Assembly: GCA_017464815.1 (NCBI GenBank)
Contig: JAFTYI010000037.1
Coordinates: 1-64,000 of the forward strand
DNA length: 64,000 nucleotides
Reading direction: 5' to 3'
From: Bacteroidaceae bacterium
GTDB taxonomy: Bacteria > Bacteroidota > Bacteroidia > Bacteroidales > Bacteroidaceae
Shown here: positions 1 to 64,000 of the stretch, in pieces
Layout: each line of letters opens with the position of its first letter
How positions within the stretch are numbered: the first letter of the stretch is position 1
Notes under the pieces: generated by a model
Told to the model about the DNA's origin: nothing
The model's database searches: none
Seen by the model: the letters and a program-made list of their open reading frames with translations, nothing else
Translations under genes and position numbers: made by a program

Positions 1-763
1 TCCTGCTCCCGTTCACAGATCCTTCGGTGCCCTCAGGATGACAGAGACTGCATGGCAATTCCTTATCCGCGGTCATCTGCTCCATCTGCGTCATCTGCGT
101 GCCATCACAAGTGCCGCATGGTTCTTCTATGGCACACGGAGTACACTGAGAAGACGGAGACTCACAGATATTTTTATCTTTCAATTCTTCCGTGTTCATC
201 CGTTCATTCCGTTTCATCCGTGTGCCATCATCAGAAGGAGCAAACAGCTCCGGCGCCACCCACAGCGTATGCCCCTCGGTCACCATGTAGATGCAGCGGC
301 TCACATCCTTCAGCGAAGGGTCGGCCTTGAAGCCCACGGCCTCCGAGAAACGCTCCTGTGCCTCCTGCGGTGTCATCCCTTCGGGCAGGGCGATGAGCAC
401 GTGTGTGCCTCGGCGCACCGACTCCTCCACGAGCAGCACCTGCCACGTGCCCGCCTCGTTCAGCTGCAGGGCTTTTTGGAGGATTTCTTGCGAGTGCCCC
501 TTCTCGTCGAAGTCGAGCATCAGGCGTGGCAGGGGTCGCACGGCATCCGCCTTTGCACGGTGGTTGCTTTTGAACTCGGCACACATGGGTGTCCAGATGG
601 GCAGGCGGTGTTTCAGCCGTTCGTCGCCCGCCTCGATGCGTCGGCACATCTCGGCCAGCCACGGTGCGCGTCGCAACTCCTCCCACTCCTTGCGTGTGGA
701 GGGGATGGCAGGGGCGCCGTGCCCCTTGCCGATGCAGGTGAAAAAGTTCTTCACTTCCTTCAT
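1..763 (-). CDS. VirE N-terminal domain protein (primase/helicase-associated), partial
   Basis: The frame is open from the ATG at 763-761 to the left edge, so the gene is cut by the window; 254 residues are visible. The N-terminus (MKEVKNFFTCIGKG...) and the LPRLMLDFDEKG and SRCIYMVTEG segments resemble the BT4734/VirE-N domain common in Bacteroides, usually upstream of a DUF3987 helicase part. Residues 1 to about 175 form the domain. About 175-254 is a low-complexity linker made of dispersed genomic repeats read in frame. The start overlaps the stop of the upstream gene (ATGA, 763-760), so translation is probably coupled. A role in DNA replication or mobilisation is inferred from the family only. 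The C-terminal helicase half is not visible. Confidence 0.7.
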   Translation of the reverse strand, partial: MKEVKNFFTCIGKGHGAPAIPSTRKEWEELRRAPWLAEMCRRIEAGDERLKHRLPIWTPMCAEFKSNHRAKADAVRPLPRLMLDFDEKGHSQEILQKALQLNEAGTWQVLLVEESVRRGTHVLIALPEGMTPQEAQERFSEAVGFKADPSLKDVSRCIYMVTEGHTLWVAPELFAPSDDGTRMKRNERMNTEELKDKNICESPSSQCTPCAIEEPCGTCDGTQMTQMEQMTADKELPCSLCHPEGTEGSVNGSR

Positions 764-1143
764 TTCAAATCCTCTTTAAGTGTTACAAAAAATGCATCAA
801 TCGACGCCCGTTCACGCTCTCTGATTTCGCACACCTTGTGCATGGGCAACTCCCGTCGGAAAGCCCACCGTTCGACCAGCCCGCCTCCGTTTGTGCGTTG
901 GATGGTGCAGTGCTCAGTGGCAAACAGGGTTTCGTATCGAGGCCCTTGCGACCCTATGTTGTAGGGCGTTGTCCGCATCTGTCCGCTCTCGTCCAGTACC
1001 GTGCGCCCCTTGAAGCTCACGCGCTTGCCGCCTGTCACTTCCTCCCCCTTTTCTGCATCCCAAGGGCAAGGCACCACTGTCACGTTGTTGTCACTGAAGA
1101 TGGCCACTGTGTCCATCTGTACATTGTTGAAAAAATTACTCAT
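760..1143 (-). CDS. hypothetical protein, 127 aa
   Basis: I do not recognise this protein. It starts MSNFFNNVQMDTVAIF, has no signal peptide or membrane segment, and ends in a charged helix (REREASIDAFF-like). Its stop TGA overlaps the ATG of the VirE-N gene and it follows the 93-residue gene by about 100 bases, so the three probably share one transcript. Codon use resembles its neighbours and the frame is better than the overlapping frames on the plus strand. A role linked to DNA processing is only suggested by context. Confidence 0.6.
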   Translation of the reverse strand: MSNFFNNVQMDTVAIFSDNNVTVVPCPWDAEKGEEVTGGKRVSFKGRTVLDESGQMRTTPYNIGSQGPRYETLFATEHCTIQRTNGGGLVERWAFRRELPMHKVCEIRERERASIDAFFVTLKEDLK

Positions 1144-1240
1144 TTTCTGAATGGTTTGTGAAGGGAAAGAAGCACAGAAATGCCGGCCGGGCTTGCTCTT
1201 CGCGAAGACTTCTCCGCTTCACTCCATTCGGGTTAAAGAA

Positions 1241-1522
1241 TTACTTGTTAAACTTGTGGAAATCCACCACTAAAATGTCTTGATACATCTTTTCATTGTG
1301 CTCACTCACCCCAGCTCTTAGCGAAGCCGCCAAGACATCGCCCGGATAGAAGTTGCACGCAGCATCTTTGCCCAATAAGGTTGCCACAAATTGGTTGCTG
1401 TACTTGCCACCGATTTCTTGCAGATGGATATACTTCTTCTGCATCTGGCCGCTTTCGCTTTTCTCGCTCTTGATGGTGAAAGGTTCTCCGCACTTCACCA
1501 CACGAAATAAAGATTTTATCAT
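1241..1522 (-). CDS. small hypothetical protein, possibly OB-fold
   Basis: This 93-residue protein is the first gene after the TATAATTTTG promoter element near 1600. It has alternating hydrophobic strands (KKYIHLQEIGGKY, QFVATLLG, GDVLAASLR, YQDILVVDF), a pattern seen in small OB-fold proteins such as single-strand DNA-binding or DUF3127-like proteins. That assignment is a fold guess from strand pattern, not a family match. It is the first of three leftward genes ending with VirE-N, so a DNA-binding role would fit. No signal peptide. Confidence 0.5.
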   Translation of the reverse strand: MIKSLFRVVKCGEPFTIKSEKSESGQMQKKYIHLQEIGGKYSNQFVATLLGKDAACNFYPGDVLAASLRAGVSEHNEKMYQDILVVDFHKFNK

Positions 1523-1595
1523 ATAAATTCCTTTGCTTCCGCTTATCTATGGATGGCCAAGTCACATAATCGCCTGCTCATCTCGAAAGCGAGAG

Positions 1596-1603
1596 CAAAA
1601 TTA
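1596..1603 (-). promoter_or_regulatory. Bacteroidetes -7 box (TAATTTTG)
   Basis: On the minus strand TAATTTTG matches the Bacteroidetes TAnnTTTG -7 consensus, about 75 bases before the 93-residue gene. No clear TTTG -33 box is present. The transcribed leader has a small hairpin (TCTCG/CGAGA, 1581-1594). Confidence 0.45.
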
Positions 1604-1663
1604 TAGCAAAAAGAGATGCAGTTTTTTTTCTTCCGTGAGATTGGCGAAGAAACTTTGAAATAC

Positions 1664-1699
1664 GGAAAAAGGAGACTTGCACGCGGGCAAATCTCCTTT
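1664..1699 (-). terminator. Rho-independent terminator of the type I R-M operon
   Basis: A 12-base stem (1688-1699 with 1668-1679, one mismatch) with an 8-base loop is followed on the minus strand by TTTTT. It sits just past the stop of the last gene of the restriction operon (1720) and before the promoter of the next leftward operon. Confidence 0.65.
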
Positions 1700-1719
1700 C
1701 ACTAGATGAAAAAACGGCA

Positions 1720-3102
1720 TTAAATTTCCGTGTGTTTTCCTTGTAAAATGTCTCGAAGCAGAATCATCCTTTCCGCTTGTTCGTAGTCGGTGAAACTTGG
1801 GGTGTTGCGATGTTCTTTCCACACATCTTGGGCAAATCCCTCTTCCGCCAAATCTTTCATCATGATTTTGTTGATGATGGAGAGGCAGAGGTGATATTCG
1901 TCGCGTAGAGCATCAAATTCTTCATCATTTAAAGTTGTTCCTCTATAGTTCTCTCTTGCCACTTTACCATAACTGTGTCCTGACAACAATTTTGTTTTCT
2001 TGGTGATGGAGTCATTGGTCATTTCCTCCTTAAAATGTTTACCGACAAAGTTTACGAATTGTGGTGCATTACTTCTATTCTCAGGCATCAAACCCATATC
2101 TTGAATAGCATAGTAGAGTGCTGCATATTTGTATGCTTTATCAAAATCAACATTTTTAGCAAACAATGGTATCATCGTTTCTATCAACTCTTGTGCCCCT
2201 TGGTTGATGAAGAGTTTATTGTGGTTGTTGTCGGGGGCTTTTAAGACCTCAAACGATTGAACCTTGATGGTGAGCATCTGGTGAGTTTTTATATAGACGA
2301 ACAAGCTGCTAATCTCCCTTTGGGTTATCTCATTACGGCATCTTACAATAAATGAAGAAATGTCGTAGTTCTCCAAATAGGTTTTGCACAGTTCTGTTTC
2401 AATATCATCCCCATGCAAATCTTCGTATCCTTCCAGCAACAGTTGATACCCCTCTTTTTTGTCCGCGTGTGCAGCCACGTAGTGCTTGACTTCTCGCTTA
2501 AACGCTTTGTTTGCCTTTTCCCACTCCTCCGATGCCAAGAAGTTTTTGTACAACTCTTTGAAGTGCCTCCCCCGTATTAGTTGATTTTTCAGCAAGTTAT
2601 CCTTGTCATTGTTGATGCCGCTTAGTGTGTCCGATATGGCGCGAAATCCGTTGATGACATCCCGATAAATATTTACCTGAGAACGCAAAAGGCTGGTGCG
2701 CACACGGGTTGACACATCCGTGTCGTAGGTGCGAGTGTAGGTTACATCTTTATATTTTGTATTTTCTCTTTCAACGATGTCTTCGGGTTGTTCTGTGATG
2801 GCTTCGTCGTCCTCCAACCTTGTTTCTGCCAGCAGTTTCTCCAGTTGCGTCACCTTTTTGTCGATGGTAGCTTTCCATTCGTCGTAATCCACTTTGAAGG
2901 GGTCAAAAAGGAATTTATAAAGATACCCTCGCACCACCTCCATATTATGCGCCACTTGCAGCATATCTCTGTCAAGGGCCATCAGCATGGCGACGTGCTC
3001 CGACTCCTCCACATGCCCATAGCCCTCGCAAACCTCGTCCACGAGTTTCACCAAGTGCTTCAATTTGTATTCTACATTGTCGTGATTGGATGTTATCTTC
3101 AT
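1720..3102 (-). CDS. unrecognised 460-aa protein, last gene of type I R-M operon
   Basis: I do not recognise a family. The protein is soluble, mostly helical and charged, with no signal peptide, transmembrane segment, Walker motif or evident nuclease motif. A glutamine/acid-rich stretch (about residues 95-115) may link an N-terminal helical part to the rest. Its ATG overlaps the hsdS stop (ATGA, 3102-3099), exactly as hsdS overlaps hsdM, and a terminator follows its stop. It is therefore built into the operon as a fourth cistron. Possibilities are an accessory defence effector, a regulator of HsdR activity, or an anti-restriction sensor; the sequence does not choose between them. Confidence 0.85.
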   Translation of the reverse strand: MKITSNHDNVEYKLKHLVKLVDEVCEGYGHVEESEHVAMLMALDRDMLQVAHNMEVVRGYLYKFLFDPFKVDYDEWKATIDKKVTQLEKLLAETRLEDDEAITEQPEDIVERENTKYKDVTYTRTYDTDVSTRVRTSLLRSQVNIYRDVINGFRAISDTLSGINNDKDNLLKNQLIRGRHFKELYKNFLASEEWEKANKAFKREVKHYVAAHADKKEGYQLLLEGYEDLHGDDIETELCKTYLENYDISSFIVRCRNEITQREISSLFVYIKTHQMLTIKVQSFEVLKAPDNNHNKLFINQGAQELIETMIPLFAKNVDFDKAYKYAALYYAIQDMGLMPENRSNAPQFVNFVGKHFKEEMTNDSITKKTKLLSGHSYGKVARENYRGTTLNDEEFDALRDEYHLCLSIINKIMMKDLAEEGFAQDVWKEHRNTPSFTDYEQAERMILLRDILQGKHTEI

Positions 3103-4568
3103 TGCTTCATCTTCAGTTTTTCAATTTTGGGCAATAAGGATTCTATCTTCTCTACAATGCGGTGTTGCTCGGCGAGAGGGGGAAGTGAAAATGGAAATGC
3201 AACAATCTTTTCCCTTGAAATATTGGGTTGTGCACCACCTTCTCCTAATTGTATAAATCTATCTTTACATGCCATCAAGTAATAAAGAAGGTATTTATTG
3301 TAAACCTCAAAGGGAGTACAAGCACAACATGCTTGATTAGTAGTCAATTCTATACCAGCAATTGCTACCTTTCCAATCGTTGCACCATACATGGCAATTA
3401 GTACATCACCAATTTTGCAAGGACGTAATGAGCACTCATCTAAAGCTTTTTGTGTAACTTTAATTTCAGAATCATATACATAACTATTGTTCAGTTCTCC
3501 AGTACGTAACCAAGGAACGGTTCCATTTATATAATACTCTGTATTACCCTTTGCCGGTGTTGCACCAGCACCCCAATCACCAATCCAACCAAGTTTACAC
3601 CACTCCCAATTGTCTGGTATGTCAAACAAAATATCTTCGTCTGATAAGGCTTCTTCTTTTAATACGCTTTTCTTTATCTTCTTCTCCTTCACCAAGCGTG
3701 CTTTCTCCTCACGAATGCGTTCAAGCAATGCCGATGCCGGCTCATCGTTCGGGTCTTGGGGTACCAAGCGACCTTCGATGGCTTCTTGAAGGATGCTTTT
3801 CTTTAATTGTTCGGGCAAAGCTTCGGTCAACTTTACCAACTCTTCTTGTGCCTTGCCGTAGGCTTCTACCTTGGGTAATAAGGATTCTATCTTCTCTACA
3901 ATGCGGTGTTGTTCGGCAAGAGGAGGAAGAGGGATAGAAATATCTTTCAATGCTGAAGCTGAAAATCCCTTAATTCCTATTCCCTTTCCACCAATAAGAC
4001 CTATACTTTTGTACAACCATATTACATAAAACACATAACGTGTATATCCATCAAAATATGGTCTTAATCTATGCACATGGTTTTGAAGACAAATATTGAA
4101 ATCATAAGGCCATATAGCTGATCGTCCCACATCACCTCCTTCACATACAAGTAAATCACCTTTTTGAGCCGTACATCTATCCAATTCCGAGTCTTTATAA
4201 TACATTGATTTTAAATTGTCCAATACGAATCTATCCCAATATAAATTTGAAGTAGTAATGTATTGATGAAGAGTGCCTTCTGTATCTCCACCCTTTAATT
4301 GTTTTCCGCTTGAATGTTGAAAAATTGTCTCAATCTTACACCATTCCCATGTATCAGGTGAATCAAATATTTTCTCTTCCTCTGCAACATCCTTTTCATT
4401 CAACACAGTTTTCTTTATCTTCTTCTCCTTCACCAATCGTGCTTTCTCGGCACGGATGCGTTCAAGCAATACTGATGCAGGCTCATCGTTCGGGTCTTGG
4501 GGTACCAAGCGACCTTCGATGGCTTCTTGAAGAATGGAGTTTTTCAGTTGTTGTCCCGTCATAATCAT
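3099..4568 (-). CDS. hsdS: type I restriction system specificity subunit HsdS
   Basis: 489 residues with the classic two-half HsdS layout. The N-terminal helical conserved region (about 1-60, LKNSILQEAIEGRLVP) is followed by target-recognition domain 1 (about 70-220), the central conserved helix ending LPPLAEQHRIVEKIESLL, then a second copy of the same conserved region (about 255-310), recognition domain 2 and a terminal LPPLAEQHRIVEK helix. The subunit sets the two halves of the bipartite DNA target for both methylation and cleavage. Its start overlaps the hsdM stop (ATGA) and its stop overlaps the next gene. No inverted hsdS copies are seen nearby, so shuffling by inversion is not indicated in this window. 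Confidence 0.95.
   Translation of the reverse strand: MIMTGQQLKNSILQEAIEGRLVPQDPNDEPASVLLERIRAEKARLVKEKKIKKTVLNEKDVAEEEKIFDSPDTWEWCKIETIFQHSSGKQLKGGDTEGTLHQYITTSNLYWDRFVLDNLKSMYYKDSELDRCTAQKGDLLVCEGGDVGRSAIWPYDFNICLQNHVHRLRPYFDGYTRYVFYVIWLYKSIGLIGGKGIGIKGFSASALKDISIPLPPLAEQHRIVEKIESLLPKVEAYGKAQEELVKLTEALPEQLKKSILQEAIEGRLVPQDPNDEPASALLERIREEKARLVKEKKIKKSVLKEEALSDEDILFDIPDNWEWCKLGWIGDWGAGATPAKGNTEYYINGTVPWLRTGELNNSYVYDSEIKVTQKALDECSLRPCKIGDVLIAMYGATIGKVAIAGIELTTNQACCACTPFEVYNKYLLYYLMACKDRFIQLGEGGAQPNISREKIVAFPFSLPPLAEQHRIVEKIESLLPKIEKLKMKQ
3668..4535. repeat. direct repeat pair inside hsdS (3668-3794 and 4409-4535)
   Basis: About 127 bases encoding the conserved helical region before each recognition domain are repeated with few differences, 741 bases apart. 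A second shorter pair encodes the LPPLAEQHRIVEKIESLLPK helices. Such repeats are known recombination points that exchange or drop HsdS recognition domains. Confidence 0.8.
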
Positions 4569-6133
4569 TCCTTTGCATTAAGTCCTAACTCCATTTGAAT
4601 CTCTTCCAGCATTTTGTCAATCACCTTTTCCATCTCTTCGCGACGGGAGTGGTATTGCGCCAGCAATTCATTCGGCCGCAGCACCTCTTCTTCCTCCTTG
4701 GGGTACTTGCATTGGTCGAAATTGCAATCCATCGCCATCAAGTCCTCCACACCGATGCAACGGCTTTTTTCATTGCCATCTTCACCCACAATCTCCGTGC
4801 GGTTGTCCCACCAGTCAAGCACGCTTTGGAAGTGTGCCAACTGCATGGGGCGCGTCTTGTTGAAGTGTTTGTATCCCTCGGGCATGTCGAGGCGGTAAAA
4901 CCACGTCTCCTTGGTGGCATATCCTTCGGGCGCACCTTCGGCGCGTTCGTTGTCGAAGAAAAGGATGTTGGTAGCAATCGACGTGTAAGGGGCAAACACA
5001 CTGCCCGGCAAACGCACGATGGTGTGGAGATTGAACTCCGTGAGCACCCTGCGCTTGATGGCCAACTTGGCACCATCTGTGCCGAAAAGGAAGCCGTCGG
5101 GCACCACAATGCCGGCGCGTCCGCCTGCCGCAAGGCGTTGCATAATGAGCACCATGAAGAGGTCGGCTGTCTCGCTACTGCGGTATTCGGCCTTGAAATT
5201 GTTTTTCACACTGGCCTCGGTGCTTCCTCCGTAGGGCGGATTCATGGCGATGACGTTCACCTTGCCCTCGTGGTTGTAATTGGTCATTGGCACACCCAAC
5301 GAATCCATGTGGCGCAGATTGGGGTGCTTGATGCCATGCAACAACAGGTTGGTGACGGCCAACAAGTAAGGGAAAGGCTTCCACTCCTGCCCGATGACGG
5401 AGTTTTGAAACAGCTCCACATCGTCGGCATTACCGCTACGGTCGAGTTGTTCTTTCAGGTACTTCAATGCCGACACCAAGAAACCGCCCGTGCCCATAGC
5501 AAAGTCGCCCACTACCTCGCCAAGCAGGGGGTGCAGGCGGTCGATGATGAAGTCGGTGACGGCACGCGGGGTGTAGAATTCTCCCGCACGACCAGCGCCT
5601 TGCAAGTCCTTCAAAATGCCTTCGTAGATGTCGCCAAAAAGGTGAGCATCCTGTGTGTCGGTGAAGTCTATTTCGTCCACGGCATTTATCATCTGCCGCA
5701 GCAGGGTGCCGTTCTTCATGTAGTTGTTCACCTCCAGAAAGACCTCTTGCACCACAGCCTTGCCTCGCGGTGTGCGGCTGTTCACTTGGATGCCTCTGAT
5801 GTAGTCGCCGTTGCTCTCGTTGCCCACATTGTTGCCCTTCAGCACGGGGAAAAGGCGGTTGTTGATGAAACTGAGCAGGGCATCACCCGTCAGTGCATCC
5901 TTGATTTCCTGCCCCTTTTCATTCTTGGCGTGTGCCCAGTTGCGCCAGCGCAAAGGCTCGGGGATGATGCTCTGAAAATCATCGTCTTCGCACTCCCAGT
6001 CCTCCTCCTGTGCGTCGTACACTTTCAAGAAGAAGAGCCACACCATCTGTTCGATGCGTTGTGCATCGCCATTCACGCCGGGGTCTTGGCGCATGATATT
6101 TTGCAAGGTTTTCACCAAATTTCCTGTTGCCAT
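4565..6133 (-). CDS. hsdM: type I restriction system methyltransferase subunit HsdM
   Basis: 522 residues. The N-terminal HsdM helical domain (about 5-140) precedes the N6-adenine methyltransferase fold. Motifs seen: FYTP (186-189), GTGG of the S-adenosylmethionine loop (214-217, in GDFAMGTGG) and the catalytic NPPY (298-301). The usual DPACGTGG form is replaced by DFAMGTGG. The enzyme methylates adenine at the site chosen by HsdS and is also part of the cleavage complex. It lies 12 bases after hsdR and its stop overlaps the hsdS start. Confidence 0.96.
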   Translation of the reverse strand: MATGNLVKTLQNIMRQDPGVNGDAQRIEQMVWLFFLKVYDAQEEDWECEDDDFQSIIPEPLRWRNWAHAKNEKGQEIKDALTGDALLSFINNRLFPVLKGNNVGNESNGDYIRGIQVNSRTPRGKAVVQEVFLEVNNYMKNGTLLRQMINAVDEIDFTDTQDAHLFGDIYEGILKDLQGAGRAGEFYTPRAVTDFIIDRLHPLLGEVVGDFAMGTGGFLVSALKYLKEQLDRSGNADDVELFQNSVIGQEWKPFPYLLAVTNLLLHGIKHPNLRHMDSLGVPMTNYNHEGKVNVIAMNPPYGGSTEASVKNNFKAEYRSSETADLFMVLIMQRLAAGGRAGIVVPDGFLFGTDGAKLAIKRRVLTEFNLHTIVRLPGSVFAPYTSIATNILFFDNERAEGAPEGYATKETWFYRLDMPEGYKHFNKTRPMQLAHFQSVLDWWDNRTEIVGEDGNEKSRCIGVEDLMAMDCNFDQCKYPKEEEEVLRPNELLAQYHSRREEMEKVIDKMLEEIQMELGLNAKE

Positions 6134-6145
6134 AGGTCTTTATTT

Positions 6146-8491
6146 TTATGCTTCTTTATAGAGTTCGTTTTCAAGGTCGAGGATGGCTTGACTGTAGCCC
6201 TCCTTGCCATTGAACAGTTTCATGATTCTTGGTTTTTTGCCAATCTGATTAAAGGGGTTGAGGTCGAGCACCCTTGAATCTTCGATATTCACCACGCCAT
6301 GTTCGGCATAATTGTCAATTAGCCCTTCCAACACGCGGCGTGCATCGCCTTCGAATTTGTGCAAGTAGTCACGCTTTTGCACTCCCTCCACACGTTCGCG
6401 GCGGGTCAACGGCTTGGCGTCGTAGGCCACGTGACAAATGATGTCAAACTCGTCCTTGTCGTCAAGTGACGGATTTTCTGCCCGCACGGCTTCAATCAGG
6501 TCTTTGGCATACTCCACGGAGTCGAGCACCGTCTTCTTCTTGTCGGCACTGCGCCAGGCACCACGGAAGGCATCGAGCGTGGGGAAGTGTTTTTTGAAAG
6601 CCTTCCGAGTGTAGTCGGTCACGCTTTCGGTGCAGAGGGTGCGCCCGTCTTCACCCAGGAAGAGCACCTGTTCGTGCACAATCTTGATTTCCTTTCCTTC
6701 CACATAATATTTGCGTGGCTTTTGCGGCTCGGGCAATGGTGGGTCACCGGGGATGCCTCCATCACCTTTTTCACCACCTCCTTGCGTGTCTCTCTCTTTA
6801 CGACGCTCCTTATAATCCTCGTCATTGGTGGGTGTGCCGTCAAAATTGGGGTCATCAAAGTTGGCAGTGGCATTGCGGAAGTCAAGGATTTCAAAGTTCA
6901 TTTTTCCTGTGGCTTCGTGAATCCGGGTGCCTCGGCCAATCATCTGCTTGAACAAGGCAGGTGAATTGACCTCTTTGTCGAACACAATCAAGCCACACGT
7001 CTTGCAATCCACTCCCGTAGAGAGCAGTTCGCTGGTGGTGGCAATGACGGGGCAAGGCATGTCGGGGTCAATGAAGTCGTCGAGCAGGTATTTGCCCACG
7101 CGGTCATCGCTGGTGATGCGCACCACATAGTTCTTGTGTCGGCGCACCAAGTCCTGATTCATCTCCACCAACAACTCGCGCATGATGGCCGCTTCGTCTT
7201 GGTCGGGGCAGAAAACGATGGTTTTTGTCATCCGCCCGATGGTTTTCAACATCTCTGTGATGCGCTTGGCCACGATGACTTGCCGCTTCTTGATGTTGAT
7301 TTTTCGCCCGATGAGCGGACGCACAAAGATGTTTTCTTCAATAGGGTTGTTGTAGATATCCACCTCGTCAGGCTCGGGTTGGTAGCCCTCCAAATCGACG
7401 TTGATAAATGATTTCGTGATTCGATAGGGAGCCAAAAAACCATCATCAATGCCATCCTTCAGCGAGTATTCAAACACCGGCTTGCCAAAGTAATCATAGT
7501 TGTCGGCACCTTCAACGGATCTTGGTGTAGCCGTCAAACCTATTTGTGTGGCCGATTCGAAGTAAGTGAGAATATCGTGCCATTGGCTGTCTTCGCGGGG
7601 GCTTGAACGGTGACACTCGTCTATCACTATCAGGTCGAAAAAGTCGCGTTCGTAGGCTTCGTAGGGTTGTTTCTGTCCCTCCTGCAAGTCATAATCCACC
7701 CATTGGCCATAGAGCGACATGTATAATTCATAGCCCGATTCGGGTGCTTTGCCTTGCACTTTGGTCATAAACTTCTTGAACGGTTTGAAGTCTTGCACCA
7801 TCGTCTGGTCAATCAGGATGTTGCGGTCGGCCAAATAAAGGATGCGCTTTTTCAAGCCTGATGCATGGAGGCGGTGGATAATCTGAAAGGCGGTAAACGT
7901 CTTCCCTGTGCCCGTGGCCATCACCAGCATGACGCGATTTTGTCCGCGTGCCACGGCCTCCACCGTTTTGTTGATGGCTATGCGCTGATAGTAGCGAGGT
8001 TCGTGTGAATCGGCATTGGTATAATAGGGGAAATCAATGATGTCTTCCTCTTCTTTCGTGTAGTTTTTTGCCGCTTTCAACCGTTCGCGAAGCTCCAAAG
8101 GGGTAGGAAATTTATCCATCGGGATGTTGCGCTCGGCTCCTGTGGCCAAATCGCGCTCAACAAATTCAGCTCCGTTGGTGCTGTAGGCAAATTGTAAATC
8201 GAGGATGGAGGCATATTCTATTGCCTGCTGAAGACCGTCTTCAGGCTGGTGTTTGTAGTCCTTTGCTTCAACAATAGCTATCGGATAATTGTCTTGGGCA
8301 TAGAGCAGATAGTCCGCTTTTTTTCCTTGTTTTCGATGCTTCAATTTACCTTGCACCATAATGCGGCCGGCAGTAAAGTAATACTCCATGCGCATGTGCT
8401 CCTTGTCCCATCCTGCTTGTTCAAGTTTGGGGGTAATGAATCGGTTCTTTATATCCTCTTCCGAGAGACTTTTATCCAGATAGTTTGGCAT
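6146..8491 (-). CDS. hsdR: type I restriction system endonuclease/translocase subunit HsdR
   Basis: 781 residues. The N-terminal PD-(D/E)XK nuclease shows D60 and E75-x-K77 (IVEAK). The SF2 translocase follows, with Walker A MATGTGKT (K197), DECH (291-294), a TATP motif III and a GRGTR motif VI. The C-terminus resembles the EcoEI R C-terminal domain. The subunit pumps DNA and cuts unmethylated molecules. It follows the lipoprotein ORF by about 20 bases and precedes hsdM by 12, so it is probably on the transcript starting near 8880. Confidence 0.95.
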   Translation of the reverse strand: MPNYLDKSLSEEDIKNRFITPKLEQAGWDKEHMRMEYYFTAGRIMVQGKLKHRKQGKKADYLLYAQDNYPIAIVEAKDYKHQPEDGLQQAIEYASILDLQFAYSTNGAEFVERDLATGAERNIPMDKFPTPLELRERLKAAKNYTKEEEDIIDFPYYTNADSHEPRYYQRIAINKTVEAVARGQNRVMLVMATGTGKTFTAFQIIHRLHASGLKKRILYLADRNILIDQTMVQDFKPFKKFMTKVQGKAPESGYELYMSLYGQWVDYDLQEGQKQPYEAYERDFFDLIVIDECHRSSPREDSQWHDILTYFESATQIGLTATPRSVEGADNYDYFGKPVFEYSLKDGIDDGFLAPYRITKSFINVDLEGYQPEPDEVDIYNNPIEENIFVRPLIGRKINIKKRQVIVAKRITEMLKTIGRMTKTIVFCPDQDEAAIMRELLVEMNQDLVRRHKNYVVRITSDDRVGKYLLDDFIDPDMPCPVIATTSELLSTGVDCKTCGLIVFDKEVNSPALFKQMIGRGTRIHEATGKMNFEILDFRNATANFDDPNFDGTPTNDEDYKERRKERDTQGGGEKGDGGIPGDPPLPEPQKPRKYYVEGKEIKIVHEQVLFLGEDGRTLCTESVTDYTRKAFKKHFPTLDAFRGAWRSADKKKTVLDSVEYAKDLIEAVRAENPSLDDKDEFDIICHVAYDAKPLTRRERVEGVQKRDYLHKFEGDARRVLEGLIDNYAEHGVVNIEDSRVLDLNPFNQIGKKPRIMKLFNGKEGYSQAILDLENELYKEA

Positions 8492-8510
8492 AATGGCATC
8501 AGTTTAATGG

Positions 8511-8844
8511 TTAATGATTCAAAAGCCTTTCAATCTCCTCTTCCGTCATCGGCACACATTCGCCCGCCTTGCCATCCGTCCAATCAGTGATGACGGCATC
8601 GGGGGTATTCGTGTCGGTGGAGTCGGTGGGGAGAGCCGTTTCAGTGCGTGATTCATTGGCGGTGGCAGGGGTGGGAGGAGCCATGCGCCCGGCATCATCC
8701 TCGGTGCAACCAACGAGACTGGCGGACACAAAAAAAGCGGCCAGCCATGCACAACTGTGCTTGGCAAGCCGCTTGATACGTGCGTACTTTAAACTTAGGC
8801 GGAAATTTTTACCCCCCCCCTATTCTGTTTATATTATTTACCAT
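8511..8844 (-). CDS. small lipoprotein ORF split by a G9 tract (out of phase here)
   Basis: The ATG at 8844-8842 lies about 35 bases after a good promoter. It reads MVNNINRIGGG and stops at once, because the G9 tract (8820-8812) puts TAA in frame. The next frame, opening right after the tract, reads without stop to 8511. It encodes a textbook lipoprotein signal: basic KYARIKRLAKH, hydrophobic WLAAFFVSASL and lipobox LVGC, then a Thr/Pro-rich linker and a short acidic tail. With one G fewer, or two more, the ATG joins this frame to give about 110 residues. No ATG, GTG or TTG in the second frame precedes the signal peptide; only a GTG (8729) inside it. It is the first ORF before hsdR. Function unknown. 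Confidence 0.55.
8812..8820. repeat. homopolymer tract, C9 (G9 on coding strand)
   Basis: Nine consecutive C on the plus strand lie between the ATG and the signal peptide of the lipoprotein ORF. Tracts of this length are prone to slipped-strand changes. The tract could also be misread by sequencing, so its length needs raw reads. Confidence 0.9.
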
Positions 8845-8885
8845 ATAATTAAAGTTATTCATGCGATAATGAGTTATTGTTTCTG

Positions 8886-8916
8886 CAAATATACGGAAAA
8901 TAATTGTCCCTGCAAA
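8886..8916 (-). promoter_or_regulatory. promoter of lipoprotein/hsdRMS operon
   Basis: On the minus strand TTTG (8916-8913) and TATATTTG (8893-8886) are separated by 19 bases, a near-perfect match to the Bacteroidetes TTTG-N19-21-TAnnTTTG promoter. The spacer contains GGGACAATTA, the same word found in the inverted repeat at 9074-9271, so it may hold an operator. Confidence 0.75.
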
Positions 8917-9073
8917 GGGGATGGCACAATTTTTTTACGGGGGGGTGAAGAGGGGCGTTGCGATGAAAAAAAATTTAATGGATAGAGAAGATTTTTTTCT
9001 TGAATGGGGCCATAAAATTTTTTTGCATAGTGGCGTATAGAGTTTTGTCCGGCCTCTTAGCAAATTCTTCTTT

Positions 9074-9271
9074 GGGGGACAAGGGACAATGGGGACAATT
9101 AAATTTAAAGGGTATATATTTTCTGTATTTAGAAAAATGTGTGTAAATATATTTTATTATATTATATAAATAATTATATATATAATATAATAACTCTATT
9201 TTCAAGTGATGATGGGGGTAAGGGGGAGGTAGTGTGCAAAATTAATTGTCCCCTTTTGTCCCTTGTCCCCC
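9074..9271. repeat. 27-28 base inverted repeat of GGGACAA units around an AT-rich core
   Basis: Arm 1 (9074-9100) reads as three successive units GGGGGACAA, GGGACAAT, GGGGACAATT. Arm 2 (9244-9271) is its reverse complement with one extra base and one substitution. The arms are about 140 bases apart and enclose a stretch almost entirely of A and T. The layout resembles iterons beside a DNA-unwinding element, or paired operator arrays. Confidence 0.75.
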
Positions 9272-9344
9272 TGTACCCTTTTGTTTGGTCAAAGGACAAA
9301 GGTAGGCCTTGGGATTAGACTTTAGAATTAGACTTTAGAATTTA

Positions 9345-9375
9345 AATCCGTGTTAATCCGTGCAATCCGTGCCTA
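9345..9375. repeat. dispersed AATCCGTG repeat, single arm
   Basis: Three tandem AATCCGTG words end in GCCTA, matching one arm of the paired repeats at 16193-16327, 25378-25452 and 61262-61331. No opposite arm is found beside it. Confidence 0.7.
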
Positions 9376-9477
9376 AATTATCCCTAAAAAAGTCCGCAAC
9401 GTAAAATCGCTTAATTCCTTATATTCAATGTGTTACGTGTTAACGATTGTTAATTTTGGATTGAGTGGCGCGAAAAG

Positions 9478-9509
9478 TTGCAAACCGCCCTTCCCATGTT
9501 GTATCTTTG
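9478..9509 (+). promoter_or_regulatory. promoter for HU-HIG gene
   Basis: TTG (9478-9480), 21 bases, then TATCTTTG (9502-9509) fits the Bacteroidetes promoter pattern. The first plus-strand gene is at 9848, so the leader would be about 330 bases, consisting largely of repeats. Confidence 0.5.
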
Positions 9510-9526
9510 CATTGTCAGCTGATAAA

Positions 9527-9792
9527 ATGGCACGCAGATGACGCAGATGGGGGCAGATGACCGCGGATATTTTCGTTTTAGGCCTGAATGAGAAAATCCA
9601 GTGACTCTCCGTCAACTCCGCGCACTCCGTGGGCCATCCTGAGGGGAAAAACGAAATGGCACGCAGATGACGCAGATGGGGCAGATGACCGCGGATAAAA
9701 AATTGTCAACCACACAAGAGGCGGAGCACACTGCACATGAAAAGCAGAAAAATCTGCGGTCATCCGCCACATCCGCGTCATCCGCGTGCCAT
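9527..9792. repeat. dispersed repeat ATGGCACGCAGATGACGC: two direct copies and one inverted
   Basis: Copies lie at 9527-9570 and 9656-9698 (direct) and 9753-9792 (inverted, diverged); a fourth, inverted copy is at 63-107 inside the VirE-N reading frame. The direct and inverted copies could fold the HU leader into a large hairpin. The copies flank the restriction island on both sides. Confidence 0.8.
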
Positions 9793-9810
9793 CCTGAGAG
9801 AGAAACGAAC

Positions 9811-9838
9811 TTTTAACTTTTAACTTTTAACTTTTAAT
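9811..9838. repeat. heptamer tandem repeat, 4 x TTTTAAC
   Basis: Three exact TTTTAAC units and a fourth ending in T lie directly upstream of the HU start codon (9848). Copy number could change by slippage and alter spacing or translation. Confidence 0.8.
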
Positions 9839-9847
9839 TCAACAACT

Positions 9848-10348
9848 ATGGCAATCAAACTGAAAGCAAAGGAACAGAAACAGTATGTGGGCAAGTATGC
9901 GGGCACTTACCGCTACGTGATGACCACCGAACTCTACAACAAGCTCACCGAGCGCAAGGTGTTGGCCGAGGCGGCCATGCGAAGCGGCATCAGCCAGGGC
10001 ACCATCAACGCGGCTTGGGCGGCCATCGGCGAGGTCATCAAGGCGTGGGCAACCGAGGGCCACTCGGTGGCAGTGCCGGGATTGGGCACGATGCGCTTCG
10101 GCGTGCGAGCCACGAGCGTGGCCGATGTCAGCGAAGTGAGCAGCTCGCTCATCACCAGCCGACGCGTCATCTTCACCCCCTCGACCGACATCAAGGATGA
10201 GCTGGCGGGCACCAGCATCAACATCACCTGCTACGACCGCGATGGCAACATCATCAAGCAGGTGGCCAGCGACGACGAGGGCACCGTGGAAGACCCCGAG
10301 GAGGGCACTGATGATGGCGGAAGCGGAACGGGAGGAAATCCGCTGTAA
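9848..10348 (+). CDS. HU family DNA-binding protein, HU-HIG type
   Basis: 166 residues. The body (about 20-125) has the HU/IHF-like fold pattern, with a helical segment (SGISQGTINAAWAAIGEVIKAW), a strand with GLGTMRFGVR and the following arm. The tail is acidic and ends GGSGTGG. An HU domain with a glycine-rich tail is the HU-HIG architecture frequent in Bacteroidales, usually followed by a smalltalk peptide, as here. It probably bends or compacts DNA. The nearby VirE-N gene belongs to the same type of locus but is separated from it by the restriction operon. Confidence 0.85.
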   Translation: MAIKLKAKEQKQYVGKYAGTYRYVMTTELYNKLTERKVLAEAAMRSGISQGTINAAWAAIGEVIKAWATEGHSVAVPGLGTMRFGVRATSVADVSEVSSSLITSRRVIFTPSTDIKDELAGTSINITCYDRDGNIIKQVASDDEGTVEDPEEGTDDGGSGTGGNPL

Positions 10349-10370
10349 TTAGAAACAACTGACAGACCCA

Positions 10371-10453
10371 CCCCCAATCCCTCCCTCTATGGAGGGGGGG
10401 CTTGAATAGCTCAACATTCTTGAAGTCCCCCATAGAGGGGGGATTTAGGGGGG
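10371..10453. repeat. imperfect inverted repeat between HU and smalltalk genes
   Basis: CCCCCAATCCCTCCCTCTATGG (10371-10392) pairs with a run starting CCATAGAGGGGG at 10430, with a few mismatches. It could be a terminator or attenuator of HU transcription. The CCCCTCTATGG word looks like a dispersed intergenic repeat. Confidence 0.6.
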
Positions 10454-10476
10454 GCTTTTAAATTGTAAATGAACTT

Positions 10477-10572
10477 ATGGAAAAACGAGACATTTGGAAA
10501 ATCATCATTCAGACACTGATAACGATTCTGACGGCCATCGGCACGAGCTTGGGAGTGGTGTCGTGCATGTGA
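10477..10572 (+). CDS. smalltalk protein, 31 aa
   Basis: This short frame was found by reading the sequence after the HU gene. It encodes MEKRDIWKIIIQTL, continues with an ILTAIGTSLGVV hydrophobic stretch and ends in SCM. That is the pattern of the tiny smalltalk peptides that follow HU-HIG genes in Bacteroidales: a charged start, one hydrophobic helix and a Cys near the end. An N-acetylmuramoyl-L-alanine amidase commonly follows, but none is present here. Function unknown; the helix suggests membrane association. Confidence 0.8.
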   Translation: MEKRDIWKIIIQTLITILTAIGTSLGVVSCM

Positions 10573-10671
10573 GCAAAAGCGGATGAAACGCGAATGAACG
10601 GGGGGCTTCTTCTTTATTCTTCTTTGGGGATGGAGAGGAGGTCCCCCTCTTTTGGTGACATTTTTGATAGA

Positions 10672-10719
10672 AAATGAGACGCAAGGAGAAGTGATATCGG
10701 ACAATTTTGCATACTTTTG
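10672..10719 (+). promoter_or_regulatory. CE15 promoter with AAATGAGACG element
   Basis: TACTTTTG (10712-10719) is a TAnnTTTG -7 box. AAATGAGACG (10672-10681) lies exactly 40 bases before it. The GH98 promoter has the same word at the same distance (12980 and 13020). No TTTG -33 box is evident, which suggests activator-dependent promoters. Confidence 0.5.
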
Positions 10720-10764
10720 CCAAAAGTTTTAATGAATAACAAATTGGTAATCGCTTATAACAAT

Positions 10765-11955
10765 ATGAAAAGAGTAATTCTGTCGGCGGTGAAGACCGTG
10801 TTGGTGACAAGTTTGGTGGGCCTGGGTGCCTGCTGTGGTGAGAAACCTATCCCCCTGGTGTATGAGGTGGAGAACACGGGGGCGGGCTATGCCCTTCCTG
10901 TGATGCCTGCGGTGGCCGACCTGCCCGTTATCCGCGAATTGCCCGACCCGCTGGAGGGGGTGAACAGCTTCAGTGACTGGGCGCGTCGGCGCAGCGAGAT
11001 TGCTGCCATGATTCAGCACTATGGCATCGGACAGAAGCCTGCCGTGAATAAAGAGGAACAGGTGAGGGCGCGCATGGAGGCCGACACGCTGATTGTGGAT
11101 GTCACCGTGGGGGACGAGACGCTGACCCTGCGCTCGACCATCAGCTACCCCAAGGAGGGCGAGGGACCCTTCCCCCTGATGATAGGGACAAGTGGAATTG
11201 CGCTCCCCTACGACATGTTCACGAGCCGCCCCATCGCCACGATGGTCTATCGCGAATCGCAGGTGAACTCTTATTCACAGTTTTTCCGTCGCGATGGCAA
11301 GAAGCGTGGCGACTATGAGTTTGACCGCCTCTATCCCCATTTGAAGGACAATGGTGCCTACAGCCAATGGGCTTGGGGACTGAGCCGACTGATTGACGGA
11401 TTGCAACTGCTGGGCCCCGAGGTGACCCGCATTGACACGAAGCACATCGGTGTGACCGGTTGCTCGTATGCCGGCAAGATGGCGCTCTTCTGTGGCGCGT
11501 TTGACGAGCGTGTGGCCCTCACCATCGCGCAAGAGCCGGGTGGGGGAGGAGCCGCTGCCTGGCGTGTGTCGCACGTGATGGAGGAGGTGGAGAGCCTCGA
11601 GCGCACCGACTATAATTGGTTTATGGAGAGCATGAGGGACAATTTCAAGGGCGACAGTGTCTATCGCCTGCCTTACGACCACCACGAGTTGTGTGCCATG
11701 GTCTTCCCCCGTGCGTTGCTCCTCTTGGGTAACCCCGACTACAAGTGGCTGGCCGACAGTGCCATGCAGGTGTCGGCCGATGCGGCTCACAAGGTGTGGG
11801 AGCGCTTCGGCGTGGGCGACCGCATGGCGTGCGACATCATTGGCGGACATCCCCATTGTCGTCTGCATGATAGCCAGCGCCCCATTGTGGAGTCGTTTAT
11901 CGACCGCTTCCTGTTGGGGAAGGAGGAGGAGGAGAAAGGAGATAAAGGGAGATAA
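10765..11955 (+). CDS. CE15 family glucuronoyl methylesterase, lipoprotein
   Basis: An alpha/beta hydrolase with the CE15 nucleophile motif GCSYAGK, the following EPGGGGAAAWR oxyanion region and the late catalytic histidine in GGHPHCRLHDSQ. Family members hydrolyse the ester between 4-O-methyl-glucuronic acid of xylan and lignin. I chose the start at 10765: MKRVILSAVKTVLVTSLVGLG followed by AC gives a lipoprotein signal, whereas the longer frame opens with TTG inside the promoter. It is the first of three plus-strand genes, about 50 bases before the next esterase, with its own -7 box. Neighbouring GH115, GH98 and GH30 genes fit attack on glucuronoxylan. Confidence 0.88.
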   Translation: MKRVILSAVKTVLVTSLVGLGACCGEKPIPLVYEVENTGAGYALPVMPAVADLPVIRELPDPLEGVNSFSDWARRRSEIAAMIQHYGIGQKPAVNKEEQVRARMEADTLIVDVTVGDETLTLRSTISYPKEGEGPFPLMIGTSGIALPYDMFTSRPIATMVYRESQVNSYSQFFRRDGKKRGDYEFDRLYPHLKDNGAYSQWAWGLSRLIDGLQLLGPEVTRIDTKHIGVTGCSYAGKMALFCGAFDERVALTIAQEPGGGGAAAWRVSHVMEEVESLERTDYNWFMESMRDNFKGDSVYRLPYDHHELCAMVFPRALLLLGNPDYKWLADSAMQVSADAAHKVWERFGVGDRMACDIIGGHPHCRLHDSQRPIVESFIDRFLLGKEEEEKGDKGR

Positions 11956-12008
11956 AAGGAGATATTTCGAAACTTAAATTATTAACCTACATAAAAAACG
12001 AGTCAATT

Positions 12009-12941
12009 ATGAAAAAGATTGTAATGTCTTTGGTTGTGTTTTGTTGCACAATGGTTGCCATGGCGCAACCACCGCAAGGGTTTGGCGGCTTCGGCCAGCC
12101 GGGTGTCGAACCTCAGTTCAAGAATGTGAACTATGCCGGCGATGAACTGGAGGCTCATCAGATGGACATCTATCTGCCCAAGACCGAGCAGGCGAAGTAT
12201 AAGGTCGTTGTTGCCATCTATGGCAGCGCTTGGTTCTCCAACAACATGAAGGGGATGACATTCATGTCTATGGGCCGTTCGCTGGTGGATGCAGGGTTTG
12301 CCGTGGTGTGCATCAATCACCGCAGCAGTGGCGATGCCAAGTTTCCTGCCCAAATCAACGATGTGAAGGCTGCCATCCGCTACTTGCGTGCCAATGCCGA
12401 CAAGTATAAGCTCGACACCTCGTTCATCGGCATCACGGGATTCTCTTCAGGGGGTCATCTGTCGTCGTTGGCAGGTGTGAGCAATGGCGTGAAGACGCGC
12501 ACCGTGGGCAACACCACCGTTGACATCGAAGGCTCCGTGGGTGGCAATCTCGACCAGAGCAGCCATGTGGATGCCGTGGTCGACTGGTTTGGCCCCGTGG
12601 ATATGGCCCGCATGGAGAATTGCGAGACGGTGAAGGATGGCAACTCGCCCGAGGCGGCCCTCATCGGTGGTGCGCCTGCCGACCTGCCCGACATGGTGAG
12701 CCTCATTAGCCCCATCACCTATGTCACGAAGGATTGTCCGCGCTTCCTCGTCATCCACGGCGATGCCGACAACGTGGTGCCCCATTGCCAAAGTGTCTAT
12801 TTCTCGGAAGAGTTGAAGAAGGCCGGGTGCCTCGAGGAGTTCATCACCGTGCCCGAAGGTCAGCATGGCCCCGTCACATTCAATGAAAACACTTTCAAGA
12901 AGATGACCGATTTCTTCCTGAAGGAGGCGAAGAAACAATAA
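12009..12941 (+). CDS. secreted alpha/beta hydrolase, probable carbohydrate esterase
   Basis: 310 residues with a signal peptide (MKKIVMSLVVFCCTMVAMAQ). The oxyanion-type IYGSAWF strand, the nucleophile elbow GFSSGG, an Asp in HGDADNVVP and a His in EGQHGPV make up a complete esterase triad. It resembles BD-FAE/acetyl-esterase-like proteins of Bacteroidetes xylan loci. Removal of acetyl or feruloyl groups from xylan is inferred from the neighbours. It lies 53 bases after the CE15 gene and is probably cotranscribed with it. Confidence 0.85.
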   Translation: MKKIVMSLVVFCCTMVAMAQPPQGFGGFGQPGVEPQFKNVNYAGDELEAHQMDIYLPKTEQAKYKVVVAIYGSAWFSNNMKGMTFMSMGRSLVDAGFAVVCINHRSSGDAKFPAQINDVKAAIRYLRANADKYKLDTSFIGITGFSSGGHLSSLAGVSNGVKTRTVGNTTVDIEGSVGGNLDQSSHVDAVVDWFGPVDMARMENCETVKDGNSPEAALIGGAPADLPDMVSLISPITYVTKDCPRFLVIHGDADNVVPHCQSVYFSEELKKAGCLEEFITVPEGQHGPVTFNENTFKKMTDFFLKEAKKQ

Positions 12942-12979
12942 GAAATCTCTCAAGCCCCCAAAGCGACATTTTGAAAAGG

Positions 12980-13027
12980 AAATGAGACGTAAGTGCAAAA
13001 CGGTTTGTCTGATTGTCGCTAATTTTG
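12980..13027 (+). promoter_or_regulatory. GH98 promoter with AAATGAGACG element
   Basis: TAATTTTG (13020-13027) is the -7 box. AAATGAGACG (12980-12989) stands 40 bases before it, as in the CE15 promoter. Transcription would begin near 13033, which argues against the ATG at 13032 as the start codon. Confidence 0.5.
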
Positions 13028-13061
13028 CACCATGGAAATAACTGCAAATAAAACAATGTGT

Positions 13062-16000
13062 ATGAACAGACAACTTTACTCCTCCTTGCTCCTCCTCTTG
13101 ATTGCGCTTGCAATGGGGACGAACGCGATGGCGCAACAACGGCGCCCGATTGACAATGAAAATCCCTTGTGGCTCGTCCATGTGGACGTGTGGAATAAGG
13201 CCGACCCGCAGAAGATTATCGACCTGATTCCCGATGACATCAAACCCTACGTCTGCTTGAACCTCTCCCTCTCGTGCCAGTATGACACGGAGAAGGATGT
13301 CTACAAGATGCCGCAGAATGCCATCCGCACCTACAAGTCGTGGGCATCGGTGTGCCAACACAACAACATGTGGTTCACCTGCCAACCGGCTAGTGGCGGA
13401 CACACGCACATTCAGGACGACGACCTCGAAATCTTTGAATACTTCTACAAGCGCTATCCCAACTTCCTCGGATGGAACTACTGTGAACAGTTTTGGGGAT
13501 TCGACGAGCCGAACGACGAAAGCTCCAGTTCGCAAGCCGACCGCTTGGCCCTGTTTGCCAAACTGGTGCCCATGGCACACGAGTATGGCGGATTCCTCAC
13601 CATCAGTTTCTGTGGCAACATCTGGTCACACGGCCTCAACCCCGTGGGCATGATGAAGCGCAACAAGGACTTGCTGAAGGCTTGCAAGGACTATCCCGAG
13701 GCTTGTCTGTGGCTCTTCAAGTACACCACCTCGTCGTGTTTCTACAACAACGAGAGTGTGACCCTCTCGCCCTTCATCAGCGGATTGGCCACCAGCTACG
13801 GCGTGCGCTACGACAACTGCGGATGGAATGGTGCGCTGGATGCCCTCTTGGGTGAAGGCCATGGCAAGAAGTACCCCACGGCTGCCGGCTTGGGCACGGT
13901 GATGGAGCAGACGTGTGTGAACGGAGGCGCCGTGTGGGATGGCCCTGAACTGATATGGACAGAAGACTTCCAAAACTTGAGCAACAGCACCGTCAGTGGC
14001 TACACCCGTCGCAACTGGGGCACCTTCAACAGCTTCAAGGGCGGATGGATTGACATGTTTCGCAAGATTATCGACGGCACCATGTACATCCCCACCCGCA
14101 AGGAGGTGGTGGAGAAGACCAAGATTGCGGTAATCAACGACATCAACTCGGGTGACAATGAACAGATGTATGCCGCATGGGGCGACCTTTACGACAACCT
14201 CTACAAACAGAATGACCCCTTCAACCGTGGAAATGGTCAGTGGATGGACAACTTCTGCTACCTGAAGAAGACGGGACGCTATGCGGCCATCCCCATCCTC
14301 ATCGGCACCTACGACTCGGTGGCCAAGGCCATCCCCGTGCAGGTGAAGAAGTCGGCTTACCAATCGCGCTGGGGTTCGCAGACGGCTAAGGTGAACGACT
14401 TCAACAAACACTATCCCGAGGTGAGCAAGGGCGACCTCTACGTGTCGCGCTTCAAAAACCAGCTCATCACCTACACTCCTTACACTTATCTGAATAAGAA
14501 AAAGACGGCTTCGGCCGAAATCCCCCTGCTTTACAACCGTTGCGATACATTGGTGTTGAATTACGGCAAGCTCAGCAGCGGCACCATCCGCGAATACAGC
14601 GACAGCATCGTCGTCTACCTCAACAACTTCCGCACCGACTCCACCACCTCACAAACCGACCAGATTGTCATCCGTGGAGCCAAGGCGGAGCCTACCTACA
14701 CCACCACGAAACGCTACCTCACCACCTCATCGGCCACTTCGGAATGGGATGCGGCCACGGGCACCTTCACCCTGAACGTGCGGCACATGGGTGGCGTGGA
14801 CGTGGTCATCAACACACCGGGCGACGCACCGGTTGAGGGCAAGCTGACGGATGAAATCCCCCTGGTGGCACTGGGCATTCCCCAACAACCCGAAGAATAC
14901 AAGGGCGAGGTCATCATCGAAGCCGAGGACATGGATTTCAAGAGCATCAAGAGCTGTGTGACCGACCCCTACGGATGGTATCCCAGTGTGCGTGGCCATG
15001 CAGGAAACGGATTCATGGACATGGGCACAAGCACCAGCGGCTCGCTCCGTCACCAACTCAATTGCAAGCAGGCGGGTGAGCACACCATCACCGTGCGCTA
15101 CACATCGGCCACCAAGGCGGGCAACATCACACTGGTGGTGAATGGCAACAGCCGCACCGTGAAGTGCGAGAAGACGGCCACCAACGAATGGCGCAAGGTC
15201 TCCATCAACGCCACGCTGAAGGAGGGAAGCAACAACCTGCTTGTCAACAACGTGGGCGGAGCACCCATGTACATCGACCAGATTATCTACACGCCCACAG
15301 GCACTGAGGCCGAGAAATTCCTCGTCACCCTCCGCGAGAATGAAGGTGGCGTGGCATCGGCCAACCTTGCCGAAGCTGCCGAGGGCGAAACCGTGCAGCT
15401 CACCGTCACTCCCAACGAGGGATTTGCCCACGTGGGATGGGAGATCATTCATGGCAATGTAACCATCAGCGACGACAACACTTTTGTGATGCCCGATGAC
15501 ATCGTCACCCTGCGTCCCCTCTTTGTCGACCAGTCGGCCATCTACACCCTCGACTTTGCCCCCGTGCTCAATGGCGGCATACCCGAAGGATGGCGCGTCA
15601 CTCAGGACAACAACGAGGTGCACGACTATCCCAACTCCTACGGCTCGGGTTCGCGCACCTTCGTGGGCTTCACCGGCTATCAGAGCAAGGGACTCTATTG
15701 GCGCATCGGACGTGCCGACTATGGTATGCAGAGCGACTATCTGCTCACTCTCCAACCCGGAAACTACAAGTTGTCATTCGCCATGGCGGCTTGGAAGGGT
15801 ACGCCCAAGTACAAGGCCAGCATCCTCAACAAGAGCACAGGCAAAGCGGTTGTCGCCTCCACCGTGTTGTCGGCTACGCCCAATGCAGCGGGAAGCACTT
15901 CGGCCGACCTCTCGTCGACGCAGTTGCACGAACTCTCGTTTGACATCGCCGAGGCGGGCAACTATGTCATCCGCTTCCAAAACAACGGCAGTGGTTTCGA

Positions 16001-16184
16001 CGAGTTCCTCTTGCTCGAATGCCGCATCAACGGAAAGCCTGACCGTGTAGAGGAAATCCTTGGAAGCTCACTGGCGCCCAAAGCCATCTACGACATCCAC
16101 GGCGTGCGTCGCGAGACGATGCAGCCGGGATTGAACATCGTAGTGATGGAGAACGGCACTGTGCGTAAAGTCATGATGAAATAG
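13062..16184 (+). CDS. GH98 family glycoside hydrolase with CBM and type IX secretion tail
   Basis: About 1040 residues from the ATG at 13062, which directly precedes a signal peptide ending NAMAQ. The GH98 catalytic region (about 30-345) has WLVHVDVWNKADPQ and GWNYCEQFWGFDEP, followed by the GH98 C-terminal region to about 590. Next come a CBM6/35-like jelly roll (EAEDMDF..., about 620-750), an InlB-type repeat (about 755-830), another beta-sandwich, and a type IX sorting tail (YDIHGVRRETMQPG...). GH98 enzymes cut either blood-group glycans or complex glucuronoarabinoxylan; the neighbours favour xylan. Expected outside the cell or on its surface. Confidence 0.88.
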   Translation: MNRQLYSSLLLLLIALAMGTNAMAQQRRPIDNENPLWLVHVDVWNKADPQKIIDLIPDDIKPYVCLNLSLSCQYDTEKDVYKMPQNAIRTYKSWASVCQHNNMWFTCQPASGGHTHIQDDDLEIFEYFYKRYPNFLGWNYCEQFWGFDEPNDESSSSQADRLALFAKLVPMAHEYGGFLTISFCGNIWSHGLNPVGMMKRNKDLLKACKDYPEACLWLFKYTTSSCFYNNESVTLSPFISGLATSYGVRYDNCGWNGALDALLGEGHGKKYPTAAGLGTVMEQTCVNGGAVWDGPELIWTEDFQNLSNSTVSGYTRRNWGTFNSFKGGWIDMFRKIIDGTMYIPTRKEVVEKTKIAVINDINSGDNEQMYAAWGDLYDNLYKQNDPFNRGNGQWMDNFCYLKKTGRYAAIPILIGTYDSVAKAIPVQVKKSAYQSRWGSQTAKVNDFNKHYPEVSKGDLYVSRFKNQLITYTPYTYLNKKKTASAEIPLLYNRCDTLVLNYGKLSSGTIREYSDSIVVYLNNFRTDSTTSQTDQIVIRGAKAEPTYTTTKRYLTTSSATSEWDAATGTFTLNVRHMGGVDVVINTPGDAPVEGKLTDEIPLVALGIPQQPEEYKGEVIIEAEDMDFKSIKSCVTDPYGWYPSVRGHAGNGFMDMGTSTSGSLRHQLNCKQAGEHTITVRYTSATKAGNITLVVNGNSRTVKCEKTATNEWRKVSINATLKEGSNNLLVNNVGGAPMYIDQIIYTPTGTEAEKFLVTLRENEGGVASANLAEAAEGETVQLTVTPNEGFAHVGWEIIHGNVTISDDNTFVMPDDIVTLRPLFVDQSAIYTLDFAPVLNGGIPEGWRVTQDNNEVHDYPNSYGSGSRTFVGFTGYQSKGLYWRIGRADYGMQSDYLLTLQPGNYKLSFAMAAWKGTPKYKASILNKSTGKAVVASTVLSATPNAAGSTSADLSSTQLHELSFDIAEAGNYVIRFQNNGSGFDEFLLLECRINGKPDRVEEILGSSLAPKAIYDIHGVRRETMQPGLNIVVMENGTVRKVMMK

Positions 16185-16192
16185 AAATATTT

Positions 16193-16327
16193 TAGGCACG
16201 GATTAAATTTAGGCACGGATTACACGGATAAATTAACTATGGCGATTCGCTTCGCTACTATGGCTATGGCCATCGCCAACAGCCATTGTTTATAAAAAAT
16301 CCGTGTAATCTGTGTAATCCGTGCCTA
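16193..16327. repeat. dispersed TAGGCACGGATT inverted repeat
   Basis: TAGGCACGGATT starts at 16193 and again at 16210; the opposite arm (16298-16327) ends AATCCGTGCCTA. The loop has its own small hairpins. It lies between two convergent genes and may end both transcripts. Confidence 0.75.
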
Positions 16328-16332
16328 AATCA

Positions 16333-16434
16333 TTACCTCGCCATCATATAGAAGCGCTCCATAGCCTCGATACCCTTGAGGGCAGTGCCTTCGGGGTCGG
16401 TGAAGTCGTTGGGCACTCCCATCACATTCTTCAT
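16333..16434 (-). pseudogene. C-terminal remnant of an unidentified gene
   Basis: On the minus strand, 33 residues (MKNVMGVPNDFTDPEG... ending ERFYMMAR) precede a TAA. The composition is protein-like and the frame continues a little upstream (DETTKAPLPS) before decaying. No promoter or complete ORF is present. It looks like the tail of a larger deleted gene; I do not recognise the family. Confidence 0.4.
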
Positions 16435-16526
16435 GGAAGGGAGTGGGGCTTTCGTTGTTTCATCCGTATGTAGAATACTTATGATAAGTAACTTATATGG
16501 TTGAGATTACTGATTTTACAACCTTA

Positions 16527-16614
16527 TCACGGATGTGATTAAGTTTGCTCACGGATGTGATTAAACCTCATCACAGATGTGGTTAAGTTTGACCACAGCT
16601 GTGATGAGGTTCAA
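16527..16614. repeat. 22-bp palindromic tandem array, 4 units
   Basis: Units start at 16527, 16549, 16571 and 16593. Cores are TCACGGATGTGA, TCACGGATGTGA, TCACAGATGTGG and CCACAGCTGTGA, each with inverted ends, and are joined by about 10-base linkers. A further palindrome, ACTTATGATAAGT (16477-16489), lies upstream. The array sits between convergent genes. Confidence 0.85.
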
Positions 16615-16681
16615 AGATTAGGGACTTTACCCCATAAAGATAGGGGATAGGGGGGATAAATCCACTACATGTGATGGGTCA

Positions 16682-18142
16682 TCAATGGGCGCGGAAGTTC
16701 CACTTCGAGTTGTCGGTGTTGAAGTCCCATTCGGCCAATGTGGGTGTGCTGTCGGCAATGGAGTAGAGCACATACTTGGTGTTGAGCCCCTCCTGTCCGG
16801 GGATGGCCTTCGGCATGATGCGGAAAGTGCCGTCGGTGGCCTGCTCGATGCGCCACAACTGCTCGTCGGCGCCACTGAATTCGGCTGCGGTGGTCAGCTC
16901 GAGGTCAGCCGTAGCGGCCAGTGCGCGGTTGGTTCCTTCGATGACAATCTTGAAGTAGGGGCCACCCAAGTAACCGCCGGCTTCGGCCACGGGAGTGATT
17001 GTCCAGCGCTGATGGGGACGGAACATGTAGTCGCCGATGCGCACGGGGATGTCGCCCTTGGGCCATGTGTCAATCACGTCGGCCAGCTTCTGTGTGGCGA
17101 TGGGCTTCACGGGGGTGTCGTTGTTGCCTCTGCCGAAGAATCCGCCTACGCGCTGAACGTTTTGGCGGGCGAAGTCAACGGCCAGTTCGAGTGCATAGCC
17201 ACGACGCTCTGACTCGATTTCAAAGGTGCCTCCCTTGAAGCGGTCGCCGGCCACGGGCCAATCGTTTTTCCACAAGAGGGGACGGATGCCGAGCACGCTG
17301 CGTCCGCTCTGTCTGTAGTCGGCCTCGTAGTGGCACGACATGATTTCGATGCCTTCGTCGATAACATAGCGTCCGAAGTGTCCGGGGCCGGTCACGCTGT
17401 CACCAGCGGCAATCACCATGCGTCCGCCACCGTGATACATGTCGCGGCCCACATTATCAATATAGGGGCCTTGGACGGTGCGTGAGCGTCCCACCACAAT
17501 ATTATAGGTAGAGTTCACTCCGTCGCAACAGGTGCCGTGGGTGCCCAGCAGGTAGTACCAACCGTTGCGGTAGATGAGGTCGGTGGCTTCGCAGTCGATG
17601 GCAATGTCAAGCTCCTTGTTGCCTTTCACGCGCTCGGCCGTGGCGGGGTCAAGCTCGATGAGCCGGATGGTGCCGAAGTAGGTGCCGTAGCACACCCACA
17701 GGCGTCCCGTCGTGGGGTCGAGCAAGAGGCCGGGGTCGATGGCGTCGTTGTCTTCAAGTCCGTCCGAGGCAGCCACCTCGATGGCTTGGGTATACTTGAA
17801 GTCGGGCGACTTGGGGTCGAGTGTCTTGTTCCACATGGTGAGGATGCGTCCGTTGTGTCCGCCTCCCAGTCCGCCACCGGTGGCTCCGTAGATAACCAGG
17901 TAGCGGTCGCCAATCTTCATGGCATCAGGGGCAGCGCCGCCACCGGGGCGTTCGGCTCCGCCTTTCCATGTCCAGCCGTCCTCGGAGATGAGGCCTCCGC
18001 CGCCGGTGCCGAAGGTGTAGTACTTGCCGTCGCACTCGACAATGGTCGAGGGGTCGTGGATGAAGGGTTGCCCCACTTGGGCAAACAGGTTGGTGGTGAG
18101 TGAAATGCCCAACAGGGCGAGGGTGGATGTTATTTTGTTCAT
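16682..18142 (-). CDS. GH43 family glycosidase (arabinanase/arabinofuranosidase-like), secreted
   Basis: 486 residues with a signal peptide ending NLFAQ. The five-bladed GH43 domain shows the base Asp in HDPSTI, the pKa modulator in NDAIDPGLL and the acid Glu in CEATDLI. Residues about 390-486 form a small beta domain resembling a ricin- or lipocalin-like C-terminal module. Family members remove arabinose or xylose from arabinoxylan or arabinan. The next GH43 gene ends only 14 bases upstream, so the two are probably cotranscribed. Confidence 0.85.
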   Translation of the reverse strand: MNKITSTLALLGISLTTNLFAQVGQPFIHDPSTIVECDGKYYTFGTGGGGLISEDGWTWKGGAERPGGGAAPDAMKIGDRYLVIYGATGGGLGGGHNGRILTMWNKTLDPKSPDFKYTQAIEVAASDGLEDNDAIDPGLLLDPTTGRLWVCYGTYFGTIRLIELDPATAERVKGNKELDIAIDCEATDLIYRNGWYYLLGTHGTCCDGVNSTYNIVVGRSRTVQGPYIDNVGRDMYHGGGRMVIAAGDSVTGPGHFGRYVIDEGIEIMSCHYEADYRQSGRSVLGIRPLLWKNDWPVAGDRFKGGTFEIESERRGYALELAVDFARQNVQRVGGFFGRGNNDTPVKPIATQKLADVIDTWPKGDIPVRIGDYMFRPHQRWTITPVAEAGGYLGGPYFKIVIEGTNRALAATADLELTTAAEFSGADEQLWRIEQATDGTFRIMPKAIPGQEGLNTKYVLYSIADSTPTLAEWDFNTDNSKWNFRAH

Positions 18143-18156
18143 AATTGTTTGTTTTT

Positions 18157-20166
18157 TTACTTAATCTCAAACTCCGTTACCGGTTTCTCATTCTCGTTGA
18201 TGAAGCGCACGCAGAAGTCGCTCATGCCCGGGCCATTGATGACGGCACCGCGCAGGATGTTGATGCCCTTCTTCAAGGTGATGCGGGGCGAAACGGCGTC
18301 GTCCTTCACCATGCGGCGGTCGCCTGAGAGGAGGAGCACCTCTTCGCCATTGAGCCACCACATGGAGGCTGAGTTGGAACCTACGGCCAAGCGCACGTCC
18401 TTTATCTCCTCGGGACAATTGATGACGGTGACATTCCAGAAGAGCACGCCGTAAATCTGTTTCTGCAAGCCGTCGGCAAAGCGGAAGAGCTTGACGTTGA
18501 ATCGCTCGCTATCCAGCTTGTGCCAGGTGAGGCGTTGCTTGCCCACCTTCACCCTTTGCCCGTCTTCGGGGACGATGGTGAACTGGTTGGGGAAGTACTC
18601 CATGTTGAAGTGTTCGCGCAGGTAGCTGTCGGTAAACACCGTGTTCGAGCGGTTGGGCTTGTCAATAGGCTCAAGGATGGTCCATCGGCGGATGAATCCC
18701 CCAGCATCGGGCTTGGCAGGAGCGGCTGTTGCAGAGGTGAAGTAGGTCGGGGGAGTCTTGAACTGCATCCAGTCGATGCTCGCGGGGTGTTCGCCTTCGC
18801 ATGCAATGTAGAGGTTGGTCACTCCCTTGGGGACATGGCTGATGGTGGTTGTGACCGCATGCCATTGTCCGACGTAGCTGCGACGGCGCATCATCATGCC
18901 ACCGTTATTGCCACCTTCGGGTTCAACCTTCAAGTTGAGGCGGGCAATCACCTTGCCGTTCTTGTTGTTTTCGCGGATGACGATGCTTGTGTTCTTGTCG
19001 GCCTTCACGTTGGCAGTCACGTATGTCCGGGCATTGGCGCCGGTGAAGTCAACATCGTTGTATGTGATGTAGCTACCCTTCTTGGGCAACTTCACTTCCC
19101 AACCGCGGAAGGTGTTGGCCGTGTCGAGGTAAGCCAGTTCCACTCCTTCCGAAGCCGAGCTGTAGCGGTCGACGTCGATGCGCGAGTTGGCTTGGTTGAT
19201 GCCTACACCACGCAGGGTGGGCTTCACCTCCTGAATGGTTCCGTCCTCGTTGAAGTACAACTTCTCAATTTGGGCAGAACGGCGCTTGTCGTCCTTTGGC
19301 GAGTAAGCATTGTGGTGATAGAACAGATACCATTGACCTTTGTAATTGACGATGCTGTGATGATTGGTCCAACATCCGTTGGCATGCTCGGCCATGATAA
19401 TTCCCTTGTATTCGTATGGGCCCATGGGATTCTTGCTCATCGCGTATGCGAGAACTTCCGTGTTTTCTCTCACATACGGGTAGGTCAGATAATAGTTGCC
19501 GTTGTACTCGAAAGCAAACGGACCCTCTGCCTGACGGTTGGGCAAGCCTTTGAGGCAGTTTACGCCCACCATCTCCATTTCGCGGTTACCCCACTTGACG
19601 ATTTCTTTGGGATTGTCGTCAGCAAGTTCCTTCATGTTCTCCTTGAGCTTGGCACAGCGCCCTGCACCCCAAAAGATGTAAGCATTGCCGTCTGAAGCCT
19701 GAAGCACACATGGGTCGATTCCATTGATGCCCTTGATTGGTTCTGGTTCGGGGATGAATGGTCCTTCTGGATTGTCTGCTATGGCTACACCTACACCAAA
19801 GCCTCCGCCTTTCGCCGGAGCGGATGGGAAATAGAAATAGTACTTCCCGTTTCTGTAAACACAGTCCGGTGCCCACATCGAATAAGAGTTAGGTCTTACC
19901 CAAGGCACTTTATTCTGGGTGACAATCACGCCATGGTCCTGCCAGTTCACCAGGTCTTCAGAGGAGAACACGTGGTAGTCTTCCATGCTGAACCAGTCCT
20001 GACGAGTGCCTTCGGGGGGAAGAATGTCGTGCGACGGGTACAAGTATACCTTATTATTAAATACGCGCGCGGTAGGGTCCGCTGTAAACTGCCCGCTGAT
20101 GATGGGGTTTTGTGCCGCTGTTGTCAGCGGTACGGAAAGCAATAGTAGTCTAAAGAATTTTTTCAT
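18157..20166 (-). CDS. GH43 family glycosidase with CBM6-like and C-terminal modules, secreted
   Basis: 669 residues from the ATG at 20166, which precedes a signal peptide (MKKFFRLLLLSVPLTTAAQ); the longer frame starts inside the promoter. The catalytic domain (about 20-330) shows TADPTARV, GIDPCVLQ and EGPFAF, which carry the three acidic catalytic residues. A CBM6-like sandwich (about 340-480) ends in SIDWMQF. The last 165 residues form a second beta module I cannot name. Probably a xylosidase or arabinofuranosidase acting on arabinoxylan fragments. A TAGATTTG box lies 25 bases upstream of the start. Confidence 0.88.
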   Translation of the reverse strand: MKKFFRLLLLSVPLTTAAQNPIISGQFTADPTARVFNNKVYLYPSHDILPPEGTRQDWFSMEDYHVFSSEDLVNWQDHGVIVTQNKVPWVRPNSYSMWAPDCVYRNGKYYFYFPSAPAKGGGFGVGVAIADNPEGPFIPEPEPIKGINGIDPCVLQASDGNAYIFWGAGRCAKLKENMKELADDNPKEIVKWGNREMEMVGVNCLKGLPNRQAEGPFAFEYNGNYYLTYPYVRENTEVLAYAMSKNPMGPYEYKGIIMAEHANGCWTNHHSIVNYKGQWYLFYHHNAYSPKDDKRRSAQIEKLYFNEDGTIQEVKPTLRGVGINQANSRIDVDRYSSASEGVELAYLDTANTFRGWEVKLPKKGSYITYNDVDFTGANARTYVTANVKADKNTSIVIRENNKNGKVIARLNLKVEPEGGNNGGMMMRRRSYVGQWHAVTTTISHVPKGVTNLYIACEGEHPASIDWMQFKTPPTYFTSATAAPAKPDAGGFIRRWTILEPIDKPNRSNTVFTDSYLREHFNMEYFPNQFTIVPEDGQRVKVGKQRLTWHKLDSERFNVKLFRFADGLQKQIYGVLFWNVTVINCPEEIKDVRLAVGSNSASMWWLNGEEVLLLSGDRRMVKDDAVSPRITLKKGINILRGAVINGPGMSDFCVRFINENEKPVTEFEIK

Positions 20167-20190
20167 AATGATAAAAAGATTAATTTTCTG

Positions 20191-20198
20191 CAAATCTA
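20191..20198 (-). promoter_or_regulatory. -7 box of the GH43 pair (TAGATTTG)
   Basis: Matches TAnnTTTG on the minus strand, 25 bases before the ATG at 20166. It shares the divergent region with the GH97 promoters. Confidence 0.5.
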
Positions 20199-20263
20199 TG
20201 AAAATATTCATTATGCAGGCATGTTAAAAGTGGAATAATTCGGCGTGTGTAACGAGGAATAAA

Positions 20264-20313
20264 CCTTCTGCAACATTTTGGCAAATGTGTATGAAATATA
20301 TGCTATACTTTTG
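20264..20313 (+). promoter_or_regulatory. upstream GH97-side promoter, CCTTYTGCAACA element plus TACTTTTG
   Basis: CCTTCTGCAACA (20264-20275) lies 42 bases before TACTTTTG (20306-20313). The same pair recurs exactly 300 bases downstream with the same spacing. Transcription from here would run into the terminator at 20471-20509. Confidence 0.55.
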
Positions 20314-20319
20314 CAGTGT

Positions 20320-20509
20320 CAATCAAGAGATGGTGCTTTTGAAGCAAGAAACTCGAGGATTGGCCAGATGGGCAGAGAGAGATTTGCCCGAATGACCGGA
20401 CGATTAGTTATGGAATTAGTTATATTAGTTGTTTTTATCTCAAAATGGTATTAGTTTAAGTAAGTTCCCCGAGTTCATGTCTTGTGAAAGACGTGAACTC
20501 ATTTTTTTT
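20320..20509 (+). ncRNA. candidate small RNA or attenuated leader, about 190 nt
   Basis: A -7 box (20306-20313) is followed by about 160 bases without an ORF and then a strong intrinsic terminator. This defines a short transcript upstream of GH97. It could be a free small RNA or the product of an attenuated duplicate promoter. No known RNA family is recognised. Confidence 0.45.
20471..20509 (+). terminator. strong intrinsic terminator
   Basis: A 13-base stem, GAGTTCATGTCTT with AAGACGTGAACTC, has a GTGA loop and is followed by A and eight T. It separates the two copies of the GH97-side promoter. Confidence 0.85.
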
Positions 20510-20563
20510 GTATAAATGTGTGGAATAGCCCGTTTTAAGGGGCATGGGAAACAGAAACAAAAA

Positions 20564-20613
20564 CCTTTTGCAACAAATTCTAAAGGTTTTGTGGAATATA
20601 TATTGTATTTTTG
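20564..20613 (+). promoter_or_regulatory. GH97 promoter, CCTTTTGCAACA element plus TATTTTTG
   Basis: CCTTTTGCAACA (20564-20575) and TATTTTTG (20606-20613) are 42 bases apart, as in the upstream copy. The GH97 start is at 20664, giving a leader of about 45 bases. Confidence 0.6.
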
Positions 20614-20663
20614 CGAATCGTATAGGAGAAATCAATATCATAATAACTATAAGCAGAGAATAT

Positions 20664-22670
20664 ATGACGAAAAAGTATGCAACATGGTGCCTTGCACTGA
20701 TGGCTTTTGCCTCGGTGAAGGCTGAAGTGATTGTCAGCAGTCCCGACGGACGCATCAGTGTGGATTTTGAAATGAAAGACGGCAAACCCACCTACTCGGT
20801 GCTCTATGACGGGCAAGTGGCCATCGAACCCTCTCCACTCGGGTTGAAGACAAACATGGGTGACTACACACAAGACCTCGTTTGGGACAAGGAGAGACTG
20901 AAGAAAGGAGAGACCTCCGGCAGCTACATCCTGCCCAGCATGAAGGAGGGACAGGAACATGAGTACAGATACAATGTGGCAGAGCTGCAATTCACAAGAA
21001 CTCCGCGCCCGGCCGCTCAGGGCGACAACCGCCCTCAAAGAAGAAGAGGAAATAACGGCCCGGTTATGGGGGTTGAGTTTTGTGTGAACAACCGCGACGT
21101 GGCTTTCCGCTACACGGTGTTGACTCAAGGTGACACCCGCAGCTGTGTCATCACTGAAGAGGCTTCCACTTTCCAAGTGCCAGCCAATGCACTCACCTTT
21201 ATGGCTCCGCAGAGCAATCCCATGACAGGCTTTGCCCGCACCATGCCTAGCTATGAAACCAAATATACCCTTGGCGAACCAGTGGGCAAAAATGGATGGG
21301 GCAATGGCTACACCTTCCCCTGTTTGTTCGAGGTGCCCAACGCCGACAAGGCAAAGGCATTGTGGATATTGGTGTCAGAAACAGGGACGGATGGAGACTA
21401 CGTCGGTTGCCGTCTGTTGGGTGGCAATGGTGGCGAATACCGCATCGGCTTCCCCATGGAGGGCGAGTTGAACGGATGGGGTTGCACATCGGTGCAGATG
21501 GCTCTGCCCGGCAAGACTCCGTGGCGCACCATCACTTTGGGACATACACCGGCCAATGTCATTGAAACAACTGTAACTTGGGACCTTGTTGAAGAAAAAT
21601 ATCCGGCAAGCAAACCTTACCATTTGGATTATGGCAAGGGCATGTGGTCGTGGATTATCGGCATGGACTCCAGCTGCAACTACGACGAGCAGAAACGCTA
21701 TATCGACTTTGCCGCCGCCATGGGCTACCGCTCGTTGTTGGTTGATGCCTTGTGGGACGTGCAGATTGGCCGCGAACGCATTGCCGAACTTTCCCGCTAC
21801 GCCCGGTCAAAGGGTGTGGGCCTCTACCTGTGGTACAACAGCAACGGCAGCTGGAACGATGCGCCCCAGTCGCCCAAAGGCATTATGAACAATCCGTATG
21901 AACGCCGCAAGGAGATGAAGTGGATGCAGGAGAATGGCATCCTTGGCATCAAGGTCGACTTCTTCGGTGGCGACAAGCAACCGATGATGCAGCTCTATGA
22001 AGACATCCTCACCGATGCCAATGACTACGGCATCATGTGTATCTTCCACGGTTGCACCCTGCCACGCGGATGGGAGCGGATGTACCCCAACTACGTAGCC
22101 TCTGAGGCCATCCTTGCTTCCGAAAATCTCCATTTCTCACAAGGCTTCTGCGATGCCGAGGCACGCGACTGTGGCACCATGTATCCCTTCACCCGCAATG
22201 CCGTGGGTTCAATGGACTTTGGTGGTTCAGCCCTCAACAAGTATTATAGCGCCTCCAACAACCGTGGCTCGCGCCGCATCACCAGCGATGTCTATGCCTT
22301 GGCTACCGCCGTCATCTTCCAAAGCCCCGTGCAACACTTTGCCTTGGCACCCAACAACCTGACCGATGCACCGGCCTACGCCATCGACTTCATGAAGACA
22401 GTGCCCACCCAATGGGATGAAGTGCGCTTCATCGACGGCTATCCCGGCAAGTACATCATCATGGCACGCCGCTCGGGCGACAAGTGGTACATTGCCGGCG
22501 TGAATGCCATGGACACTCCGCTGAAGCAGACACTGACCCTGCCCATGCTCGAAGGCAAAAGCACCGTCAGCCTCTATCAGAACGGTGAAGTGAAACCCGT
22601 CAAAGTGAGCAGGAAACAGACCATCAAGGTGGAACTTCCTACGAATGGTGGAGTGGTGATTGTAGAATGA
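20664..22670 (+). CDS. GH97 family alpha-glycosidase, secreted
   Basis: 668 residues from the ATG at 20664, which gives the signal peptide MTKKYATWCLALMAFASVKA; the longer frame runs back through the promoter. The N-terminal beta-supersandwich (about 20-270), the (beta/alpha)8 barrel (about 290-560) and a C-terminal beta domain match GH97. The barrel has GIKVDFFGGDKQ, whose Asp is at the position expected for the nucleophile in retaining GH97 alpha-galactosidases, rather than the Glu arrangement of inverting SusB. That subdivision is an inference from memory of the family. In a xylan locus an alpha-galactosidase could remove terminal galactose from complex side chains. Confidence 0.85.
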   Translation: MTKKYATWCLALMAFASVKAEVIVSSPDGRISVDFEMKDGKPTYSVLYDGQVAIEPSPLGLKTNMGDYTQDLVWDKERLKKGETSGSYILPSMKEGQEHEYRYNVAELQFTRTPRPAAQGDNRPQRRRGNNGPVMGVEFCVNNRDVAFRYTVLTQGDTRSCVITEEASTFQVPANALTFMAPQSNPMTGFARTMPSYETKYTLGEPVGKNGWGNGYTFPCLFEVPNADKAKALWILVSETGTDGDYVGCRLLGGNGGEYRIGFPMEGELNGWGCTSVQMALPGKTPWRTITLGHTPANVIETTVTWDLVEEKYPASKPYHLDYGKGMWSWIIGMDSSCNYDEQKRYIDFAAAMGYRSLLVDALWDVQIGRERIAELSRYARSKGVGLYLWYNSNGSWNDAPQSPKGIMNNPYERRKEMKWMQENGILGIKVDFFGGDKQPMMQLYEDILTDANDYGIMCIFHGCTLPRGWERMYPNYVASEAILASENLHFSQGFCDAEARDCGTMYPFTRNAVGSMDFGGSALNKYYSASNNRGSRRITSDVYALATAVIFQSPVQHFALAPNNLTDAPAYAIDFMKTVPTQWDEVRFIDGYPGKYIIMARRSGDKWYIAGVNAMDTPLKQTLTLPMLEGKSTVSLYQNGEVKPVKVSRKQTIKVELPTNGGVVIVE

Positions 22671-22702
22671 TTCAACTTCCGCAAGTATTATATTAGCATG
22701 AT

Positions 22703-22830
22703 GTCTCTGTCATTCTGAGCCTTAGCGAAGAATCTGTTAACGTTAGCATTATTACTCTTGTTTGTGTTTACAGATTTTTCGGACAGGGTCCTCAACAACT
22801 CGTCTTCACTGCGTTCAGAATGACAGAGAC
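22703..22830. repeat. 16-bp inverted repeat (GTCTCTGTCATTCTGA)
   Basis: Perfect 16-base arms lie at 22703-22718 and 22815-22830, about 95 bases apart, between GH97 and GH115. A related GATGACAGAGACTG word occurs at 36-50. This looks like a dispersed intergenic repeat. Confidence 0.75.
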
Positions 22831-22877
22831 TGTCAGAATACTGAAACTTAAGTAGAATAAATCAGTTAAAAAGGACT

Positions 22878-25358
22878 ATGAAAAAACTTATCCTATCCCT
22901 CATTGCCCTGATGTGCCTCACGGGAGTGCAGGCCGCAGAGCGTTTTGTCAGCTTCGCCAAGCAGGCTGACGCTGTGAACATCACCAATGCCACCATTGGT
23001 TATAGTGAAAACGAGTATGAAGGCGTGAAAATCGCCATCAAGAATCTGCAAGCCGACATGCAGAGCGTGCTCGGCAAGACTCCCGCCCTTGTGGAGAAGG
23101 AGGGGGGAGAGGCCACCATCATCGTGGGAACCATCGGCAAGAACAAGGCCATTGATGCCCTGAAACTGGCCGACCTGAAAGGCAAGCGCGAAAAGTTCAT
23201 CATCACCACCACGGCCGATGGTCAGGTGGTGATTGCCGGTAGCGACAAGCGAGGCACCATCTACGGAGTGTACGAACTCAGCCGCCAGCTGGGCGTGTCG
23301 CCCTGGGCCTGGTGGGCCGATGTGCCAATTGAGAAGCAGAGCGAAGCTTATATATTAAAAGGTACGTACACCGATGGCGAACCGGCCGTAGAGTTCCGTG
23401 GCCTCTTCCTCAACGACGAAGCTCCCTGCCTCACCTCGTGGGTGAAGAATACGTGGGGAACCAACTATGGCGACCACCGCTTCTATGCCCGCGTGTTTGA
23501 GCTCATCCTCCGCTTGCGTGGAAACATGCTGTGGCCGGCCATGTGGAGCTGGGCCTTCTATGCCGACGACCCCTTGAACGGACCTACGGCCGACAAGATG
23601 GGTGTCATCATCAGCACCAGTCACCACGAACCCATGGCGCGCAACCATCAGGAATATGCCCGTCAGCGCAGAGAGTGGGGGCCTTGGAACTATGCGACCA
23701 ATCAGAAAAAGCTCGACCAGTTCTTCCGTGAAGGCATCGAACGCATGAAGGGCACCGAGGACATCGTTACCATCGGTATGCGTGGCGACGGCGACGAAGC
23801 CATGAGTGAAGAGACTGATACCCGTTTGATGGAGCGCATTGTGGAGAACCAGCGTAAAATCATCCGTCAGGTGACAGGGCGTCCGGCCAAGGAGACTCCG
23901 CAAGTGTGGGCTTTGTATAAAGAGGTGCAGGATTACTACGATGCCGGGTTCAGAGTGCCCGACGATGTGACCATCCTGGTGAGCGATGACAACTGGGGCG
24001 ACATTCGCCGTGTGCCCAATGCGGAAGAGCGCAAGCGCAAAGGCGGATGGGGAATCTATTACCACGTGGATTATGTGGGAGCACCGCGTAACTCAAAGTG
24101 GCTGAACATTACCCAGACACAACAGATGTTTGAACAACTCTCATTGGCGTATGATTTCGGCATCGAGAAGTTGTGGATTCTGAACGTGGGCGACCTGAAG
24201 CCGATGGAGTACCCCATCACGCTCTTCATGGACATGGCATGGAGTCCCAAGAAGTATCAGGTGCAGAATGTGACTGACCACACGCGTGCCTTCTTTGCTG
24301 AACAACTGGGCGAACAATGGGCACAGGAAGCTGCTGACATTTACAACCAGAACTGTCAGTACATGAGTCGTGTGACACCCGAAATGTTGGATGCAAAGAC
24401 TTATAACATCGCAACAGGCGAATGGAAACAGGTGGCTGATGAGTATCAGCGCTTGGAAGCCCGTGCGTTGAGGTTGTTCTTGGAAATCCCTGCTGAATAC
24501 CACGATGTGTACCGTCAGCTGTTGTTGTTCCCCATACAGGCAGTGGCCAATCTCTATGACATGTACTATGCCCAAGCCATGAACCTGCATCTGGCACAGG
24601 CGAACAATCCCGATGCCAACGTGTGGGCCAAGCGCGTGAAGGATTGCTTTGTGCGCGACTCTCTGCTCTGTCTCTCATACAACAAGGACATTGCCGGTGG
24701 CAAATGGGATGGCATGATGACTCAGAAACACATTGGTTATACCAGTTGGAACGACAATTTCCCCAAGGATATGCTGCCCAGGACCAAACAGGTGGACAAC
24801 GCTGATAAGGATGGCGGATTCACCTTCCGACACAGCGACGGATATGTGGCTATGGAAGCCGAACATTACTATCAGTGCAATGCGCCCGAGGGTACCCAAT
24901 GGACGGTTTATCCCTACTATGGACGCACCCGTAGTGCCGTGGCACTGACTCCCTACACCCAGGAGACGGGCGATGCAACCTTGACCTACCGCTTTGCCTT
25001 GCCCGAAAAGGGAGTTGACAAGGTGAAAGTGCATGTGATAGTGAAATCGACACTTGACTTCTTGAACGTGGGCGGACATGAATATACCGTAAGTCTGGAC
25101 GGCTCGGACGCAACGACCATCAACTTCAATAAAACTCTTCTCGACCGTCAGCCTTACATGTATTCCGTGTTCTATCCCACGGTTGCCCGCCGCGTAGTGG
25201 AATCAGTGGTTGAGTTGCCCGTTACCCATAATGGAGACATGCACGAACTGACCATTCATCCGTGTCATCCAGGCATCGTGTTTGAGAAAATCGTTGTTGA
25301 CTTTGGTGGTTATCAGAACCAACATCTCTTTGGTGAGGAGTCACCTGTCAGACGATAA
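22878..25358 (+). CDS. GH115 family xylan alpha-1,2-glucuronidase, secreted
   Basis: 826 residues with a signal peptide (MKKLILSLIALMCLTGVQA). The N-terminal region with GSDKRGTIYGVYELS, the barrel with FLNDEAPCLTSW, LRLRGNMLWPAMW, MRGDGDEAMS and VSDDNWGDIRR, and the later helical and beta modules are characteristic of GH115. These enzymes remove 4-O-methyl-glucuronic acid from internal as well as terminal xylose residues of glucuronoxylan. It follows GH97 by about 200 bases occupied by an inverted repeat. Together with the GH67 gene at 43617, the window carries both types of alpha-glucuronidase. Confidence 0.92.
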   Translation: MKKLILSLIALMCLTGVQAAERFVSFAKQADAVNITNATIGYSENEYEGVKIAIKNLQADMQSVLGKTPALVEKEGGEATIIVGTIGKNKAIDALKLADLKGKREKFIITTTADGQVVIAGSDKRGTIYGVYELSRQLGVSPWAWWADVPIEKQSEAYILKGTYTDGEPAVEFRGLFLNDEAPCLTSWVKNTWGTNYGDHRFYARVFELILRLRGNMLWPAMWSWAFYADDPLNGPTADKMGVIISTSHHEPMARNHQEYARQRREWGPWNYATNQKKLDQFFREGIERMKGTEDIVTIGMRGDGDEAMSEETDTRLMERIVENQRKIIRQVTGRPAKETPQVWALYKEVQDYYDAGFRVPDDVTILVSDDNWGDIRRVPNAEERKRKGGWGIYYHVDYVGAPRNSKWLNITQTQQMFEQLSLAYDFGIEKLWILNVGDLKPMEYPITLFMDMAWSPKKYQVQNVTDHTRAFFAEQLGEQWAQEAADIYNQNCQYMSRVTPEMLDAKTYNIATGEWKQVADEYQRLEARALRLFLEIPAEYHDVYRQLLLFPIQAVANLYDMYYAQAMNLHLAQANNPDANVWAKRVKDCFVRDSLLCLSYNKDIAGGKWDGMMTQKHIGYTSWNDNFPKDMLPRTKQVDNADKDGGFTFRHSDGYVAMEAEHYYQCNAPEGTQWTVYPYYGRTRSAVALTPYTQETGDATLTYRFALPEKGVDKVKVHVIVKSTLDFLNVGGHEYTVSLDGSDATTINFNKTLLDRQPYMYSVFYPTVARRVVESVVELPVTHNGDMHELTIHPCHPGIVFEKIVVDFGGYQNQHLFGEESPVRR

Positions 25359-25377
25359 TCGGTGATATAAATAGTTT

Positions 25378-25452
25378 TAGGCACGGATTACACGGATAAA
25401 TTATACATAAGTAAAGTATAAAAACCGTGTTAATCCGTGTAATCCGTGCCTA
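25378..25452. repeat. dispersed TAGGCACGGATT inverted repeat
   Basis: Arms at 25378-25399 and 25431-25452 pair with one mismatch, between the convergent GH115 and GH30 genes. A bidirectional terminator role is plausible. Confidence 0.8.
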
Positions 25453-25466
25453 ATTCTATATTCATT

Positions 25467-26975
25467 TCAATTCACAAACGAATTGAATGAATGCGGTTTG
25501 AGCGTGAGGTTGAGATATTTGTCGGCAATCTTCACGCTCACCGTTTTTTCTTCATTACTGAAGTTTCCGGCCGTGACGATGTATTGCTTCTCTCCCTTCT
25601 TGAACACCACGATGGGCGTGTCGCTGTGTTCGCGTCCGCTGTACCCGATGATTTTTGTTCCAGCCGAAACAAAGTGGCTGAAGTGCTTGTAGGCAAAATA
25701 CTCAGCCGTGTAGCGCATCTTTCGTGTCTTGCTGTCCACCTGGATGAGTGCATTCTGTTTCCATCCCCAGGGCGATTCGCCATTGTCGGTGAGGATGAAG
25801 TTCCAGTTGTAGTACTCCTCGCATCCATGTCCCAGATTGTCGGAAATCAGGAAGAACGTATGTTCGCCAGCCGCCCAGTTCATCGAGCCATTGCCACATT
25901 CGCTCTCCGATTGCATAAAGCGCAGGTTGGGGTAGCGCTTGCGCAGCTGGGGCAGGTTGTTGCGGCATTCCCATTGGGTGCCCACGCCCTTCACATTCTT
26001 CTGCAGTGTGGGGTCGTCCAGAATCTTCTCCACATAATCCAGCCGGTTGGTGTTGAAGGTGCCTATCCACAGTTCCACCTCGGGGTGGTGCTTGGCCAGC
26101 GTAGGAGCCAGATACTCATTGTTGAAGCGCAGGGTACCCTCGGCCGTCCATGCACATCCGGGATAGGGCGTGTAGGAGTAAGCCTCGTTCTGATACATCA
26201 CCTTCGTGATGGGCAGTCCCTGTTCGGCATACAGGTCGATGAACCGGCAGAACATATCAGCATAGCATTGCAGATAGCGCGGGTCCTGTATGAAGAAATC
26301 CTGCGAAGCCAACCGGCGGGGAAACACTCCGTTGCGGTCGCCCAACAGCTTCATCTCATCGGGGTTCAGCTCACGGCCGTCGTCCATATACAGGAGGTAT
26401 CCCTGCCTTTCGTCCATGGTGTTGTGCCTACTGGGCGACACGGGATAGTCCTGATTGATTTTCATCCACGCGGGCGGACTCCACGGACTCATGAAGAGCT
26501 GCAGCTCGGGGCAATACTTCTGTGCCGCACGTGCCAAGGGGATGATGTTGCGCTTGTCGCGCTCGATGTTGAAGTAGCGCAAGCCGAGGTCGCCCACCAC
26601 ATCGTCGCAACTGTACCACGAGCGGGCATAGTCGTTGGCATTCATCGACACACGTCCGTGGGTGAAGTGCAAGTCGCCCGTGGGAGCAAAAAGGTTGTGC
26701 ATCACCTCATCCTGCTCATTGCGTGTCAACAGGTTGAATGCATCCCAATCAAGTTCATTGAAGGTGGTTCCCCAGGCACGGAACTCAGTGCCCTCCTCTT
26801 CCCCCGTAACCTCCAAGATAGGAGCCGTGGCAGGGCGGGCTTTCATCGTCACCTTTGTGCCTTTGGCCCAGTTGTCACCCTCGGTGGTGGTGAACGACTT
26901 GAATGTCTGTGCATCAGCCGTTGCAATAGCCGATGCCATTCCGATGGAAATAAGTAGTTTGGTGTAGTTTTTCAT
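25467..26975 (-). CDS. GH30 family glycoside hydrolase, secreted
   Basis: 502 residues from the second ATG (26975), followed by the signal peptide MKNYTKLLISIGMASAIATADA. A (beta/alpha)8 barrel with the acid/base Glu in MYQNEAYSY and the nucleophile Glu in MQSESECGNG is followed by a C-terminal beta sandwich, as in GH30. Bacteroidetes members of this form are beta-xylosidases, xylobiohydrolases, glucuronoxylanases or beta-glucosidases; the sequence alone does not choose, but the neighbours favour xylan. TATATTTG (27009-27016) stands 34 bases upstream. It is convergent with GH115 and borders the defence island. Confidence 0.88.
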   Translation of the reverse strand: MKNYTKLLISIGMASAIATADAQTFKSFTTTEGDNWAKGTKVTMKARPATAPILEVTGEEEGTEFRAWGTTFNELDWDAFNLLTRNEQDEVMHNLFAPTGDLHFTHGRVSMNANDYARSWYSCDDVVGDLGLRYFNIERDKRNIIPLARAAQKYCPELQLFMSPWSPPAWMKINQDYPVSPSRHNTMDERQGYLLYMDDGRELNPDEMKLLGDRNGVFPRRLASQDFFIQDPRYLQCYADMFCRFIDLYAEQGLPITKVMYQNEAYSYTPYPGCAWTAEGTLRFNNEYLAPTLAKHHPEVELWIGTFNTNRLDYVEKILDDPTLQKNVKGVGTQWECRNNLPQLRKRYPNLRFMQSESECGNGSMNWAAGEHTFFLISDNLGHGCEEYYNWNFILTDNGESPWGWKQNALIQVDSKTRKMRYTAEYFAYKHFSHFVSAGTKIIGYSGREHSDTPIVVFKKGEKQYIVTAGNFSNEEKTVSVKIADKYLNLTLKPHSFNSFVN

Positions 26976-27008
26976 AATCATGAAGTTTGAATCGTTTTAA
27001 TGCGGATG

Positions 27009-27016
27009 CAAATATA
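27009..27016 (-). promoter_or_regulatory. -7 box of GH30 gene (TATATTTG)
   Basis: Matches TAnnTTTG on the minus strand upstream of the GH30 start; no clear -33 box. Confidence 0.5.
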
Positions 27017-27156
27017 GTGTTTTTCTTTTGAATTCCCCCTCTCTTCCTGACGAATAAATGGATTTGTCCACCATGTCAGAAGAATGCCATTCTTCCACGC
27101 CCAGTAATCCCGGAGACGCTTATCACACCTGTAGTTTTTAGTTGTTTTCTTAAAAA

Positions 27157-28329
27157 TTAATACAGAAAACCGAATGTCCACAACGGAAGGGTACGAAGGT
27201 AAGGATATTCAATGTCATCTTTCACTACATAGCCTTCTGATGCTTCGGCCAATTGTTTTTTGGATTTGTTCTTTCCGCCGATTTCAAACGTTTTTCCGTC
27301 CACTTCGAAATCTGATATGGATGAGGAGGTGATGAAATGTCCTACACGTAGCCAGGCAAAGAAGATTGTTTCGCGCAGATTCCCCACATCTGGTGTAGCT
27401 TCTGACAGAGCAAACGAAAGGTTGGGATTGTTCAAATACACCTTTTCCACTTTCTCCAACAGTTTGATACCTTTAGCCTTTTCACGGAGCAAATTGATAA
27501 GCCCTGCTTTTTCCAAATAAATCATATAGTCGGGTAACGTATTGCGGCTAATCTCCAAGTCACGCTCAAGTTTTGCATAGTTGGGCTTGAACGGTACACT
27601 TTGTGCCAATACGTAAAGCAACTTTTTCAATTTAGTTGATGATGCAATGGGCATATCTGCAAACATAGGGATATCCGTCTCCACCATCTGATTGATAAGG
27701 CTACGCAGACGCAAGGCATACTCAGGTTCGTTATAGAAAGGATAGTATCCAGAAGAAAGGTAAGTTTTGAACAATTGCAGCGGACGGGCCTTTTCGTAAG
27801 GAAAGTTAACTTTCCCCGCCAATACTTCATCCAATGTATAGGTTGGCAGATTCCATCCTTTCTCAATGTTCAGAAATTCACGGAATGACAAGCCGGCCAT
27901 GCGGTATTCAACCTTCCGACGACTGAGGTCACCTCCTCCACGTTCAAGGTCGAGCACAGACGAGCCTGTATATACGACCTGCAAACCGGGCAGTTGGTCG
28001 TATATATTCTTGATTTCAACAGACCACCCCTTGTATTTGTGTATTTCGTCAATATACAACCGTTTTCCACCATTTTCGTAGAAAGTGTGAGCCAAATCAA
28101 CCAAACGGTGGGAACTGAAATAGAGGTCGTCGGCAAAAACAAAAAGACTCTCCTCCTGTTTGTCATAAAGCTTTATGTGCTGCAAAAGCATAGTTGTTTT
28201 TCCCACACCGCGTGCACCAAGTATGGCAACCAGGCGACTTTCCCAAGCAATCTTATCATGCAAATAGCGTACAAATGCCGTAGAGGTATTTGCCAACTGA
28301 ATCTTGAACGTACGATAAAGTGATTCCAT
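27157..28329 (-). CDS. AAA_14/DUF4143 family ATPase
   Basis: 390 residues. Walker A GARGVGKTT (38-46) and Walker B LYIDE (91-95) lie in an N-terminal AAA_14 domain. A winged-helix-like part (about 255-300) is followed by the DUF4143 C-terminus with the restriction-nuclease-like EVDGKTFEIGGKNKSK. These stand-alone ATPases are common in Bacteroidales and their biological role is not established. A TATCTTTG box at 28350-28357 is its probable promoter. It is the first gene of the island between the two xylan regions. Confidence 0.88.
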   Translation of the reverse strand: MESLYRTFKIQLANTSTAFVRYLHDKIAWESRLVAILGARGVGKTTMLLQHIKLYDKQEESLFVFADDLYFSSHRLVDLAHTFYENGGKRLYIDEIHKYKGWSVEIKNIYDQLPGLQVVYTGSSVLDLERGGGDLSRRKVEYRMAGLSFREFLNIEKGWNLPTYTLDEVLAGKVNFPYEKARPLQLFKTYLSSGYYPFYNEPEYALRLRSLINQMVETDIPMFADMPIASSTKLKKLLYVLAQSVPFKPNYAKLERDLEISRNTLPDYMIYLEKAGLINLLREKAKGIKLLEKVEKVYLNNPNLSFALSEATPDVGNLRETIFFAWLRVGHFITSSSISDFEVDGKTFEIGGKNKSKKQLAEASEGYVVKDDIEYPYLRTLPLWTFGFLY

Positions 28330-28625
28330 AATCCCATTTTATTTGCCTGCAAAGATATAAAAATGCACAATACAACGTGCGTTTTTTAACAAAAATTGCA
28401 TGGTGGAGTGTGCATTTATCCTCTATCGCTACGGATTCAAGGTGCAAAACTTAATCCCTAAACCCTACAATTCAAGGATGAGAATCTCATGTTTGCAAAC
28501 TGAAAACTTTGCAAACGAAAGGCTGGGGAAACTCACTCTCCCCTTAATACTTCTCATATTGTAAACATTTTGCCAACTATAATGTAAGGAAACCGAAAAA
28601 ATGCGCTTCTCCATTGGCTTCATCC

Positions 28626-28691
28626 CAAGGCTAAGCCCACCTTAACCCAAGGCTGAGGTTGCCTTATCCTTGGACTGAGCATCAGCCATTT
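28626..28691. repeat. 22-bp tandem array, 3 units (inside element A)
   Basis: Units begin at 28626, 28648 and 28670 (CAAGGCTAAGCC, CAAGGCTGAGGT, TTGGACTGAGCA). The first two have AAGGC and GCCTT-like inverted ends. The corresponding array in copy B begins at 63243. Confidence 0.65.
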
Positions 28692-28771
28692 ATGGGCCGA
28701 TTAAAATTCTGCCCATTTTTCGTGCGGAAGAAAACTTGCGCCCATATACGCGATTCTCACGCGGTCAGTTT

Positions 28772-28804
28772 TGCATAAATATACGCCCGCTGTATATTTA
28801 TGCA
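28772..28804. repeat. perfect 13-bp hairpin in element A
   Basis: TGCATAAATATAC and GTATATTTATGCA enclose a 7-base loop. Copy B (63389-63421) keeps both arms exactly and differs by one base in the loop. Confidence 0.9.
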
Positions 28805-28857
28805 TTTCCCGGTCGGAAAAATCAAGCAAAAACCGCCTTCTTCCCACCCTTTAGCGG

Positions 28858-28949
28858 CTAACCTCTCGAGAGGTCAGCCGCTGACCACTTGAGAGGACAC
28901 GGGCTAACCTCCGGACACCTTAGCCGCTGACCACTTGAGAGGAGACGGG
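28858..28949. repeat. 23-bp tandem array, 4 units plus partial (inside element A)
   Basis: Units begin at 28858, 28881, 28904 and 28927 with CTAACC or CTGACC; a partial unit starts at 28950. The first core, ACCTCTCGAGAGGT, is a perfect 14-base palindrome. The corresponding array in copy B begins at 63475. Confidence 0.8.
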
Positions 28950-29228
28950 CTGACCACTTTGTGCCTTACCTCATCCGCTCACCTTCATATTGTATATATA
29001 TGCAAAAATGCACCCCTCACGGGGTAGTTCCCTCTGACGAAATAGGAACGAAATAGAAGTGCGTGATTTATTACTGGGGGGTGTAAGGAAAAAATGCAAG
29101 CAAAACATTCTAAGCTGTCCCACTGTTTTAGGGGGACGAGCCTTCAGGCGGAGGGGGTAAAACATGTTCTTCAACACATTTCTGTAAAATTCTTCATTCT
29201 TCACTCCTCACTCTTCATTTATATTTTG

Positions 29229-29236
29229 TATCTTTG
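29229..29236 (+). promoter_or_regulatory. -7 box (TATCTTTG) of the R-M leader
   Basis: Matches TAnnTTTG upstream of a leader of about 400 bases before the gene at 29650. The leader carries hairpins, including AAAGGCGTTTACGACGCTTT (29298-29317 approximately) and CCATTGG/CCAATGG (near 29430-29455). Confidence 0.4.
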
Positions 29237-29354
29237 TCCCGCTACTTCGCCCGTCGCCTTTCACAAGGCCAAGGGGATGGGGTGGCGGACATATATGAAA
29301 AGGCGTTTACGACGCTTTGGTTTTGACAATCTGAAATCCTGAGAAAATTTCAAA

Positions 29355-29609
29355 ATGCAAGTCAAAAACAAAGCAGCAGTGAATGCCCCTTGGTTGTGTT
29401 ATACACAGCCCTTATTGTGTCAAAGCCATTGGTGTATCCGTACGCCAATGGCAACTTTAGGCATAGTAGGGTTGTTGGTATATACGTACAGCGTGGGGCT
29501 TTCTCTTGTTGCTCGTTCCGACTTGCAGGGCGATTCTCAGGAGCCTCAGATTGTGGAGCGAGCGACAGTGAAGGGCTTCACGCTTTCTTTATGTCCTGAC
29601 GTCACATAG
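29355..29609 (+). CDS. small ORF in the R-M leader, doubtful
   Basis: 84 codons starting MQVKNKAAVNAPWLCYTQ, with Cys and Trp residues and one hydrophobic stretch (ATLGIVGLLVYTYSVGLSLV). It begins just after a hairpin leader and ends 40 bases before the methylase-like gene. It could be a leader peptide, or the region may be a structured RNA whose frame is open by chance. I do not recognise it. Confidence 0.3.
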   Translation: MQVKNKAAVNAPWLCYTQPLLCQSHWCIRTPMATLGIVGLLVYTYSVGLSLVARSDLQGDSQEPQIVERATVKGFTLSLCPDVT

Positions 29610-29649
29610 TTGGAAACAAGCGGTCGCCGTAGTCCTCGACCGTAAATGA

Positions 29650-30681
29650 ATGGTTGCTATGCCTATCGAAGCTGACATATTAGAGGACTATATCTGCCAA
29701 TTCTCGCCCGAGCTATTGAACACTTTGCTCAAGGATCACACCACGAGCAAGGAGGGAGAACCACCATGCAATATCTTTTGGGCAACCTCTGACTACGAGC
29801 ATTTGGGTGACACCTACGGCTATCACTCTCCGATACTTCCCCATCTTATTACCGGCGACAATGGGCATGTCATTATGCCGCGTATCTTGAAAAGTCGGGA
29901 CACACAGACCGCACGCTCGCGCGACATGGCCGAAGTGTTCACTCCATCGTGGATATGCAATGCACAGAACAACCTCATCGACGAAGCATGGTTTGGCCGC
30001 AAGGATGTATTCAACATCGAACATACCGACGAACAAGGGCACCATTTTTGGACAACCACGACGGGCAAGATTGCCTTTCCTGAAAACAAAACATGGAAAG
30101 ATTATGTGCGCGACATCCGATTGGAAATCACCTGTGGTGAAGCCCCCTATATCGTCAGTCGTTACGATACGACTACGGGAGAATCCATCCCTATCGAACA
30201 ACGCATTGGTTTGCTCGACCGGAAACTGCGTGTCGTAAGCGAGAATACCACCGATTCAGGCGAATGGCTTGAATGGACGCAGATAGCCTACAAGAGCACT
30301 TATGGTTACGAGTGGCAGGGCGACAACCTCTTGATTGCCCGCGAAGCGATGCTTATCACCTTTATCGAATACTACGAACAGAAATTCGGTAAGCAACCCT
30401 TATTGAAATCAATCAATTACATCGCCTACATCATATCGTGGAACATGTGGCAGATGGATGGCTTAAAAGGTGTAATCCCCAATTCATGCGGCGACAAGGT
30501 ACACACCGAGCAGACGCTCTTCGATGGAGTTATAGAGACCATCGTCCCTTGCGAGGGATGCACAAAAGACGACATCCACCGCCACAACGGCACCTATTGT
30601 ATGATTAAGGATTGGCGTGCCAAAGACCCCGTGACAGGCAGAATGGGAAAGAGAATCCGATTTATCGACCTTATTAAATAG
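29650..30681 (+). CDS. restriction endonuclease subunit M-like protein
   Basis: 343 residues. It has the methylase-type FTPS segment (97-100, AEVFTPSW) and an LEITCGEAPY segment (158-167) where a cofactor loop would lie, but no NPPY motif. It resembles the subunit-M proteins that precede a large GIY-YIG/helicase/Eco57I-type methylase in Bacteroidetes, and that is exactly the next gene, 7 bases away. It may be a partner or specificity subunit rather than a complete methylase. An alternative start lies at 29659. Confidence 0.75.
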   Translation: MVAMPIEADILEDYICQFSPELLNTLLKDHTTSKEGEPPCNIFWATSDYEHLGDTYGYHSPILPHLITGDNGHVIMPRILKSRDTQTARSRDMAEVFTPSWICNAQNNLIDEAWFGRKDVFNIEHTDEQGHHFWTTTTGKIAFPENKTWKDYVRDIRLEITCGEAPYIVSRYDTTTGESIPIEQRIGLLDRKLRVVSENTTDSGEWLEWTQIAYKSTYGYEWQGDNLLIAREAMLITFIEYYEQKFGKQPLLKSINYIAYIISWNMWQMDGLKGVIPNSCGDKVHTEQTLFDGVIETIVPCEGCTKDDIHRHNGTYCMIKDWRAKDPVTGRMGKRIRFIDLIK

Positions 30682-30688
30682 TGACACA

Positions 30689-33600
30689 ATGAAATTCACG
30701 TCATCACTAAAACTGAAACTCATCTATGTGTTCCGCATCAATGACGCGGCACATCAAGGTTGCTTGAAGGTGGGTGAAGCCACTTGCGATAGCGACAACG
30801 TGTTTGGTCTTGCACCCAACAGCAGAGCACTCAACGAATCGGCCAAGCGGCGCATCAACCAATACACACAGACGGCAGGCATTGCCTATGACCTCCTGTA
30901 CACCGAACTGACCATATATAATAATAAGAAGCAGGGATTGTGTGCATTCAACGACAAAGAGGTACACAACGTGTTAGAGCGTTCGGGCATCAAGAAGAAG
31001 GTGTTCGACACGGCCCACAAAGCCAACGAATGGTTTGTCACCGACCTCGAAACGGTGAAGCGTGCCATCGCGGCTGTCAAGGAAGGACGTGAATCACTCT
31101 CTACGGCAGAGATTTCACACGATAGGACACCCATCAACTTCCGTCCCGAACAACGCGAAGCCATAGAGAAGACCAAACGCCAATTCAAGAAAAGCAACCA
31201 GATGTTGTGGAATGCCAAGATGCGTTTCGGAAAGACCCTTTCAGCTTTGCAAGTAGTCAAGGATATGGATTTCAGGCGCACCCTCATCCTTACTCATCGT
31301 CCGGTAGTCGATAGCGGATGGTTCGAAGACTTTGGCAAGATATTCTATGATAGCCCCATCTTTGCCTATGGTTCAAAGAACAACGGCGACTCGCACGCCT
31401 CACTCGAAGCGCGTGCACGGCAAGGCAAATGCCAGTATGTATATTTTGCTTCTATGCAGGACCTTCGCGGCTCGGAACTTGTTGGCGGTCACTTCGACAA
31501 GAACAATGAAGTGTTTGCTACGGCATGGGACTTCATCATTGTGGATGAAGCACACGAAGGAACACAGACAGAACTGGGCAAAGCCGTAATGACCGAACTC
31601 GTGAAGAGCAATACCAAGGTGTTGCGCCTGTCGGGTACACCCTTCAATCTGCTTGATGAGTTTGCAGAGGGTGAGATATACACGTGGGACTATGTGATGG
31701 AGCAACAAGCCAAAGCCGCTTGGGACGGCCTCCATTTTGGTGACCCCAATCCCTATGCCTCGTTGCCTACGATGAACATCTACACCTACGACCTCGGCCG
31801 CTTGCTCAGTGAGTTTGTCGATGAAGATGTGGCCTTCAACTTCCGCGAGTTTTTCCGTGTCAATGATGGAGGAAACTTTACACACGAAAAGGATGTAAGA
31901 GCATTCCTCAACCTGCTGACCAAGGAGGACAAAGAGAGTTGTTACCCCTTTGCCAATGAGGAATACCGCAACATATTCCGTCATACACTGTGGATGGTGC
32001 CGGGTGTCAAAGAGGCACGCGCACTGAGTGCAATGTTACAGACTCATCCCGTGTTCCAACATTTCAAGATTGTCAATGTGGCTGGCGATGGCGACCAAGA
32101 TGAAGAAAGCAAGGATGCACTTGCCGCCGTAGAGGAAGCTATCGGACACGACCCCGATGCCACACGCACCATCACCCTCTCGTGCGGCAGGCTGACTACG
32201 GGTGTCAGCGTCAAGGCATGGACGGCCGTGTTTATGCTGTCGGGCTCGTACAACACAGCGGCATCTACCTATATGCAAACCATCTTCCGTGTGCAGACAC
32301 CGGCCACCATCAATGGCCGCGTGAAAGAGCAGTGCTACGTCTTTGACTTTGCTCCCGACCGCACACTCAAAGTCATTGCCGAAACGGCCAAGATATCGGC
32401 CAAAGCAGGAAAGACCAGCGGAAACGACCGCAAGGCGATGGGTGAGTTCCTCAACTTCTGTCCCATCATATCAGTTGAGGGCGGACGGATGAACCAGTTC
32501 GATGTGCCCCGTATGCTCGAACAGTTGAAGAAAGTGTATGTGGAGCGTGTCGTGCGCAACGGGTTCGAGGACAAGAGCCTCTACAATGACGAACTGATGA
32601 AACTCAACGACCTGCAGTTACAAGAGTTTGACGAACTGAAAAAGATTATCGGGCAGACTAAGGCCATGCCCAAGACCAATCAGGTTGATATCAATAATCA
32701 GGGATTGACTGATGAACAATACGAAGAACTTGAATCTCTGGAGAAGAAGAACAAGAAAAAAGGAAAAGACAAACAACCGCTTACCGAGGAGGAGAAGCAG
32801 CGGCTCGAAGAGCTGAAGAAGAAACGCGAGAATCGCGAAGCTGCCATCTCTATCTTGCGGGGAATCTCCATCCGCATGCCGTTGCTCATTTATGGAGCAG
32901 AGGTAAGCAATGAGGATGAAGAGATTACCATCGACAACTTTGCTTCCCTCATCGACGACCAGTCGTGGGAGGAGTTTATGCCCAAGGGAGTAACCAAGGA
33001 CAAGTTCGAGAGTATCAAGAAATACTACGACCCCGAAATATTCAGTGCAGCAGGCAAACGCATCCGTGCGATGGCTCGTGCGGCTGACAAACTGAGCGTG
33101 GAGGAACGCATCGAACGCATCACCGACATTTTTAGCACTTTCCGTAACCCTGATAAAGAAACTGTGCTCACCCCGTGGCGAGTGGTGAATATGCACTTGG
33201 GTGATTGCTTGGGTGGATACAGTTTTCTTGCCGAAGACAATGAGACGATACTGACCGATCCTCGTTTTATTGACAAGGGAGAAGTTACGGCCAACGTGTT
33301 TGCCGAAGATTCGCGCATTCTTGAAATCAACTCCAAGTCGGGTTTGTATCCCCTGTATATGGCCTACAGCATCTATCGAACTCGTGTAGCCTCCTCTCTC
33401 TTCTCAGTGTCGAGCATCGCGGACGAACAGAAAATATGGGATAGGGTAGTGGCCGAAAACATCTTCGTCATCTGCAAAACTCCGATGGCCAAGAGCATCA
33501 CCAAGCGTACCCTTATCGGATTCCGCAAAGCCAAAGTAAACACCCGATATTTCGAGGACCTAATCAATCAAATCAAGAACAAACCGGAGAACTTCGTGGC

Positions 33601-34642
33601 CAAAGTTGCCAAAGGAAGTTCGTACTGGAAAGCAATAAACAATGACAACATGAAATTCAATGCAATAGTGGGAAATCCGCCGTATCAAGTGATGGATGGA
33701 GGTACAGACAGAGGAGCAATTCCTGTATATCATTACTTTATGAATATAGCCAAACGTACAAATCCTAATTATATAAGTTTGATTATGCCGTCACGATGGT
33801 ATGCAGGAGGGCGAGGATTGGATGAGTTTCGTACTGAAATGATGGAAGACACTCATCTGTCGAAACTATATGATTATGAACTTAGCAAAGATTTATTCCC
33901 AACAGTAGATATTGCAGGCGGCCTATGTACGTATTTGTGGGATGAATCACATAATGATGCATGCGTAGTGACGAACTATAATGCTATCAAAGATATAGTT
34001 GCCAAACGCTACCTTAACCAATTTGAAACTTTGATACGTTCAAACGCTGCTGTTCCCATCTTGGAGAAAATCGTAAAAGTATCTTCTTCATATCTCAATA
34101 GCCTTGTACTATCAATCAATCCATTCGGATTTAGAACATATTTCCGTGGCTCTGACAAAGGAAATATAAGTATATTAACAAGCAAAGGATGGGCTAAAGT
34201 TAATAAAGAAGAAATAGCAAAAGGAAAGGAATATGTTGACATGTACAAAATTATTGTAGGTCGATTTGTTCCGAGCAATGGAGAAATGAGTGTAAAACCT
34301 GGCGACGGTTATCGTGTGCTGACTGAGCCACAAATATTAGCTCCTGGCCAAATCAATACAGAAACATATATTGATACAGCTGTATTCCCCACCCAAGATG
34401 AAGCAACAAATTACAAGAAATATCTATGTTCAAAATTTGCTCGCTATCTTCTCAGACAAGGAGTGACCTCTGTTAATGTAACAAAAGAATGTTTTGCTTT
34501 TGTCCCAATCCAAGACTTTACTAACCAAAGCGACATTGATTGGAATAGACCAATCTCCGATATCGACCAACAACTATACGCAAAGTATAATCTGACCGAA
34601 GAAGAAATCGCGTTTATTGAGAAGATGATAAAACCGATGTAA
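30689..34642 (+). CDS. large restriction enzyme: GIY-YIG-like nuclease, helicase and N6-adenine methylase
   Basis: 1317 residues. The N-terminus (about 8-105; LIYVFRI...CLKVGEA) looks like a GIY-YIG nuclease of the T5orf172 type. An SF2 helicase follows, with MRFGKT (178-183), VDEAHEGTQ and LRLSGTP. A Lys/Glu-rich coiled linker lies near residues 680-720. The methylase part has TPWRVV, EINSKSGLYPLY and NPPY (about 996-999), and the C-terminus probably recognises the target. Nuclease, translocase and methylase on one chain resemble LlaGI-type or Eco57I-like systems. A terminator follows. The 3' third, from about 33650, is visibly richer in A+T than the rest, which may mark exchange of the recognition domain. 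Confidence 0.88.
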   Translation: MKFTSSLKLKLIYVFRINDAAHQGCLKVGEATCDSDNVFGLAPNSRALNESAKRRINQYTQTAGIAYDLLYTELTIYNNKKQGLCAFNDKEVHNVLERSGIKKKVFDTAHKANEWFVTDLETVKRAIAAVKEGRESLSTAEISHDRTPINFRPEQREAIEKTKRQFKKSNQMLWNAKMRFGKTLSALQVVKDMDFRRTLILTHRPVVDSGWFEDFGKIFYDSPIFAYGSKNNGDSHASLEARARQGKCQYVYFASMQDLRGSELVGGHFDKNNEVFATAWDFIIVDEAHEGTQTELGKAVMTELVKSNTKVLRLSGTPFNLLDEFAEGEIYTWDYVMEQQAKAAWDGLHFGDPNPYASLPTMNIYTYDLGRLLSEFVDEDVAFNFREFFRVNDGGNFTHEKDVRAFLNLLTKEDKESCYPFANEEYRNIFRHTLWMVPGVKEARALSAMLQTHPVFQHFKIVNVAGDGDQDEESKDALAAVEEAIGHDPDATRTITLSCGRLTTGVSVKAWTAVFMLSGSYNTAASTYMQTIFRVQTPATINGRVKEQCYVFDFAPDRTLKVIAETAKISAKAGKTSGNDRKAMGEFLNFCPIISVEGGRMNQFDVPRMLEQLKKVYVERVVRNGFEDKSLYNDELMKLNDLQLQEFDELKKIIGQTKAMPKTNQVDINNQGLTDEQYEELESLEKKNKKKGKDKQPLTEEEKQRLEELKKKRENREAAISILRGISIRMPLLIYGAEVSNEDEEITIDNFASLIDDQSWEEFMPKGVTKDKFESIKKYYDPEIFSAAGKRIRAMARAADKLSVEERIERITDIFSTFRNPDKETVLTPWRVVNMHLGDCLGGYSFLAEDNETILTDPRFIDKGEVTANVFAEDSRILEINSKSGLYPLYMAYSIYRTRVASSLFSVSSIADEQKIWDRVVAENIFVICKTPMAKSITKRTLIGFRKAKVNTRYFEDLINQIKNKPENFVAKVAKGSSYWKAINNDNMKFNAIVGNPPYQVMDGGTDRGAIPVYHYFMNIAKRTNPNYISLIMPSRWYAGGRGLDEFRTEMMEDTHLSKLYDYELSKDLFPTVDIAGGLCTYLWDESHNDACVVTNYNAIKDIVAKRYLNQFETLIRSNAAVPILEKIVKVSSSYLNSLVLSINPFGFRTYFRGSDKGNISILTSKGWAKVNKEEIAKGKEYVDMYKIIVGRFVPSNGEMSVKPGDGYRVLTEPQILAPGQINTETYIDTAVFPTQDEATNYKKYLCSKFARYLLRQGVTSVNVTKECFAFVPIQDFTNQSDIDWNRPISDIDQQLYAKYNLTEEEIAFIEKMIKPM

Positions 34643-34647
34643 AAGTA

Positions 34648-34675
34648 ATCGCCGCGAACAATAGTTTGCGGCGAT
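34648..34675 (+). terminator. hairpin after the R-M gene
   Basis: ATCGCCGC and GCGGCGAT form an 8-base perfect stem, extended by GAAC/GTTT, followed by ATTGTTTTG. It lies 6 bases after the stop codon. Confidence 0.7.
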
Positions 34676-34879
34676 ATTGTTTTGAAATAAATGATGTTTT
34701 TCAAAACATTAGCAAAGACCTATATAACTCTTCGGCCTAATTGTCAGTATAGTTGCTTCTTTTTTACCTAATTATCTACATCTTATCATTTGGCTTATTC
34801 ATTTTTAATGGATAATGTCTTTTTAGCTCCCAAAAAGCAAATAATCAGCAATAATTATTCTACTTTAAATGAAATTTTA

Positions 34880-34887
34880 TACTTTTG
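34880..34887 (+). promoter_or_regulatory. -7 box (TACTTTTG) of the Schlafen-type gene
   Basis: Matches TAnnTTTG 50 bases before the ATG at 34937; the flanks are A+T-rich and no -33 box is obvious. Confidence 0.5.
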
Positions 34888-34936
34888 CATATTGAGAAAT
34901 TTAATTTCTATTGATAATTTTAAAACATCATAATAA

Positions 34937-36319
34937 ATGGATATAAATAGCCTGATAGGCGAATGTACAGCATACGATTTTAAAGTAATGCTTGAAGAAA
35001 AGAAACCAAAAAGTTGGCTGAAAACTGTAAGCGCTTTCGCCAATGGATTGGGCGGTTCGCTTTTTTTCGGTATAGATAACGATGGTGTTATTAAAGGTCT
35101 TGATGATGTGCAGCATGTTTGTGAGTCTATTAGTGGTAGGATTCGTGACTATATGGATCCTCTGCCAGAGGTGGAAATGATACCTCATAATATAGAAAGT
35201 TTACACGTCTTACAACTCAAAGTTAATGCAGGACATTATACTCCATATTACTACGTTGGGGATGGTCAGCGAATAGCGTTTTTCCGTGTCGGAGATGAAA
35301 GCCTTCCTGCTACAGCAGAGCAGATGGTTCGTTTGGTGCTAAAAGGTTCCAACAAGACCTTTGACTCTCTTTACACGGATTATAAAATTGAGAATCATAC
35401 CTTTACGATATTGGCTAACACATTCAAAGACCGCACTAAACAAGAATGGAACAAGAAATATCTTTTGTCATTTGGAGTTGTGACTAGTTCGGGGGAACTT
35501 ACGAATGCTGGTGCGTTATTTGCCGATGATTGTCCATTGTGGCAGTCTCGCTTGTACTGTACTCGGTGGAATGGAAAGGAAAAGGGTGATGCTATCAACG
35601 ATGCAGAGTTTACTGGCAATGTACTAATGTTACTTCGTGAAGCAATGAACTTTGTAAAATCAAACACAAAGAAGGGTTGGGAAAAATTGCCTAATGGCCG
35701 TAAAAACAAACCCGAGTATGCGGAACGTGCAGTTCTTGAAGCAATGGTCAATCATTTTATCCATCGTGATTATACTGTTATGGGAGGTGAAGTCCATCTT
35801 GACATTTATGACGACCGTCTGACTGTTACTTCTCCTGGTGGAATGTACAATGGGATGCTTATTCAGGACCTTGATATTGCAGATGTTTCTTCAGAAAGAC
35901 GAAATCCGATACTTGCAAATGTAATGGCTCAACTTGATTATATGGAGAAGCGAGGAAGTGGTCTCACTCGTATATGCAATGAAACTCAAGCATTAGATGG
36001 GTACAAGGATGAACTGAAACCTGTATTCAAATCCACTCCAACTCAATTTCAGACTATCATTTTTGCATCGTCTGACAAATTGAATGTCGGAGACTTTGTC
36101 GGTGATATGTCGGAGACGAAACTGACTGAACGTCAACAGAAAATACTCCGTCTAATTAAAAAGTCACCGACATTCTCAGCTAAACAAATGTCGGAGACTT
36201 TGTCGGTGAGCCAACGCACAATAGAACGGGATCTTTCTTTAATGAAAAAAGCAGGAATTTTGAAACGTGAAGGTAAAGATAATAATGGAGTGTGGATTGT
36301 AATTAAATTCCTAAAGTAA
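34937..36319 (+). CDS. AlbA_2 (Schlafen-type) ATP-binding putative transcriptional regulator
   Basis: 460 residues. The N-terminal AlbA_2/Schlafen domain (about 8-125) has SAFANGLGGSLFFGIDNDG. A GHKL-like ATP-binding C-terminal part (about 250-365) includes NHFIHRDY and EKRGSGLTRI, and a winged helix follows (KQMSETLSVSQRTIERDL). Such proteins occur often in defence islands; a regulatory or sensing role is likely but not shown. It has its own promoter and precedes the DUF262 gene by 35 bases, so the two may be cotranscribed. Confidence 0.85.
   Translation: MDINSLIGECTAYDFKVMLEEKKPKSWLKTVSAFANGLGGSLFFGIDNDGVIKGLDDVQHVCESISGRIRDYMDPLPEVEMIPHNIESLHVLQLKVNAGHYTPYYYVGDGQRIAFFRVGDESLPATAEQMVRLVLKGSNKTFDSLYTDYKIENHTFTILANTFKDRTKQEWNKKYLLSFGVVTSSGELTNAGALFADDCPLWQSRLYCTRWNGKEKGDAINDAEFTGNVLMLLREAMNFVKSNTKKGWEKLPNGRKNKPEYAERAVLEAMVNHFIHRDYTVMGGEVHLDIYDDRLTVTSPGGMYNGMLIQDLDIADVSSERRNPILANVMAQLDYMEKRGSGLTRICNETQALDGYKDELKPVFKSTPTQFQTIIFASSDKLNVGDFVGDMSETKLTERQQKILRLIKKSPTFSAKQMSETLSVSQRTIERDLSLMKKAGILKREGKDNNGVWIVIKFLK
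36083..36209. repeat. 23-base exact repeat read in two frames inside one gene
   Basis: Positions 36083-36105 and 36187-36209 are identical, 104 bases apart, so they are translated in different frames: VGDFVGD first and MSETLSV second. The second copy forms part of the winged-helix recognition region. A related inverted segment lies at about 36163-36182. Confidence 0.85.
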
Positions 36320-36354
36320 ATAAATTCTAATAACGTCAAGATTCGTAGATTAAT

Positions 36355-38037
36355 ATGGCATTTCAAGCAGATCAACAACAGATTAGTTTTTTGTTAGGCA
36401 AGAAAATTTATTCAATACCTAGAAACCAACGTAAGTACGTTTGGAAAGCAGATAATTGGAAAAATTTATTGGAAGATTTAGACTTTCTAAGAGGAACTGG
36501 AAAGGCTCATTTCTTAGGAAGTATAGTGTTAAATACTCTACCAAATCCTAATAACGATGATATAGAGTATTATGAAATCGTTGATGGTCAGCAACGTATT
36601 ACAACTATAGTTATGATTCTTGTTGTAATTGCACAAATATTCAAAGAACGAGATGAAGATGCCCTATTTCAAGGTTTATTGTCTTACGTCCAGACTACGA
36701 ATATCAACAATAATACTTCTTGTACTTTGAATACAGACGTACACACTTGCATTATGAATATTGTTTCTCATGTTGCAAATAGAGAGAGCCCATACAACAC
36801 GATGCAATTGTTAATAACAAACTGTATTACGAATAAGAAACAAGATGATGTAATCGAGGAATGTTTGAAGTATTTTTATGAAAATCTATCAAATCGAGAT
36901 ACTGAAGATGTCGCTTCTTTCCGCAATTCGCTTATAAGTGCTAATTATGTCAATATTAGAACTACTGATGAAGATGCATATACAGTATTTGAAATTCTCA
37001 ATGCAAGAGGTATAGATCTTGAAAATCATGAGTTGCTTAAAAATTACATATTGCGTTACACGGTTCCGGTTAACAATGTGGACATTGCACGACAAGCATG
37101 GAAAGAAGAACTCGAAAACAGATTAGGTAAAAACCTTTCGAGTTTTCTGAAACATTATGTTGCACATAAATATGGAATCTCTGGTGTTACAAAGAACAGA
37201 GCCGTATATGATACGATTAAGAGAAACACAAATATTGCAGAAGTAAACATGTTGTTTGATGATTTAAAACTCAAAGCTAAGTATTATCAACAAATTATAT
37301 GCGAGTCAAATGGACAAGGGGAACAAATTTCTGAAATTGACAGAATTTTTAAATTTATGCAGTCTAATAGAAGTTTATTGTTTAGACCTATTTACCTTAG
37401 TCTGTTACATCAAAATGAATTGGGTAAAATTTCGGAGGAAAATCTTGTTAAAGTCTTAAAATGTATACAATACTTTTTCGTTTGTTACAATCTTATTAGT
37501 AAAGAAACATCAAATAAAATTTCAGAAGGTGTACAGAAGTATGCTTATCAAATTGAAAATGAGTATAGTCAAGACGTATTAAAGAACTTCTTACAACATT
37601 TAAGAAATCGCATGCCTACAAAAAAGGAGTTTATAAACACCTTTAAGTTGATAGGATATTCCAATCATTGTGAGTATTTTCATGATAGTAAAAATAAGCA
37701 AAGGGCAGAGTTGGCCTTAATTATACATGAGCAGATTAAATCAGGACGTGTAGAAATCCCATCATTTACGATTGAACACATACTTCCAGATTCTCAAAAT
37801 CGAGAGAATGCGGGTATTGGGAATCTTATGCCATTAGAAGAGCATCTAAACGGATTGTGTAATGATAAACCATTAAACGAAAAAATACAAATCTATGATA
37901 GATCTAGTTTCACTACAGTCCGAAATGTCGCCGATAGGTATAGAGATAATGTTGACAACTTCAAAGTGGAAACAAGAAGTAAGATAATGGCAGAAGAATT
38001 ATATAATGAAGTTGATCGTATAGTAAATGCTATATGA
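36355..38037 (+). CDS. DUF262/DUF1524 protein, GmrSD-like restriction nuclease
   Basis: 560 residues. The N-terminal DUF262 has IPRNQRKYVW (21-30) and DGQQR (77-81). The long helical middle is followed by a DUF1524 HNH-type motif (IEHILPD from about 473, then GNLMPL and H). GmrSD enzymes are type IV, modification-dependent systems that cut glucosylated hydroxymethylcytosine DNA; the substrate of this homologue is not known. Base composition is clearly more A+T-rich than the xylan genes, suggesting transfer. It lies 35 bases after the Schlafen-type gene. Confidence 0.88.
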   Translation: MAFQADQQQISFLLGKKIYSIPRNQRKYVWKADNWKNLLEDLDFLRGTGKAHFLGSIVLNTLPNPNNDDIEYYEIVDGQQRITTIVMILVVIAQIFKERDEDALFQGLLSYVQTTNINNNTSCTLNTDVHTCIMNIVSHVANRESPYNTMQLLITNCITNKKQDDVIEECLKYFYENLSNRDTEDVASFRNSLISANYVNIRTTDEDAYTVFEILNARGIDLENHELLKNYILRYTVPVNNVDIARQAWKEELENRLGKNLSSFLKHYVAHKYGISGVTKNRAVYDTIKRNTNIAEVNMLFDDLKLKAKYYQQIICESNGQGEQISEIDRIFKFMQSNRSLLFRPIYLSLLHQNELGKISEENLVKVLKCIQYFFVCYNLISKETSNKISEGVQKYAYQIENEYSQDVLKNFLQHLRNRMPTKKEFINTFKLIGYSNHCEYFHDSKNKQRAELALIIHEQIKSGRVEIPSFTIEHILPDSQNRENAGIGNLMPLEEHLNGLCNDKPLNEKIQIYDRSSFTTVRNVADRYRDNVDNFKVETRSKIMAEELYNEVDRIVNAI

Positions 38038-38247
38038 TGCTTAATTAAAATATTTAATCTCTACACCGAATTAAGAATATGAAGATTAAAGTATTATATG
38101 TATATGGGAAGTTGTTTTTTTTCATTGTGAGGGCGCAACGAATATAGTTACAAAGCTGAATACTGTATAGTATGGAAATGCAGGGATGAGTATTTTAAGT
38201 CAAATCAAGTTTTCTCTAAACCAAAGCGTAAGTATTCTCATTATTTA

Positions 38248-38279
38248 TTTGGCAAATAGAAATATATATCCTATCTTTG
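38248..38279 (+). promoter_or_regulatory. promoter of the Abi-linked RNA candidate
   Basis: TTTG (38248-38251), 20 bases, then TATCTTTG (38272-38279): a full match to the Bacteroidetes promoter pattern. Confidence 0.65.
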
Positions 38280-38285
38280 CATCGA

Positions 38286-38340
38286 CAGTTTCCGCCACGC
38301 TTCCCGTAGAACAGCGAACCAGGGCGGAACTTTTGCTTTA
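38286..38340 (+). ncRNA. short hairpin RNA candidate next to the Abi_2 remnant
   Basis: Right after the promoter, GTTTCCGCC (38288-38296) pairs with GGGCGGAAC (38322-38330) around an inner CGCT/AGCG stem, and TTTTGCTTT follows. It looks like a self-terminating RNA of about 50 bases. Some AbiF/Abi_2 genes have been reported with an adjacent structured RNA, which would fit this place. Confidence 0.45.
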
Positions 38341-38354
38341 TATGCTATGATATT

Positions 38355-38452
38355 AAGAATCCATTAAAAGAACTGTTTCGTTCTTATCCTAATGTGGACA
38401 TTTCTGCAATGGGATTCCCAAAGAATTGGAAGAGGAACCACTATGGAAATAG
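38355..38452 (+). pseudogene. C-terminal fragment of an Abi_2 (AbiD/F-like) family protein, frameshifted
   Basis: From 38355 the frame reads KNPLKELFRSYPNVDIS, then AMGFPKNW. After a frame change it continues EEPLWK and stops at 38450-38452. The MGFPxxW...PLW ending is typical of Abi_2 abortive-infection proteins. Everything N-terminal to this is missing, including any HEPN-type active site. The fragment begins just after the hairpin RNA candidate. Confidence 0.6.
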
Positions 38453-38570
38453 TTTGATGTATTTTTAATCCTCCAAATTTATAAAGATACTACCCAATTC
38501 GGGTCTATTAATTCAGCGAATGAAAGCGGAAAAAGAAGAATATATTCCCTGCAATATACCTTCAAATGCA

Positions 38571-38636
38571 AAGTATCCTAAGATAAAGTGCCAAACATCT
38601 TAAGATGAATGGGCAAGTATCTTAGGATACTTTTTC
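38571..38636. repeat. 22-bp palindromic tandem array, 3 units
   Basis: Units begin at 38571, 38593 and 38615. Cores are TATCCTAAGATA, CATCTTAAGATG (perfect) and TATCTTAGGATA; linkers are about 10 bases. Units 1 and 3 are also inverted copies of each other over 16 bases (38570-38585 and 38618-38633). Confidence 0.9.
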
Positions 38637-38734
38637 AAGCCTTGGGAAAGGGTTCCCTTTTTGAATTTGTCTCATTTCTAACGGATAAATATCTCAATTT
38701 GCAGGAAATGTGATGTGGGGGCGCTGAAAATGCT

Positions 38735-38742
38735 TACCTTTG
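38735..38742 (+). promoter_or_regulatory. -7 box of GH8 gene (TACCTTTG)
   Basis: Matches TAnnTTTG 31 bases before the ATG at 38774. GTCTCATTT (38669-38677), the inverse of the AAATGAGAC element of the CE15 and GH98 promoters, lies 66 bases upstream. Confidence 0.5.
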
Positions 38743-38773
38743 CAAGGTAACTTGGCATCTGACAAAATCTAAA

Positions 38774-40045
38774 ATGGAAAAGTATATGAGTTCTCAATCG
38801 TTTTCTTGGAAGTGTGTGTCCCGATGGGCACTGATGGCTGTGGTGGCGATGGCTGCCTTTGTGTCATGCAGTAAGGGGCAAGAGGCTGGTGGGCCGGCAG
38901 TCAATAATTTGTTTGCCTCGCTGTTGGGCAAGAGCGAAGCGGAGGTGCAGGCACGCATGGACAGCCTGTGGAACCACTTCTTCACCCCCGGCGACCTCGG
39001 CCGTTACGAGGCTGATGGCGAGAGCACCGTCTATTATGAGGTGGGCGATTCGATGGGCATCATCCTGGACACGGGGAACAACGATGTGCGCTCCGAGGGG
39101 ATGTCATACGGCATGATGATAAGTGTGCAGTTGGACAAGCGCGAGGTGTTTGATCGCCTGTGGCGATGGGCCAAGCGGTACATGGCTTATCCTGCCGACA
39201 GTGACTGGGACGGATACTTCTGCTGGCAATGTGGCATTGATGGTTCGCAGATAGGCACCAGCAATGCGTCGGATGGGGAGATATACTTTGCAACGGCCCT
39301 CTACATTGCCGCGGAGAAGTGGGGCGAACCACGCTATGCCGCTGAGGCCAATGCGTTGCTGCGTAAGGCTATGTCGAAGGATGGAGCAAGAACGGGTGTC
39401 TATAACCTGTATGACACGGCAACCAAGCTGGTGACCTTTGTGCCCAATGAAGAGGTGCACTGGTACAGCGACCCTTCGTACTGCCTGCCTGCTTTCCTTG
39501 AACTTTGGGCTGAGAAGGCCGACACGAACAATGCCTTTTGGAGTGAGGCGGCCGACCGTGCACGCTGGTTGCTCGATGCATCGGCCGACACGGTGACGGG
39601 GCTTTTCCCTGACTATTGCCTGTTTGACGGGACACCTTATGAGCGTCCCGACTTTTTCTACAACACAACCCGTTACCAGTATGATGCCATCCGCTGTGCC
39701 ATGAACGTGGGCATGGACTATTACCTCATGGGTAAGGACAAGGAGCGCCAGCGTGGGATGATGCGCCGCCTGCTCCGTTTCTTCAAGCACGATGGTTTCC
39801 GACACGGGCAATTCAACCTCGATGGGACTGGGGCGACTGACACTTACACCGAAGGTATGGCCGGAGCCAATGCCGTGGGTGCCTTTGCCTTGGCCGACAG
39901 CCCGTGTGAGGAGGACCGTCTTCTTGCCCGCGAATATGTGCAACGTTTATGGGACGTCCGTCCTCCGACCGGCAAGTGGCGCTACTATGTCGGCATGGTC
40001 TATTTCCTTTCCAACCTCCACGTGGCGGGAGCGTTCTCAATGTAG
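38774..40045 (+). CDS. GH8 family reducing-end xylose-releasing exo-oligoxylanase-like lipoprotein
   Basis: 423 residues. The N-terminal signal ends in the lipobox AAFVSC. The (alpha/alpha)6 barrel carries the acid Glu in RSEGMSYGMM and an Asp in ASDGEIYFATAL. These and the overall length fit the Rex-type GH8 enzymes that release xylose from the reducing end of xylo-oligosaccharides. Some GH8 members are endo-xylanases or cellulases, so the exact activity is inferred. The lipid anchor suggests placement at the periplasmic or outer face of the envelope. It converges on the CotH gene with 15 bases between stops. Confidence 0.9.
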   Translation: MEKYMSSQSFSWKCVSRWALMAVVAMAAFVSCSKGQEAGGPAVNNLFASLLGKSEAEVQARMDSLWNHFFTPGDLGRYEADGESTVYYEVGDSMGIILDTGNNDVRSEGMSYGMMISVQLDKREVFDRLWRWAKRYMAYPADSDWDGYFCWQCGIDGSQIGTSNASDGEIYFATALYIAAEKWGEPRYAAEANALLRKAMSKDGARTGVYNLYDTATKLVTFVPNEEVHWYSDPSYCLPAFLELWAEKADTNNAFWSEAADRARWLLDASADTVTGLFPDYCLFDGTPYERPDFFYNTTRYQYDAIRCAMNVGMDYYLMGKDKERQRGMMRRLLRFFKHDGFRHGQFNLDGTGATDTYTEGMAGANAVGAFALADSPCEEDRLLAREYVQRLWDVRPPTGKWRYYVGMVYFLSNLHVAGAFSM

Positions 40046-40060
40046 TCGGGTGTGGGGCTG

Positions 40061-43000
40061 TCACCTTACCACCACCTTCTGGTTGTGGATGTTGCCCAGG
40101 TCGTCTTTCAAGCGGATGATGTAGATGCCGAGTGAGAGGTTGCCCACGTGGACGGTGGCTTGTCCCGCAGTGAGGATGGCTGATGATTGCAACAGGCATT
40201 GTCCGGAGACGGAGTGCAGTGCAATGGCGACGGATGCCCCTTGGGCTCCTCTGACAATCAGTCGGCCGTCGGCACAGGTGGCATAGAGCGTCATCGCCTC
40301 GGATGCTTCCACTGGTTCAACTGATGCCGGCAGTTCCGACTCGATCAGGAACCGGGCCAGGCTGCTCGTTTCGTTGGTGGCAGCGATGGTGGGGTAGGGC
40401 ATGACGTAGGTGTTCATTCCCCCATCGGGATAGAGCCCGACGCTTTCGTAATTGGCGTGTGCGGGGTAGAACAGGGTGTCGCTCCAAGCCTCGTCAGCTG
40501 AGGTCAGCATGACGCATCCGCCCTCTTTGTCCAGCTTGAACGAGGCGTGCAGCTGTTGGATGGGGTCGAGCTTGTCGGCCCACACAATCAGGTATCCGTA
40601 GGGGGGGATGATGGTGTTGAGCTTCGTGTCCGCCGGAATCTGGTATTTGTTGGGTTGGTCGAGCTTGTCGGTGAGATACATGCCTGCCACGTCGACCTGT
40701 TGCGGAGTGGTGTTGTACAGTTCAATCCAGTCGTTTCTTTCGAAGTAATTGGCATTTACGTAGATGCCGTTGTCGGCACTGATTTCATTGATGCGGACGG
40801 GGATCTTGTGGACCTGTTGCAGCTCTTCCTCGGTGAGGGGCTCGTAGCAGGCCACCAGTGAAAGGTTGCTTCCCGAGGGGAGGGCAAACTCCTCGTCCTC
40901 GCAATAGATGTTGTCGTCGGTGGATAGGACATTGGCGCATAATGCTGCATCGAAATGGATGTCGGTGGATGTGCTGCTGTTGTTGTGGATTTCCACGGCA
41001 ATCACGTTTGTTCCCTTCTTGAACAGACTGGCAGGGAGGTCGAGGCTTCCGCTGTCGGGGTTGCCGGAGGTATAGGTCGATGCATAGGTGTTGTAGTTCA
41101 CGGTGCCGTTGTTCATGAGGTATCGTGCGGCCTCTTTTCCATTGACATACACGACCATGCCGTCGTCAACGGCAAAGTTCATGGTGTAGACGTCGGCCGA
41201 CGAGGGGGGGTGGTCCAGCGTGAACTGCTTGCTGAAGTAGTAAGTGGGGCGCTTGTTGTTGGCATCGCTGCCATAGCTCAGGATGGTGTTGTGTCCCCGG
41301 CTGTTGTTGGTGTCGCCGGTGAAGTAGCCTAAGGGGGCTTGTCCGCTGGGCCAGCTGCTCATGACGGAGCTCTTCCACTCCTTGCCATCCATGGAGCCTT
41401 GGTCGTAGTAGTGCCACGAGGACTCTTTTCCGAAAATCTCCTTTTCGACATTCTTGGGGCTCCGCCATCCGATGAAACGATAGCCGGCCGGAGCCTCGGC
41501 CTTCAGCTTGATTGAGCCGAAGAGGCTTCCCGAGAACTTGTTGGTGGGCACGGGTATGCCGTTCATGGAGAGGCGTGCATGGGGGATGTTGGCCATGAAC
41601 GAGACTTTCTTTTCGTCCACTCCCGAGAGTTTCATGTTGGAGAAACTCTTCAGTGCGGCAATCATGGGGGATTGCCGGTTGGAGAGTCGTGTCTTGATGT
41701 CGTTGGCTGTCCACCACGGTGACTTGTTTTCGAGGCTGAGGACTGTCTCGGTGTTGCGTGCCATGGAATCGATGATGGCATTGCACCGCTCGGGGACGAA
41801 GACGCTGCCGGCTACCAGGCAGTAAGTGTCGATGAACTGTTTCCGGAACTTGGTGTTATTCAGCATGTTCAGGAACAGACCTATCAACTTTGATTCGTTG
41901 CGCCTGTTGGCAAAGGAGGTGAATGTCTCCGACGTCATGTTGAAACTGTGGTCGAGGTCGAACAGGATGAAGCGGAACTTGCCTCCCTCCCGTGTGGGCT
42001 TGAATGCCTTGGCATTGTTGTGGGGCCAGTCGTCGCTTCCGAGGTAGAGTTCGACGGCCATGTAGTTGATGTATTCGTTGATGTCCACCATGCTGCATAT
42101 CTCGCTGTACTTCTCGGGGTCGTCGGCATTGACCGACAACTGGCACCAGCGCAGGAAGCTCTCGTCGGTGCCACACTTCTGGGTGTATCCCGTGCTTGGT
42201 GAAATCTCGAACTGGTCGATTTCGTCGTCGTCCAAGGCGTAGTTGGCTTCAACAAAATGCTTGTTGTTCGGTTCGCGAATGTTGATGAGTCCCTTGTAGA
42301 CGCCGTTGACATAGTGGACTACGGGGAGGCATTCCTGACCGTCGACGTCCAATCCTGATGAGTGTACAATGGTTTGCAGGGCGGGGTCTTTGATGCGTGA
42401 GTTGTTGTCGTTGCCACCGTTGCGCAGTTGCAGGGTGCGGTGTTTCAGATAGGCCTTGTTGGGGAAGAACTGGTAGGGGATGTAGTTTTCGCCCTCATAA
42501 ATCTTGTTGGCCTTGACCTTGAAGGAGTAGGGGAGCCATGCACGGCTCCAGCCGCCGCATCGTTCGATGGTCGCTTCCTGGTTGACAGCCATGTCGCCGT
42601 CGGTGGTGAAGTATTCGAAGTTGGCGGGCCGTTCCCAGTCCATGTTCCAGTTGCAGGGTGTGTCGTAGCCGTTGCCCGGTATGCCGTTGACGCCTTGGGT
42701 CATGATGCCCAGGCTGTCGTCGTAGAGGTTCACGGGGTCGGTCACTACGGAGACGACGGGCATGTTGTACTGCTGGGTGGTGATGATGTAGGAGCGTGTG
42801 ACAACCCGGCTGGGCAAGTAGCCTTCCTTGAAGAGGCGGAAGCGGAAGACTTTGGTGCCGGTTACCGAGAAGAGGCCGGAGCTGCTCACTGTGCCGTTCT
42901 TCTCAGTGGGGGTGGTGCCGTCGGTGGTGTAGCGCAGGGTTGTTCCCTCGGGGATGGTCACTCTGACGGTCGCTTGGGAGCGGAACACGCCACCGTCGGG

Positions 43001-43525
43001 ACTGACCGTGGGTGCCTCCAGACGTTCGCTGGCAAAGGTGCTCGCTTGGTTGCTTTTTCCGGGGGTGGGTTGGGAGGTGACGCCCCATGTGGCACCGCCG
43101 TCGGTGGTGCGGGCATAGGATGTGCGCGAGATGGCCTTGGGATAGGGCTGGCTGCACACAAGTTTCCCCTCTTTGTTGCTGAGGCAGATGATGCCGCCGT
43201 CGCAGTCGAGTTTGTTGTCAATCTGGCGGGGAGCGAGCTGATAGCTGTAGTGGTCGAACCAAAACACCTTGAACCCCTTGGCCTTGATGAAGCCCACGAT
43301 GAGGTGCTTCTTCGGGGTGGCAGGGTCGTCGCTCAGGAACCATCCGTTCAACGAGACAAGGCTGTCCGTCGGGTTGTACAGCTCGACCCATCCGCCATAG
43401 TTGAAGGAGGGGTCAACAAACATGTCCACGTTGGCCGCCTGCAGTTCGTTGATGACGACGGACTGTGCCGACAGGTTGAATGAACTCAGTAGCATTGTGC
43501 AGGCCAGAATGATTTTACTCTTCAT
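40061..43525 (-). CDS. CotH kinase-family protein with lamin-tail domains and type IX secretion tail
   Basis: 1154 residues with a signal peptide (MKSKIILACTMLLSSFNLSA). A lamin-tail-like domain (about 20-115, VVINELQAAN...GGWVELYN) is followed by a chitobiase C-terminal-like sandwich (about 165-250), a CotH domain (about 255-600, with YINYMAVELYLGSDDWPHNN and FRFILFDLDHSF), a jelly-roll region, a second lamin-tail domain (about 930-1040) and a sorting tail of the type IX system. CotH proteins are atypical secreted kinases; the role here is unknown. It is the last gene of the xyloside operon, 91 bases after GH67, which suggests a link to cell-surface xylan use. Confidence 0.85.
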   Translation of the reverse strand: MKSKIILACTMLLSSFNLSAQSVVINELQAANVDMFVDPSFNYGGWVELYNPTDSLVSLNGWFLSDDPATPKKHLIVGFIKAKGFKVFWFDHYSYQLAPRQIDNKLDCDGGIICLSNKEGKLVCSQPYPKAISRTSYARTTDGGATWGVTSQPTPGKSNQASTFASERLEAPTVSPDGGVFRSQATVRVTIPEGTTLRYTTDGTTPTEKNGTVSSSGLFSVTGTKVFRFRLFKEGYLPSRVVTRSYIITTQQYNMPVVSVVTDPVNLYDDSLGIMTQGVNGIPGNGYDTPCNWNMDWERPANFEYFTTDGDMAVNQEATIERCGGWSRAWLPYSFKVKANKIYEGENYIPYQFFPNKAYLKHRTLQLRNGGNDNNSRIKDPALQTIVHSSGLDVDGQECLPVVHYVNGVYKGLINIREPNNKHFVEANYALDDDEIDQFEISPSTGYTQKCGTDESFLRWCQLSVNADDPEKYSEICSMVDINEYINYMAVELYLGSDDWPHNNAKAFKPTREGGKFRFILFDLDHSFNMTSETFTSFANRRNESKLIGLFLNMLNNTKFRKQFIDTYCLVAGSVFVPERCNAIIDSMARNTETVLSLENKSPWWTANDIKTRLSNRQSPMIAALKSFSNMKLSGVDEKKVSFMANIPHARLSMNGIPVPTNKFSGSLFGSIKLKAEAPAGYRFIGWRSPKNVEKEIFGKESSWHYYDQGSMDGKEWKSSVMSSWPSGQAPLGYFTGDTNNSRGHNTILSYGSDANNKRPTYYFSKQFTLDHPPSSADVYTMNFAVDDGMVVYVNGKEAARYLMNNGTVNYNTYASTYTSGNPDSGSLDLPASLFKKGTNVIAVEIHNNSSTSTDIHFDAALCANVLSTDDNIYCEDEEFALPSGSNLSLVACYEPLTEEELQQVHKIPVRINEISADNGIYVNANYFERNDWIELYNTTPQQVDVAGMYLTDKLDQPNKYQIPADTKLNTIIPPYGYLIVWADKLDPIQQLHASFKLDKEGGCVMLTSADEAWSDTLFYPAHANYESVGLYPDGGMNTYVMPYPTIAATNETSSLARFLIESELPASVEPVEASEAMTLYATCADGRLIVRGAQGASVAIALHSVSGQCLLQSSAILTAGQATVHVGNLSLGIYIIRLKDDLGNIHNQKVVVR

Positions 43526-43616
43526 TGTCGTTTGATTGATTTAATTTGCAGGCAGGCACGGATGGCAGGGGCTTTCCGGGTGCTCCTGTTCCGTGCCTGT
43601 GGGTGGGGATAATTTC

Positions 43617-45560
43617 TTACTTGGGTTGGGCAAAGCTGCCGAAGTAGCGGGTGCAGACCTGTTGCCATTCGCGGGCGTCGACGAGTTGGGTGGTGAGCTT
43701 GGTGTTCACCTCTTGCCAGCGTTGGGCGTCGATGTAGGGCTTGGCCTGTTGCCACGTGGCAATGAAGTCGATGACTTCGTTGACTCCGCGCTGGTAGTGC
43801 CACTCCATCTCCTGGATGAGGGTGCGTCCGCTCTTCATCTTGTAGTCCCACGGCAGGTGGTGGAACCAGAGGAGGTATTCCTCGGGGCAGGTCTCGGGCG
43901 CATCGTACTGGGTGCGATAGGGCTCGGGATATTGCCGGGTGGCGCCTGTGCCTCGTGACGAGCGGTCGAAGCCTACGCCCCGGTTGTCGGCCTGGTGGTA
44001 GTAGACGGGGCACCACTCAAGCGGGTAGTTGGCCTTGAAGCCGTCGGGCTCGGGGCCATAGTGGTGGTCGAACTTGAAGATGTGGTGCAGGCCGAGGGGC
44101 ATCATGTAGTCCACACAGGCTTCGCGGCTGCGCAACATCATGTCGAGCATCGAGGCATACACCGTGGCGTAGGGGGTGCGCTTCAGGCGAATCTGCTGGC
44201 TGCCGTTCTCCTTGCGGAAGCGCCTTTCGTCGCTCCTCCGTTCTTCGCTCTTCACCTCGGGTGCTTCGCTTCCGAAGGTCTGGCGCAGCCACTCGTCGGC
44301 TATCTGTCTGGAGGTGAGGGTGGGGTCCCATGCCAGGCGGCCGAAGGCGTACCAGTTGGCCTGTGCAAAGTGGTGGCCACACCAGTTGGTGTCGAGCCCG
44401 ATGTTGGCCACTCCGGCGATGCCTTTCAGCTTCTTGGGGGAGACAAAGGAGAAGAACTCTTCCCACATGGGGGCCAGGAAGACCAGTTGCTGGCTGTGGC
44501 CCAGGTATTCTTGGGTGATTTGCAGCTCGGCCATCTGGTGGGTCTGCTCCATCTGGTCAAAGATGGGGGCATAGGGCTCGCGGGGCTGGAAGTCGAGCGG
44601 GCCGTTCTTGGATTGCAGGATGACGTTGTCGCGGAACTCGCCGTCGCAGGGCTTGAACTCGGAGACGGCCTGCTTCACGCGGTCCTCGCCCTTGTGCTTG
44701 GCTCCATAGACGAAGCTGCGCCACATGACGATGCCTCCGTGGGGCTTCAGTGCGTCGGCCAGCATGTTGGCTCCATCGGCGTGGGTGCGTCCGTAGTCGA
44801 ACGGGCCGGGCTGACCCTCGGAGTTGGCTTTCACGAGGAAGCCGCCAAAGTCGGGGATGACCTTGTAGATGTCGGTCACGCGGCGTTTCCACCAGCGGCG
44901 CACCTGGCGGTTCAGCGGGTCGGCCGTCTCCACCTCGCCCAGTGCCTTGGGCGAACCGAAGTTGACCGAGATGAACACCCTGATGCCCCAGGGGCGGAGC
45001 AGGTCGGCTATCTCGCGTACCTTATTTATATAGGGGGCTGTCAACATCTTGGGTGAAGCATTCACGTTGTTGAGCACTGTGCCGTTGATGCCGATGGAGG
45101 CATTGGCCATGGCATAGGCTTCGATGAGGCTGGGGTCGGTTTCGAGGCGGTCGTTCCAGAAGATGCTCTCGCCGGCATAGCCGCGCTCGACTGAGCCGTC
45201 GAGGTTGTCCCAGTGGTTGAGCAGGCGCAGGTCGAAGCAGGGGGCGGATGTCCCCGTCTCGCCGCGCAGCAAGGCAAAGGCGCCGTAGAGCAGTCCGGCC
45301 TCGGAGTGGGCCGTGATGGTGGCCGCCTCCTTGTCGCCACGGATGGTGTAGCCGTCGGTGGCCGGTTGGGTGGGGTCAAGGGTGAGGGTCACTTGCTTGC
45401 CGTCGTAGTGGAGTTTCAGCACTTCCGCTGCTTTCCCTTCGTGGCCGGTCACTTGGGCGGTGCGCAGGGTGTCGAGGCGAAGCCACAGCCTGCTGCCGTC
45501 CTCGGCCTTCAGGGCGAGGAGGGGCAGCAGGGCTGTCAGTATGAAAAGAAGTTTTCTCAT
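43617..45560 (-). CDS. GH67 family alpha-glucuronidase
   Basis: 647 residues from the ATG at 45560, which gives the signal peptide MRKLLFILTALLPLLALKA. The N-terminal beta domain (about 20-120), the barrel with the acid Glu region KANSEGQPGPFDYGR and the base-pair region DFQPREP...AELQITQEY, and the C-terminal helical domain ending near DWHYQRG-like sequence fit GH67. The enzyme removes 4-O-methyl-glucuronic acid from the non-reducing end of xylo-oligosaccharides. It corresponds to xynF of the Prevotella bryantii xylan cluster. Eight bases separate it from the SGNH gene. A charged Arg/Glu stretch (EVKSEERRSDERRFRKE) looks like an insertion in a loop. Confidence 0.92.
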   Translation of the reverse strand: MRKLLFILTALLPLLALKAEDGSRLWLRLDTLRTAQVTGHEGKAAEVLKLHYDGKQVTLTLDPTQPATDGYTIRGDKEAATITAHSEAGLLYGAFALLRGETGTSAPCFDLRLLNHWDNLDGSVERGYAGESIFWNDRLETDPSLIEAYAMANASIGINGTVLNNVNASPKMLTAPYINKVREIADLLRPWGIRVFISVNFGSPKALGEVETADPLNRQVRRWWKRRVTDIYKVIPDFGGFLVKANSEGQPGPFDYGRTHADGANMLADALKPHGGIVMWRSFVYGAKHKGEDRVKQAVSEFKPCDGEFRDNVILQSKNGPLDFQPREPYAPIFDQMEQTHQMAELQITQEYLGHSQQLVFLAPMWEEFFSFVSPKKLKGIAGVANIGLDTNWCGHHFAQANWYAFGRLAWDPTLTSRQIADEWLRQTFGSEAPEVKSEERRSDERRFRKENGSQQIRLKRTPYATVYASMLDMMLRSREACVDYMMPLGLHHIFKFDHHYGPEPDGFKANYPLEWCPVYYHQADNRGVGFDRSSRGTGATRQYPEPYRTQYDAPETCPEEYLLWFHHLPWDYKMKSGRTLIQEMEWHYQRGVNEVIDFIATWQQAKPYIDAQRWQEVNTKLTTQLVDAREWQQVCTRYFGSFAQPK

Positions 45561-45567
45561 GATGTCT

Positions 45568-46794
45568 CTATTGCTGGGTGGGGGTGGTAAACAGGCTGAG
45601 GTCCACGATGTTGCCCATTGCCTCGTAGCCCTTGGCATTGGGGTGGAGATAGTCGTTCTCGAAGAGGAAGTCGGGGTGCATGCTCAGGGTGTCCTGCGGG
45701 TCGCGCACGGCATGTTCCATCTCGATGACGCCGTCGAGCAGCGGTGTGGTGCGCATCCACTGGTTGAGGTGTTGGCGTCCGGCCTCGTGGTCTTCGGTGT
45801 AGTAGCCATTGTTCTTGAAGGGGGTGATGGTGCCGCCCAACACGCGGATTCCCTTGGCGTGAGCCTCGTTGATAATCTTTGTGTAGAGGTCGATGATGGC
45901 ATTGGCCGACCACATGGCGTCGCGTGCCCATCCCAGGTCGTTCACGGCCTCGAAGAGGATGATCCACTTCACGCCCGGTTGCTCCAGCAGGTCGTGGGTG
46001 TAGCGGTCTTTGCCGGCGGGGCCGAGTCCGCTACCCAGCATGCAGTTGCCACCGATGCCCATGTTGAGCACGGCCACGTTCTGTGTGGCCTCGTTGGCCA
46101 GCAGGCGGCGCGAGAGCACGTCGGGCCAGCGGTTCTGCTGGTTGGTGGTGGAGCCGCGGCCGTCGGTGATGGAGTTGCCAAGGATGGCAATGGCACCGGC
46201 GTCGGGGCCGGCTTTCACGTCGAGTCCCAGGATGGTGTACCAGTGGTCGGTGCGCACGGCTTGGGTGAAGTCGGTGGTGTTGCCCTCGGCCAGGTAGGAT
46301 GTGGTGCGCGAGCCGGGATGTCCTGTCACGCTGGTGGACGAGGCTTGTCCGTAGTGGATGGTGATGGCCACGTTCTGACGCGGTCCCATGGGGAACTTCA
46401 CGGCATCGGAGGTGGCTGTGCCACCGGGTGCCATGGTGATGCCCGGTTGTCCGTCGAAGGTGAGGCTGACGGTGGTGGCCTCGTCTACCTCGTAGCTGCT
46501 GCCCGAGGTGGTGGCGTGGGAGAGTTCGATGGCTTGTATCTCGGTGGAGTCGGTGCTGAACTCGTTGGTCAGGCGCAGGCGCACCTCTTCGCCACCGATG
46601 GAGACTTGCACGATTTGGCGGATGGAGTTGCCGCCCAGTCCCGGGGCGGGCGGGTTGTTGTGGGGTTCCACCAGTTGGCGGGCGGTGCCCCAGGTGCCTA
46701 CCCACTGGGTGGGTTCGGCCTGGGTGCACGAAGCCGTGGCCAGCAGCACGGACAGTGCGCCGGCTGTGGCCATCTTCTTGAGTTGGTTGCTCAT
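45568..46794 (-). CDS. SGNH/GDSL-family esterase, lipoprotein (xynE-like)
   Basis: 408 residues with a lipoprotein signal (ATASC). After an N-terminal jelly-roll domain (about 30-170), the SGNH hydrolase carries the nucleophile Ser in LGNSITDGRGS, the glycine block NMGIGGN, the Asn block EAVNDLG and the catalytic Asp/His in DYLHPNAKG. The GDS motif appears as GNS, as is usual in this subgroup. Removal of acetyl groups from xylan is likely from context. The start at 46794 was preferred to 46800 because both give the same signal peptide and the second is closer to the family norm; the difference is two residues. Confidence 0.85.
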   Translation of the reverse strand: MSNQLKKMATAGALSVLLATASCTQAEPTQWVGTWGTARQLVEPHNNPPAPGLGGNSIRQIVQVSIGGEEVRLRLTNEFSTDSTEIQAIELSHATTSGSSYEVDEATTVSLTFDGQPGITMAPGGTATSDAVKFPMGPRQNVAITIHYGQASSTSVTGHPGSRTTSYLAEGNTTDFTQAVRTDHWYTILGLDVKAGPDAGAIAILGNSITDGRGSTTNQQNRWPDVLSRRLLANEATQNVAVLNMGIGGNCMLGSGLGPAGKDRYTHDLLEQPGVKWIILFEAVNDLGWARDAMWSANAIIDLYTKIINEAHAKGIRVLGGTITPFKNNGYYTEDHEAGRQHLNQWMRTTPLLDGVIEMEHAVRDPQDTLSMHPDFLFENDYLHPNAKGYEAMGNIVDLSLFTTPTQQ

Positions 46795-46824
46795 TGACAT
46801 ATGGATATGTTTGTGTTTGTCGGG

Positions 46825-47838
46825 TTAGTCATTCTTTACTTTACGGATGGTTCCGTCTTCGTTGTAGTACAGCTTCTGTACTTTCAGTGAGCGGAGCCAG
46901 GTGGTGTCGTTGGAGGGCACACAGTCGTGGTAGAACAGATACCACTCTCCCTTGTACTCAACGATGCTGTGATGGGTGGTCCATCCCACCACGGGGTCGA
47001 GGATGACGCCCTGGAAGCGGAACGGTCCGTAGGGAGTGTCGCCGATGGCGTAGCACAGCATGTGGCTGTCGCCGGTGGAGTAGGAGAAGTAGTACTTGCC
47101 CCGATACTTGTGCATCCACGATGCTTCGAAGAAGCGGTGGGGGTTGCCGGCCTTCATGGGGTTGCCCGTCTCATCGAGGATGACTACGGCGTGGGGGGCT
47201 TCGGCAAACTGCAGCACATCGTCGCTCATCTTCACCACCATCGAGGGCACGGCGGGTGCGTCGGCGGGCAGGAAGAGGGGGGTCTTCTTGTCGGCCGCGG
47301 GACCCATCACTACGCAGCCTTCTTCGTTGTCGGTGGCAGCGGGGGTGAGGGTGTACCACTGGAGCTGTCCGCCCCACAGGCCGCCGAAGTAGCAGTAGAT
47401 GCTGCCGTCGTCGTCCTTGAACACACAGGGGTCGATGCTGAACGAGCCGCGGATGGGGTGGGGCTGGGGGATGAAGGGGCCTTCGGGCTTGTCGGCCACG
47501 GCCACGCCGAGGTGGAACACCCCGTTGGGGTCTTTGGCCGAGAAGACGAGGTAGTATTTGCCGTCCTTCTCCACCACGTCGTTGTCCCACATCTGGCGCT
47601 CGGCCCAGGGCACTTGTCCAACGTCGAGCACCACGCCGTGGTCGGTCACTTCGCCCTGTTCCACGTTGGTCAGCGAGAGGACGTGGTAGTCCTTCATCTG
47701 GAAGTGTCCGCCATCGTCGTCGAATGCCTCGCCGCTGTCGCGGTCGTGGCTGGGGTAGATGTAGAGGCGGTCGCCAAACACGTTGGCCGAGGGGTCGGCC
47801 ATATAGTCACTCGGAAAGAGGTATCTGGGAGTTTTCAT
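46825..47838 (-). CDS. xynB: GH43 family beta-xylosidase/arabinofuranosidase, cytoplasmic (xynB-like)
   Basis: 337 residues without a signal peptide. Catalytic residues are visible as DP in YMADPSANV, the Asp in SIDPCVF and the Glu in FEASWMHK. Single-domain cytoplasmic GH43_1 enzymes next to a xyloside symporter release xylose or arabinose from imported oligosaccharides. The order symporter - GH43 - esterase - GH67 parallels the xyn cluster of Prevotella bryantii, hence the symbol. It is 52 bases after the symporter gene. Confidence 0.85.
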   Translation of the reverse strand: MKTPRYLFPSDYMADPSANVFGDRLYIYPSHDRDSGEAFDDDGGHFQMKDYHVLSLTNVEQGEVTDHGVVLDVGQVPWAERQMWDNDVVEKDGKYYLVFSAKDPNGVFHLGVAVADKPEGPFIPQPHPIRGSFSIDPCVFKDDDGSIYCYFGGLWGGQLQWYTLTPAATDNEEGCVVMGPAADKKTPLFLPADAPAVPSMVVKMSDDVLQFAEAPHAVVILDETGNPMKAGNPHRFFEASWMHKYRGKYYFSYSTGDSHMLCYAIGDTPYGPFRFQGVILDPVVGWTTHHSIVEYKGEWYLFYHDCVPSNDTTWLRSLKVQKLYYNEDGTIRKVKND

Positions 47839-47890
47839 TGTTGATATGGTTTTAATGGGTTAATACTCATGTTGTGGGGGATGACTGGGG

Positions 47891-49300
47891 TCACTTGTTT
47901 CGTTCTTCAATCTCGCGGTTGATCTTGTCGATGACCTCGTCGCTCAGTTCATACTGTGAGATGATGTACATGGCCAGCAACAGCAGTGCGGCGGGGATGA
48001 CACAGACGAGCCACAGGATGCCCTGCTCGGCCAGCGGGGTCTGTTGGGGCAGTTCGGCATTGAAGCCTACCCAGGCCAGCACCAGTCCCGGAACCACGCC
48101 ACCCAGTGCCATACCGGCCTTGAAGAAGATGCCGGTGAGGGCGTTCACAATGCCGGCAATGCGGCGGCCGGAGGTGTATTCGCCGTAAGAGACAACCTCG
48201 GGGACGAGTACCCACATGTAGCCGGTGGCTACGATGATGCCTGTGCTCTTGACAAACTGTGCCACGCAGAGGAGGTCGAAACGCTTCAGGGCCTCCACCT
48301 GTACGAAGACGTACATCATGGCCATGCCCACAATGGCGGTGCCGAGGAAGAGGTAGAACATGCCCTTCTTGCCAATCTTGCGCTTGATGGCGGGCACCAG
48401 CGGCATGAAGATGAAGGCAGGGATGGTGCCCAGCCACATGAAGGCGGTGGTCATCAGCGGGGTGGCGCCCACGTTGTAGCTCATGAAGTAGGCATCGGCG
48501 GCATTGCCCACGCTCATCATGGCAAAGGCGGTCACAAAGAAGAAGGCCAACACGCGCAGGGGGCGGTTGCGCAGGAACTCCGTCCACAGGTCGCTCACCT
48601 TCACGTTCTCCGACTCCTTCTGGTCCATAACCACGCGTTCCTTACATTGCGCGAAGCAGAAGATGAGCAGGGCCAGGCCGGCCAGGCAGAAGATGGTCAT
48701 GGTGATGAACCATGCCGGGGCAGCCTCGGGGGTGTTGGTGATGGCCTCGCCATCGGCACCGATGGGGGCAAAGATGGCGATTACCATCGGCAGCGACTTC
48801 ACGATGAGTGCGCCCAGGTTGGCCATGAACATGCGGGTGGAGGTCAGCACGGTAATCTCATGCGTGTCGCGTGTCAGCGAGGAGTTCAGTGCTCCGTAGG
48901 GCACGTTCACCAAGGTGTAACACATGCTCATGCCCACGTAGGTGACATAGGCGTAGACGACTGAGCCGCTGAAACCATTCCAGAAGCAGAGGATGGCCAG
49001 ACCCACCAAGGGGATACCACCCAGGACGAGCCACGAACGGTACTTTCCCCATCGGGGATTGCCCTTGTCGACAAAGGCGCCCACCAAGGGGTCCCACAGG
49101 ACATCGACGAGGCGCACAATCAGGAACATCAGGGCGGCTGTTCCAGGGTCGAGACCGTAGACATTAGTGTAGAAAAACAGCAGCCAGATGCTGACCGTCT
49201 GGTAAATCAAGTTTTGGGCCATATCGCCCGAGCCGAATCCGATGCGCTGCATCCATGACAGCTTGTAGAAGCCTTTCTGTTCTTGTTCTGAATTGCTCAT
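47891..49300 (-). CDS. GPH-family sodium/xyloside symporter (MFS), xynD-like
   Basis: 469 residues with about twelve hydrophobic segments. The N-terminus (GFGSGDMAQNLIYQTVSIWL...FYTNVYGL) and RLVDVLWDPLVGAFVDK, the conserved DP motif of the MelB/XynP family, identify the glycoside-pentoside-hexuronide symporters. It would import xylo-oligosaccharides across the inner membrane to the cytoplasmic GH43. It is the first gene of the five-gene leftward operon; a TATCTTTG box is 52 bases upstream. Confidence 0.92.
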   Translation of the reverse strand: MSNSEQEQKGFYKLSWMQRIGFGSGDMAQNLIYQTVSIWLLFFYTNVYGLDPGTAALMFLIVRLVDVLWDPLVGAFVDKGNPRWGKYRSWLVLGGIPLVGLAILCFWNGFSGSVVYAYVTYVGMSMCYTLVNVPYGALNSSLTRDTHEITVLTSTRMFMANLGALIVKSLPMVIAIFAPIGADGEAITNTPEAAPAWFITMTIFCLAGLALLIFCFAQCKERVVMDQKESENVKVSDLWTEFLRNRPLRVLAFFFVTAFAMMSVGNAADAYFMSYNVGATPLMTTAFMWLGTIPAFIFMPLVPAIKRKIGKKGMFYLFLGTAIVGMAMMYVFVQVEALKRFDLLCVAQFVKSTGIIVATGYMWVLVPEVVSYGEYTSGRRIAGIVNALTGIFFKAGMALGGVVPGLVLAWVGFNAELPQQTPLAEQGILWLVCVIPAALLLLAMYIISQYELSDEVIDKINREIEERNK

Positions 49301-49351
49301 GATTATGATTGTTAAAGTTAATAGTTTCCCTTTTCATCGGTTTGTTGGTTG

Positions 49352-49359
49352 CAAAGATA
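49352..49359 (-). promoter_or_regulatory. -7 box of the xyloside operon (TATCTTTG)
   Basis: Matches TAnnTTTG on the minus strand; no -33 TTTG at the expected distance, consistent with activated expression. Confidence 0.55.
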
Positions 49360-49605
49360 CGGTTTTTGTCTCACATTTGAGCGCCCTGCATGTTGCATAT
49401 GCTTTTCAATATGTTGCATCGGCCTACATTTCGCCCTTTTGGCACGATTTTCTGCCGCGTGGCGGGGCTGAAGTGGGGCTTTGGCCGGCGGACGTGGGTG
49501 GTGGGCATTGTGGGCGGTAATTGTTGCTTACAAACGGTGGGCTGTCGTGAGGCTTGAAAAGGGGCTTGCCGGAGGGCGCTGGAAGGAGACACGTGAGTCG
49601 TCGGT

Positions 49606-49743
49606 CGGGACACACGTGTGTCATGCCTGGAGACACAGGTGTGTCATGCGAGGAGACACAGGTGTGTCTTGCGTGGAGACACAGGTGGGTCTTGGGCGGA
49701 GACACAGGTGGGTCTTTGGCAGAGACACAGGTGGGTCTTTTGA
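49606..49743. repeat. 23-bp palindromic tandem array, 6 units plus a degenerate one
   Basis: Units begin at 49606, 49629, 49652, 49675, 49698 and 49721; a decayed copy precedes at about 49585. The first core, GACACACGTGTGTC, is a perfect 14-base palindrome. The next are GACACAGGTGTGTC (two units) and then GACACAGGTGGGTC (three units), so palindromy decays along the array. Confidence 0.92.
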
Positions 49744-49937
49744 GGGTGTTTAAGTCGCTGATAATCAGTGTGGGTTCAGTGGCCGATTGACACCACTTGG
49801 TGCGAGGGTGGGGCTGGCTTCAGTGGGAGGTGGGGATAAAAGGACTCCCTTTCTCCCCCTTCTTTGACGGAAGGAGGGGAAAGGGAAATGGGTTGGTATA
49901 AAATTCGGACAAACGTGCCTCCTCGTGACCCGCTGCC

Positions 49938-52493
49938 TTACTCCTTTTCTACCCGCTTGCGGAAGAATCGGAAGCGCATCAGCCAGCGGAACAGGGCCGG
50001 TTGCAGGGCATAGGTGATGAGGATGGTGCTGCTCATGCCGATGAGGGTGCTGAGCCCGATGGAATGGATGGCCGGGTGGGTGGCGAAGAGCAGCGAACCG
50101 AGCACCACCATCAGCACCACGGCCGAGAAGAAGATGGCCGTCTTGTGATAGGTCAGCAGCGAGTCGCCTTGGTTGCGGGCCTGGGCCAAGAGGCCTGTCA
50201 TGACGAAGATGCTGTAGTCCACCCCGATGCCGAAGATGAAGGTGGCGATGATGATGTTGATGAGGTTGAACTCAAGACCCGCCAGTGCCATCAGACCCTT
50301 GACCACATACCAACTGAGGCTCATGGGGATGAAGGCCAGCGTGGCCTGGCTCAGACTGCGGAACGAGATGAGCAGCACCACGAAGACGAAGACCGACGAG
50401 ATGCCAAGGATGGTGTTGAAGTCGTCGTTCAGCAGGCGCACCATGTCACTCGTGTAGAAGAAGGGGTCGATGACCACCGCATGGGGGCAGGCCGAGACGG
50501 CGTTGCTGACGGCCATCTTGTCCTCCTCGGTCATCTGCACGGAGGTGAACACCAGGAAGCGGTCGTCGCTCTCCTCGATGAAGTTGCTCAGCAGGCTCTC
50601 GGGCAGCACCTCGGCCTCGTAGAGGCTGGTGGGCTCATATTCGCTCTCGACCATGATGTAGAAGGGCTCGAACATGTCGGGGTTCAGCCCGTGCCGACGT
50701 GCCGAGGCGGTCAGCAGGGTGCGCACCTCGTCGACGCGCTCGGGCGTCCAGTACCCGGCCCAGCGGGCAATGCGCTCCTCCTGCTCAGCGGTGGGGATGA
50801 AGAGGGCCGACGAGCGGGAGAACTGCTTGACCACTCCCGCCTCTTGCAGCGAGTCGAGCGTGGCTGTCACCACCTTATTATATATAAGGGCCTCGTCCAA
50901 CGTGGGCGCACTGGCGGCGTAGTACATCGAGGCCAGTCCGCGGTTCACCTTGGCGGCATACTGCTCGCCTGAGCGGATGACCTTCGGCTCGTTGTAGCCG
51001 ATGTTGCGCAGGTTGCTGTCGAAGCCCACCCGGTCGGCGGTGAAGAAGGTGACCACGCACACCGCCACGATGCTCCAGCGCAGGATGCGGCTGCGGTCGA
51101 TGGGGTAGGAGTTCACCCGGTCGAGCAGGCGGAAGGCCCGCTCGTTCTTGCGGTTCCTCTCGGGACGGAAGAAGTGGGGCAGGAAGATGAGGGCAAACAG
51201 CGTGGTGCCCACCATGGCAAACGAGGCGAAGAGGCCGAAGTCCTTCAGCAGGTCGCTCTGGGTGAAGAGCAGGGCCAGGAAAGCGCCTATCGTGGTGATG
51301 CATCCCAGGCAGACGGGGGTCGACTGGTCGCGCAGCACCTGCTCGGGGTCGTTCACATACTTGTAGTGGGTCAGCACGTGCAGGCAGTAGCTCAGTGCCA
51401 CGCCCAGCACCAACGCACCGATGCCCATCGCCATCAGCGACATCTGGCCCTTGATCCACCAGATGCAGGCCAGGGCAAAGAACGTGCCGTATGCCACCGG
51501 AGCAAGCAGCATCCACAGGGTGCTCTTGTTGCGGAAGCAGACGCCGATGCCCACACAGATGACTAGCAACGACAGCCCCACGGTCAGTATCAGGTCGCCC
51601 TTGATCTGCCGCGAGTTGAACACACTCTGCACGGGCGACCCATGGAAGAGCACCTCCACCTCGGGGTGGCGCTCCTCGAAGGCTTCAATCTCCTCCTCAA
51701 GCATGCTGATGAGGTAGGTGCCCGCCTTGGAGTTGAAGGAGTTGAAGTTGGGCGACAGGAAGGCCAGTGCCACCGTGCTGTCGGGCGAGAAGAGCTGCCC
51801 GTCAATCATCGTGTAGCCGCCAATGCCCCCGGCCAGCGCCTTCCCTTGAGGCAGCAGTGCCATGCGCAGGGCGGCGGGGTCTTGTCCCACCATCGTCGAG
51901 GCACTTCCCTCCTCGTCCTCCATCACCAGGGTGTAGTTCAGCGCCATCTGACGGTCGATGGCCTCAGGGGTGAGCAGCGAGTCGAAGCGTGCATAGCACC
52001 CCTCGTCCACGAAGGCCGGCACATTCATCAGCGCATAGTCAAGCCCGTTCACCAACAGGTCGTCCTCGATGCGGCTCAGTATGTGGGCAATGTAGTGGGT
52101 GGCCGTGTCGCGCGCCATCAGCGCCTCCACCAACTCATCGGCGCAAGCCGCCAAGTGGGCCGCCTGCTCCTCAGTGGTCGATGGGGCTTGGCCTTGGGGG
52201 GCGGCCGGCTCTTCTGCACCTTCCGCTCCCTTCAGGTTGTCAGGCCTTTCATCGGCCTCCACCTTCCTGGCAGCCAACTGGATGAACACCTTGTCCTTCA
52301 CCCGCAGGTTGCCAAAGGCCAGTCCGCTCTCAGAGGCAGCCTCCGTCTGGGGAAGCAGCTTGGCAATGTTCTCCTCGTACTCAACCTTGAGTCCGAAGTA
52401 TACAAACAACACGCTGCTGAGTGTGAGCAGCGTGTACATCAGCCATCTCCTCCCTCGGAGGAAACGGTATAGGGGGATAAAGATTCTTTCCAT
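49938..52493 (-). CDS. RND/MMPL-family exporter of the polyene-like cluster
   Basis: 851 residues. Two repeats of one transmembrane helix, a large extracytoplasmic loop and five further helices give the RND/MMPL plan. The charged start MERIFIPLYRFLRGRR leads into helix 1, and the late GIGVDYSIFVMTGL segment carries the intramembrane acidic site. Exporters of this group accompany aryl polyene and flexirubin clusters and are thought to move lipid-like products to the envelope. It is the last gene of the seven-gene leftward operon. The first periplasmic loop has an Ala/Glu/Pro-rich insertion near residues 80-110. Confidence 0.85.
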   Translation of the reverse strand: MERIFIPLYRFLRGRRWLMYTLLTLSSVLFVYFGLKVEYEENIAKLLPQTEAASESGLAFGNLRVKDKVFIQLAARKVEADERPDNLKGAEGAEEPAAPQGQAPSTTEEQAAHLAACADELVEALMARDTATHYIAHILSRIEDDLLVNGLDYALMNVPAFVDEGCYARFDSLLTPEAIDRQMALNYTLVMEDEEGSASTMVGQDPAALRMALLPQGKALAGGIGGYTMIDGQLFSPDSTVALAFLSPNFNSFNSKAGTYLISMLEEEIEAFEERHPEVEVLFHGSPVQSVFNSRQIKGDLILTVGLSLLVICVGIGVCFRNKSTLWMLLAPVAYGTFFALACIWWIKGQMSLMAMGIGALVLGVALSYCLHVLTHYKYVNDPEQVLRDQSTPVCLGCITTIGAFLALLFTQSDLLKDFGLFASFAMVGTTLFALIFLPHFFRPERNRKNERAFRLLDRVNSYPIDRSRILRWSIVAVCVVTFFTADRVGFDSNLRNIGYNEPKVIRSGEQYAAKVNRGLASMYYAASAPTLDEALIYNKVVTATLDSLQEAGVVKQFSRSSALFIPTAEQEERIARWAGYWTPERVDEVRTLLTASARRHGLNPDMFEPFYIMVESEYEPTSLYEAEVLPESLLSNFIEESDDRFLVFTSVQMTEEDKMAVSNAVSACPHAVVIDPFFYTSDMVRLLNDDFNTILGISSVFVFVVLLISFRSLSQATLAFIPMSLSWYVVKGLMALAGLEFNLINIIIATFIFGIGVDYSIFVMTGLLAQARNQGDSLLTYHKTAIFFSAVVLMVVLGSLLFATHPAIHSIGLSTLIGMSSTILITYALQPALFRWLMRFRFFRKRVEKE

Positions 52494-52548
52494 TGTGTGG
52501 GTCTGTGGGTTTGGTTATTGATTGATAGGCAGGCATCTTTCCTCCGGT

Positions 52549-52617
52549 ATCGGGCTTCCCGTCCGCCATTGTGCGGGAGCGTTCACTCTCTGGCATCGGG
52601 ATTCCCGTCCGCCTGCC
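52549..52617. repeat. 23-bp spaced repeat, 3 units
   Basis: ATCGGGCTTCCCGTCCGCC at 52549 recurs with one change at 52595, 46 bases (2 x 23) later; a diverged middle unit starts at 52572. Cores have CGGG/CCCG dyads. It lies between the RND and dehydratase genes. Confidence 0.6.
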
Positions 52618-52631
52618 TGTGTGTGATGGGG

Positions 52632-52991
52632 TCAGTTGAGTTCGGCCTTCATCTCCAAGTAGGTCTCTTCGCCGTTGCCAAGGGTGGCACGCAGCTTGTA
52701 GGCGCCCTCCTTCTCGTCGAGGACGAGGGTGGCCGTCATGGTAGGATGCTCCTGTGGGGTCACAAGGGTGGTGAGGCGGCACAGGTTGAGGTTGCTCATG
52801 AAGAGGCGGCGGCCAACTGTCTGTTCGGCCAGTTCCTTCAGCATCTGTATGTTGCACACGCCGGGTGAGACGGGTTGCTCGGGGAAGTGTCCCCGATAGA
52901 CTTGGCACTCGGGATTGAGGCGGATGTGGTAGAGGTGGGCACCCTCCTGGGTGGAGGTGCCTTCGATGGTGTAGTAATCGTTGATCAGCAT
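52632..52991 (-). CDS. FabZ-like 3-hydroxyacyl-ACP dehydratase
   Basis: 119 residues from the ATG at 52991 (MLINDYY), which overlaps the end of the upstream gene by 7 bases. The hotdog-fold motif GHFPEQPVSPGV with the catalytic His and the following helix LKELAEQTV match FabZ-type dehydratases. It would dehydrate beta-hydroxyacyl-ACP during chain extension. The longer frame to 53033 lies within the preceding gene and was not used. Confidence 0.82.
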   Translation of the reverse strand: MLINDYYTIEGTSTQEGAHLYHIRLNPECQVYRGHFPEQPVSPGVCNIQMLKELAEQTVGRRLFMSNLNLCRLTTLVTPQEHPTMTATLVLDEKEGAYKLRATLGNGEETYLEMKAELN

Positions 52992-53425
52992 AGTTGGTGC
53001 TTCTTTTTCCATTCGGTGAGGAACTCGGGGCACGAGGCCTCCAGCTCTCCCTGCAGGTTAGTGAACAATTGGGTGGTTTCGGCCGTCAGTACCAGCGAGT
53101 TGTCCGACTCCTTGCGTATCTCGTAGTCGAACACCAGCTTGGCACCGCGCACGGGGCGGCAGATGATGGTGACCAGCAACACGTCGTCCACCGTGGCCGT
53201 CTGGTGGTAGCGCATCTTCACGTCGAAGACGGGAGCCATGTAGTTGTTTCTGTAGATGGTCATGTACTCCAAGCCGTACTCCCGCCCGAAGGCTTCGCGG
53301 GCGTCCTCCATATACTTGATGTAGTGGCCGTGCCACACCATGTTGATTGAGTCGACTTCGGAGAAGCGGACTTGCACCCTCACGGTGGTGCTCAGGGGGC
53401 TGTGGGTTGCTTCTTTCTTCTTCAT
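52985..53425 (-). CDS. YbgC/4-hydroxybenzoyl-CoA thioesterase-like hotdog protein
   Basis: 146 residues. VRFSEVDSINMVWHGHYIKYMEDAREAF contains the Asp and following helix of the YbgC-type thioesterase signature. It probably releases acyl or aroyl chains from ACP or CoA. The ATG lies within the first unit of the 23-bp array that fills the space to the upstream gene. Confidence 0.82.
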   Translation of the reverse strand: MKKKEATHSPLSTTVRVQVRFSEVDSINMVWHGHYIKYMEDAREAFGREYGLEYMTIYRNNYMAPVFDVKMRYHQTATVDDVLLVTIICRPVRGAKLVFDYEIRKESDNSLVLTAETTQLFTNLQGELEASCPEFLTEWKKKHQLC

Positions 53426-53580
53426 TCCTTGATGGGTGTCTTCTTCATTCCTTGACGGAGAGTTCCTTCATTCCTTGACGGATGTTTCCTTCATTCCTTG
53501 ACAGAGAGTTCCTTCATCCTTTGACGGATTTCTCCTTCATCCCTTGACGGATGTCTCCTTTATTCCTTGATGAATATCTT
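53420..53580. repeat. 23-bp tandem array, 7 units, carrying copies of a ribosome-binding/start region
   Basis: Units begin at 53420, 53443, 53466, 53489, 53512, 53535 and 53558. On the minus strand most carry an AAGGAATGAAG-like segment, that is, a Shine-Dalgarno-like word next to ATG. The last unit contains the true start of the thioesterase and the first contains the stop of the upstream dehydratase. Some units have a CATCC/GGATG dyad. Confidence 0.92.
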
Positions 53581-53988
53581 CATTTGGCAGGTTGCCACGC
53601 ATTCGTCGTCCACCCGTGTTTCGGCGGCAATCAGGGTCACTCCTGCCGCTTCGCCCAACACCTTCAGCGAGGTGCGCAGATGTTCGCCCACGCGGGGCAG
53701 ACGGCTTATCTTGAACTTCTTCACCTCGCCGATGAAACCCAGCTTGGGAGCTTCGCCACGGGTGTAGGGTGCATAGCCGGCAAAGGCCGCGGCCGACTGG
53801 GCCACATGCTCTATCAGACCTGGCTCCTGCAGGTATCCGTCGAGGCAGAAAATGTTGTCGGTGAGGATGGTGAGGCCGGTGGTGGCACTTTCGGCATCGG
53901 CCTCATAGAAGGTGTCCACCATGACGATGGGCGGACGTTGGGGGATGAGTTTATAGAGGCCTTCGCCCGTAAGGATGGGTTGGTTCAT
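53560..53988 (-). CDS. ApeP-like hotdog dehydratase
   Basis: 142 residues. LIPQRPPIVMVDTFYEAD and DGYLQEPGLIEHVAQSAAAFAGY are typical of the second hotdog dehydratase of aryl polyene clusters. It probably dehydrates beta-hydroxyacyl-ACP during polyene formation. It sits between the ACP and the thioesterase in the same leftward operon. Confidence 0.82.
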   Translation of the reverse strand: MNQPILTGEGLYKLIPQRPPIVMVDTFYEADAESATTGLTILTDNIFCLDGYLQEPGLIEHVAQSAAAFAGYAPYTRGEAPKLGFIGEVKKFKISRLPRVGEHLRTSLKVLGEAAGVTLIAAETRVDDECVATCQMKIFIKE

Positions 53989-54031
53989 TCTTCTTTTTGG
54001 GTTGGCATGGTTGACAGGGCTGACAAGTCGA

Positions 54032-54083
54032 CGAGTTGACGAGGACAGGGGGCTGTGTGTGCCCTTGCCGGCTCGTCAACTCG
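54032..54083. repeat. 12-bp perfect hairpin between ACP and dehydratase genes
   Basis: CGAGTTGACGAG (54032-54043) pairs with CTCGTCAACTCG (54072-54083); weaker pairing extends outward. No T run follows, so it may be a processing or attenuation structure rather than a terminator. Confidence 0.65.
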
Positions 54084-54108
54084 TGTGTCAGGTCAACTCT
54101 GCGGATGA

Positions 54109-54351
54109 TTACTTCTGGTTCTTGCTTACGAAGTCGTAGAGGGCAGCAAATGTCTGGATGTTGATCAGTTCGCTGCTCTGAATCTTCACACCGAACTCCG
54201 ATTCAATCAGAGCCACCATGTCCACCAGGCTAAGGCTGTCCAACTGGAGGGTCTCCTTGATGTTCGCCTCGGGGGTGATGTCCTCTACCTCGATTTCAAA
54301 CTCTTCGGCCAGTACTTCGTTAATCTTCTCAATCAATTCGTTCATTTCCAT
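54109..54351 (-). CDS. acyl carrier protein
   Basis: 80 residues starting MEMNELIEKI, in a frame shorter than the overlapping shadow that reads back into the ketosynthase gene. The phosphopantetheine site is Ser39 in QLDSLSLVD. Acidic and helical throughout. It carries the growing chain for the ketosynthase just upstream and the two dehydratases downstream. Confidence 0.9.
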   Translation of the reverse strand: MEMNELIEKINEVLAEEFEIEVEDITPEANIKETLQLDSLSLVDMVALIESEFGVKIQSSELINIQTFAALYDFVSKNQK

Positions 54352-54392
54352 GTGTTTTGTTAGTTTATTGTTATTGATATAGTCATTTGTTC

Positions 54393-55613
54393 TTACAGGT
54401 TTCTCACAATCAGCGTTGAGTTCGTTCCTCCGAAGCCGAAGGAGTTGGAGAGGAAGGTGTCGAAGTGCTTCTCCACACGCTGGTTGGGGATGAGCAGCTT
54501 GGCCGAGTCCTCGTCGGGGTTCTCGAAGTTGATGTTGGGTGCGATGAAGCCGTTCTTCATCATCAGCATCGAGTAGATGACCTCGCTGGCACCTGCCATC
54601 CACATTTCGTGTCCTGTCTGGCTTTTGGTGCTGGTCACCTCGATGCGGCGGTCGCCGATGACGTTGTAGATGGCTTTGGCTTCGTTGGTGTCGCCCACGT
54701 GGGTCGAGGTGGCGTGAGCGTTGATGTAGCCGATTTCGTTCACGTCGATGCCTGCACGGCGGATGGCCATGAGGAGCGACTTGGTGGGGCCTTCCACGTT
54801 GGGCGACGAGATGTGGTCGCCGTTGGAAGAGAATCCGTAGCCAAGAATCTCGGCCAAGATGGGCGCACCGCGGCGAACGGCTGACTCATAGCTCTCGATG
54901 ATGACCGTGGCTGCTCCTCCACCGGGCACGAGGCCATCGCGGTCGCGGTCGAAGGGGCGGCTGGCTTTGGTCGGTTCGTTCTCGCGTACCGAGAAGGCCG
55001 AGATGCCGTCGAACGAGCCTATCGACCAGGGGTTCACCTCCTGTGCACCTCCGCAAACGACCATCTCCTGAAGACCGTTTTGGATGAGCAGTGCACCGAG
55101 GCCGATGGCGTGTGAGCCGCTGGCGCAAGCTCCGCTGACGGTGAGGTTGATGCCCTTCAGCTTGAAGATGCATCCGAGGTTCATGGTCACCGTTGAGTTC
55201 ATCGACTGGAAGATGGCTCCCGAGCCGACGAGGGTAGTGTCCTTCTTCTCGCGCATGGTGTCCACGGCCTTCACGTTGGGCACGGTGGAGCTGTCGTTTC
55301 CGTAGAGCAGGCCTACGTCGTGGGTGTTCAGATAATCCTGGTCGATGCCTGCATTGCGCAAGGCGTCGGCGGTGGCACAATAGGCATACTGTGCCTGTTG
55401 GGGCATGTACACGCGCTGGGCACGACTGAGCACTTTCTTCAAGTCGGGATCTTCGAGGTGGGCGGTCAGTGCCGAACGGAATCCCATCTCCTTACGGACG
55501 GGGTCGAAGATGATGCCCGACTTGCCGTGATAGAGCGAGTCGCGCACTTCATCCAGGGTCTTTCCAAGGCATGAGTAGATGCCCATGCCGGTGATTACAA
55601 CTCTGTTTTGCAT
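54393..55613 (-). CDS. beta-ketoacyl-ACP synthase (FabF/ApeO-like)
   Basis: 406 residues. The active-site Cys163 (SGACASGSHAIGLG), His300 (NAHATST), Lys330 and His335 (KSQTGHE) complete the condensing triad, and the NSFGFGGTN end is present. It extends acyl chains on the ACP. The KS-ACP-dehydratase-thioesterase-dehydratase-RND order points to a type II system for a polyene- or lipid-like product. Confidence 0.92.
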   Translation of the reverse strand: MQNRVVITGMGIYSCLGKTLDEVRDSLYHGKSGIIFDPVRKEMGFRSALTAHLEDPDLKKVLSRAQRVYMPQQAQYAYCATADALRNAGIDQDYLNTHDVGLLYGNDSSTVPNVKAVDTMREKKDTTLVGSGAIFQSMNSTVTMNLGCIFKLKGINLTVSGACASGSHAIGLGALLIQNGLQEMVVCGGAQEVNPWSIGSFDGISAFSVRENEPTKASRPFDRDRDGLVPGGGAATVIIESYESAVRRGAPILAEILGYGFSSNGDHISSPNVEGPTKSLLMAIRRAGIDVNEIGYINAHATSTHVGDTNEAKAIYNVIGDRRIEVTSTKSQTGHEMWMAGASEVIYSMLMMKNGFIAPNINFENPDEDSAKLLIPNQRVEKHFDTFLSNSFGFGGTNSTLIVRNL

Positions 55614-55661
55614 ATCTTTTATTATTCTTTTATGTATTATTCTTTTATGGTTTTCAACGGA

Positions 55662-57023
55662 TTATTTCTTCAACATGGCGTTCAGCTTGTCACTGATGCG
55701 TTGCTTCAGCGAGCGCATCTTTCCGACAACGCTTGAGGGGGCCATCTGATAGCGGATGTCGCGGATGGTGCCTTTCACCCACATGGCGTATTTCCATGCA
55801 AAGAGCATCAGGGCGGGGAAGAGGGCCACGTACACGAGACCCGACCACCAGCTGACGTTCACCCACATGACGATGAACGTGATGAGGGCTGACAGGGGGA
55901 GCAGCAACAGGGCATTGAAGACGAAGAGCATGGTGCCCTCGAACATGGGGTCCTTGAACTTCTTTTTGAAGAAGGCCATGGGGATGGCGTAGGCCGGAAG
56001 CGAGGGCCACAGGGAGACAATCCACAGGGGGAGCAGTGCCAACAGGCCCATCAGCTTCAGTGAGCTGACGATGGGGGTTGAGGTGTGGTCGAGTTGCTTC
56101 AGTGTGAAGCCTGCCTTGTCCTGCAGGTGCTTCAGTTCGCGGGCGTCGGCATAGAGGGCGTCCACTTCGGCAGGAGCCTCTGCTTGGGTGGCTTGTATGG
56201 CTTCCACAATCTCCTTGTCGGCCATCAGCCGGTCGGGCAGAGCCTCGGGGTTCAATCCCTTCTGGGCGGCCAGCCCGGCTCCCCAGTTGAGGCGGATGAA
56301 GTCTACGGCGTCGTAGTTGTCCACGTCGCGGATGTCCAGCATCAGCTCCTCAATCTGCTTGCGCACCAGGGCGTTCACCTGGCGTTGTGCCGTGCGGGGC
56401 TTCGTCTTGTAGAGTTCATAGTAGGGCTTCAGCGAAATCTTTTCGCCATACTTCACCATGTATTGGTTCTGGATGCCGAAGTAGTCGGAGTAGTGGTTGC
56501 ACGAGGGCAGGATGAAGATTTCCTTCTCGAAGTTTCCCGCCTCGGCGGCTTGGAAAGCCATCTTGGTGTAGCCGAAGGAGAATGTGCCCAGCCAGTGCTT
56601 GTCCTGATGGCCGGCTTCGGGAAACATCAGGATGGTGTTTCCGCCCAGCAGGGTGCGTTCGGTCATCTTGAAGGTCTCCTCGTTCTTGGCCAGTGCGGCC
56701 TCGCCCTCGTAGTTGATGCGGAAGGCGGGGAGCAGGCCGATGCCGCGCAGGAACTTGCCTGCCAGCGGATGGTAAGCAAAGACGTCGGCACGGGTGATGA
56801 CGTTCAGTTTGCGGTCGTTGAAACTCACCACCACTCCCAACGGGTCGTTCAGGCAATTCTGGTGGTTGCTCACGATGAGCAGCGGAGTGCCGCTTTCGGG
56901 GATGGCCTCCTCGTTTACCCTATATACGTTCTTGTAGTACACCTTGTCGTGCAGGAAGCGAAGGTAACTTCTGAAGAACCGGTAAGCCATGTTGGGCTTT
57001 TCTGTCTCTATTTTCTTCTCCAT
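55662..57023 (-). CDS. PlsC-type acyltransferase with C-terminal membrane segments
   Basis: 453 residues. The acyltransferase block has SNHQNCLNDP (His54, Asp60, an H-x5-D spacing instead of the usual H-x4-D) and FPEAGHQDKH. Two or three hydrophobic segments lie at about 325-420. It probably transfers the finished acyl chain to a lipid head group. It is the first gene of the seven-gene operon; a TACTTTTG box is 45 bases upstream. Confidence 0.85.
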   Translation of the reverse strand: MEKKIETEKPNMAYRFFRSYLRFLHDKVYYKNVYRVNEEAIPESGTPLLIVSNHQNCLNDPLGVVVSFNDRKLNVITRADVFAYHPLAGKFLRGIGLLPAFRINYEGEAALAKNEETFKMTERTLLGGNTILMFPEAGHQDKHWLGTFSFGYTKMAFQAAEAGNFEKEIFILPSCNHYSDYFGIQNQYMVKYGEKISLKPYYELYKTKPRTAQRQVNALVRKQIEELMLDIRDVDNYDAVDFIRLNWGAGLAAQKGLNPEALPDRLMADKEIVEAIQATQAEAPAEVDALYADARELKHLQDKAGFTLKQLDHTSTPIVSSLKLMGLLALLPLWIVSLWPSLPAYAIPMAFFKKKFKDPMFEGTMLFVFNALLLLPLSALITFIVMWVNVSWWSGLVYVALFPALMLFAWKYAMWVKGTIRDIRYQMAPSSVVGKMRSLKQRISDKLNAMLKK

Positions 57024-57374
57024 CTTTATCTTTAGGTAAATAATTGCATATTATCTCAAAAGAAGCCGCAAAAGTACGAAAAAATGGTGACTTATCCCAC
57101 TTATTTTGCGCAAATCGCTCTTTTTTGTGTAAAATGGCAGAGTAAATCCGACCTTTTGGACAGTCGTTTCCTTTTTTGAACGTTTTCTTGTGGGCCTCCT
57201 TGAAAGGCGGCGGATTTTTTCTCCCCCACGGGAAAAAACTTTTTTTCAGGCGGGAGAGAAAAAAAGTGTGGGCAAATGGATTCCCATTCAGGAAAATATT
57301 CGTAGTTTTGCGGGCAAATTACCGCACTATTGAAGACACAGAGGATGCATTTGTAACGTAAATTTAGGAAAACC
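57024..57374. other. divergent promoter region between acyltransferase and ilvA
   Basis: TACTTTTG on the minus strand (57076-57069) serves the acyltransferase operon and TAGTTTTG on the plus strand (57303-57310) serves ilvA. An imperfect inverted pair of TTTTTTCTCCC-like runs lies at about 57213-57270. No gene is seen. Confidence 0.55.
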
Positions 57375-58568
57375 ATGTTAGAGCTCAGTGAAATCTACAA
57401 GGCAGCGCATGTCCTGCGCGACGCCATCCGCCACCCTCATCTGATTGTGGCTCCCCTGATTAATCCCGAGAGTGAAATCTATCTGAAGCCCGAGAACTTG
57501 CAGTACACCGGCTCGTTCAAGTTGCGCGGGGCTTACTATAAAATCTCCCAATTGTCGGCCGAGGAGAAGGCCCACGGCGTGATAGCCTGTTCGGCCGGCA
57601 ACCATGCGCAGGGCGTGGCGCTGGCGGCCACCAAGAGCGGCATTCCCTCGCTCATCTGCCTGCCCGCCGGTGCGCCCATCTCGAAGGTGGAGGCCACCAA
57701 GCGCTATGGTGCCGAGGTGTGCTTGGTGCCCGGTGTCTACGACGATGCCTACCAGCGTGCCCTCCAGCTTCGCGACGAGAAGGGCTACACCTTTGTCCAC
57801 CCTTTTGACGACCTGCACGTGATTGCCGGACAGGGCACCATCGGCCTCGAGATGCTCGACGAGCTGGGCGACGTGGACGTGGTCATCGTGCCCGTGGGAG
57901 GCGGAGGCCTCATTTCGGGTGTGGCGTGTGCCATCAAGCAGCTGAAGCCCTCGGTGCAGGTCTATGGCGTGCAAGCCGAGGGGGCGCCCAGCATGGCCAC
58001 CTCGCTGAAGAGCCGGCAGATTGAGCGGCTCGACTCCGTCTCCACCATCGCCGACGGCATTGCCGTGAAGGAGCCGGGCGTGAACACCTTCGACTTCTGC
58101 CAGCGCTACGTGGATGGCATCGTCACCGTGACGGACGACGAGATTGCCGCCGCCATCCTGGCCCTCATCGAGCAACAGAAGCTGGTGGCCGAGGGGGCAG
58201 GGGCCGTGGCCGTGGCTGCCGCCATGTTCAACAAGGTGCCGGTGAAGGGCAAGAAGGTCATCTGCCTGGTGTCGGGCGGAAACATCGACGTGACCATCCT
58301 CAGCCGCGTCATCACCCGAGGACTCAGCAAGTCGGGACGCATGGAGACGCTCACCGTCGACCTCTACGACCAGCCCGGCCAGCTCTCGGCCGTCTGTGGC
58401 GTCATCGCCCAGTTGGGTGGAAACATCATCAGTGTCAGCCACGAGCGCACCAACGCGAGCGCTCAGGTGAACGGTTGCACCCTCCGCGTGGTGCTCGAGA
58501 CACGCAATGCCGAGCACATCCGCCTCATCCATCAAGGACTGCTCGATGCGGGCTTTGTGATATTATAG
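57375..58568 (+). CDS. ilvA: threonine ammonia-lyase (threonine dehydratase)
   Basis: 397 residues. The PLP lysine is Lys49 in [11 protein letters not shown] and the phosphate loop is [10 protein letters not shown]-terminal ACT-like domain (about 325-397, [12 protein letters not shown]) suggests allosteric control. It deaminates threonine to 2-oxobutanoate for isoleucine synthesis. A monocistronic unit with its own -7 box and a terminator downstream. Confidence 0.93.
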
Positions 58569-58636
58569 CGATAATTGTCTGCTTGTCAATTGATTATGTA
58601 CTCTTCTAAGAATATTGGGACAACCCCCTAAAAAAC

Positions 58637-58680
58637 TCACGTGTGAGATTCCTCAAAGTTACGTGTGAGATTCCTCAATC
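58637..58680. repeat. 22-bp tandem array, 2 units
   Basis: Units start at 58637 and 58659: TCACGTGTGAGATTCCTC and TTACGTGTGAGATTCCTC. The core has TCAC/GTGA ends. It is the shortest of the arrays of this class. Confidence 0.8.
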
Positions 58681-58684
58681 TTCT

Positions 58685-58723
58685 TTTTATGCCTGCTGAC
58701 AGAGGCTCTCAGCAGGCATAAAA
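58685..58723. terminator. bidirectional intrinsic terminator
   Basis: Perfect 15-base arms (58685-58699 with 58709-58723) have T runs or A runs on both sides and separate the convergent ilvA and barrel genes. Confidence 0.9.
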
Positions 58724-58917
58724 GGAAGCACCATAAAAAAGAGCCGCCCCGGTGATACAAAGACCGTGGGCGGCTCTTGGCAGATATAGTGTGCGTCACG
58801 TGATGGGAAAAAGTGCACGCTTTCTCTGTCTTGTTATGGTCAAAGGTCTAAGGCTTAATTGGGCTTTTGGCCTTCGACCTTTGGCTTTCGACCTTCGACC
58901 TTCAACCTTTGACTTTT

Positions 58918-59541
58918 TCAGAACGAAACACCGAGGCGGAAGCCCAGTGAGTTGATGCTGTTCATCTCATAGGTCATCAGGCTCCCCTTGTTGGTGGAGA
59001 TGCTGTAGTAGAGGGCGGCGTGGAAGCCCATGCTTCCCTCCCACGGGTAGAACTGCACACCCACCTCGGGCGAGGCGAAGAATCCCCACGTGTTCTTGTC
59101 GCTCTCGAAGATGTAGTAATCCGACGTCATCTGTGCATACGCCGCGCCCAGCTTCATGGCCACGTAGGGCTGCAACTTGTCATAGTCGAAGCGGTAGTGG
59201 GCCAGCAATCCGAAGGGAAGCTGGAAGAGCGAGTGCTGCTGGTCGGTGTTCAGCGCCGTGGTGCCCATGTGGATGGTGGTGCGGTCGAAGTACTCGTTGT
59301 TGGTGTGATAGCTCAGGAAGGCACCTATGGCCAACTCGGGCGTCACGTAGTAGCCCATCTCGAAGTTCATGCCCCATCCGCTGGCGTGGTTGGAGAAGTT
59401 GTTGCCCAGCGGGATGTTGAATTGCCAGTCGATGTTGTAGTAGGCATCCTTCGACACCTGAGCCTTCATGGGCAGTGTGGCAAGGGCCACGATGGCTATG
59501 GCGGCCACGGCCCGTTTTGCAAGATATGTGATCGTTTTCAT
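58918..59541 (-). CDS. outer membrane beta-barrel protein, hypothetical
   Basis: 207 residues from the ATG at 59541, with a signal peptide (MKTITYLAKRAVAAIAIVALATLPMKA). Alternating strands rich in Tyr and Gly and the terminal Phe (GFRLGVSF) indicate a porin-like eight-stranded barrel. The specific role is unknown. It follows the DUF4136 gene on the same strand. Confidence 0.75.
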   Translation of the reverse strand: MKTITYLAKRAVAAIAIVALATLPMKAQVSKDAYYNIDWQFNIPLGNNFSNHASGWGMNFEMGYYVTPELAIGAFLSYHTNNEYFDRTTIHMGTTALNTDQQHSLFQLPFGLLAHYRFDYDKLQPYVAMKLGAAYAQMTSDYYIFESDKNTWGFFASPEVGVQFYPWEGSMGFHAALYYSISTNKGSLMTYEMNSINSLGFRLGVSF

Positions 59542-59608
59542 ATTATACATATTTTATATTATTATAGGGGGTTATTACTCAATCAAAAAAATGAAATAAG
59601 CCGTCTTC

Positions 59609-60235
59609 TCACTTCAGCACGCTCGTCTGCCTGAAAGCCTGATCGATGGCCGCCTCCGTCTTCTCCAGGTTCAGCTTGCCTTGCGAGTTCAGGATGCCGC
59701 TGATGTAGGCACTCCAGATGACGGGCAGCTTCTTCTCCTCGGGCACACTCAGGTTCACCATCTCGGCAATGATGGAGCCGGTGGAGTAGCTGTAGACGAT
59801 AGGGTAGGGATAGTACCATCCGCCCCAATACCCGCCCCAGTATCCGGGTGACCAGTAGTAGGGGTAGCCATACCACCACGGGTCGCCTCCGCCACCATAG
59901 CTGGCAAAGGTGTAGGTGCTGGCCACATAGCTCAGCTGGAGGCCGATGTCGGCATCCTCAATGTTGTCCACGCGGACGTAGTGGTTGTTCATGTTGCTGA
60001 TGAACTCCTGACGCACGGCCTCGGCCGCATCGCCCCGCCAGTACTCTTTCTTGTCGCCCGAGTTGATGTAGAGCACGCTGTCAGCCACGTAGTAGGTCGC
60101 CAAGGCACCGAAGTCGGTATCCTTGTCATAGTCGGTGTACACCAGGTAGTGGTTGTCTAGCTTGTCCGTGTCGGGCTCTTTCTCGCAAGCCGTCAGTGCG
60201 ATGGCCGCGAACAGGATAGGAATCATTCTTTTCAT
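59609..60235 (-). CDS. DUF4136 family lipoprotein
   Basis: 208 residues from the ATG at 60235, with a lipoprotein signal (MKRMIPILFAAIALTAC). The DUF4136 body includes a Tyr/Gly/Trp-rich loop (about 120-150) and a conserved end (SAYISGIL...AIDQAFRQ). Function unknown; envelope-located. About 70 bases before the barrel gene and probably cotranscribed with it. Confidence 0.85.
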   Translation of the reverse strand: MKRMIPILFAAIALTACEKEPDTDKLDNHYLVYTDYDKDTDFGALATYYVADSVLYINSGDKKEYWRGDAAEAVRQEFISNMNNHYVRVDNIEDADIGLQLSYVASTYTFASYGGGGDPWWYGYPYYWSPGYWGGYWGGWYYPYPIVYSYSTGSIIAEMVNLSVPEEKKLPVIWSAYISGILNSQGKLNLEKTEAAIDQAFRQTSVLK

Positions 60236-60307
60236 CTTTTCCATTCTTTTAAGGGGTTATACAAAATAATGCTTTTTCACCCACATAAACACCTCGCCGG
60301 GGAGAAT

Positions 60308-60323
60308 GTTTAGCCGGCTAAAC
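60308..60323. promoter_or_regulatory. 16-bp perfect palindrome in the nadC upstream region
   Basis: GTTTAGCCGGCTAAAC is fully self-complementary. It lies 82 bases before the nadC start and 64 bases from the divergent DUF4136 gene, in a good place for a dimeric regulator. Confidence 0.6.
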
Positions 60324-60405
60324 AATAATTATGATTGGAAAATTTCCTCATCCGAGAAAATAGTCGTATTTTCGCGGCAAAATAACTTAAAACACATAGA
60401 AGAAT

Positions 60406-61254
60406 ATGAAAACCGTAGACGAATTGATTGACACGTTGATAGACCTCGCCTTTGCCGAAGACATAGGCGATGGCGACCACACCACCCTCTGTTGCATCCC
60501 TGCCGACGCCATGGGCAAGTCGCGCCTGCTGATAAAGGAAGCCGGCGTGTTGGCCGGTGTGGAGGTGGCCAAGGAAATCTTCCACCGCTTTGACCCCACG
60601 ATGAAGGTGGAGGTGCTCATCGAGGACGGCACCGAAGTGAAGCCCGGCGATGTGGCGATGGTGGTCGAGGGAAAAATCCAATCCCTCCTGCAGACCGAGC
60701 GCCTGATGCTCAACGTGATGCAACGCATGAGCGGCATTGCCACCATGACGCGCCGCTACGTGAAGCAGCTCGAAGGCACCCACACCCGTGTGCTCGACAC
60801 CCGCAAGACCACTCCCGGCCTCCGCATGCTGGAGAAGGCTGCCGTGAAGATTGGTGGCGGAGTGAACCACCGCATCGGCCTCTTCGACATGATTCTCCTC
60901 AAGGACAACCACGTGGATTTTGCCGGAGGCATCGACAAGGCCATCCTGCGTGCCAAGGAGTATTGCAAGGCTAAGGGCAAGGAGCTGAAGATTGAAATCG
61001 AGGTGCGCAACTTCGACGAGCTTGACCAAGTGTTGGCCATCGGCGGAGTCGACCGCATCATGCTCGACAACTTCACCCCTGCCGACACACGCAAGGCCGT
61101 GGAAATCATCGGCGGACGCTTCGAGACGGAGTCATCCGGCGGCATCACCTTCGACACCCTGCGCGACTATGCCGAGTGTGGCGTCGACTTCATCTCCGTG
61201 GGTGCGCTCACCCATTCAGTCAAAGGCCTCGACATGAGTTTCAAGGCATGTTGA
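60406..61254 (+). CDS. nadC: nicotinate-nucleotide pyrophosphorylase (carboxylating)
   Basis: 282 residues. DTRKTTPGLR, KIGGGVNHRIGLFDMILLKDNH and the final ESSGGITFDTLR...GVDFISVGALTHS are the NadC active-site and phosphate-binding blocks. It makes nicotinate mononucleotide from quinolinate and PRPP in NAD synthesis. No nadA or nadB is adjacent. Confidence 0.95.
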   Translation: MKTVDELIDTLIDLAFAEDIGDGDHTTLCCIPADAMGKSRLLIKEAGVLAGVEVAKEIFHRFDPTMKVEVLIEDGTEVKPGDVAMVVEGKIQSLLQTERLMLNVMQRMSGIATMTRRYVKQLEGTHTRVLDTRKTTPGLRMLEKAAVKIGGGVNHRIGLFDMILLKDNHVDFAGGIDKAILRAKEYCKAKGKELKIEIEVRNFDELDQVLAIGGVDRIMLDNFTPADTRKAVEIIGGRFETESSGGITFDTLRDYAECGVDFISVGALTHSVKGLDMSFKAC

Positions 61255-61261
61255 TTTCTAA

Positions 61262-61331
61262 TAGGCACGGATTTCACGGATTACGCGGAGATTGGACATA
61301 CAAACCGCGTAATCCGTGAAATCCGTGCCTA
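61262..61331. repeat. dispersed TAGGCACGGATT inverted repeat, perfect 27-bp arms
   Basis: Arms at 61262-61288 and 61305-61331 are exact complements, although this copy differs in sequence from those at 16193-16327 and 25378-25452. The changes occur on both arms together, so pairing is conserved. Confidence 0.85.
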
Positions 61332-61358
61332 AAATATGATTTTGAATGAACTTGTTGA

Positions 61359-63152
61359 ATGCGTACACAACTTCTATCCCTTGCATTTGCTCTTTTTTCT
61401 ATCTTGCCCATCACTGGGCAGAAGGGGATTTTCCGTGTCCCCTTTGACTTCCCCCTGTATCTGAGCGGAAACTTTGCCGAACTTCGGAGCAACCATTTCC
61501 ACGGCGGACTCGACTTCAAGACGCAAGGCGTGGAGGGAAAGCCCCTCTATTGCCCCGCCGACGGATACATCTCGCGCATCAGTGTGGCGCCGGGCGGATA
61601 TGGCAATGCCCTCTACATCACCCACGACAATGGCTACACCACCGTACACGGCCATCTGCAACGCTTCCTGCCCGAGGTGGCGGCGCTCGTGCGCGAACAT
61701 CAATATAAGTACGAAACCTTTCCCCTCGACACCACATTGACCCCCTCCCGCTTCCCCGTGAAGCGCGGACAACTGGTGGCTTGGGCGGGCAACTCGGGTT
61801 ACTCCTTCGGCCCCCATCTCCACATGGAGGTGCGCCTGACCGAGACGAACGAACCCGTTGACCCGCTGGTGTTTTACAAAGACGAGCTGAAGGACACGCG
61901 CCCGCCACGTGCCCACCGCATCAAACTCTATCCCATGAAGGGGAGGGGCGTGGTCGGTGGAGCGGGCAAGGACAATGTCTGCTACTTCGGCAAAGGAAAC
62001 CGTGTAAGTCAGGAGATTACCGCTTGGGGCGAGGTGGGCGTAGGCCTTTCAGCCAACGACTATATGGACGGCACCCACAACACCTACGGCGTGCACACCG
62101 TACGCCTGCTGGTGGATGGTCGGGAGGTGTTCAGCTCCGTTGCCGACCGCTTCAGCTTTGCCGAAAACCGCATGATAAACTCGTGGACGGATTATGCCGA
62201 ATACCAGACGCGCCGCCGGTGGTACATGAAGTCGTTCATCGCCCCAGGCAACCCCCTGCGGATGCTTCGCGCCGAGGGCGAGGGCAGGGGCATTGTCACC
62301 ATCGACGAAGAGCGCACCTACCACTTTGTATACATCCTCTCCGACCTGCATGGCAACACCTCGCACTACACCTTTGAGTTGAAGGGCCGACAGGCCATGA
62401 TCGAGCCTGCCATCCCCCAAGGCGGCTCCATCCTTCGTCATGACGTGGACAATCTTGTGACCTGTTGCCCGGGGATGGAGCTGGCCATCCCCCGCGGAAT
62501 GCTCTACGACGATGCCGGACTTCACGTGTCGGCTTCGCCCGATGCCGATGCCTACTCGGCCGTCTACACCCTTGGCACCGACGTGGTTCCCCTGCACGGC
62601 TATTGCCCCTTGGCCATCAAGGTGTGGCCCGAGGAGAGCTGGAGCCGCATGGATGCTCCCGAGGAGCTCGACGCCTCCCTTCCCATAAGCGCCAAGGGCG
62701 TGTCGGAGCGCATCACCTCACCGTGGCCCACCTTGCCACCCGCCTACGCCTCCAAGCTCTACGTCGCCCAGCGCCGTGGCGGATGGACAGGCTCCGTAGG
62801 GGGCCGCTACGAAAAAGGCTGGATGAAGGCCAGCGTGCGCGAACTGGGTGGCGACTTCTTCGTGGCCATCGACACCGTGCCTCCCACGCTCATCCCCCTT
62901 TCGCCCGCCCAATGGAGCCGCACGGGCATCATCCGCTTGAGCGTTGCCGACTCGCAGACGGGCCTTGCCCACTATCGCGCCACCCTCGATGGACGTTGGA
63001 CACTGATGGAGTATGCCAGCAAAAACCGCCGGCTCACCGTCCGCCTCGCCGATTCTCCCTTGAAGCGCGACGGCTCGCTCCACACCCTCCGCATCACCGT
63101 CGCCGATGGCGTGGGCAACATCACCACACAGGATTATAAGGTAAGGTGGTGA
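61359..63152 (+). CDS. M23 family metallopeptidase (LytM domain), secreted
   Basis: 597 residues with a signal peptide (MRTQLLSLAFALFSILPITG). The LytM domain (about 30-180) has HGGLDF and, later, GHLQRF and GPHLHMEVR, giving the zinc ligands His, Asp and His. The remaining 400 residues are beta-rich and probably direct binding at the envelope. It cuts peptidoglycan cross-links or regulates other cell-wall hydrolases. It follows nadC by about 100 bases occupied by the inverted repeat. Confidence 0.88.
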   Translation: MRTQLLSLAFALFSILPITGQKGIFRVPFDFPLYLSGNFAELRSNHFHGGLDFKTQGVEGKPLYCPADGYISRISVAPGGYGNALYITHDNGYTTVHGHLQRFLPEVAALVREHQYKYETFPLDTTLTPSRFPVKRGQLVAWAGNSGYSFGPHLHMEVRLTETNEPVDPLVFYKDELKDTRPPRAHRIKLYPMKGRGVVGGAGKDNVCYFGKGNRVSQEITAWGEVGVGLSANDYMDGTHNTYGVHTVRLLVDGREVFSSVADRFSFAENRMINSWTDYAEYQTRRRWYMKSFIAPGNPLRMLRAEGEGRGIVTIDEERTYHFVYILSDLHGNTSHYTFELKGRQAMIEPAIPQGGSILRHDVDNLVTCCPGMELAIPRGMLYDDAGLHVSASPDADAYSAVYTLGTDVVPLHGYCPLAIKVWPEESWSRMDAPEELDASLPISAKGVSERITSPWPTLPPAYASKLYVAQRRGGWTGSVGGRYEKGWMKASVRELGGDFFVAIDTVPPTLIPLSPAQWSRTGIIRLSVADSQTGLAHYRATLDGRWTLMEYASKNRRLTVRLADSPLKRDGSLHTLRITVADGVGNITTQDYKVRW

Positions 63153-63175
63153 GTTAGTTAGTTAATGTGGGATGG

Positions 63176-63691
63176 TTGTAAATATTTCCTCAACTGTAAT
63201 GTAAGGAAACTGAAAAAACTCTCCCCTCCACCAACATCATCCCAAAGCTAAGCCCGCCTTACCCCAAGGTTGAGACCGCCTTATCAGCAGGTTGGGTATC
63301 AGTTGTTTATGATGCAACCAAAATTTTGCCCATTTCCCAAGCAAAAGGAAACTCGCGTCCATATACGCGATTCTCGCGCGGTCAGTTTTGCATAAATATA
63401 CGCCCACTGTATATTTATGCATTTTCCGGTCGGGAAAATCAAGCAAAAACCGCCTTCTTCCGACCCTTTAGCCGCTGAGGTGTCGAGAGGTCAGCCGCTA
63501 ACCACTTGAGAGGACACGGGCTAACCTCGGGACACCTTAGCCGCTGACCGCTTGAGAGGAGACGGGCTGACCACTTTGTGCATTGCCTCATCCCCTCACC
63601 TTCATATTGTATATATATGCAATTATGCACCCCTTACACAACGTTTCGCGTTGCCGAAATAGAATTGAAACAGAAGTGCGGGATTTATTAC
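63176..63691 (+). repeat. 516-bp dispersed non-coding element, copy B
   Basis: It matches element A at 28559-29074 with a constant offset. The hairpin (63389-63421), the 22-bp array (from 63243) and the 23-bp array (from 63475) are all kept. It ends about 226 bases before the start of an ATPase gene; copy A begins about 230 bases from the start of another ATPase gene. Confidence 0.85.
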
Positions 63692-63881
63692 CGAAGGTTA
63701 TAAAGAAATATGGCTTCCCTTCGACTCCTTCCATTTGGGGGGGAGATTTGGAGAAGTTCATTAGCATCCTTTTATGACGATAAAATCAATAGCCGCGGCA
63801 AATTCTCACAAGGATATGGCGGAAACGCATACGCGAAATAAAAAAAATGTATGGATATTGGCATTTCTCGCAAAAATACGA

Positions 63882-63889
63882 TATATTTG
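63882..63889 (+). promoter_or_regulatory. -7 box (TATATTTG) of the right-edge ATPase
   Basis: Matches TAnnTTTG; TTG lies 21 bases upstream (63858-63860). Confidence 0.5.
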
Positions 63890-63917
63890 CAGTCGAAAAA
63901 TCAATTCAACAGTAGAT

Positions 63918-64000
63918 ATGAGCAACAGAATTTACCCCATCGGCATACAGAATTTTGAGAAAATCCGCAAGGAGGGTTATCTCTACATAGACAAGACAGC
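63918..64000 (+). CDS. AAA-ATPase-like/PDDEXK_9 family protein, partial
   Basis: Only the first 27 codons are in the window: MSNRIYPIGIQNFEKIRKEG, then YLYIDKT. This is the characteristic start of the large Bacteroidales family with an AAA-ATPase-like domain (PF09820) followed by a nuclease-like PDDEXK_9 domain. The gene runs off the right edge. Role not established. Confidence 0.8.
   Translation, partial: MSNRIYPIGIQNFEKIRKEGYLYIDKT

What the first reader, a model, noticed from the sequence alone, without database searches (positions are those of the whole stretch)
16527..58680. A class of intergenic tandem arrays with a 22-23 bp period and unrelated sequences
Eight arrays share one architecture but not sequence: 16527-16614 (22 bp x4), 28626-28691 (22 x3), 28858-28949 (23 x4+), 38571-38636 (22 x3), 49606-49743 (23 x6), 52549-52617 (23 x3), 53420-53580 (23 x7) and 58637-58680 (22 x2). 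Most units have a 10-14 base dyad-symmetric core and a linker of about 10 bases. A 22-23 base step is about two helical turns, so cores would face the same side of the helix. They lie outside genes, often between convergent genes. Because sequences differ between arrays while period and symmetry are constant, I infer a shared generating mechanism or a protein that reads spacing and symmetry rather than sequence. This is not IS, CRISPR or REP as I know them.
Basis: partly seen in the sequence, partly recalled or inferred. Interest (0 to 1): 0.85.

Follow-up and report, generated by a model that had tools for sequence, protein, structure and literature searches.

The report
Phased palindrome lattices between genes
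This gut bacterium and several relatives carry many short runs of palindromes spaced about two DNA turns apart between genes, some of them inside non-coding elements of nearly fixed length, which looks like DNA on which a protein lines up; such tandem repeats were already described in outline, but their inner order and fixed length look new and can be tested.

Summary
The arrays are real and genome-wide. In 423 kb of the window's genome, intergenic tandem arrays of period 20-24 number 38, against 0.3 in dinucleotide shuffles. Convergent placement is not enriched. The sequences are not all unrelated: 28626 and 28858 belong to one 528-bp element repeated at 63177, and the 38571 and 49606 cores recur elsewhere.

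Constant-size, variable-sequence bacterial satellites (PMC8161180) and a 23-nt minisatellite element (PMC4596501) are in print.

Seemingly new: (1) phased palindromes with free linkers: in a same-genus genome, G009, neighbouring units agree at 96-100% of arm positions and about 50% of linker positions, yet 53 of 54 A-A steps are exactly 22 bp. (2) Host elements differing at 17-39% of sites with few indels. (3) One scaffold with alternative lattices. (4) One family confined to the origin-side quarter of a chromosome; not repeated in a second genome.

Best reading: phased sites for a cooperative dimeric DNA-binding protein, which was not identified.

The parts
16527..16614 (.). 22-bp lattice (4 units, also a 44-bp period), core TCACRGATGTGA, between convergent genes 13032-16184 (+) and 16682-18142 (-)
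28560..29087 (+). copy 1 of a 528-bp non-coding composite element carrying two lattices; right end set by a loose motif (7 of 17 mismatches)
28626..28691 (.). lattice 1 of the composite element, 22-bp step, AAGGCTAAGCC-type core
   Evidence: not listed by TRF
28772..28804 (.). 33-bp palindrome TGCATAAATATAC...GTATATTTATGCA inside the composite element
   Evidence: (I6)
28856..28970 (.). lattice 2 of the composite element, 23/46-bp step, core GCTAACCTCTCGAGAGGTCAGC
38571..38636 (.). 22/44-bp lattice, core AAGTATCTTAAGATA; similar lattices in L008, L013 and L022 of the same genome
49606..49743 (.). 23-bp lattice, 6 units, core GACACAGGTGTGTC; second locus at G000:C24 (L005 1435-1570)
52549..52617 (.). 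46-bp direct repeat of about 1.5 copies; not a 23 x 3 array
53416..53580 (.). 23/46-bp lattice, 7 units, core CATYCCTTGACGGATG
58634..58677 (.). 2-unit 22-bp lattice, core AACTCACGTGTGAGTT; the matching place holds 10 and 7 counted units in two related genomes
63177..63704 (+). copy 2 of the 528-bp composite element, including lattice 63485-63559

Best explanation
The arrays are lattices of binding sites for sequence-specific, dimeric DNA-binding proteins that assemble cooperatively along one face of the helix. Each palindromic core (about 12-16 bp) would seat one dimer. A step of 21-23 bp is about two turns of DNA in the cell, so neighbouring dimers could touch whatever the linker sequence. 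At least some lattices sit in dispersed non-coding elements whose length is nearly fixed, so the whole element may act as one phased nucleoprotein scaffold. The core changes between species as protein and sites co-evolve, while the step stays. Shown: enrichment of palindromes, a fixed step with free linkers in G009, recurrence at unlinked loci, few indels, alternative lattices in one scaffold, one origin-side family. Inferred: that a protein binds, that it is a dimer, that neighbours cooperate, and any chromosome-scale role.
For: In G009, positions 3-6 bp from the dyad are 96-100% identical between neighbouring units, the centre 73-77%, positions 9-11 (linker) 47-51% (21 of 26 arrays with a clear dyad). 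Of 54 A-A steps within clusters 53 are exactly 22 bp (one is 42), and 26 of 26 B-B steps (600 kb). Different cores share one lattice (3 A, 5 B, 3 A in L056). Of 14 pure A clusters 10 have four units and 4 have five; 6 of 6 pure B clusters have three. Arms of A cores pair beyond shuffles (640 of 784 cells v 586.7, p 0.0002; solitary look-alikes p 0.98). Composite elements in G000: 3 indel events for 681 substitutions over 6 pairs, 4 for 471 over 3 pairs; G009 group: 11 for 2793 over 15 pairs, that is 0.4-0.8 per 100, against 2.6 in 14 orthologous non-coding pairs and 6.2 in 14 pairs of other repeats. No frame is open in 12 copies tested. L010, L018 and L019 have the same scaffold with a 22-bp TCCTAAA lattice instead of the 23-bp one. 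A matching locus keeps the lattice in three genomes.
Against: No binding protein was found; of 20 neighbour proteins 17 fall in ordinary families and 3 in none. The dyad is not significant for 24 of 37 G000 arrays nor for any of 5 in G019, although G019's recurrent family looks symmetric. In G000 linkers are almost as alike as arms (0.72-0.88 v 0.70-0.95), and arrays of other periods that pass the same dyad cut also show raised arms (0.87-0.98 at 3-6 bp), so part of the profile comes from that selection. The A motif fixed ten of fourteen positions, so only the inner pairs bear on pairing there, and copies share descent. At the 58634 locus arms do not covary (p 0.93). Arrays fold well as RNA. 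With cheap BLAST gap costs the indel contrast shrinks to 6.1 v 9.3 and 9.8 per 100. G009 group segments were cut to equal length by me; right ends of the composite element were found by a loose motif (0-7 of 17 mismatches); L010 and L018 match over 788 bp, beyond those ends.
Confidence: 0.5

Rival explanations
1. They are remains of miniature transposable elements (BrickBuilt-like MITEs) spread by a transposase encoded elsewhere; the tandem palindromes are transposase sites or passive minisatellite cargo.
For: Dispersed intergenic copies with conserved leader and tail in G000 (7 copies) and shared flanks around A lattices in G009; BrickBuilt has leader, 23-nt repeats and tail in 19 intergenic copies (PMC4596501). 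The A pattern is found in 1 of 15 genomes of the genus, as expected of a recent invader.
Against: Element ends in G000, lined up by eye, show a loose direct and no clear inverted repeat, and no evident target duplication. Passive cargo would be expected to gather indels; few are seen. No transposase was searched for.
Confidence: 0.25
2. They act as RNA: transcribed arrays of hairpins that end, protect or regulate transcripts, or small RNAs.
For: Ten arrays folded have z -2.0 to -7.5; in eight of the ten no shuffle of 200 folds as well. A 52-nt class is transcribed in Bacillus coagulans (PMC8161180).
Against: A fixed step with free linkers, and unconserved stretches of fixed length, are not needed for hairpins. 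No preference among gene orientations. No Rfam match in the window; in seven G009 stretches only tRNAs and group II intron pieces.
Confidence: 0.15
3. Plain satellites made by replication slippage, with no function; the period reflects a mechanical bias.
For: A run of 17 near-identical units at G009:C1:1443816-1444180, a 6.8-copy, 99%-matched array in G006 and different unit numbers at a matching locus show that units expand and shrink. In G000 linkers are nearly as alike as cores.
Against: Slippage copies linkers as well as cores; in G009 linkers are near 50% alike and arms near 100%. Families recur at unlinked loci with set unit numbers.
Confidence: 0.07
4. Convergent-gene insulators or terminators.
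Against: 7 of 36 and 6 of 26 arrays lie there, against 25% and 16% of intergenic length.
Confidence: 0.03

Closest known systems
Constant-size, variable-sequence bacterial satellites (Subirana and Messeguer; PMC8161180 read in part; the earlier J Bacteriol paper is not held)
   Same: Tandem repeats, largely non-coding, with fixed unit size (20-23 nt in many groups), sequence specific to species, several families per genome; they note short sequences shared by units, often with their reverse in the same 52-nt unit, that 20-21 nt is two helical turns, and suggest a protein that polymerises on the repeats
   Different: In the sections read I saw no lattice of palindromes with free linkers, no host element of fixed length, no exchange of lattices and no restriction to a chromosome region; many arrays here have fewer units than their search minimum of four
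BrickBuilt MITE of Porphyromonas gingivalis (PMC4596501; abstract and passages seen)
   Same: Same bacterial order (recalled); intergenic 23-nt tandem units inside a dispersed element with leader and tail; unit number differs between strains; conserved and non-conserved sites within the unit
   Different: Its ends are inverted repeats; here they look like loose direct repeats. Here one genome has many different lattices, and the elements examined keep nearly one length
REP/BIME repeats with RAYT (PMC3733652; passages seen)
   Same: Palindromic repeats, many per genome, sometimes in tandem
   Different: REPs are described as 20-40 bp palindromes tagged by GTAG or CGTC, in dimers 20-100 bp apart; the lattices here have a fixed short step and differing cores. 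No RAYT search was made
matS/MatP, SlmA and Noc sites (recalled, not tested)
   Same: Palindromic sites for dimers, some restricted to part of the chromosome
   Different: Those are scattered sites rather than phased arrays; no such protein was sought here
Plasmid iterons (recalled)
   Same: Direct repeats of about 20-22 bp in helical phase, bound by one protein
   Different: Iterons sit at a replication origin with their rep gene; these are at dozens of chromosomal loci beside ordinary genes

Membership tests
Constant-size variable-sequence satellites | Non-coding tandem repeats with a dominant 20-23 nt unit | tested here: met
   38 of 62 intergenic arrays (periods 8-60) in the G000 sample have period 20-24
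Constant-size variable-sequence satellites | Several families of the same unit size and different sequence in one genome | tested here: met
Constant-size variable-sequence satellites | At least four units per array (a threshold of their search, not a definition) | tested here: inconclusive
   some arrays pass (49609 5.7, 53416 6.7 copies), many have 2-4
BrickBuilt-type MITE | Dispersed intergenic element with leader, 23-nt tandem units and tail | tested here: met
   7 copies in the 423 kb of G000, four with a 23-bp and three with a 22-bp second lattice
BrickBuilt-type MITE | Terminal inverted repeats and target-site duplication | tested here: inconclusive
   ends lined up and judged by eye: loose direct repeats, no clear inverted repeat or duplication
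BrickBuilt-type MITE | Sequence homology to BrickBuilt itself | not tested
   the BrickBuilt sequence was not fetched
REP/BIME | GTAG or CGTC tag and associated RAYT transposase | not tested
   neither tag nor RAYT was searched for
CRISPR | 24-48 bp repeats parted by regularly sized unique spacers | tested here: not met
   the whole step is 21-24 bp with linkers of about 8-10 bp
parS/ParB centromere | parS consensus TGTTNCACGTGNAACA as the site | tested here: not met
   genome-wide at most 1 mismatch: one site in G009, at 463,671, against dozens of lattice loci with other cores
Chromosome-domain sites (MatP/SlmA/Noc type) | Sites restricted to one chromosome region | tested here: inconclusive
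   met for family C in G009; mixed for A v B; not seen for the family tested in G019

The most novel reading that the evidence does not exclude
Members of the Bacteroidaceae mark regions of their chromosome with species-specific lattices of phased palindromes, each family read by its own cooperative DNA-binding protein: in G009 one family around the origin, one thicker on the terminus side and one thicker on the arms. The lattices would be a fast-evolving positional code for nucleoid folding or segregation, in a group where I know of no such system.
Probability: 0.2. Interest if true: 0.88.

Novelty: new variant of a known kind. Interest (0 to 1): 0.62.

Why it matters
Why some bacterial satellites keep one unit size while their sequence changes is stated as unexplained in PMC8161180. 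Free linkers with a fixed step, and non-coding elements that tolerate 17-39% substitution with few indels, turn that question into one about helical phase, which a pulldown and a half-turn insertion can answer. If a protein is found, it would be a new architectural or regulatory DNA-binding system in abundant gut bacteria.

Tried and rejected
Convergent-gene role: not enriched. CRISPR: step too short. Coding repeats: no open frame in 12 element copies (six of G000, L013 not among them, and six of G009), and no marked codon pattern in substitutions. Rfam: nothing in the window; seven G009 stretches gave five tRNAs and three group II intron pieces. Binding protein through neighbours: 20 proteins beside lattices, 17 in ordinary Pfam families and 3 in none. 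ParB: each of five genomes has one strong HTH_ParB protein; in G009 it lies at 2.93 Mb near dnaA (2.95 Mb), with one weak further match; no tie to lattices was seen. Neighbour-label test of A, B and C along the chromosome: negative (46 same-label neighbours v 40.6, sd 4.7; A and B alone 47 v 44.0). So the A v B difference rests on the Kuiper test (p 0.0028 for all 45 and 44 loci; 0.0002 for a stricter A subset of 36 chosen after seeing the map) and on single-set harmonics (A second p 0.005, first p 0.46; B first p 0.016, second p 0.66). Region restriction was not repeated in G019: its family's 10 distinct loci are spread. Covariation at the 58634 locus: negative. An indel count with cheap BLAST gap costs discriminated little (6.1 per 100 substitutions in composite elements v 9.3 orthologous and 9.8 over paralogous pairs, which include those elements); MAFFT counts were then made and both are told. 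Array 49606 and the 23-bp array at the matching place in L081 could not be shown to be homologous.
Full report
WHAT WAS CHECKED. The window is bases 1-64000 of contig C14 of an unnamed 2.63-Mb genome in 58 contigs, 79% complete. A search with one of its proteins gave 12 named loci, metagenome-assembled Bacteroidaceae, Bacteroides, Prevotella or Bacteroidales; 8 of the 12 titles name sheep, goat or roe-deer gut. A ninth array at 63485-63559 was missed.

MORE THAN CHANCE, AND GENOME-WIDE. In 422,879 bases of this genome (20 stretches plus the window), intergenic tandem arrays found by TRF have period 20-24 in 38 cases, against a mean of 0.3 in ten dinucleotide shuffles; it is 16 v 0.7 for periods 8-19 and 8 v 0.1 for 25-60. 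In 1.0 Mb (50 stretches) of the same-genus genome G009 the 20-24 class has 37 against 0.1. The density of the 20-24 and 42-47 classes per Mb in the sampled genomes was G000 92, G006 83, G008 67, G016, G017 and G024 50, G009 45, G019 25, G001 17, G022 5, G011 and G015 0 (samples of 20-600 kb, so the small ones are rough).

SYMMETRY. With the columns of each array permuted as control, 39 of 81 arrays of period 20-24 have a dyad at p<=0.05, against 5 of 43 at other periods. In G000 it is 13 of 37 against 4 of 26, in G009 22 of 26 against 1 of 9, in G019 0 of 5.

THE CLEAREST CASE: G009. This genome (one contig of 3.706 Mb and two small ones) has three recurrent lattice families: A (AAACA-N4-TGTTT, four or five units), B (AAGTAT-N-ATACTT, usually three) and C (GGACGCGTCC with longer flanking symmetry, about three). 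In 600 kb, 53 of 54 A-A steps and 26 of 26 B-B steps are 22 bp. Neighbouring units agree at 96-100% of positions 3-6 bp from the dyad, 73-77% at the centre and 47-51% at 9-11 bp (21 of 26 arrays that pass a dyad cut). Two cautions: arrays of other periods passing the same cut also show raised arms (0.87-0.98) with lower values far out (0.58-0.90 beyond 9 bp, few data at the end), and in G000 the contrast is small. A and B units stand in one run at three loci (L056, L057, L097), in register to within a base or so. The A pattern was found in 1 of 15 genomes of the genus, with none in the reversed control. In A cores paired arm positions agree beyond shuffling (640 of 784 v 586.7, p 0.0002) and in solitary look-alikes they do not (p 0.98); the motif itself fixed ten of the fourteen positions and the copies are related, so this is support rather than proof.

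HOST ELEMENTS OF NEARLY FIXED LENGTH. Window 28560-29087 and 63177-63704, with copies in L013 and L025, form one element, 528, 528, 529 and 528 bp long. L010, L018 and L019 share its leader and tail, are 580 bp each and carry a 22-bp TCCTAAA-type lattice where the others have the 23-bp one. Right ends were set by a motif matched with 0-7 mismatches in 17, and L010 and L018 are alike over 788 bp, beyond these ends. The four differ by 17-24% with 3 indel events for 681 substitutions summed over six pairs; the three by 19-32% with 4 for 471 over three pairs. Six G009 elements, cut by me to 565 bp each, differ by 29-39% with 11 indel events for 2793 substitutions over 15 pairs (pairs share copies, so events are counted more than once). 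With the same aligner, 14 orthologous non-coding pairs gave 26 for 995 (11 of the 14 are from one piece starting at 54040, which may be partly coding) and 14 pairs of other G000 repeats gave 38 for 615 (two of them pair another lattice element, L011 with L023, one with 0 and one with 3 indels). With cheap BLAST gap costs the contrast shrinks to 6.1 against 9.3 and 9.8 per 100. All six frames hold at least two stops in each of the 12 copies tested. In the G009 group a stretch of 66 bp has almost no letters shared by five of six copies, yet conserved blocks on both sides stay aligned without gaps in most pairs.

A MATCHING LOCUS. Between a PALP-family gene and the next gene, where the window has two units of AACTCACGTGTGAGTT, L081 has ten counted units and L083 seven, at a 22-bp step with one of 23 in each; some units have up to 4 mismatches. 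Of the 12 loci only these two reach that gene; its protein is 96% identical. The core and the step persist while unit number and linkers change. Arms did not covary there (p 0.93). Elsewhere the window's 49606 array and a 23-bp array in L081 occupy matching positions with different sequence, but the flanks align too poorly to press this.

PLACE ON THE CHROMOSOME. In G009, if 16S genes follow replication (recalled), the six found (+ at 0.946 and 1.678 Mb; - at 2.607, 3.312, 3.569 and 3.618 Mb) put the origin between 3.62 and 0.95 Mb through zero. GC skew, sampled in 20-kb pieces, is negative up to 0.53 Mb, wavers between 0.54 and about 1.0 Mb, is positive to 2.30 Mb and negative from 2.40 Mb with two small exceptions. 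The single parS-like site, one mismatch, is at 0.464 Mb, but the reversed control also has one hit. dnaA lies elsewhere, at 2.947 Mb. Family C: all 14 genome-wide matches lie at 0.305-0.803 Mb. Two of them overlap and five at 0.772-0.803 Mb fall into two sets of identical sequence; counted as one each they leave 9 loci, and the chance of so small an arc is about 6e-7 if they are independent. With a looser rule, 10 C loci were found in 9 of 22 sampled stretches within 0-0.87 Mb and none in the other 28; that boundary was drawn after seeing the hits, and 5 of the 10 lie inside ORFs of 120 codons or more by my crude caller, which was not resolved. A against B: Kuiper p 0.0028, but the neighbour-label test is not significant. 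The A list holds matches of up to 2 mismatches and the B list exact matches only, because listings were cut after that. In G019, another genus of the family, a family ACAAA-N2-AANTT-N2-TTTGT has the same 22-bp step at 10 distinct loci (19 matches, 1 in the reversed control) but is spread around the chromosome, and was absent from G000, G009 and G022.

HOW IT MOST LIKELY WORKS. Conserved half-sites, a freer centre, free linkers and a fixed step are what phased dimer sites look like; nearly fixed element length points to phase over longer distances too. I therefore hold a cooperative protein lattice as most likely (0.5). A BrickBuilt-like mobile element, whose lattice may well be bound by its own protein, comes next (0.25). 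RNA hairpins cannot be excluded: ten arrays fold with z -2.0 to -7.5. The step of about two turns in negatively supercoiled DNA is recalled knowledge.

WHAT IS KNOWN. PMC8161180 (abstract, introduction, most of the methods, first part of the results, discussion) reports tandem repeats of 20-21 and 52 nt in Bacillus with constant size and variable sequence, says that 20-23 nt repeats occur in many bacterial groups, notes short shared sequences, often with their reverse, within 52-nt units, and proposes a protein that polymerises on the repeats, or small RNAs. PMC4596501 (abstract, outline and passages) describes BrickBuilt. PMC8625621, PMC6749651, PMC5771137 and PMC3733652 were seen as passages. 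The 22/44-nt wording of the 2020 paper is recalled; that paper is not held. I did not see palindrome lattices of this kind, elements of fixed length or origin restriction in what I read; the searches were made, in open-licence papers only.

Noticed in passing
window 16204-16347, 25371-25459, 61260-61332, 9344-9379: Dispersed inverted repeats of the type AGGCACGGATTACACGGAT; arms of 27 nt, 100% complementary, at 61262 and 61305.
   Followed up: no
window 53-105, 9525-9552 and 9654-9708: Copies of a 9-bp-periodic ACGCAGATG repeat, in opposite orientation (53 nt, 92% complementary), about 9.5 kb apart.
   Followed up: no
window 28772-28804 and 63389-63421: A 33-bp palindrome with TGCATAAATATAC half-sites, resembling arginine-repressor boxes by recall, present in the four aligned copies of the composite element.
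   Followed up: partly
G009:C1:1443816-1444180: A run of 17 nearly identical 22-bp B units, a sign of recent expansion.
   Followed up: no
L095 about 3910-4015 and 14 further places in 600 kb of G009: A module of about 105 bp with an inverted repeat (GCCCGAGAAGG...CCTTCTCGGGC), beside A lattices and sometimes apart from them.
   Followed up: partly
window 36355-38037: A GmrSD-type restriction enzyme gene next to array 38571.
   Followed up: no
window 3590-3811 and 4331-4552: A 222-bp direct repeat, 81% alike, within called ORFs.
   Followed up: no
L097:4858-6697: Group II intron pieces in G009.
   Followed up: no
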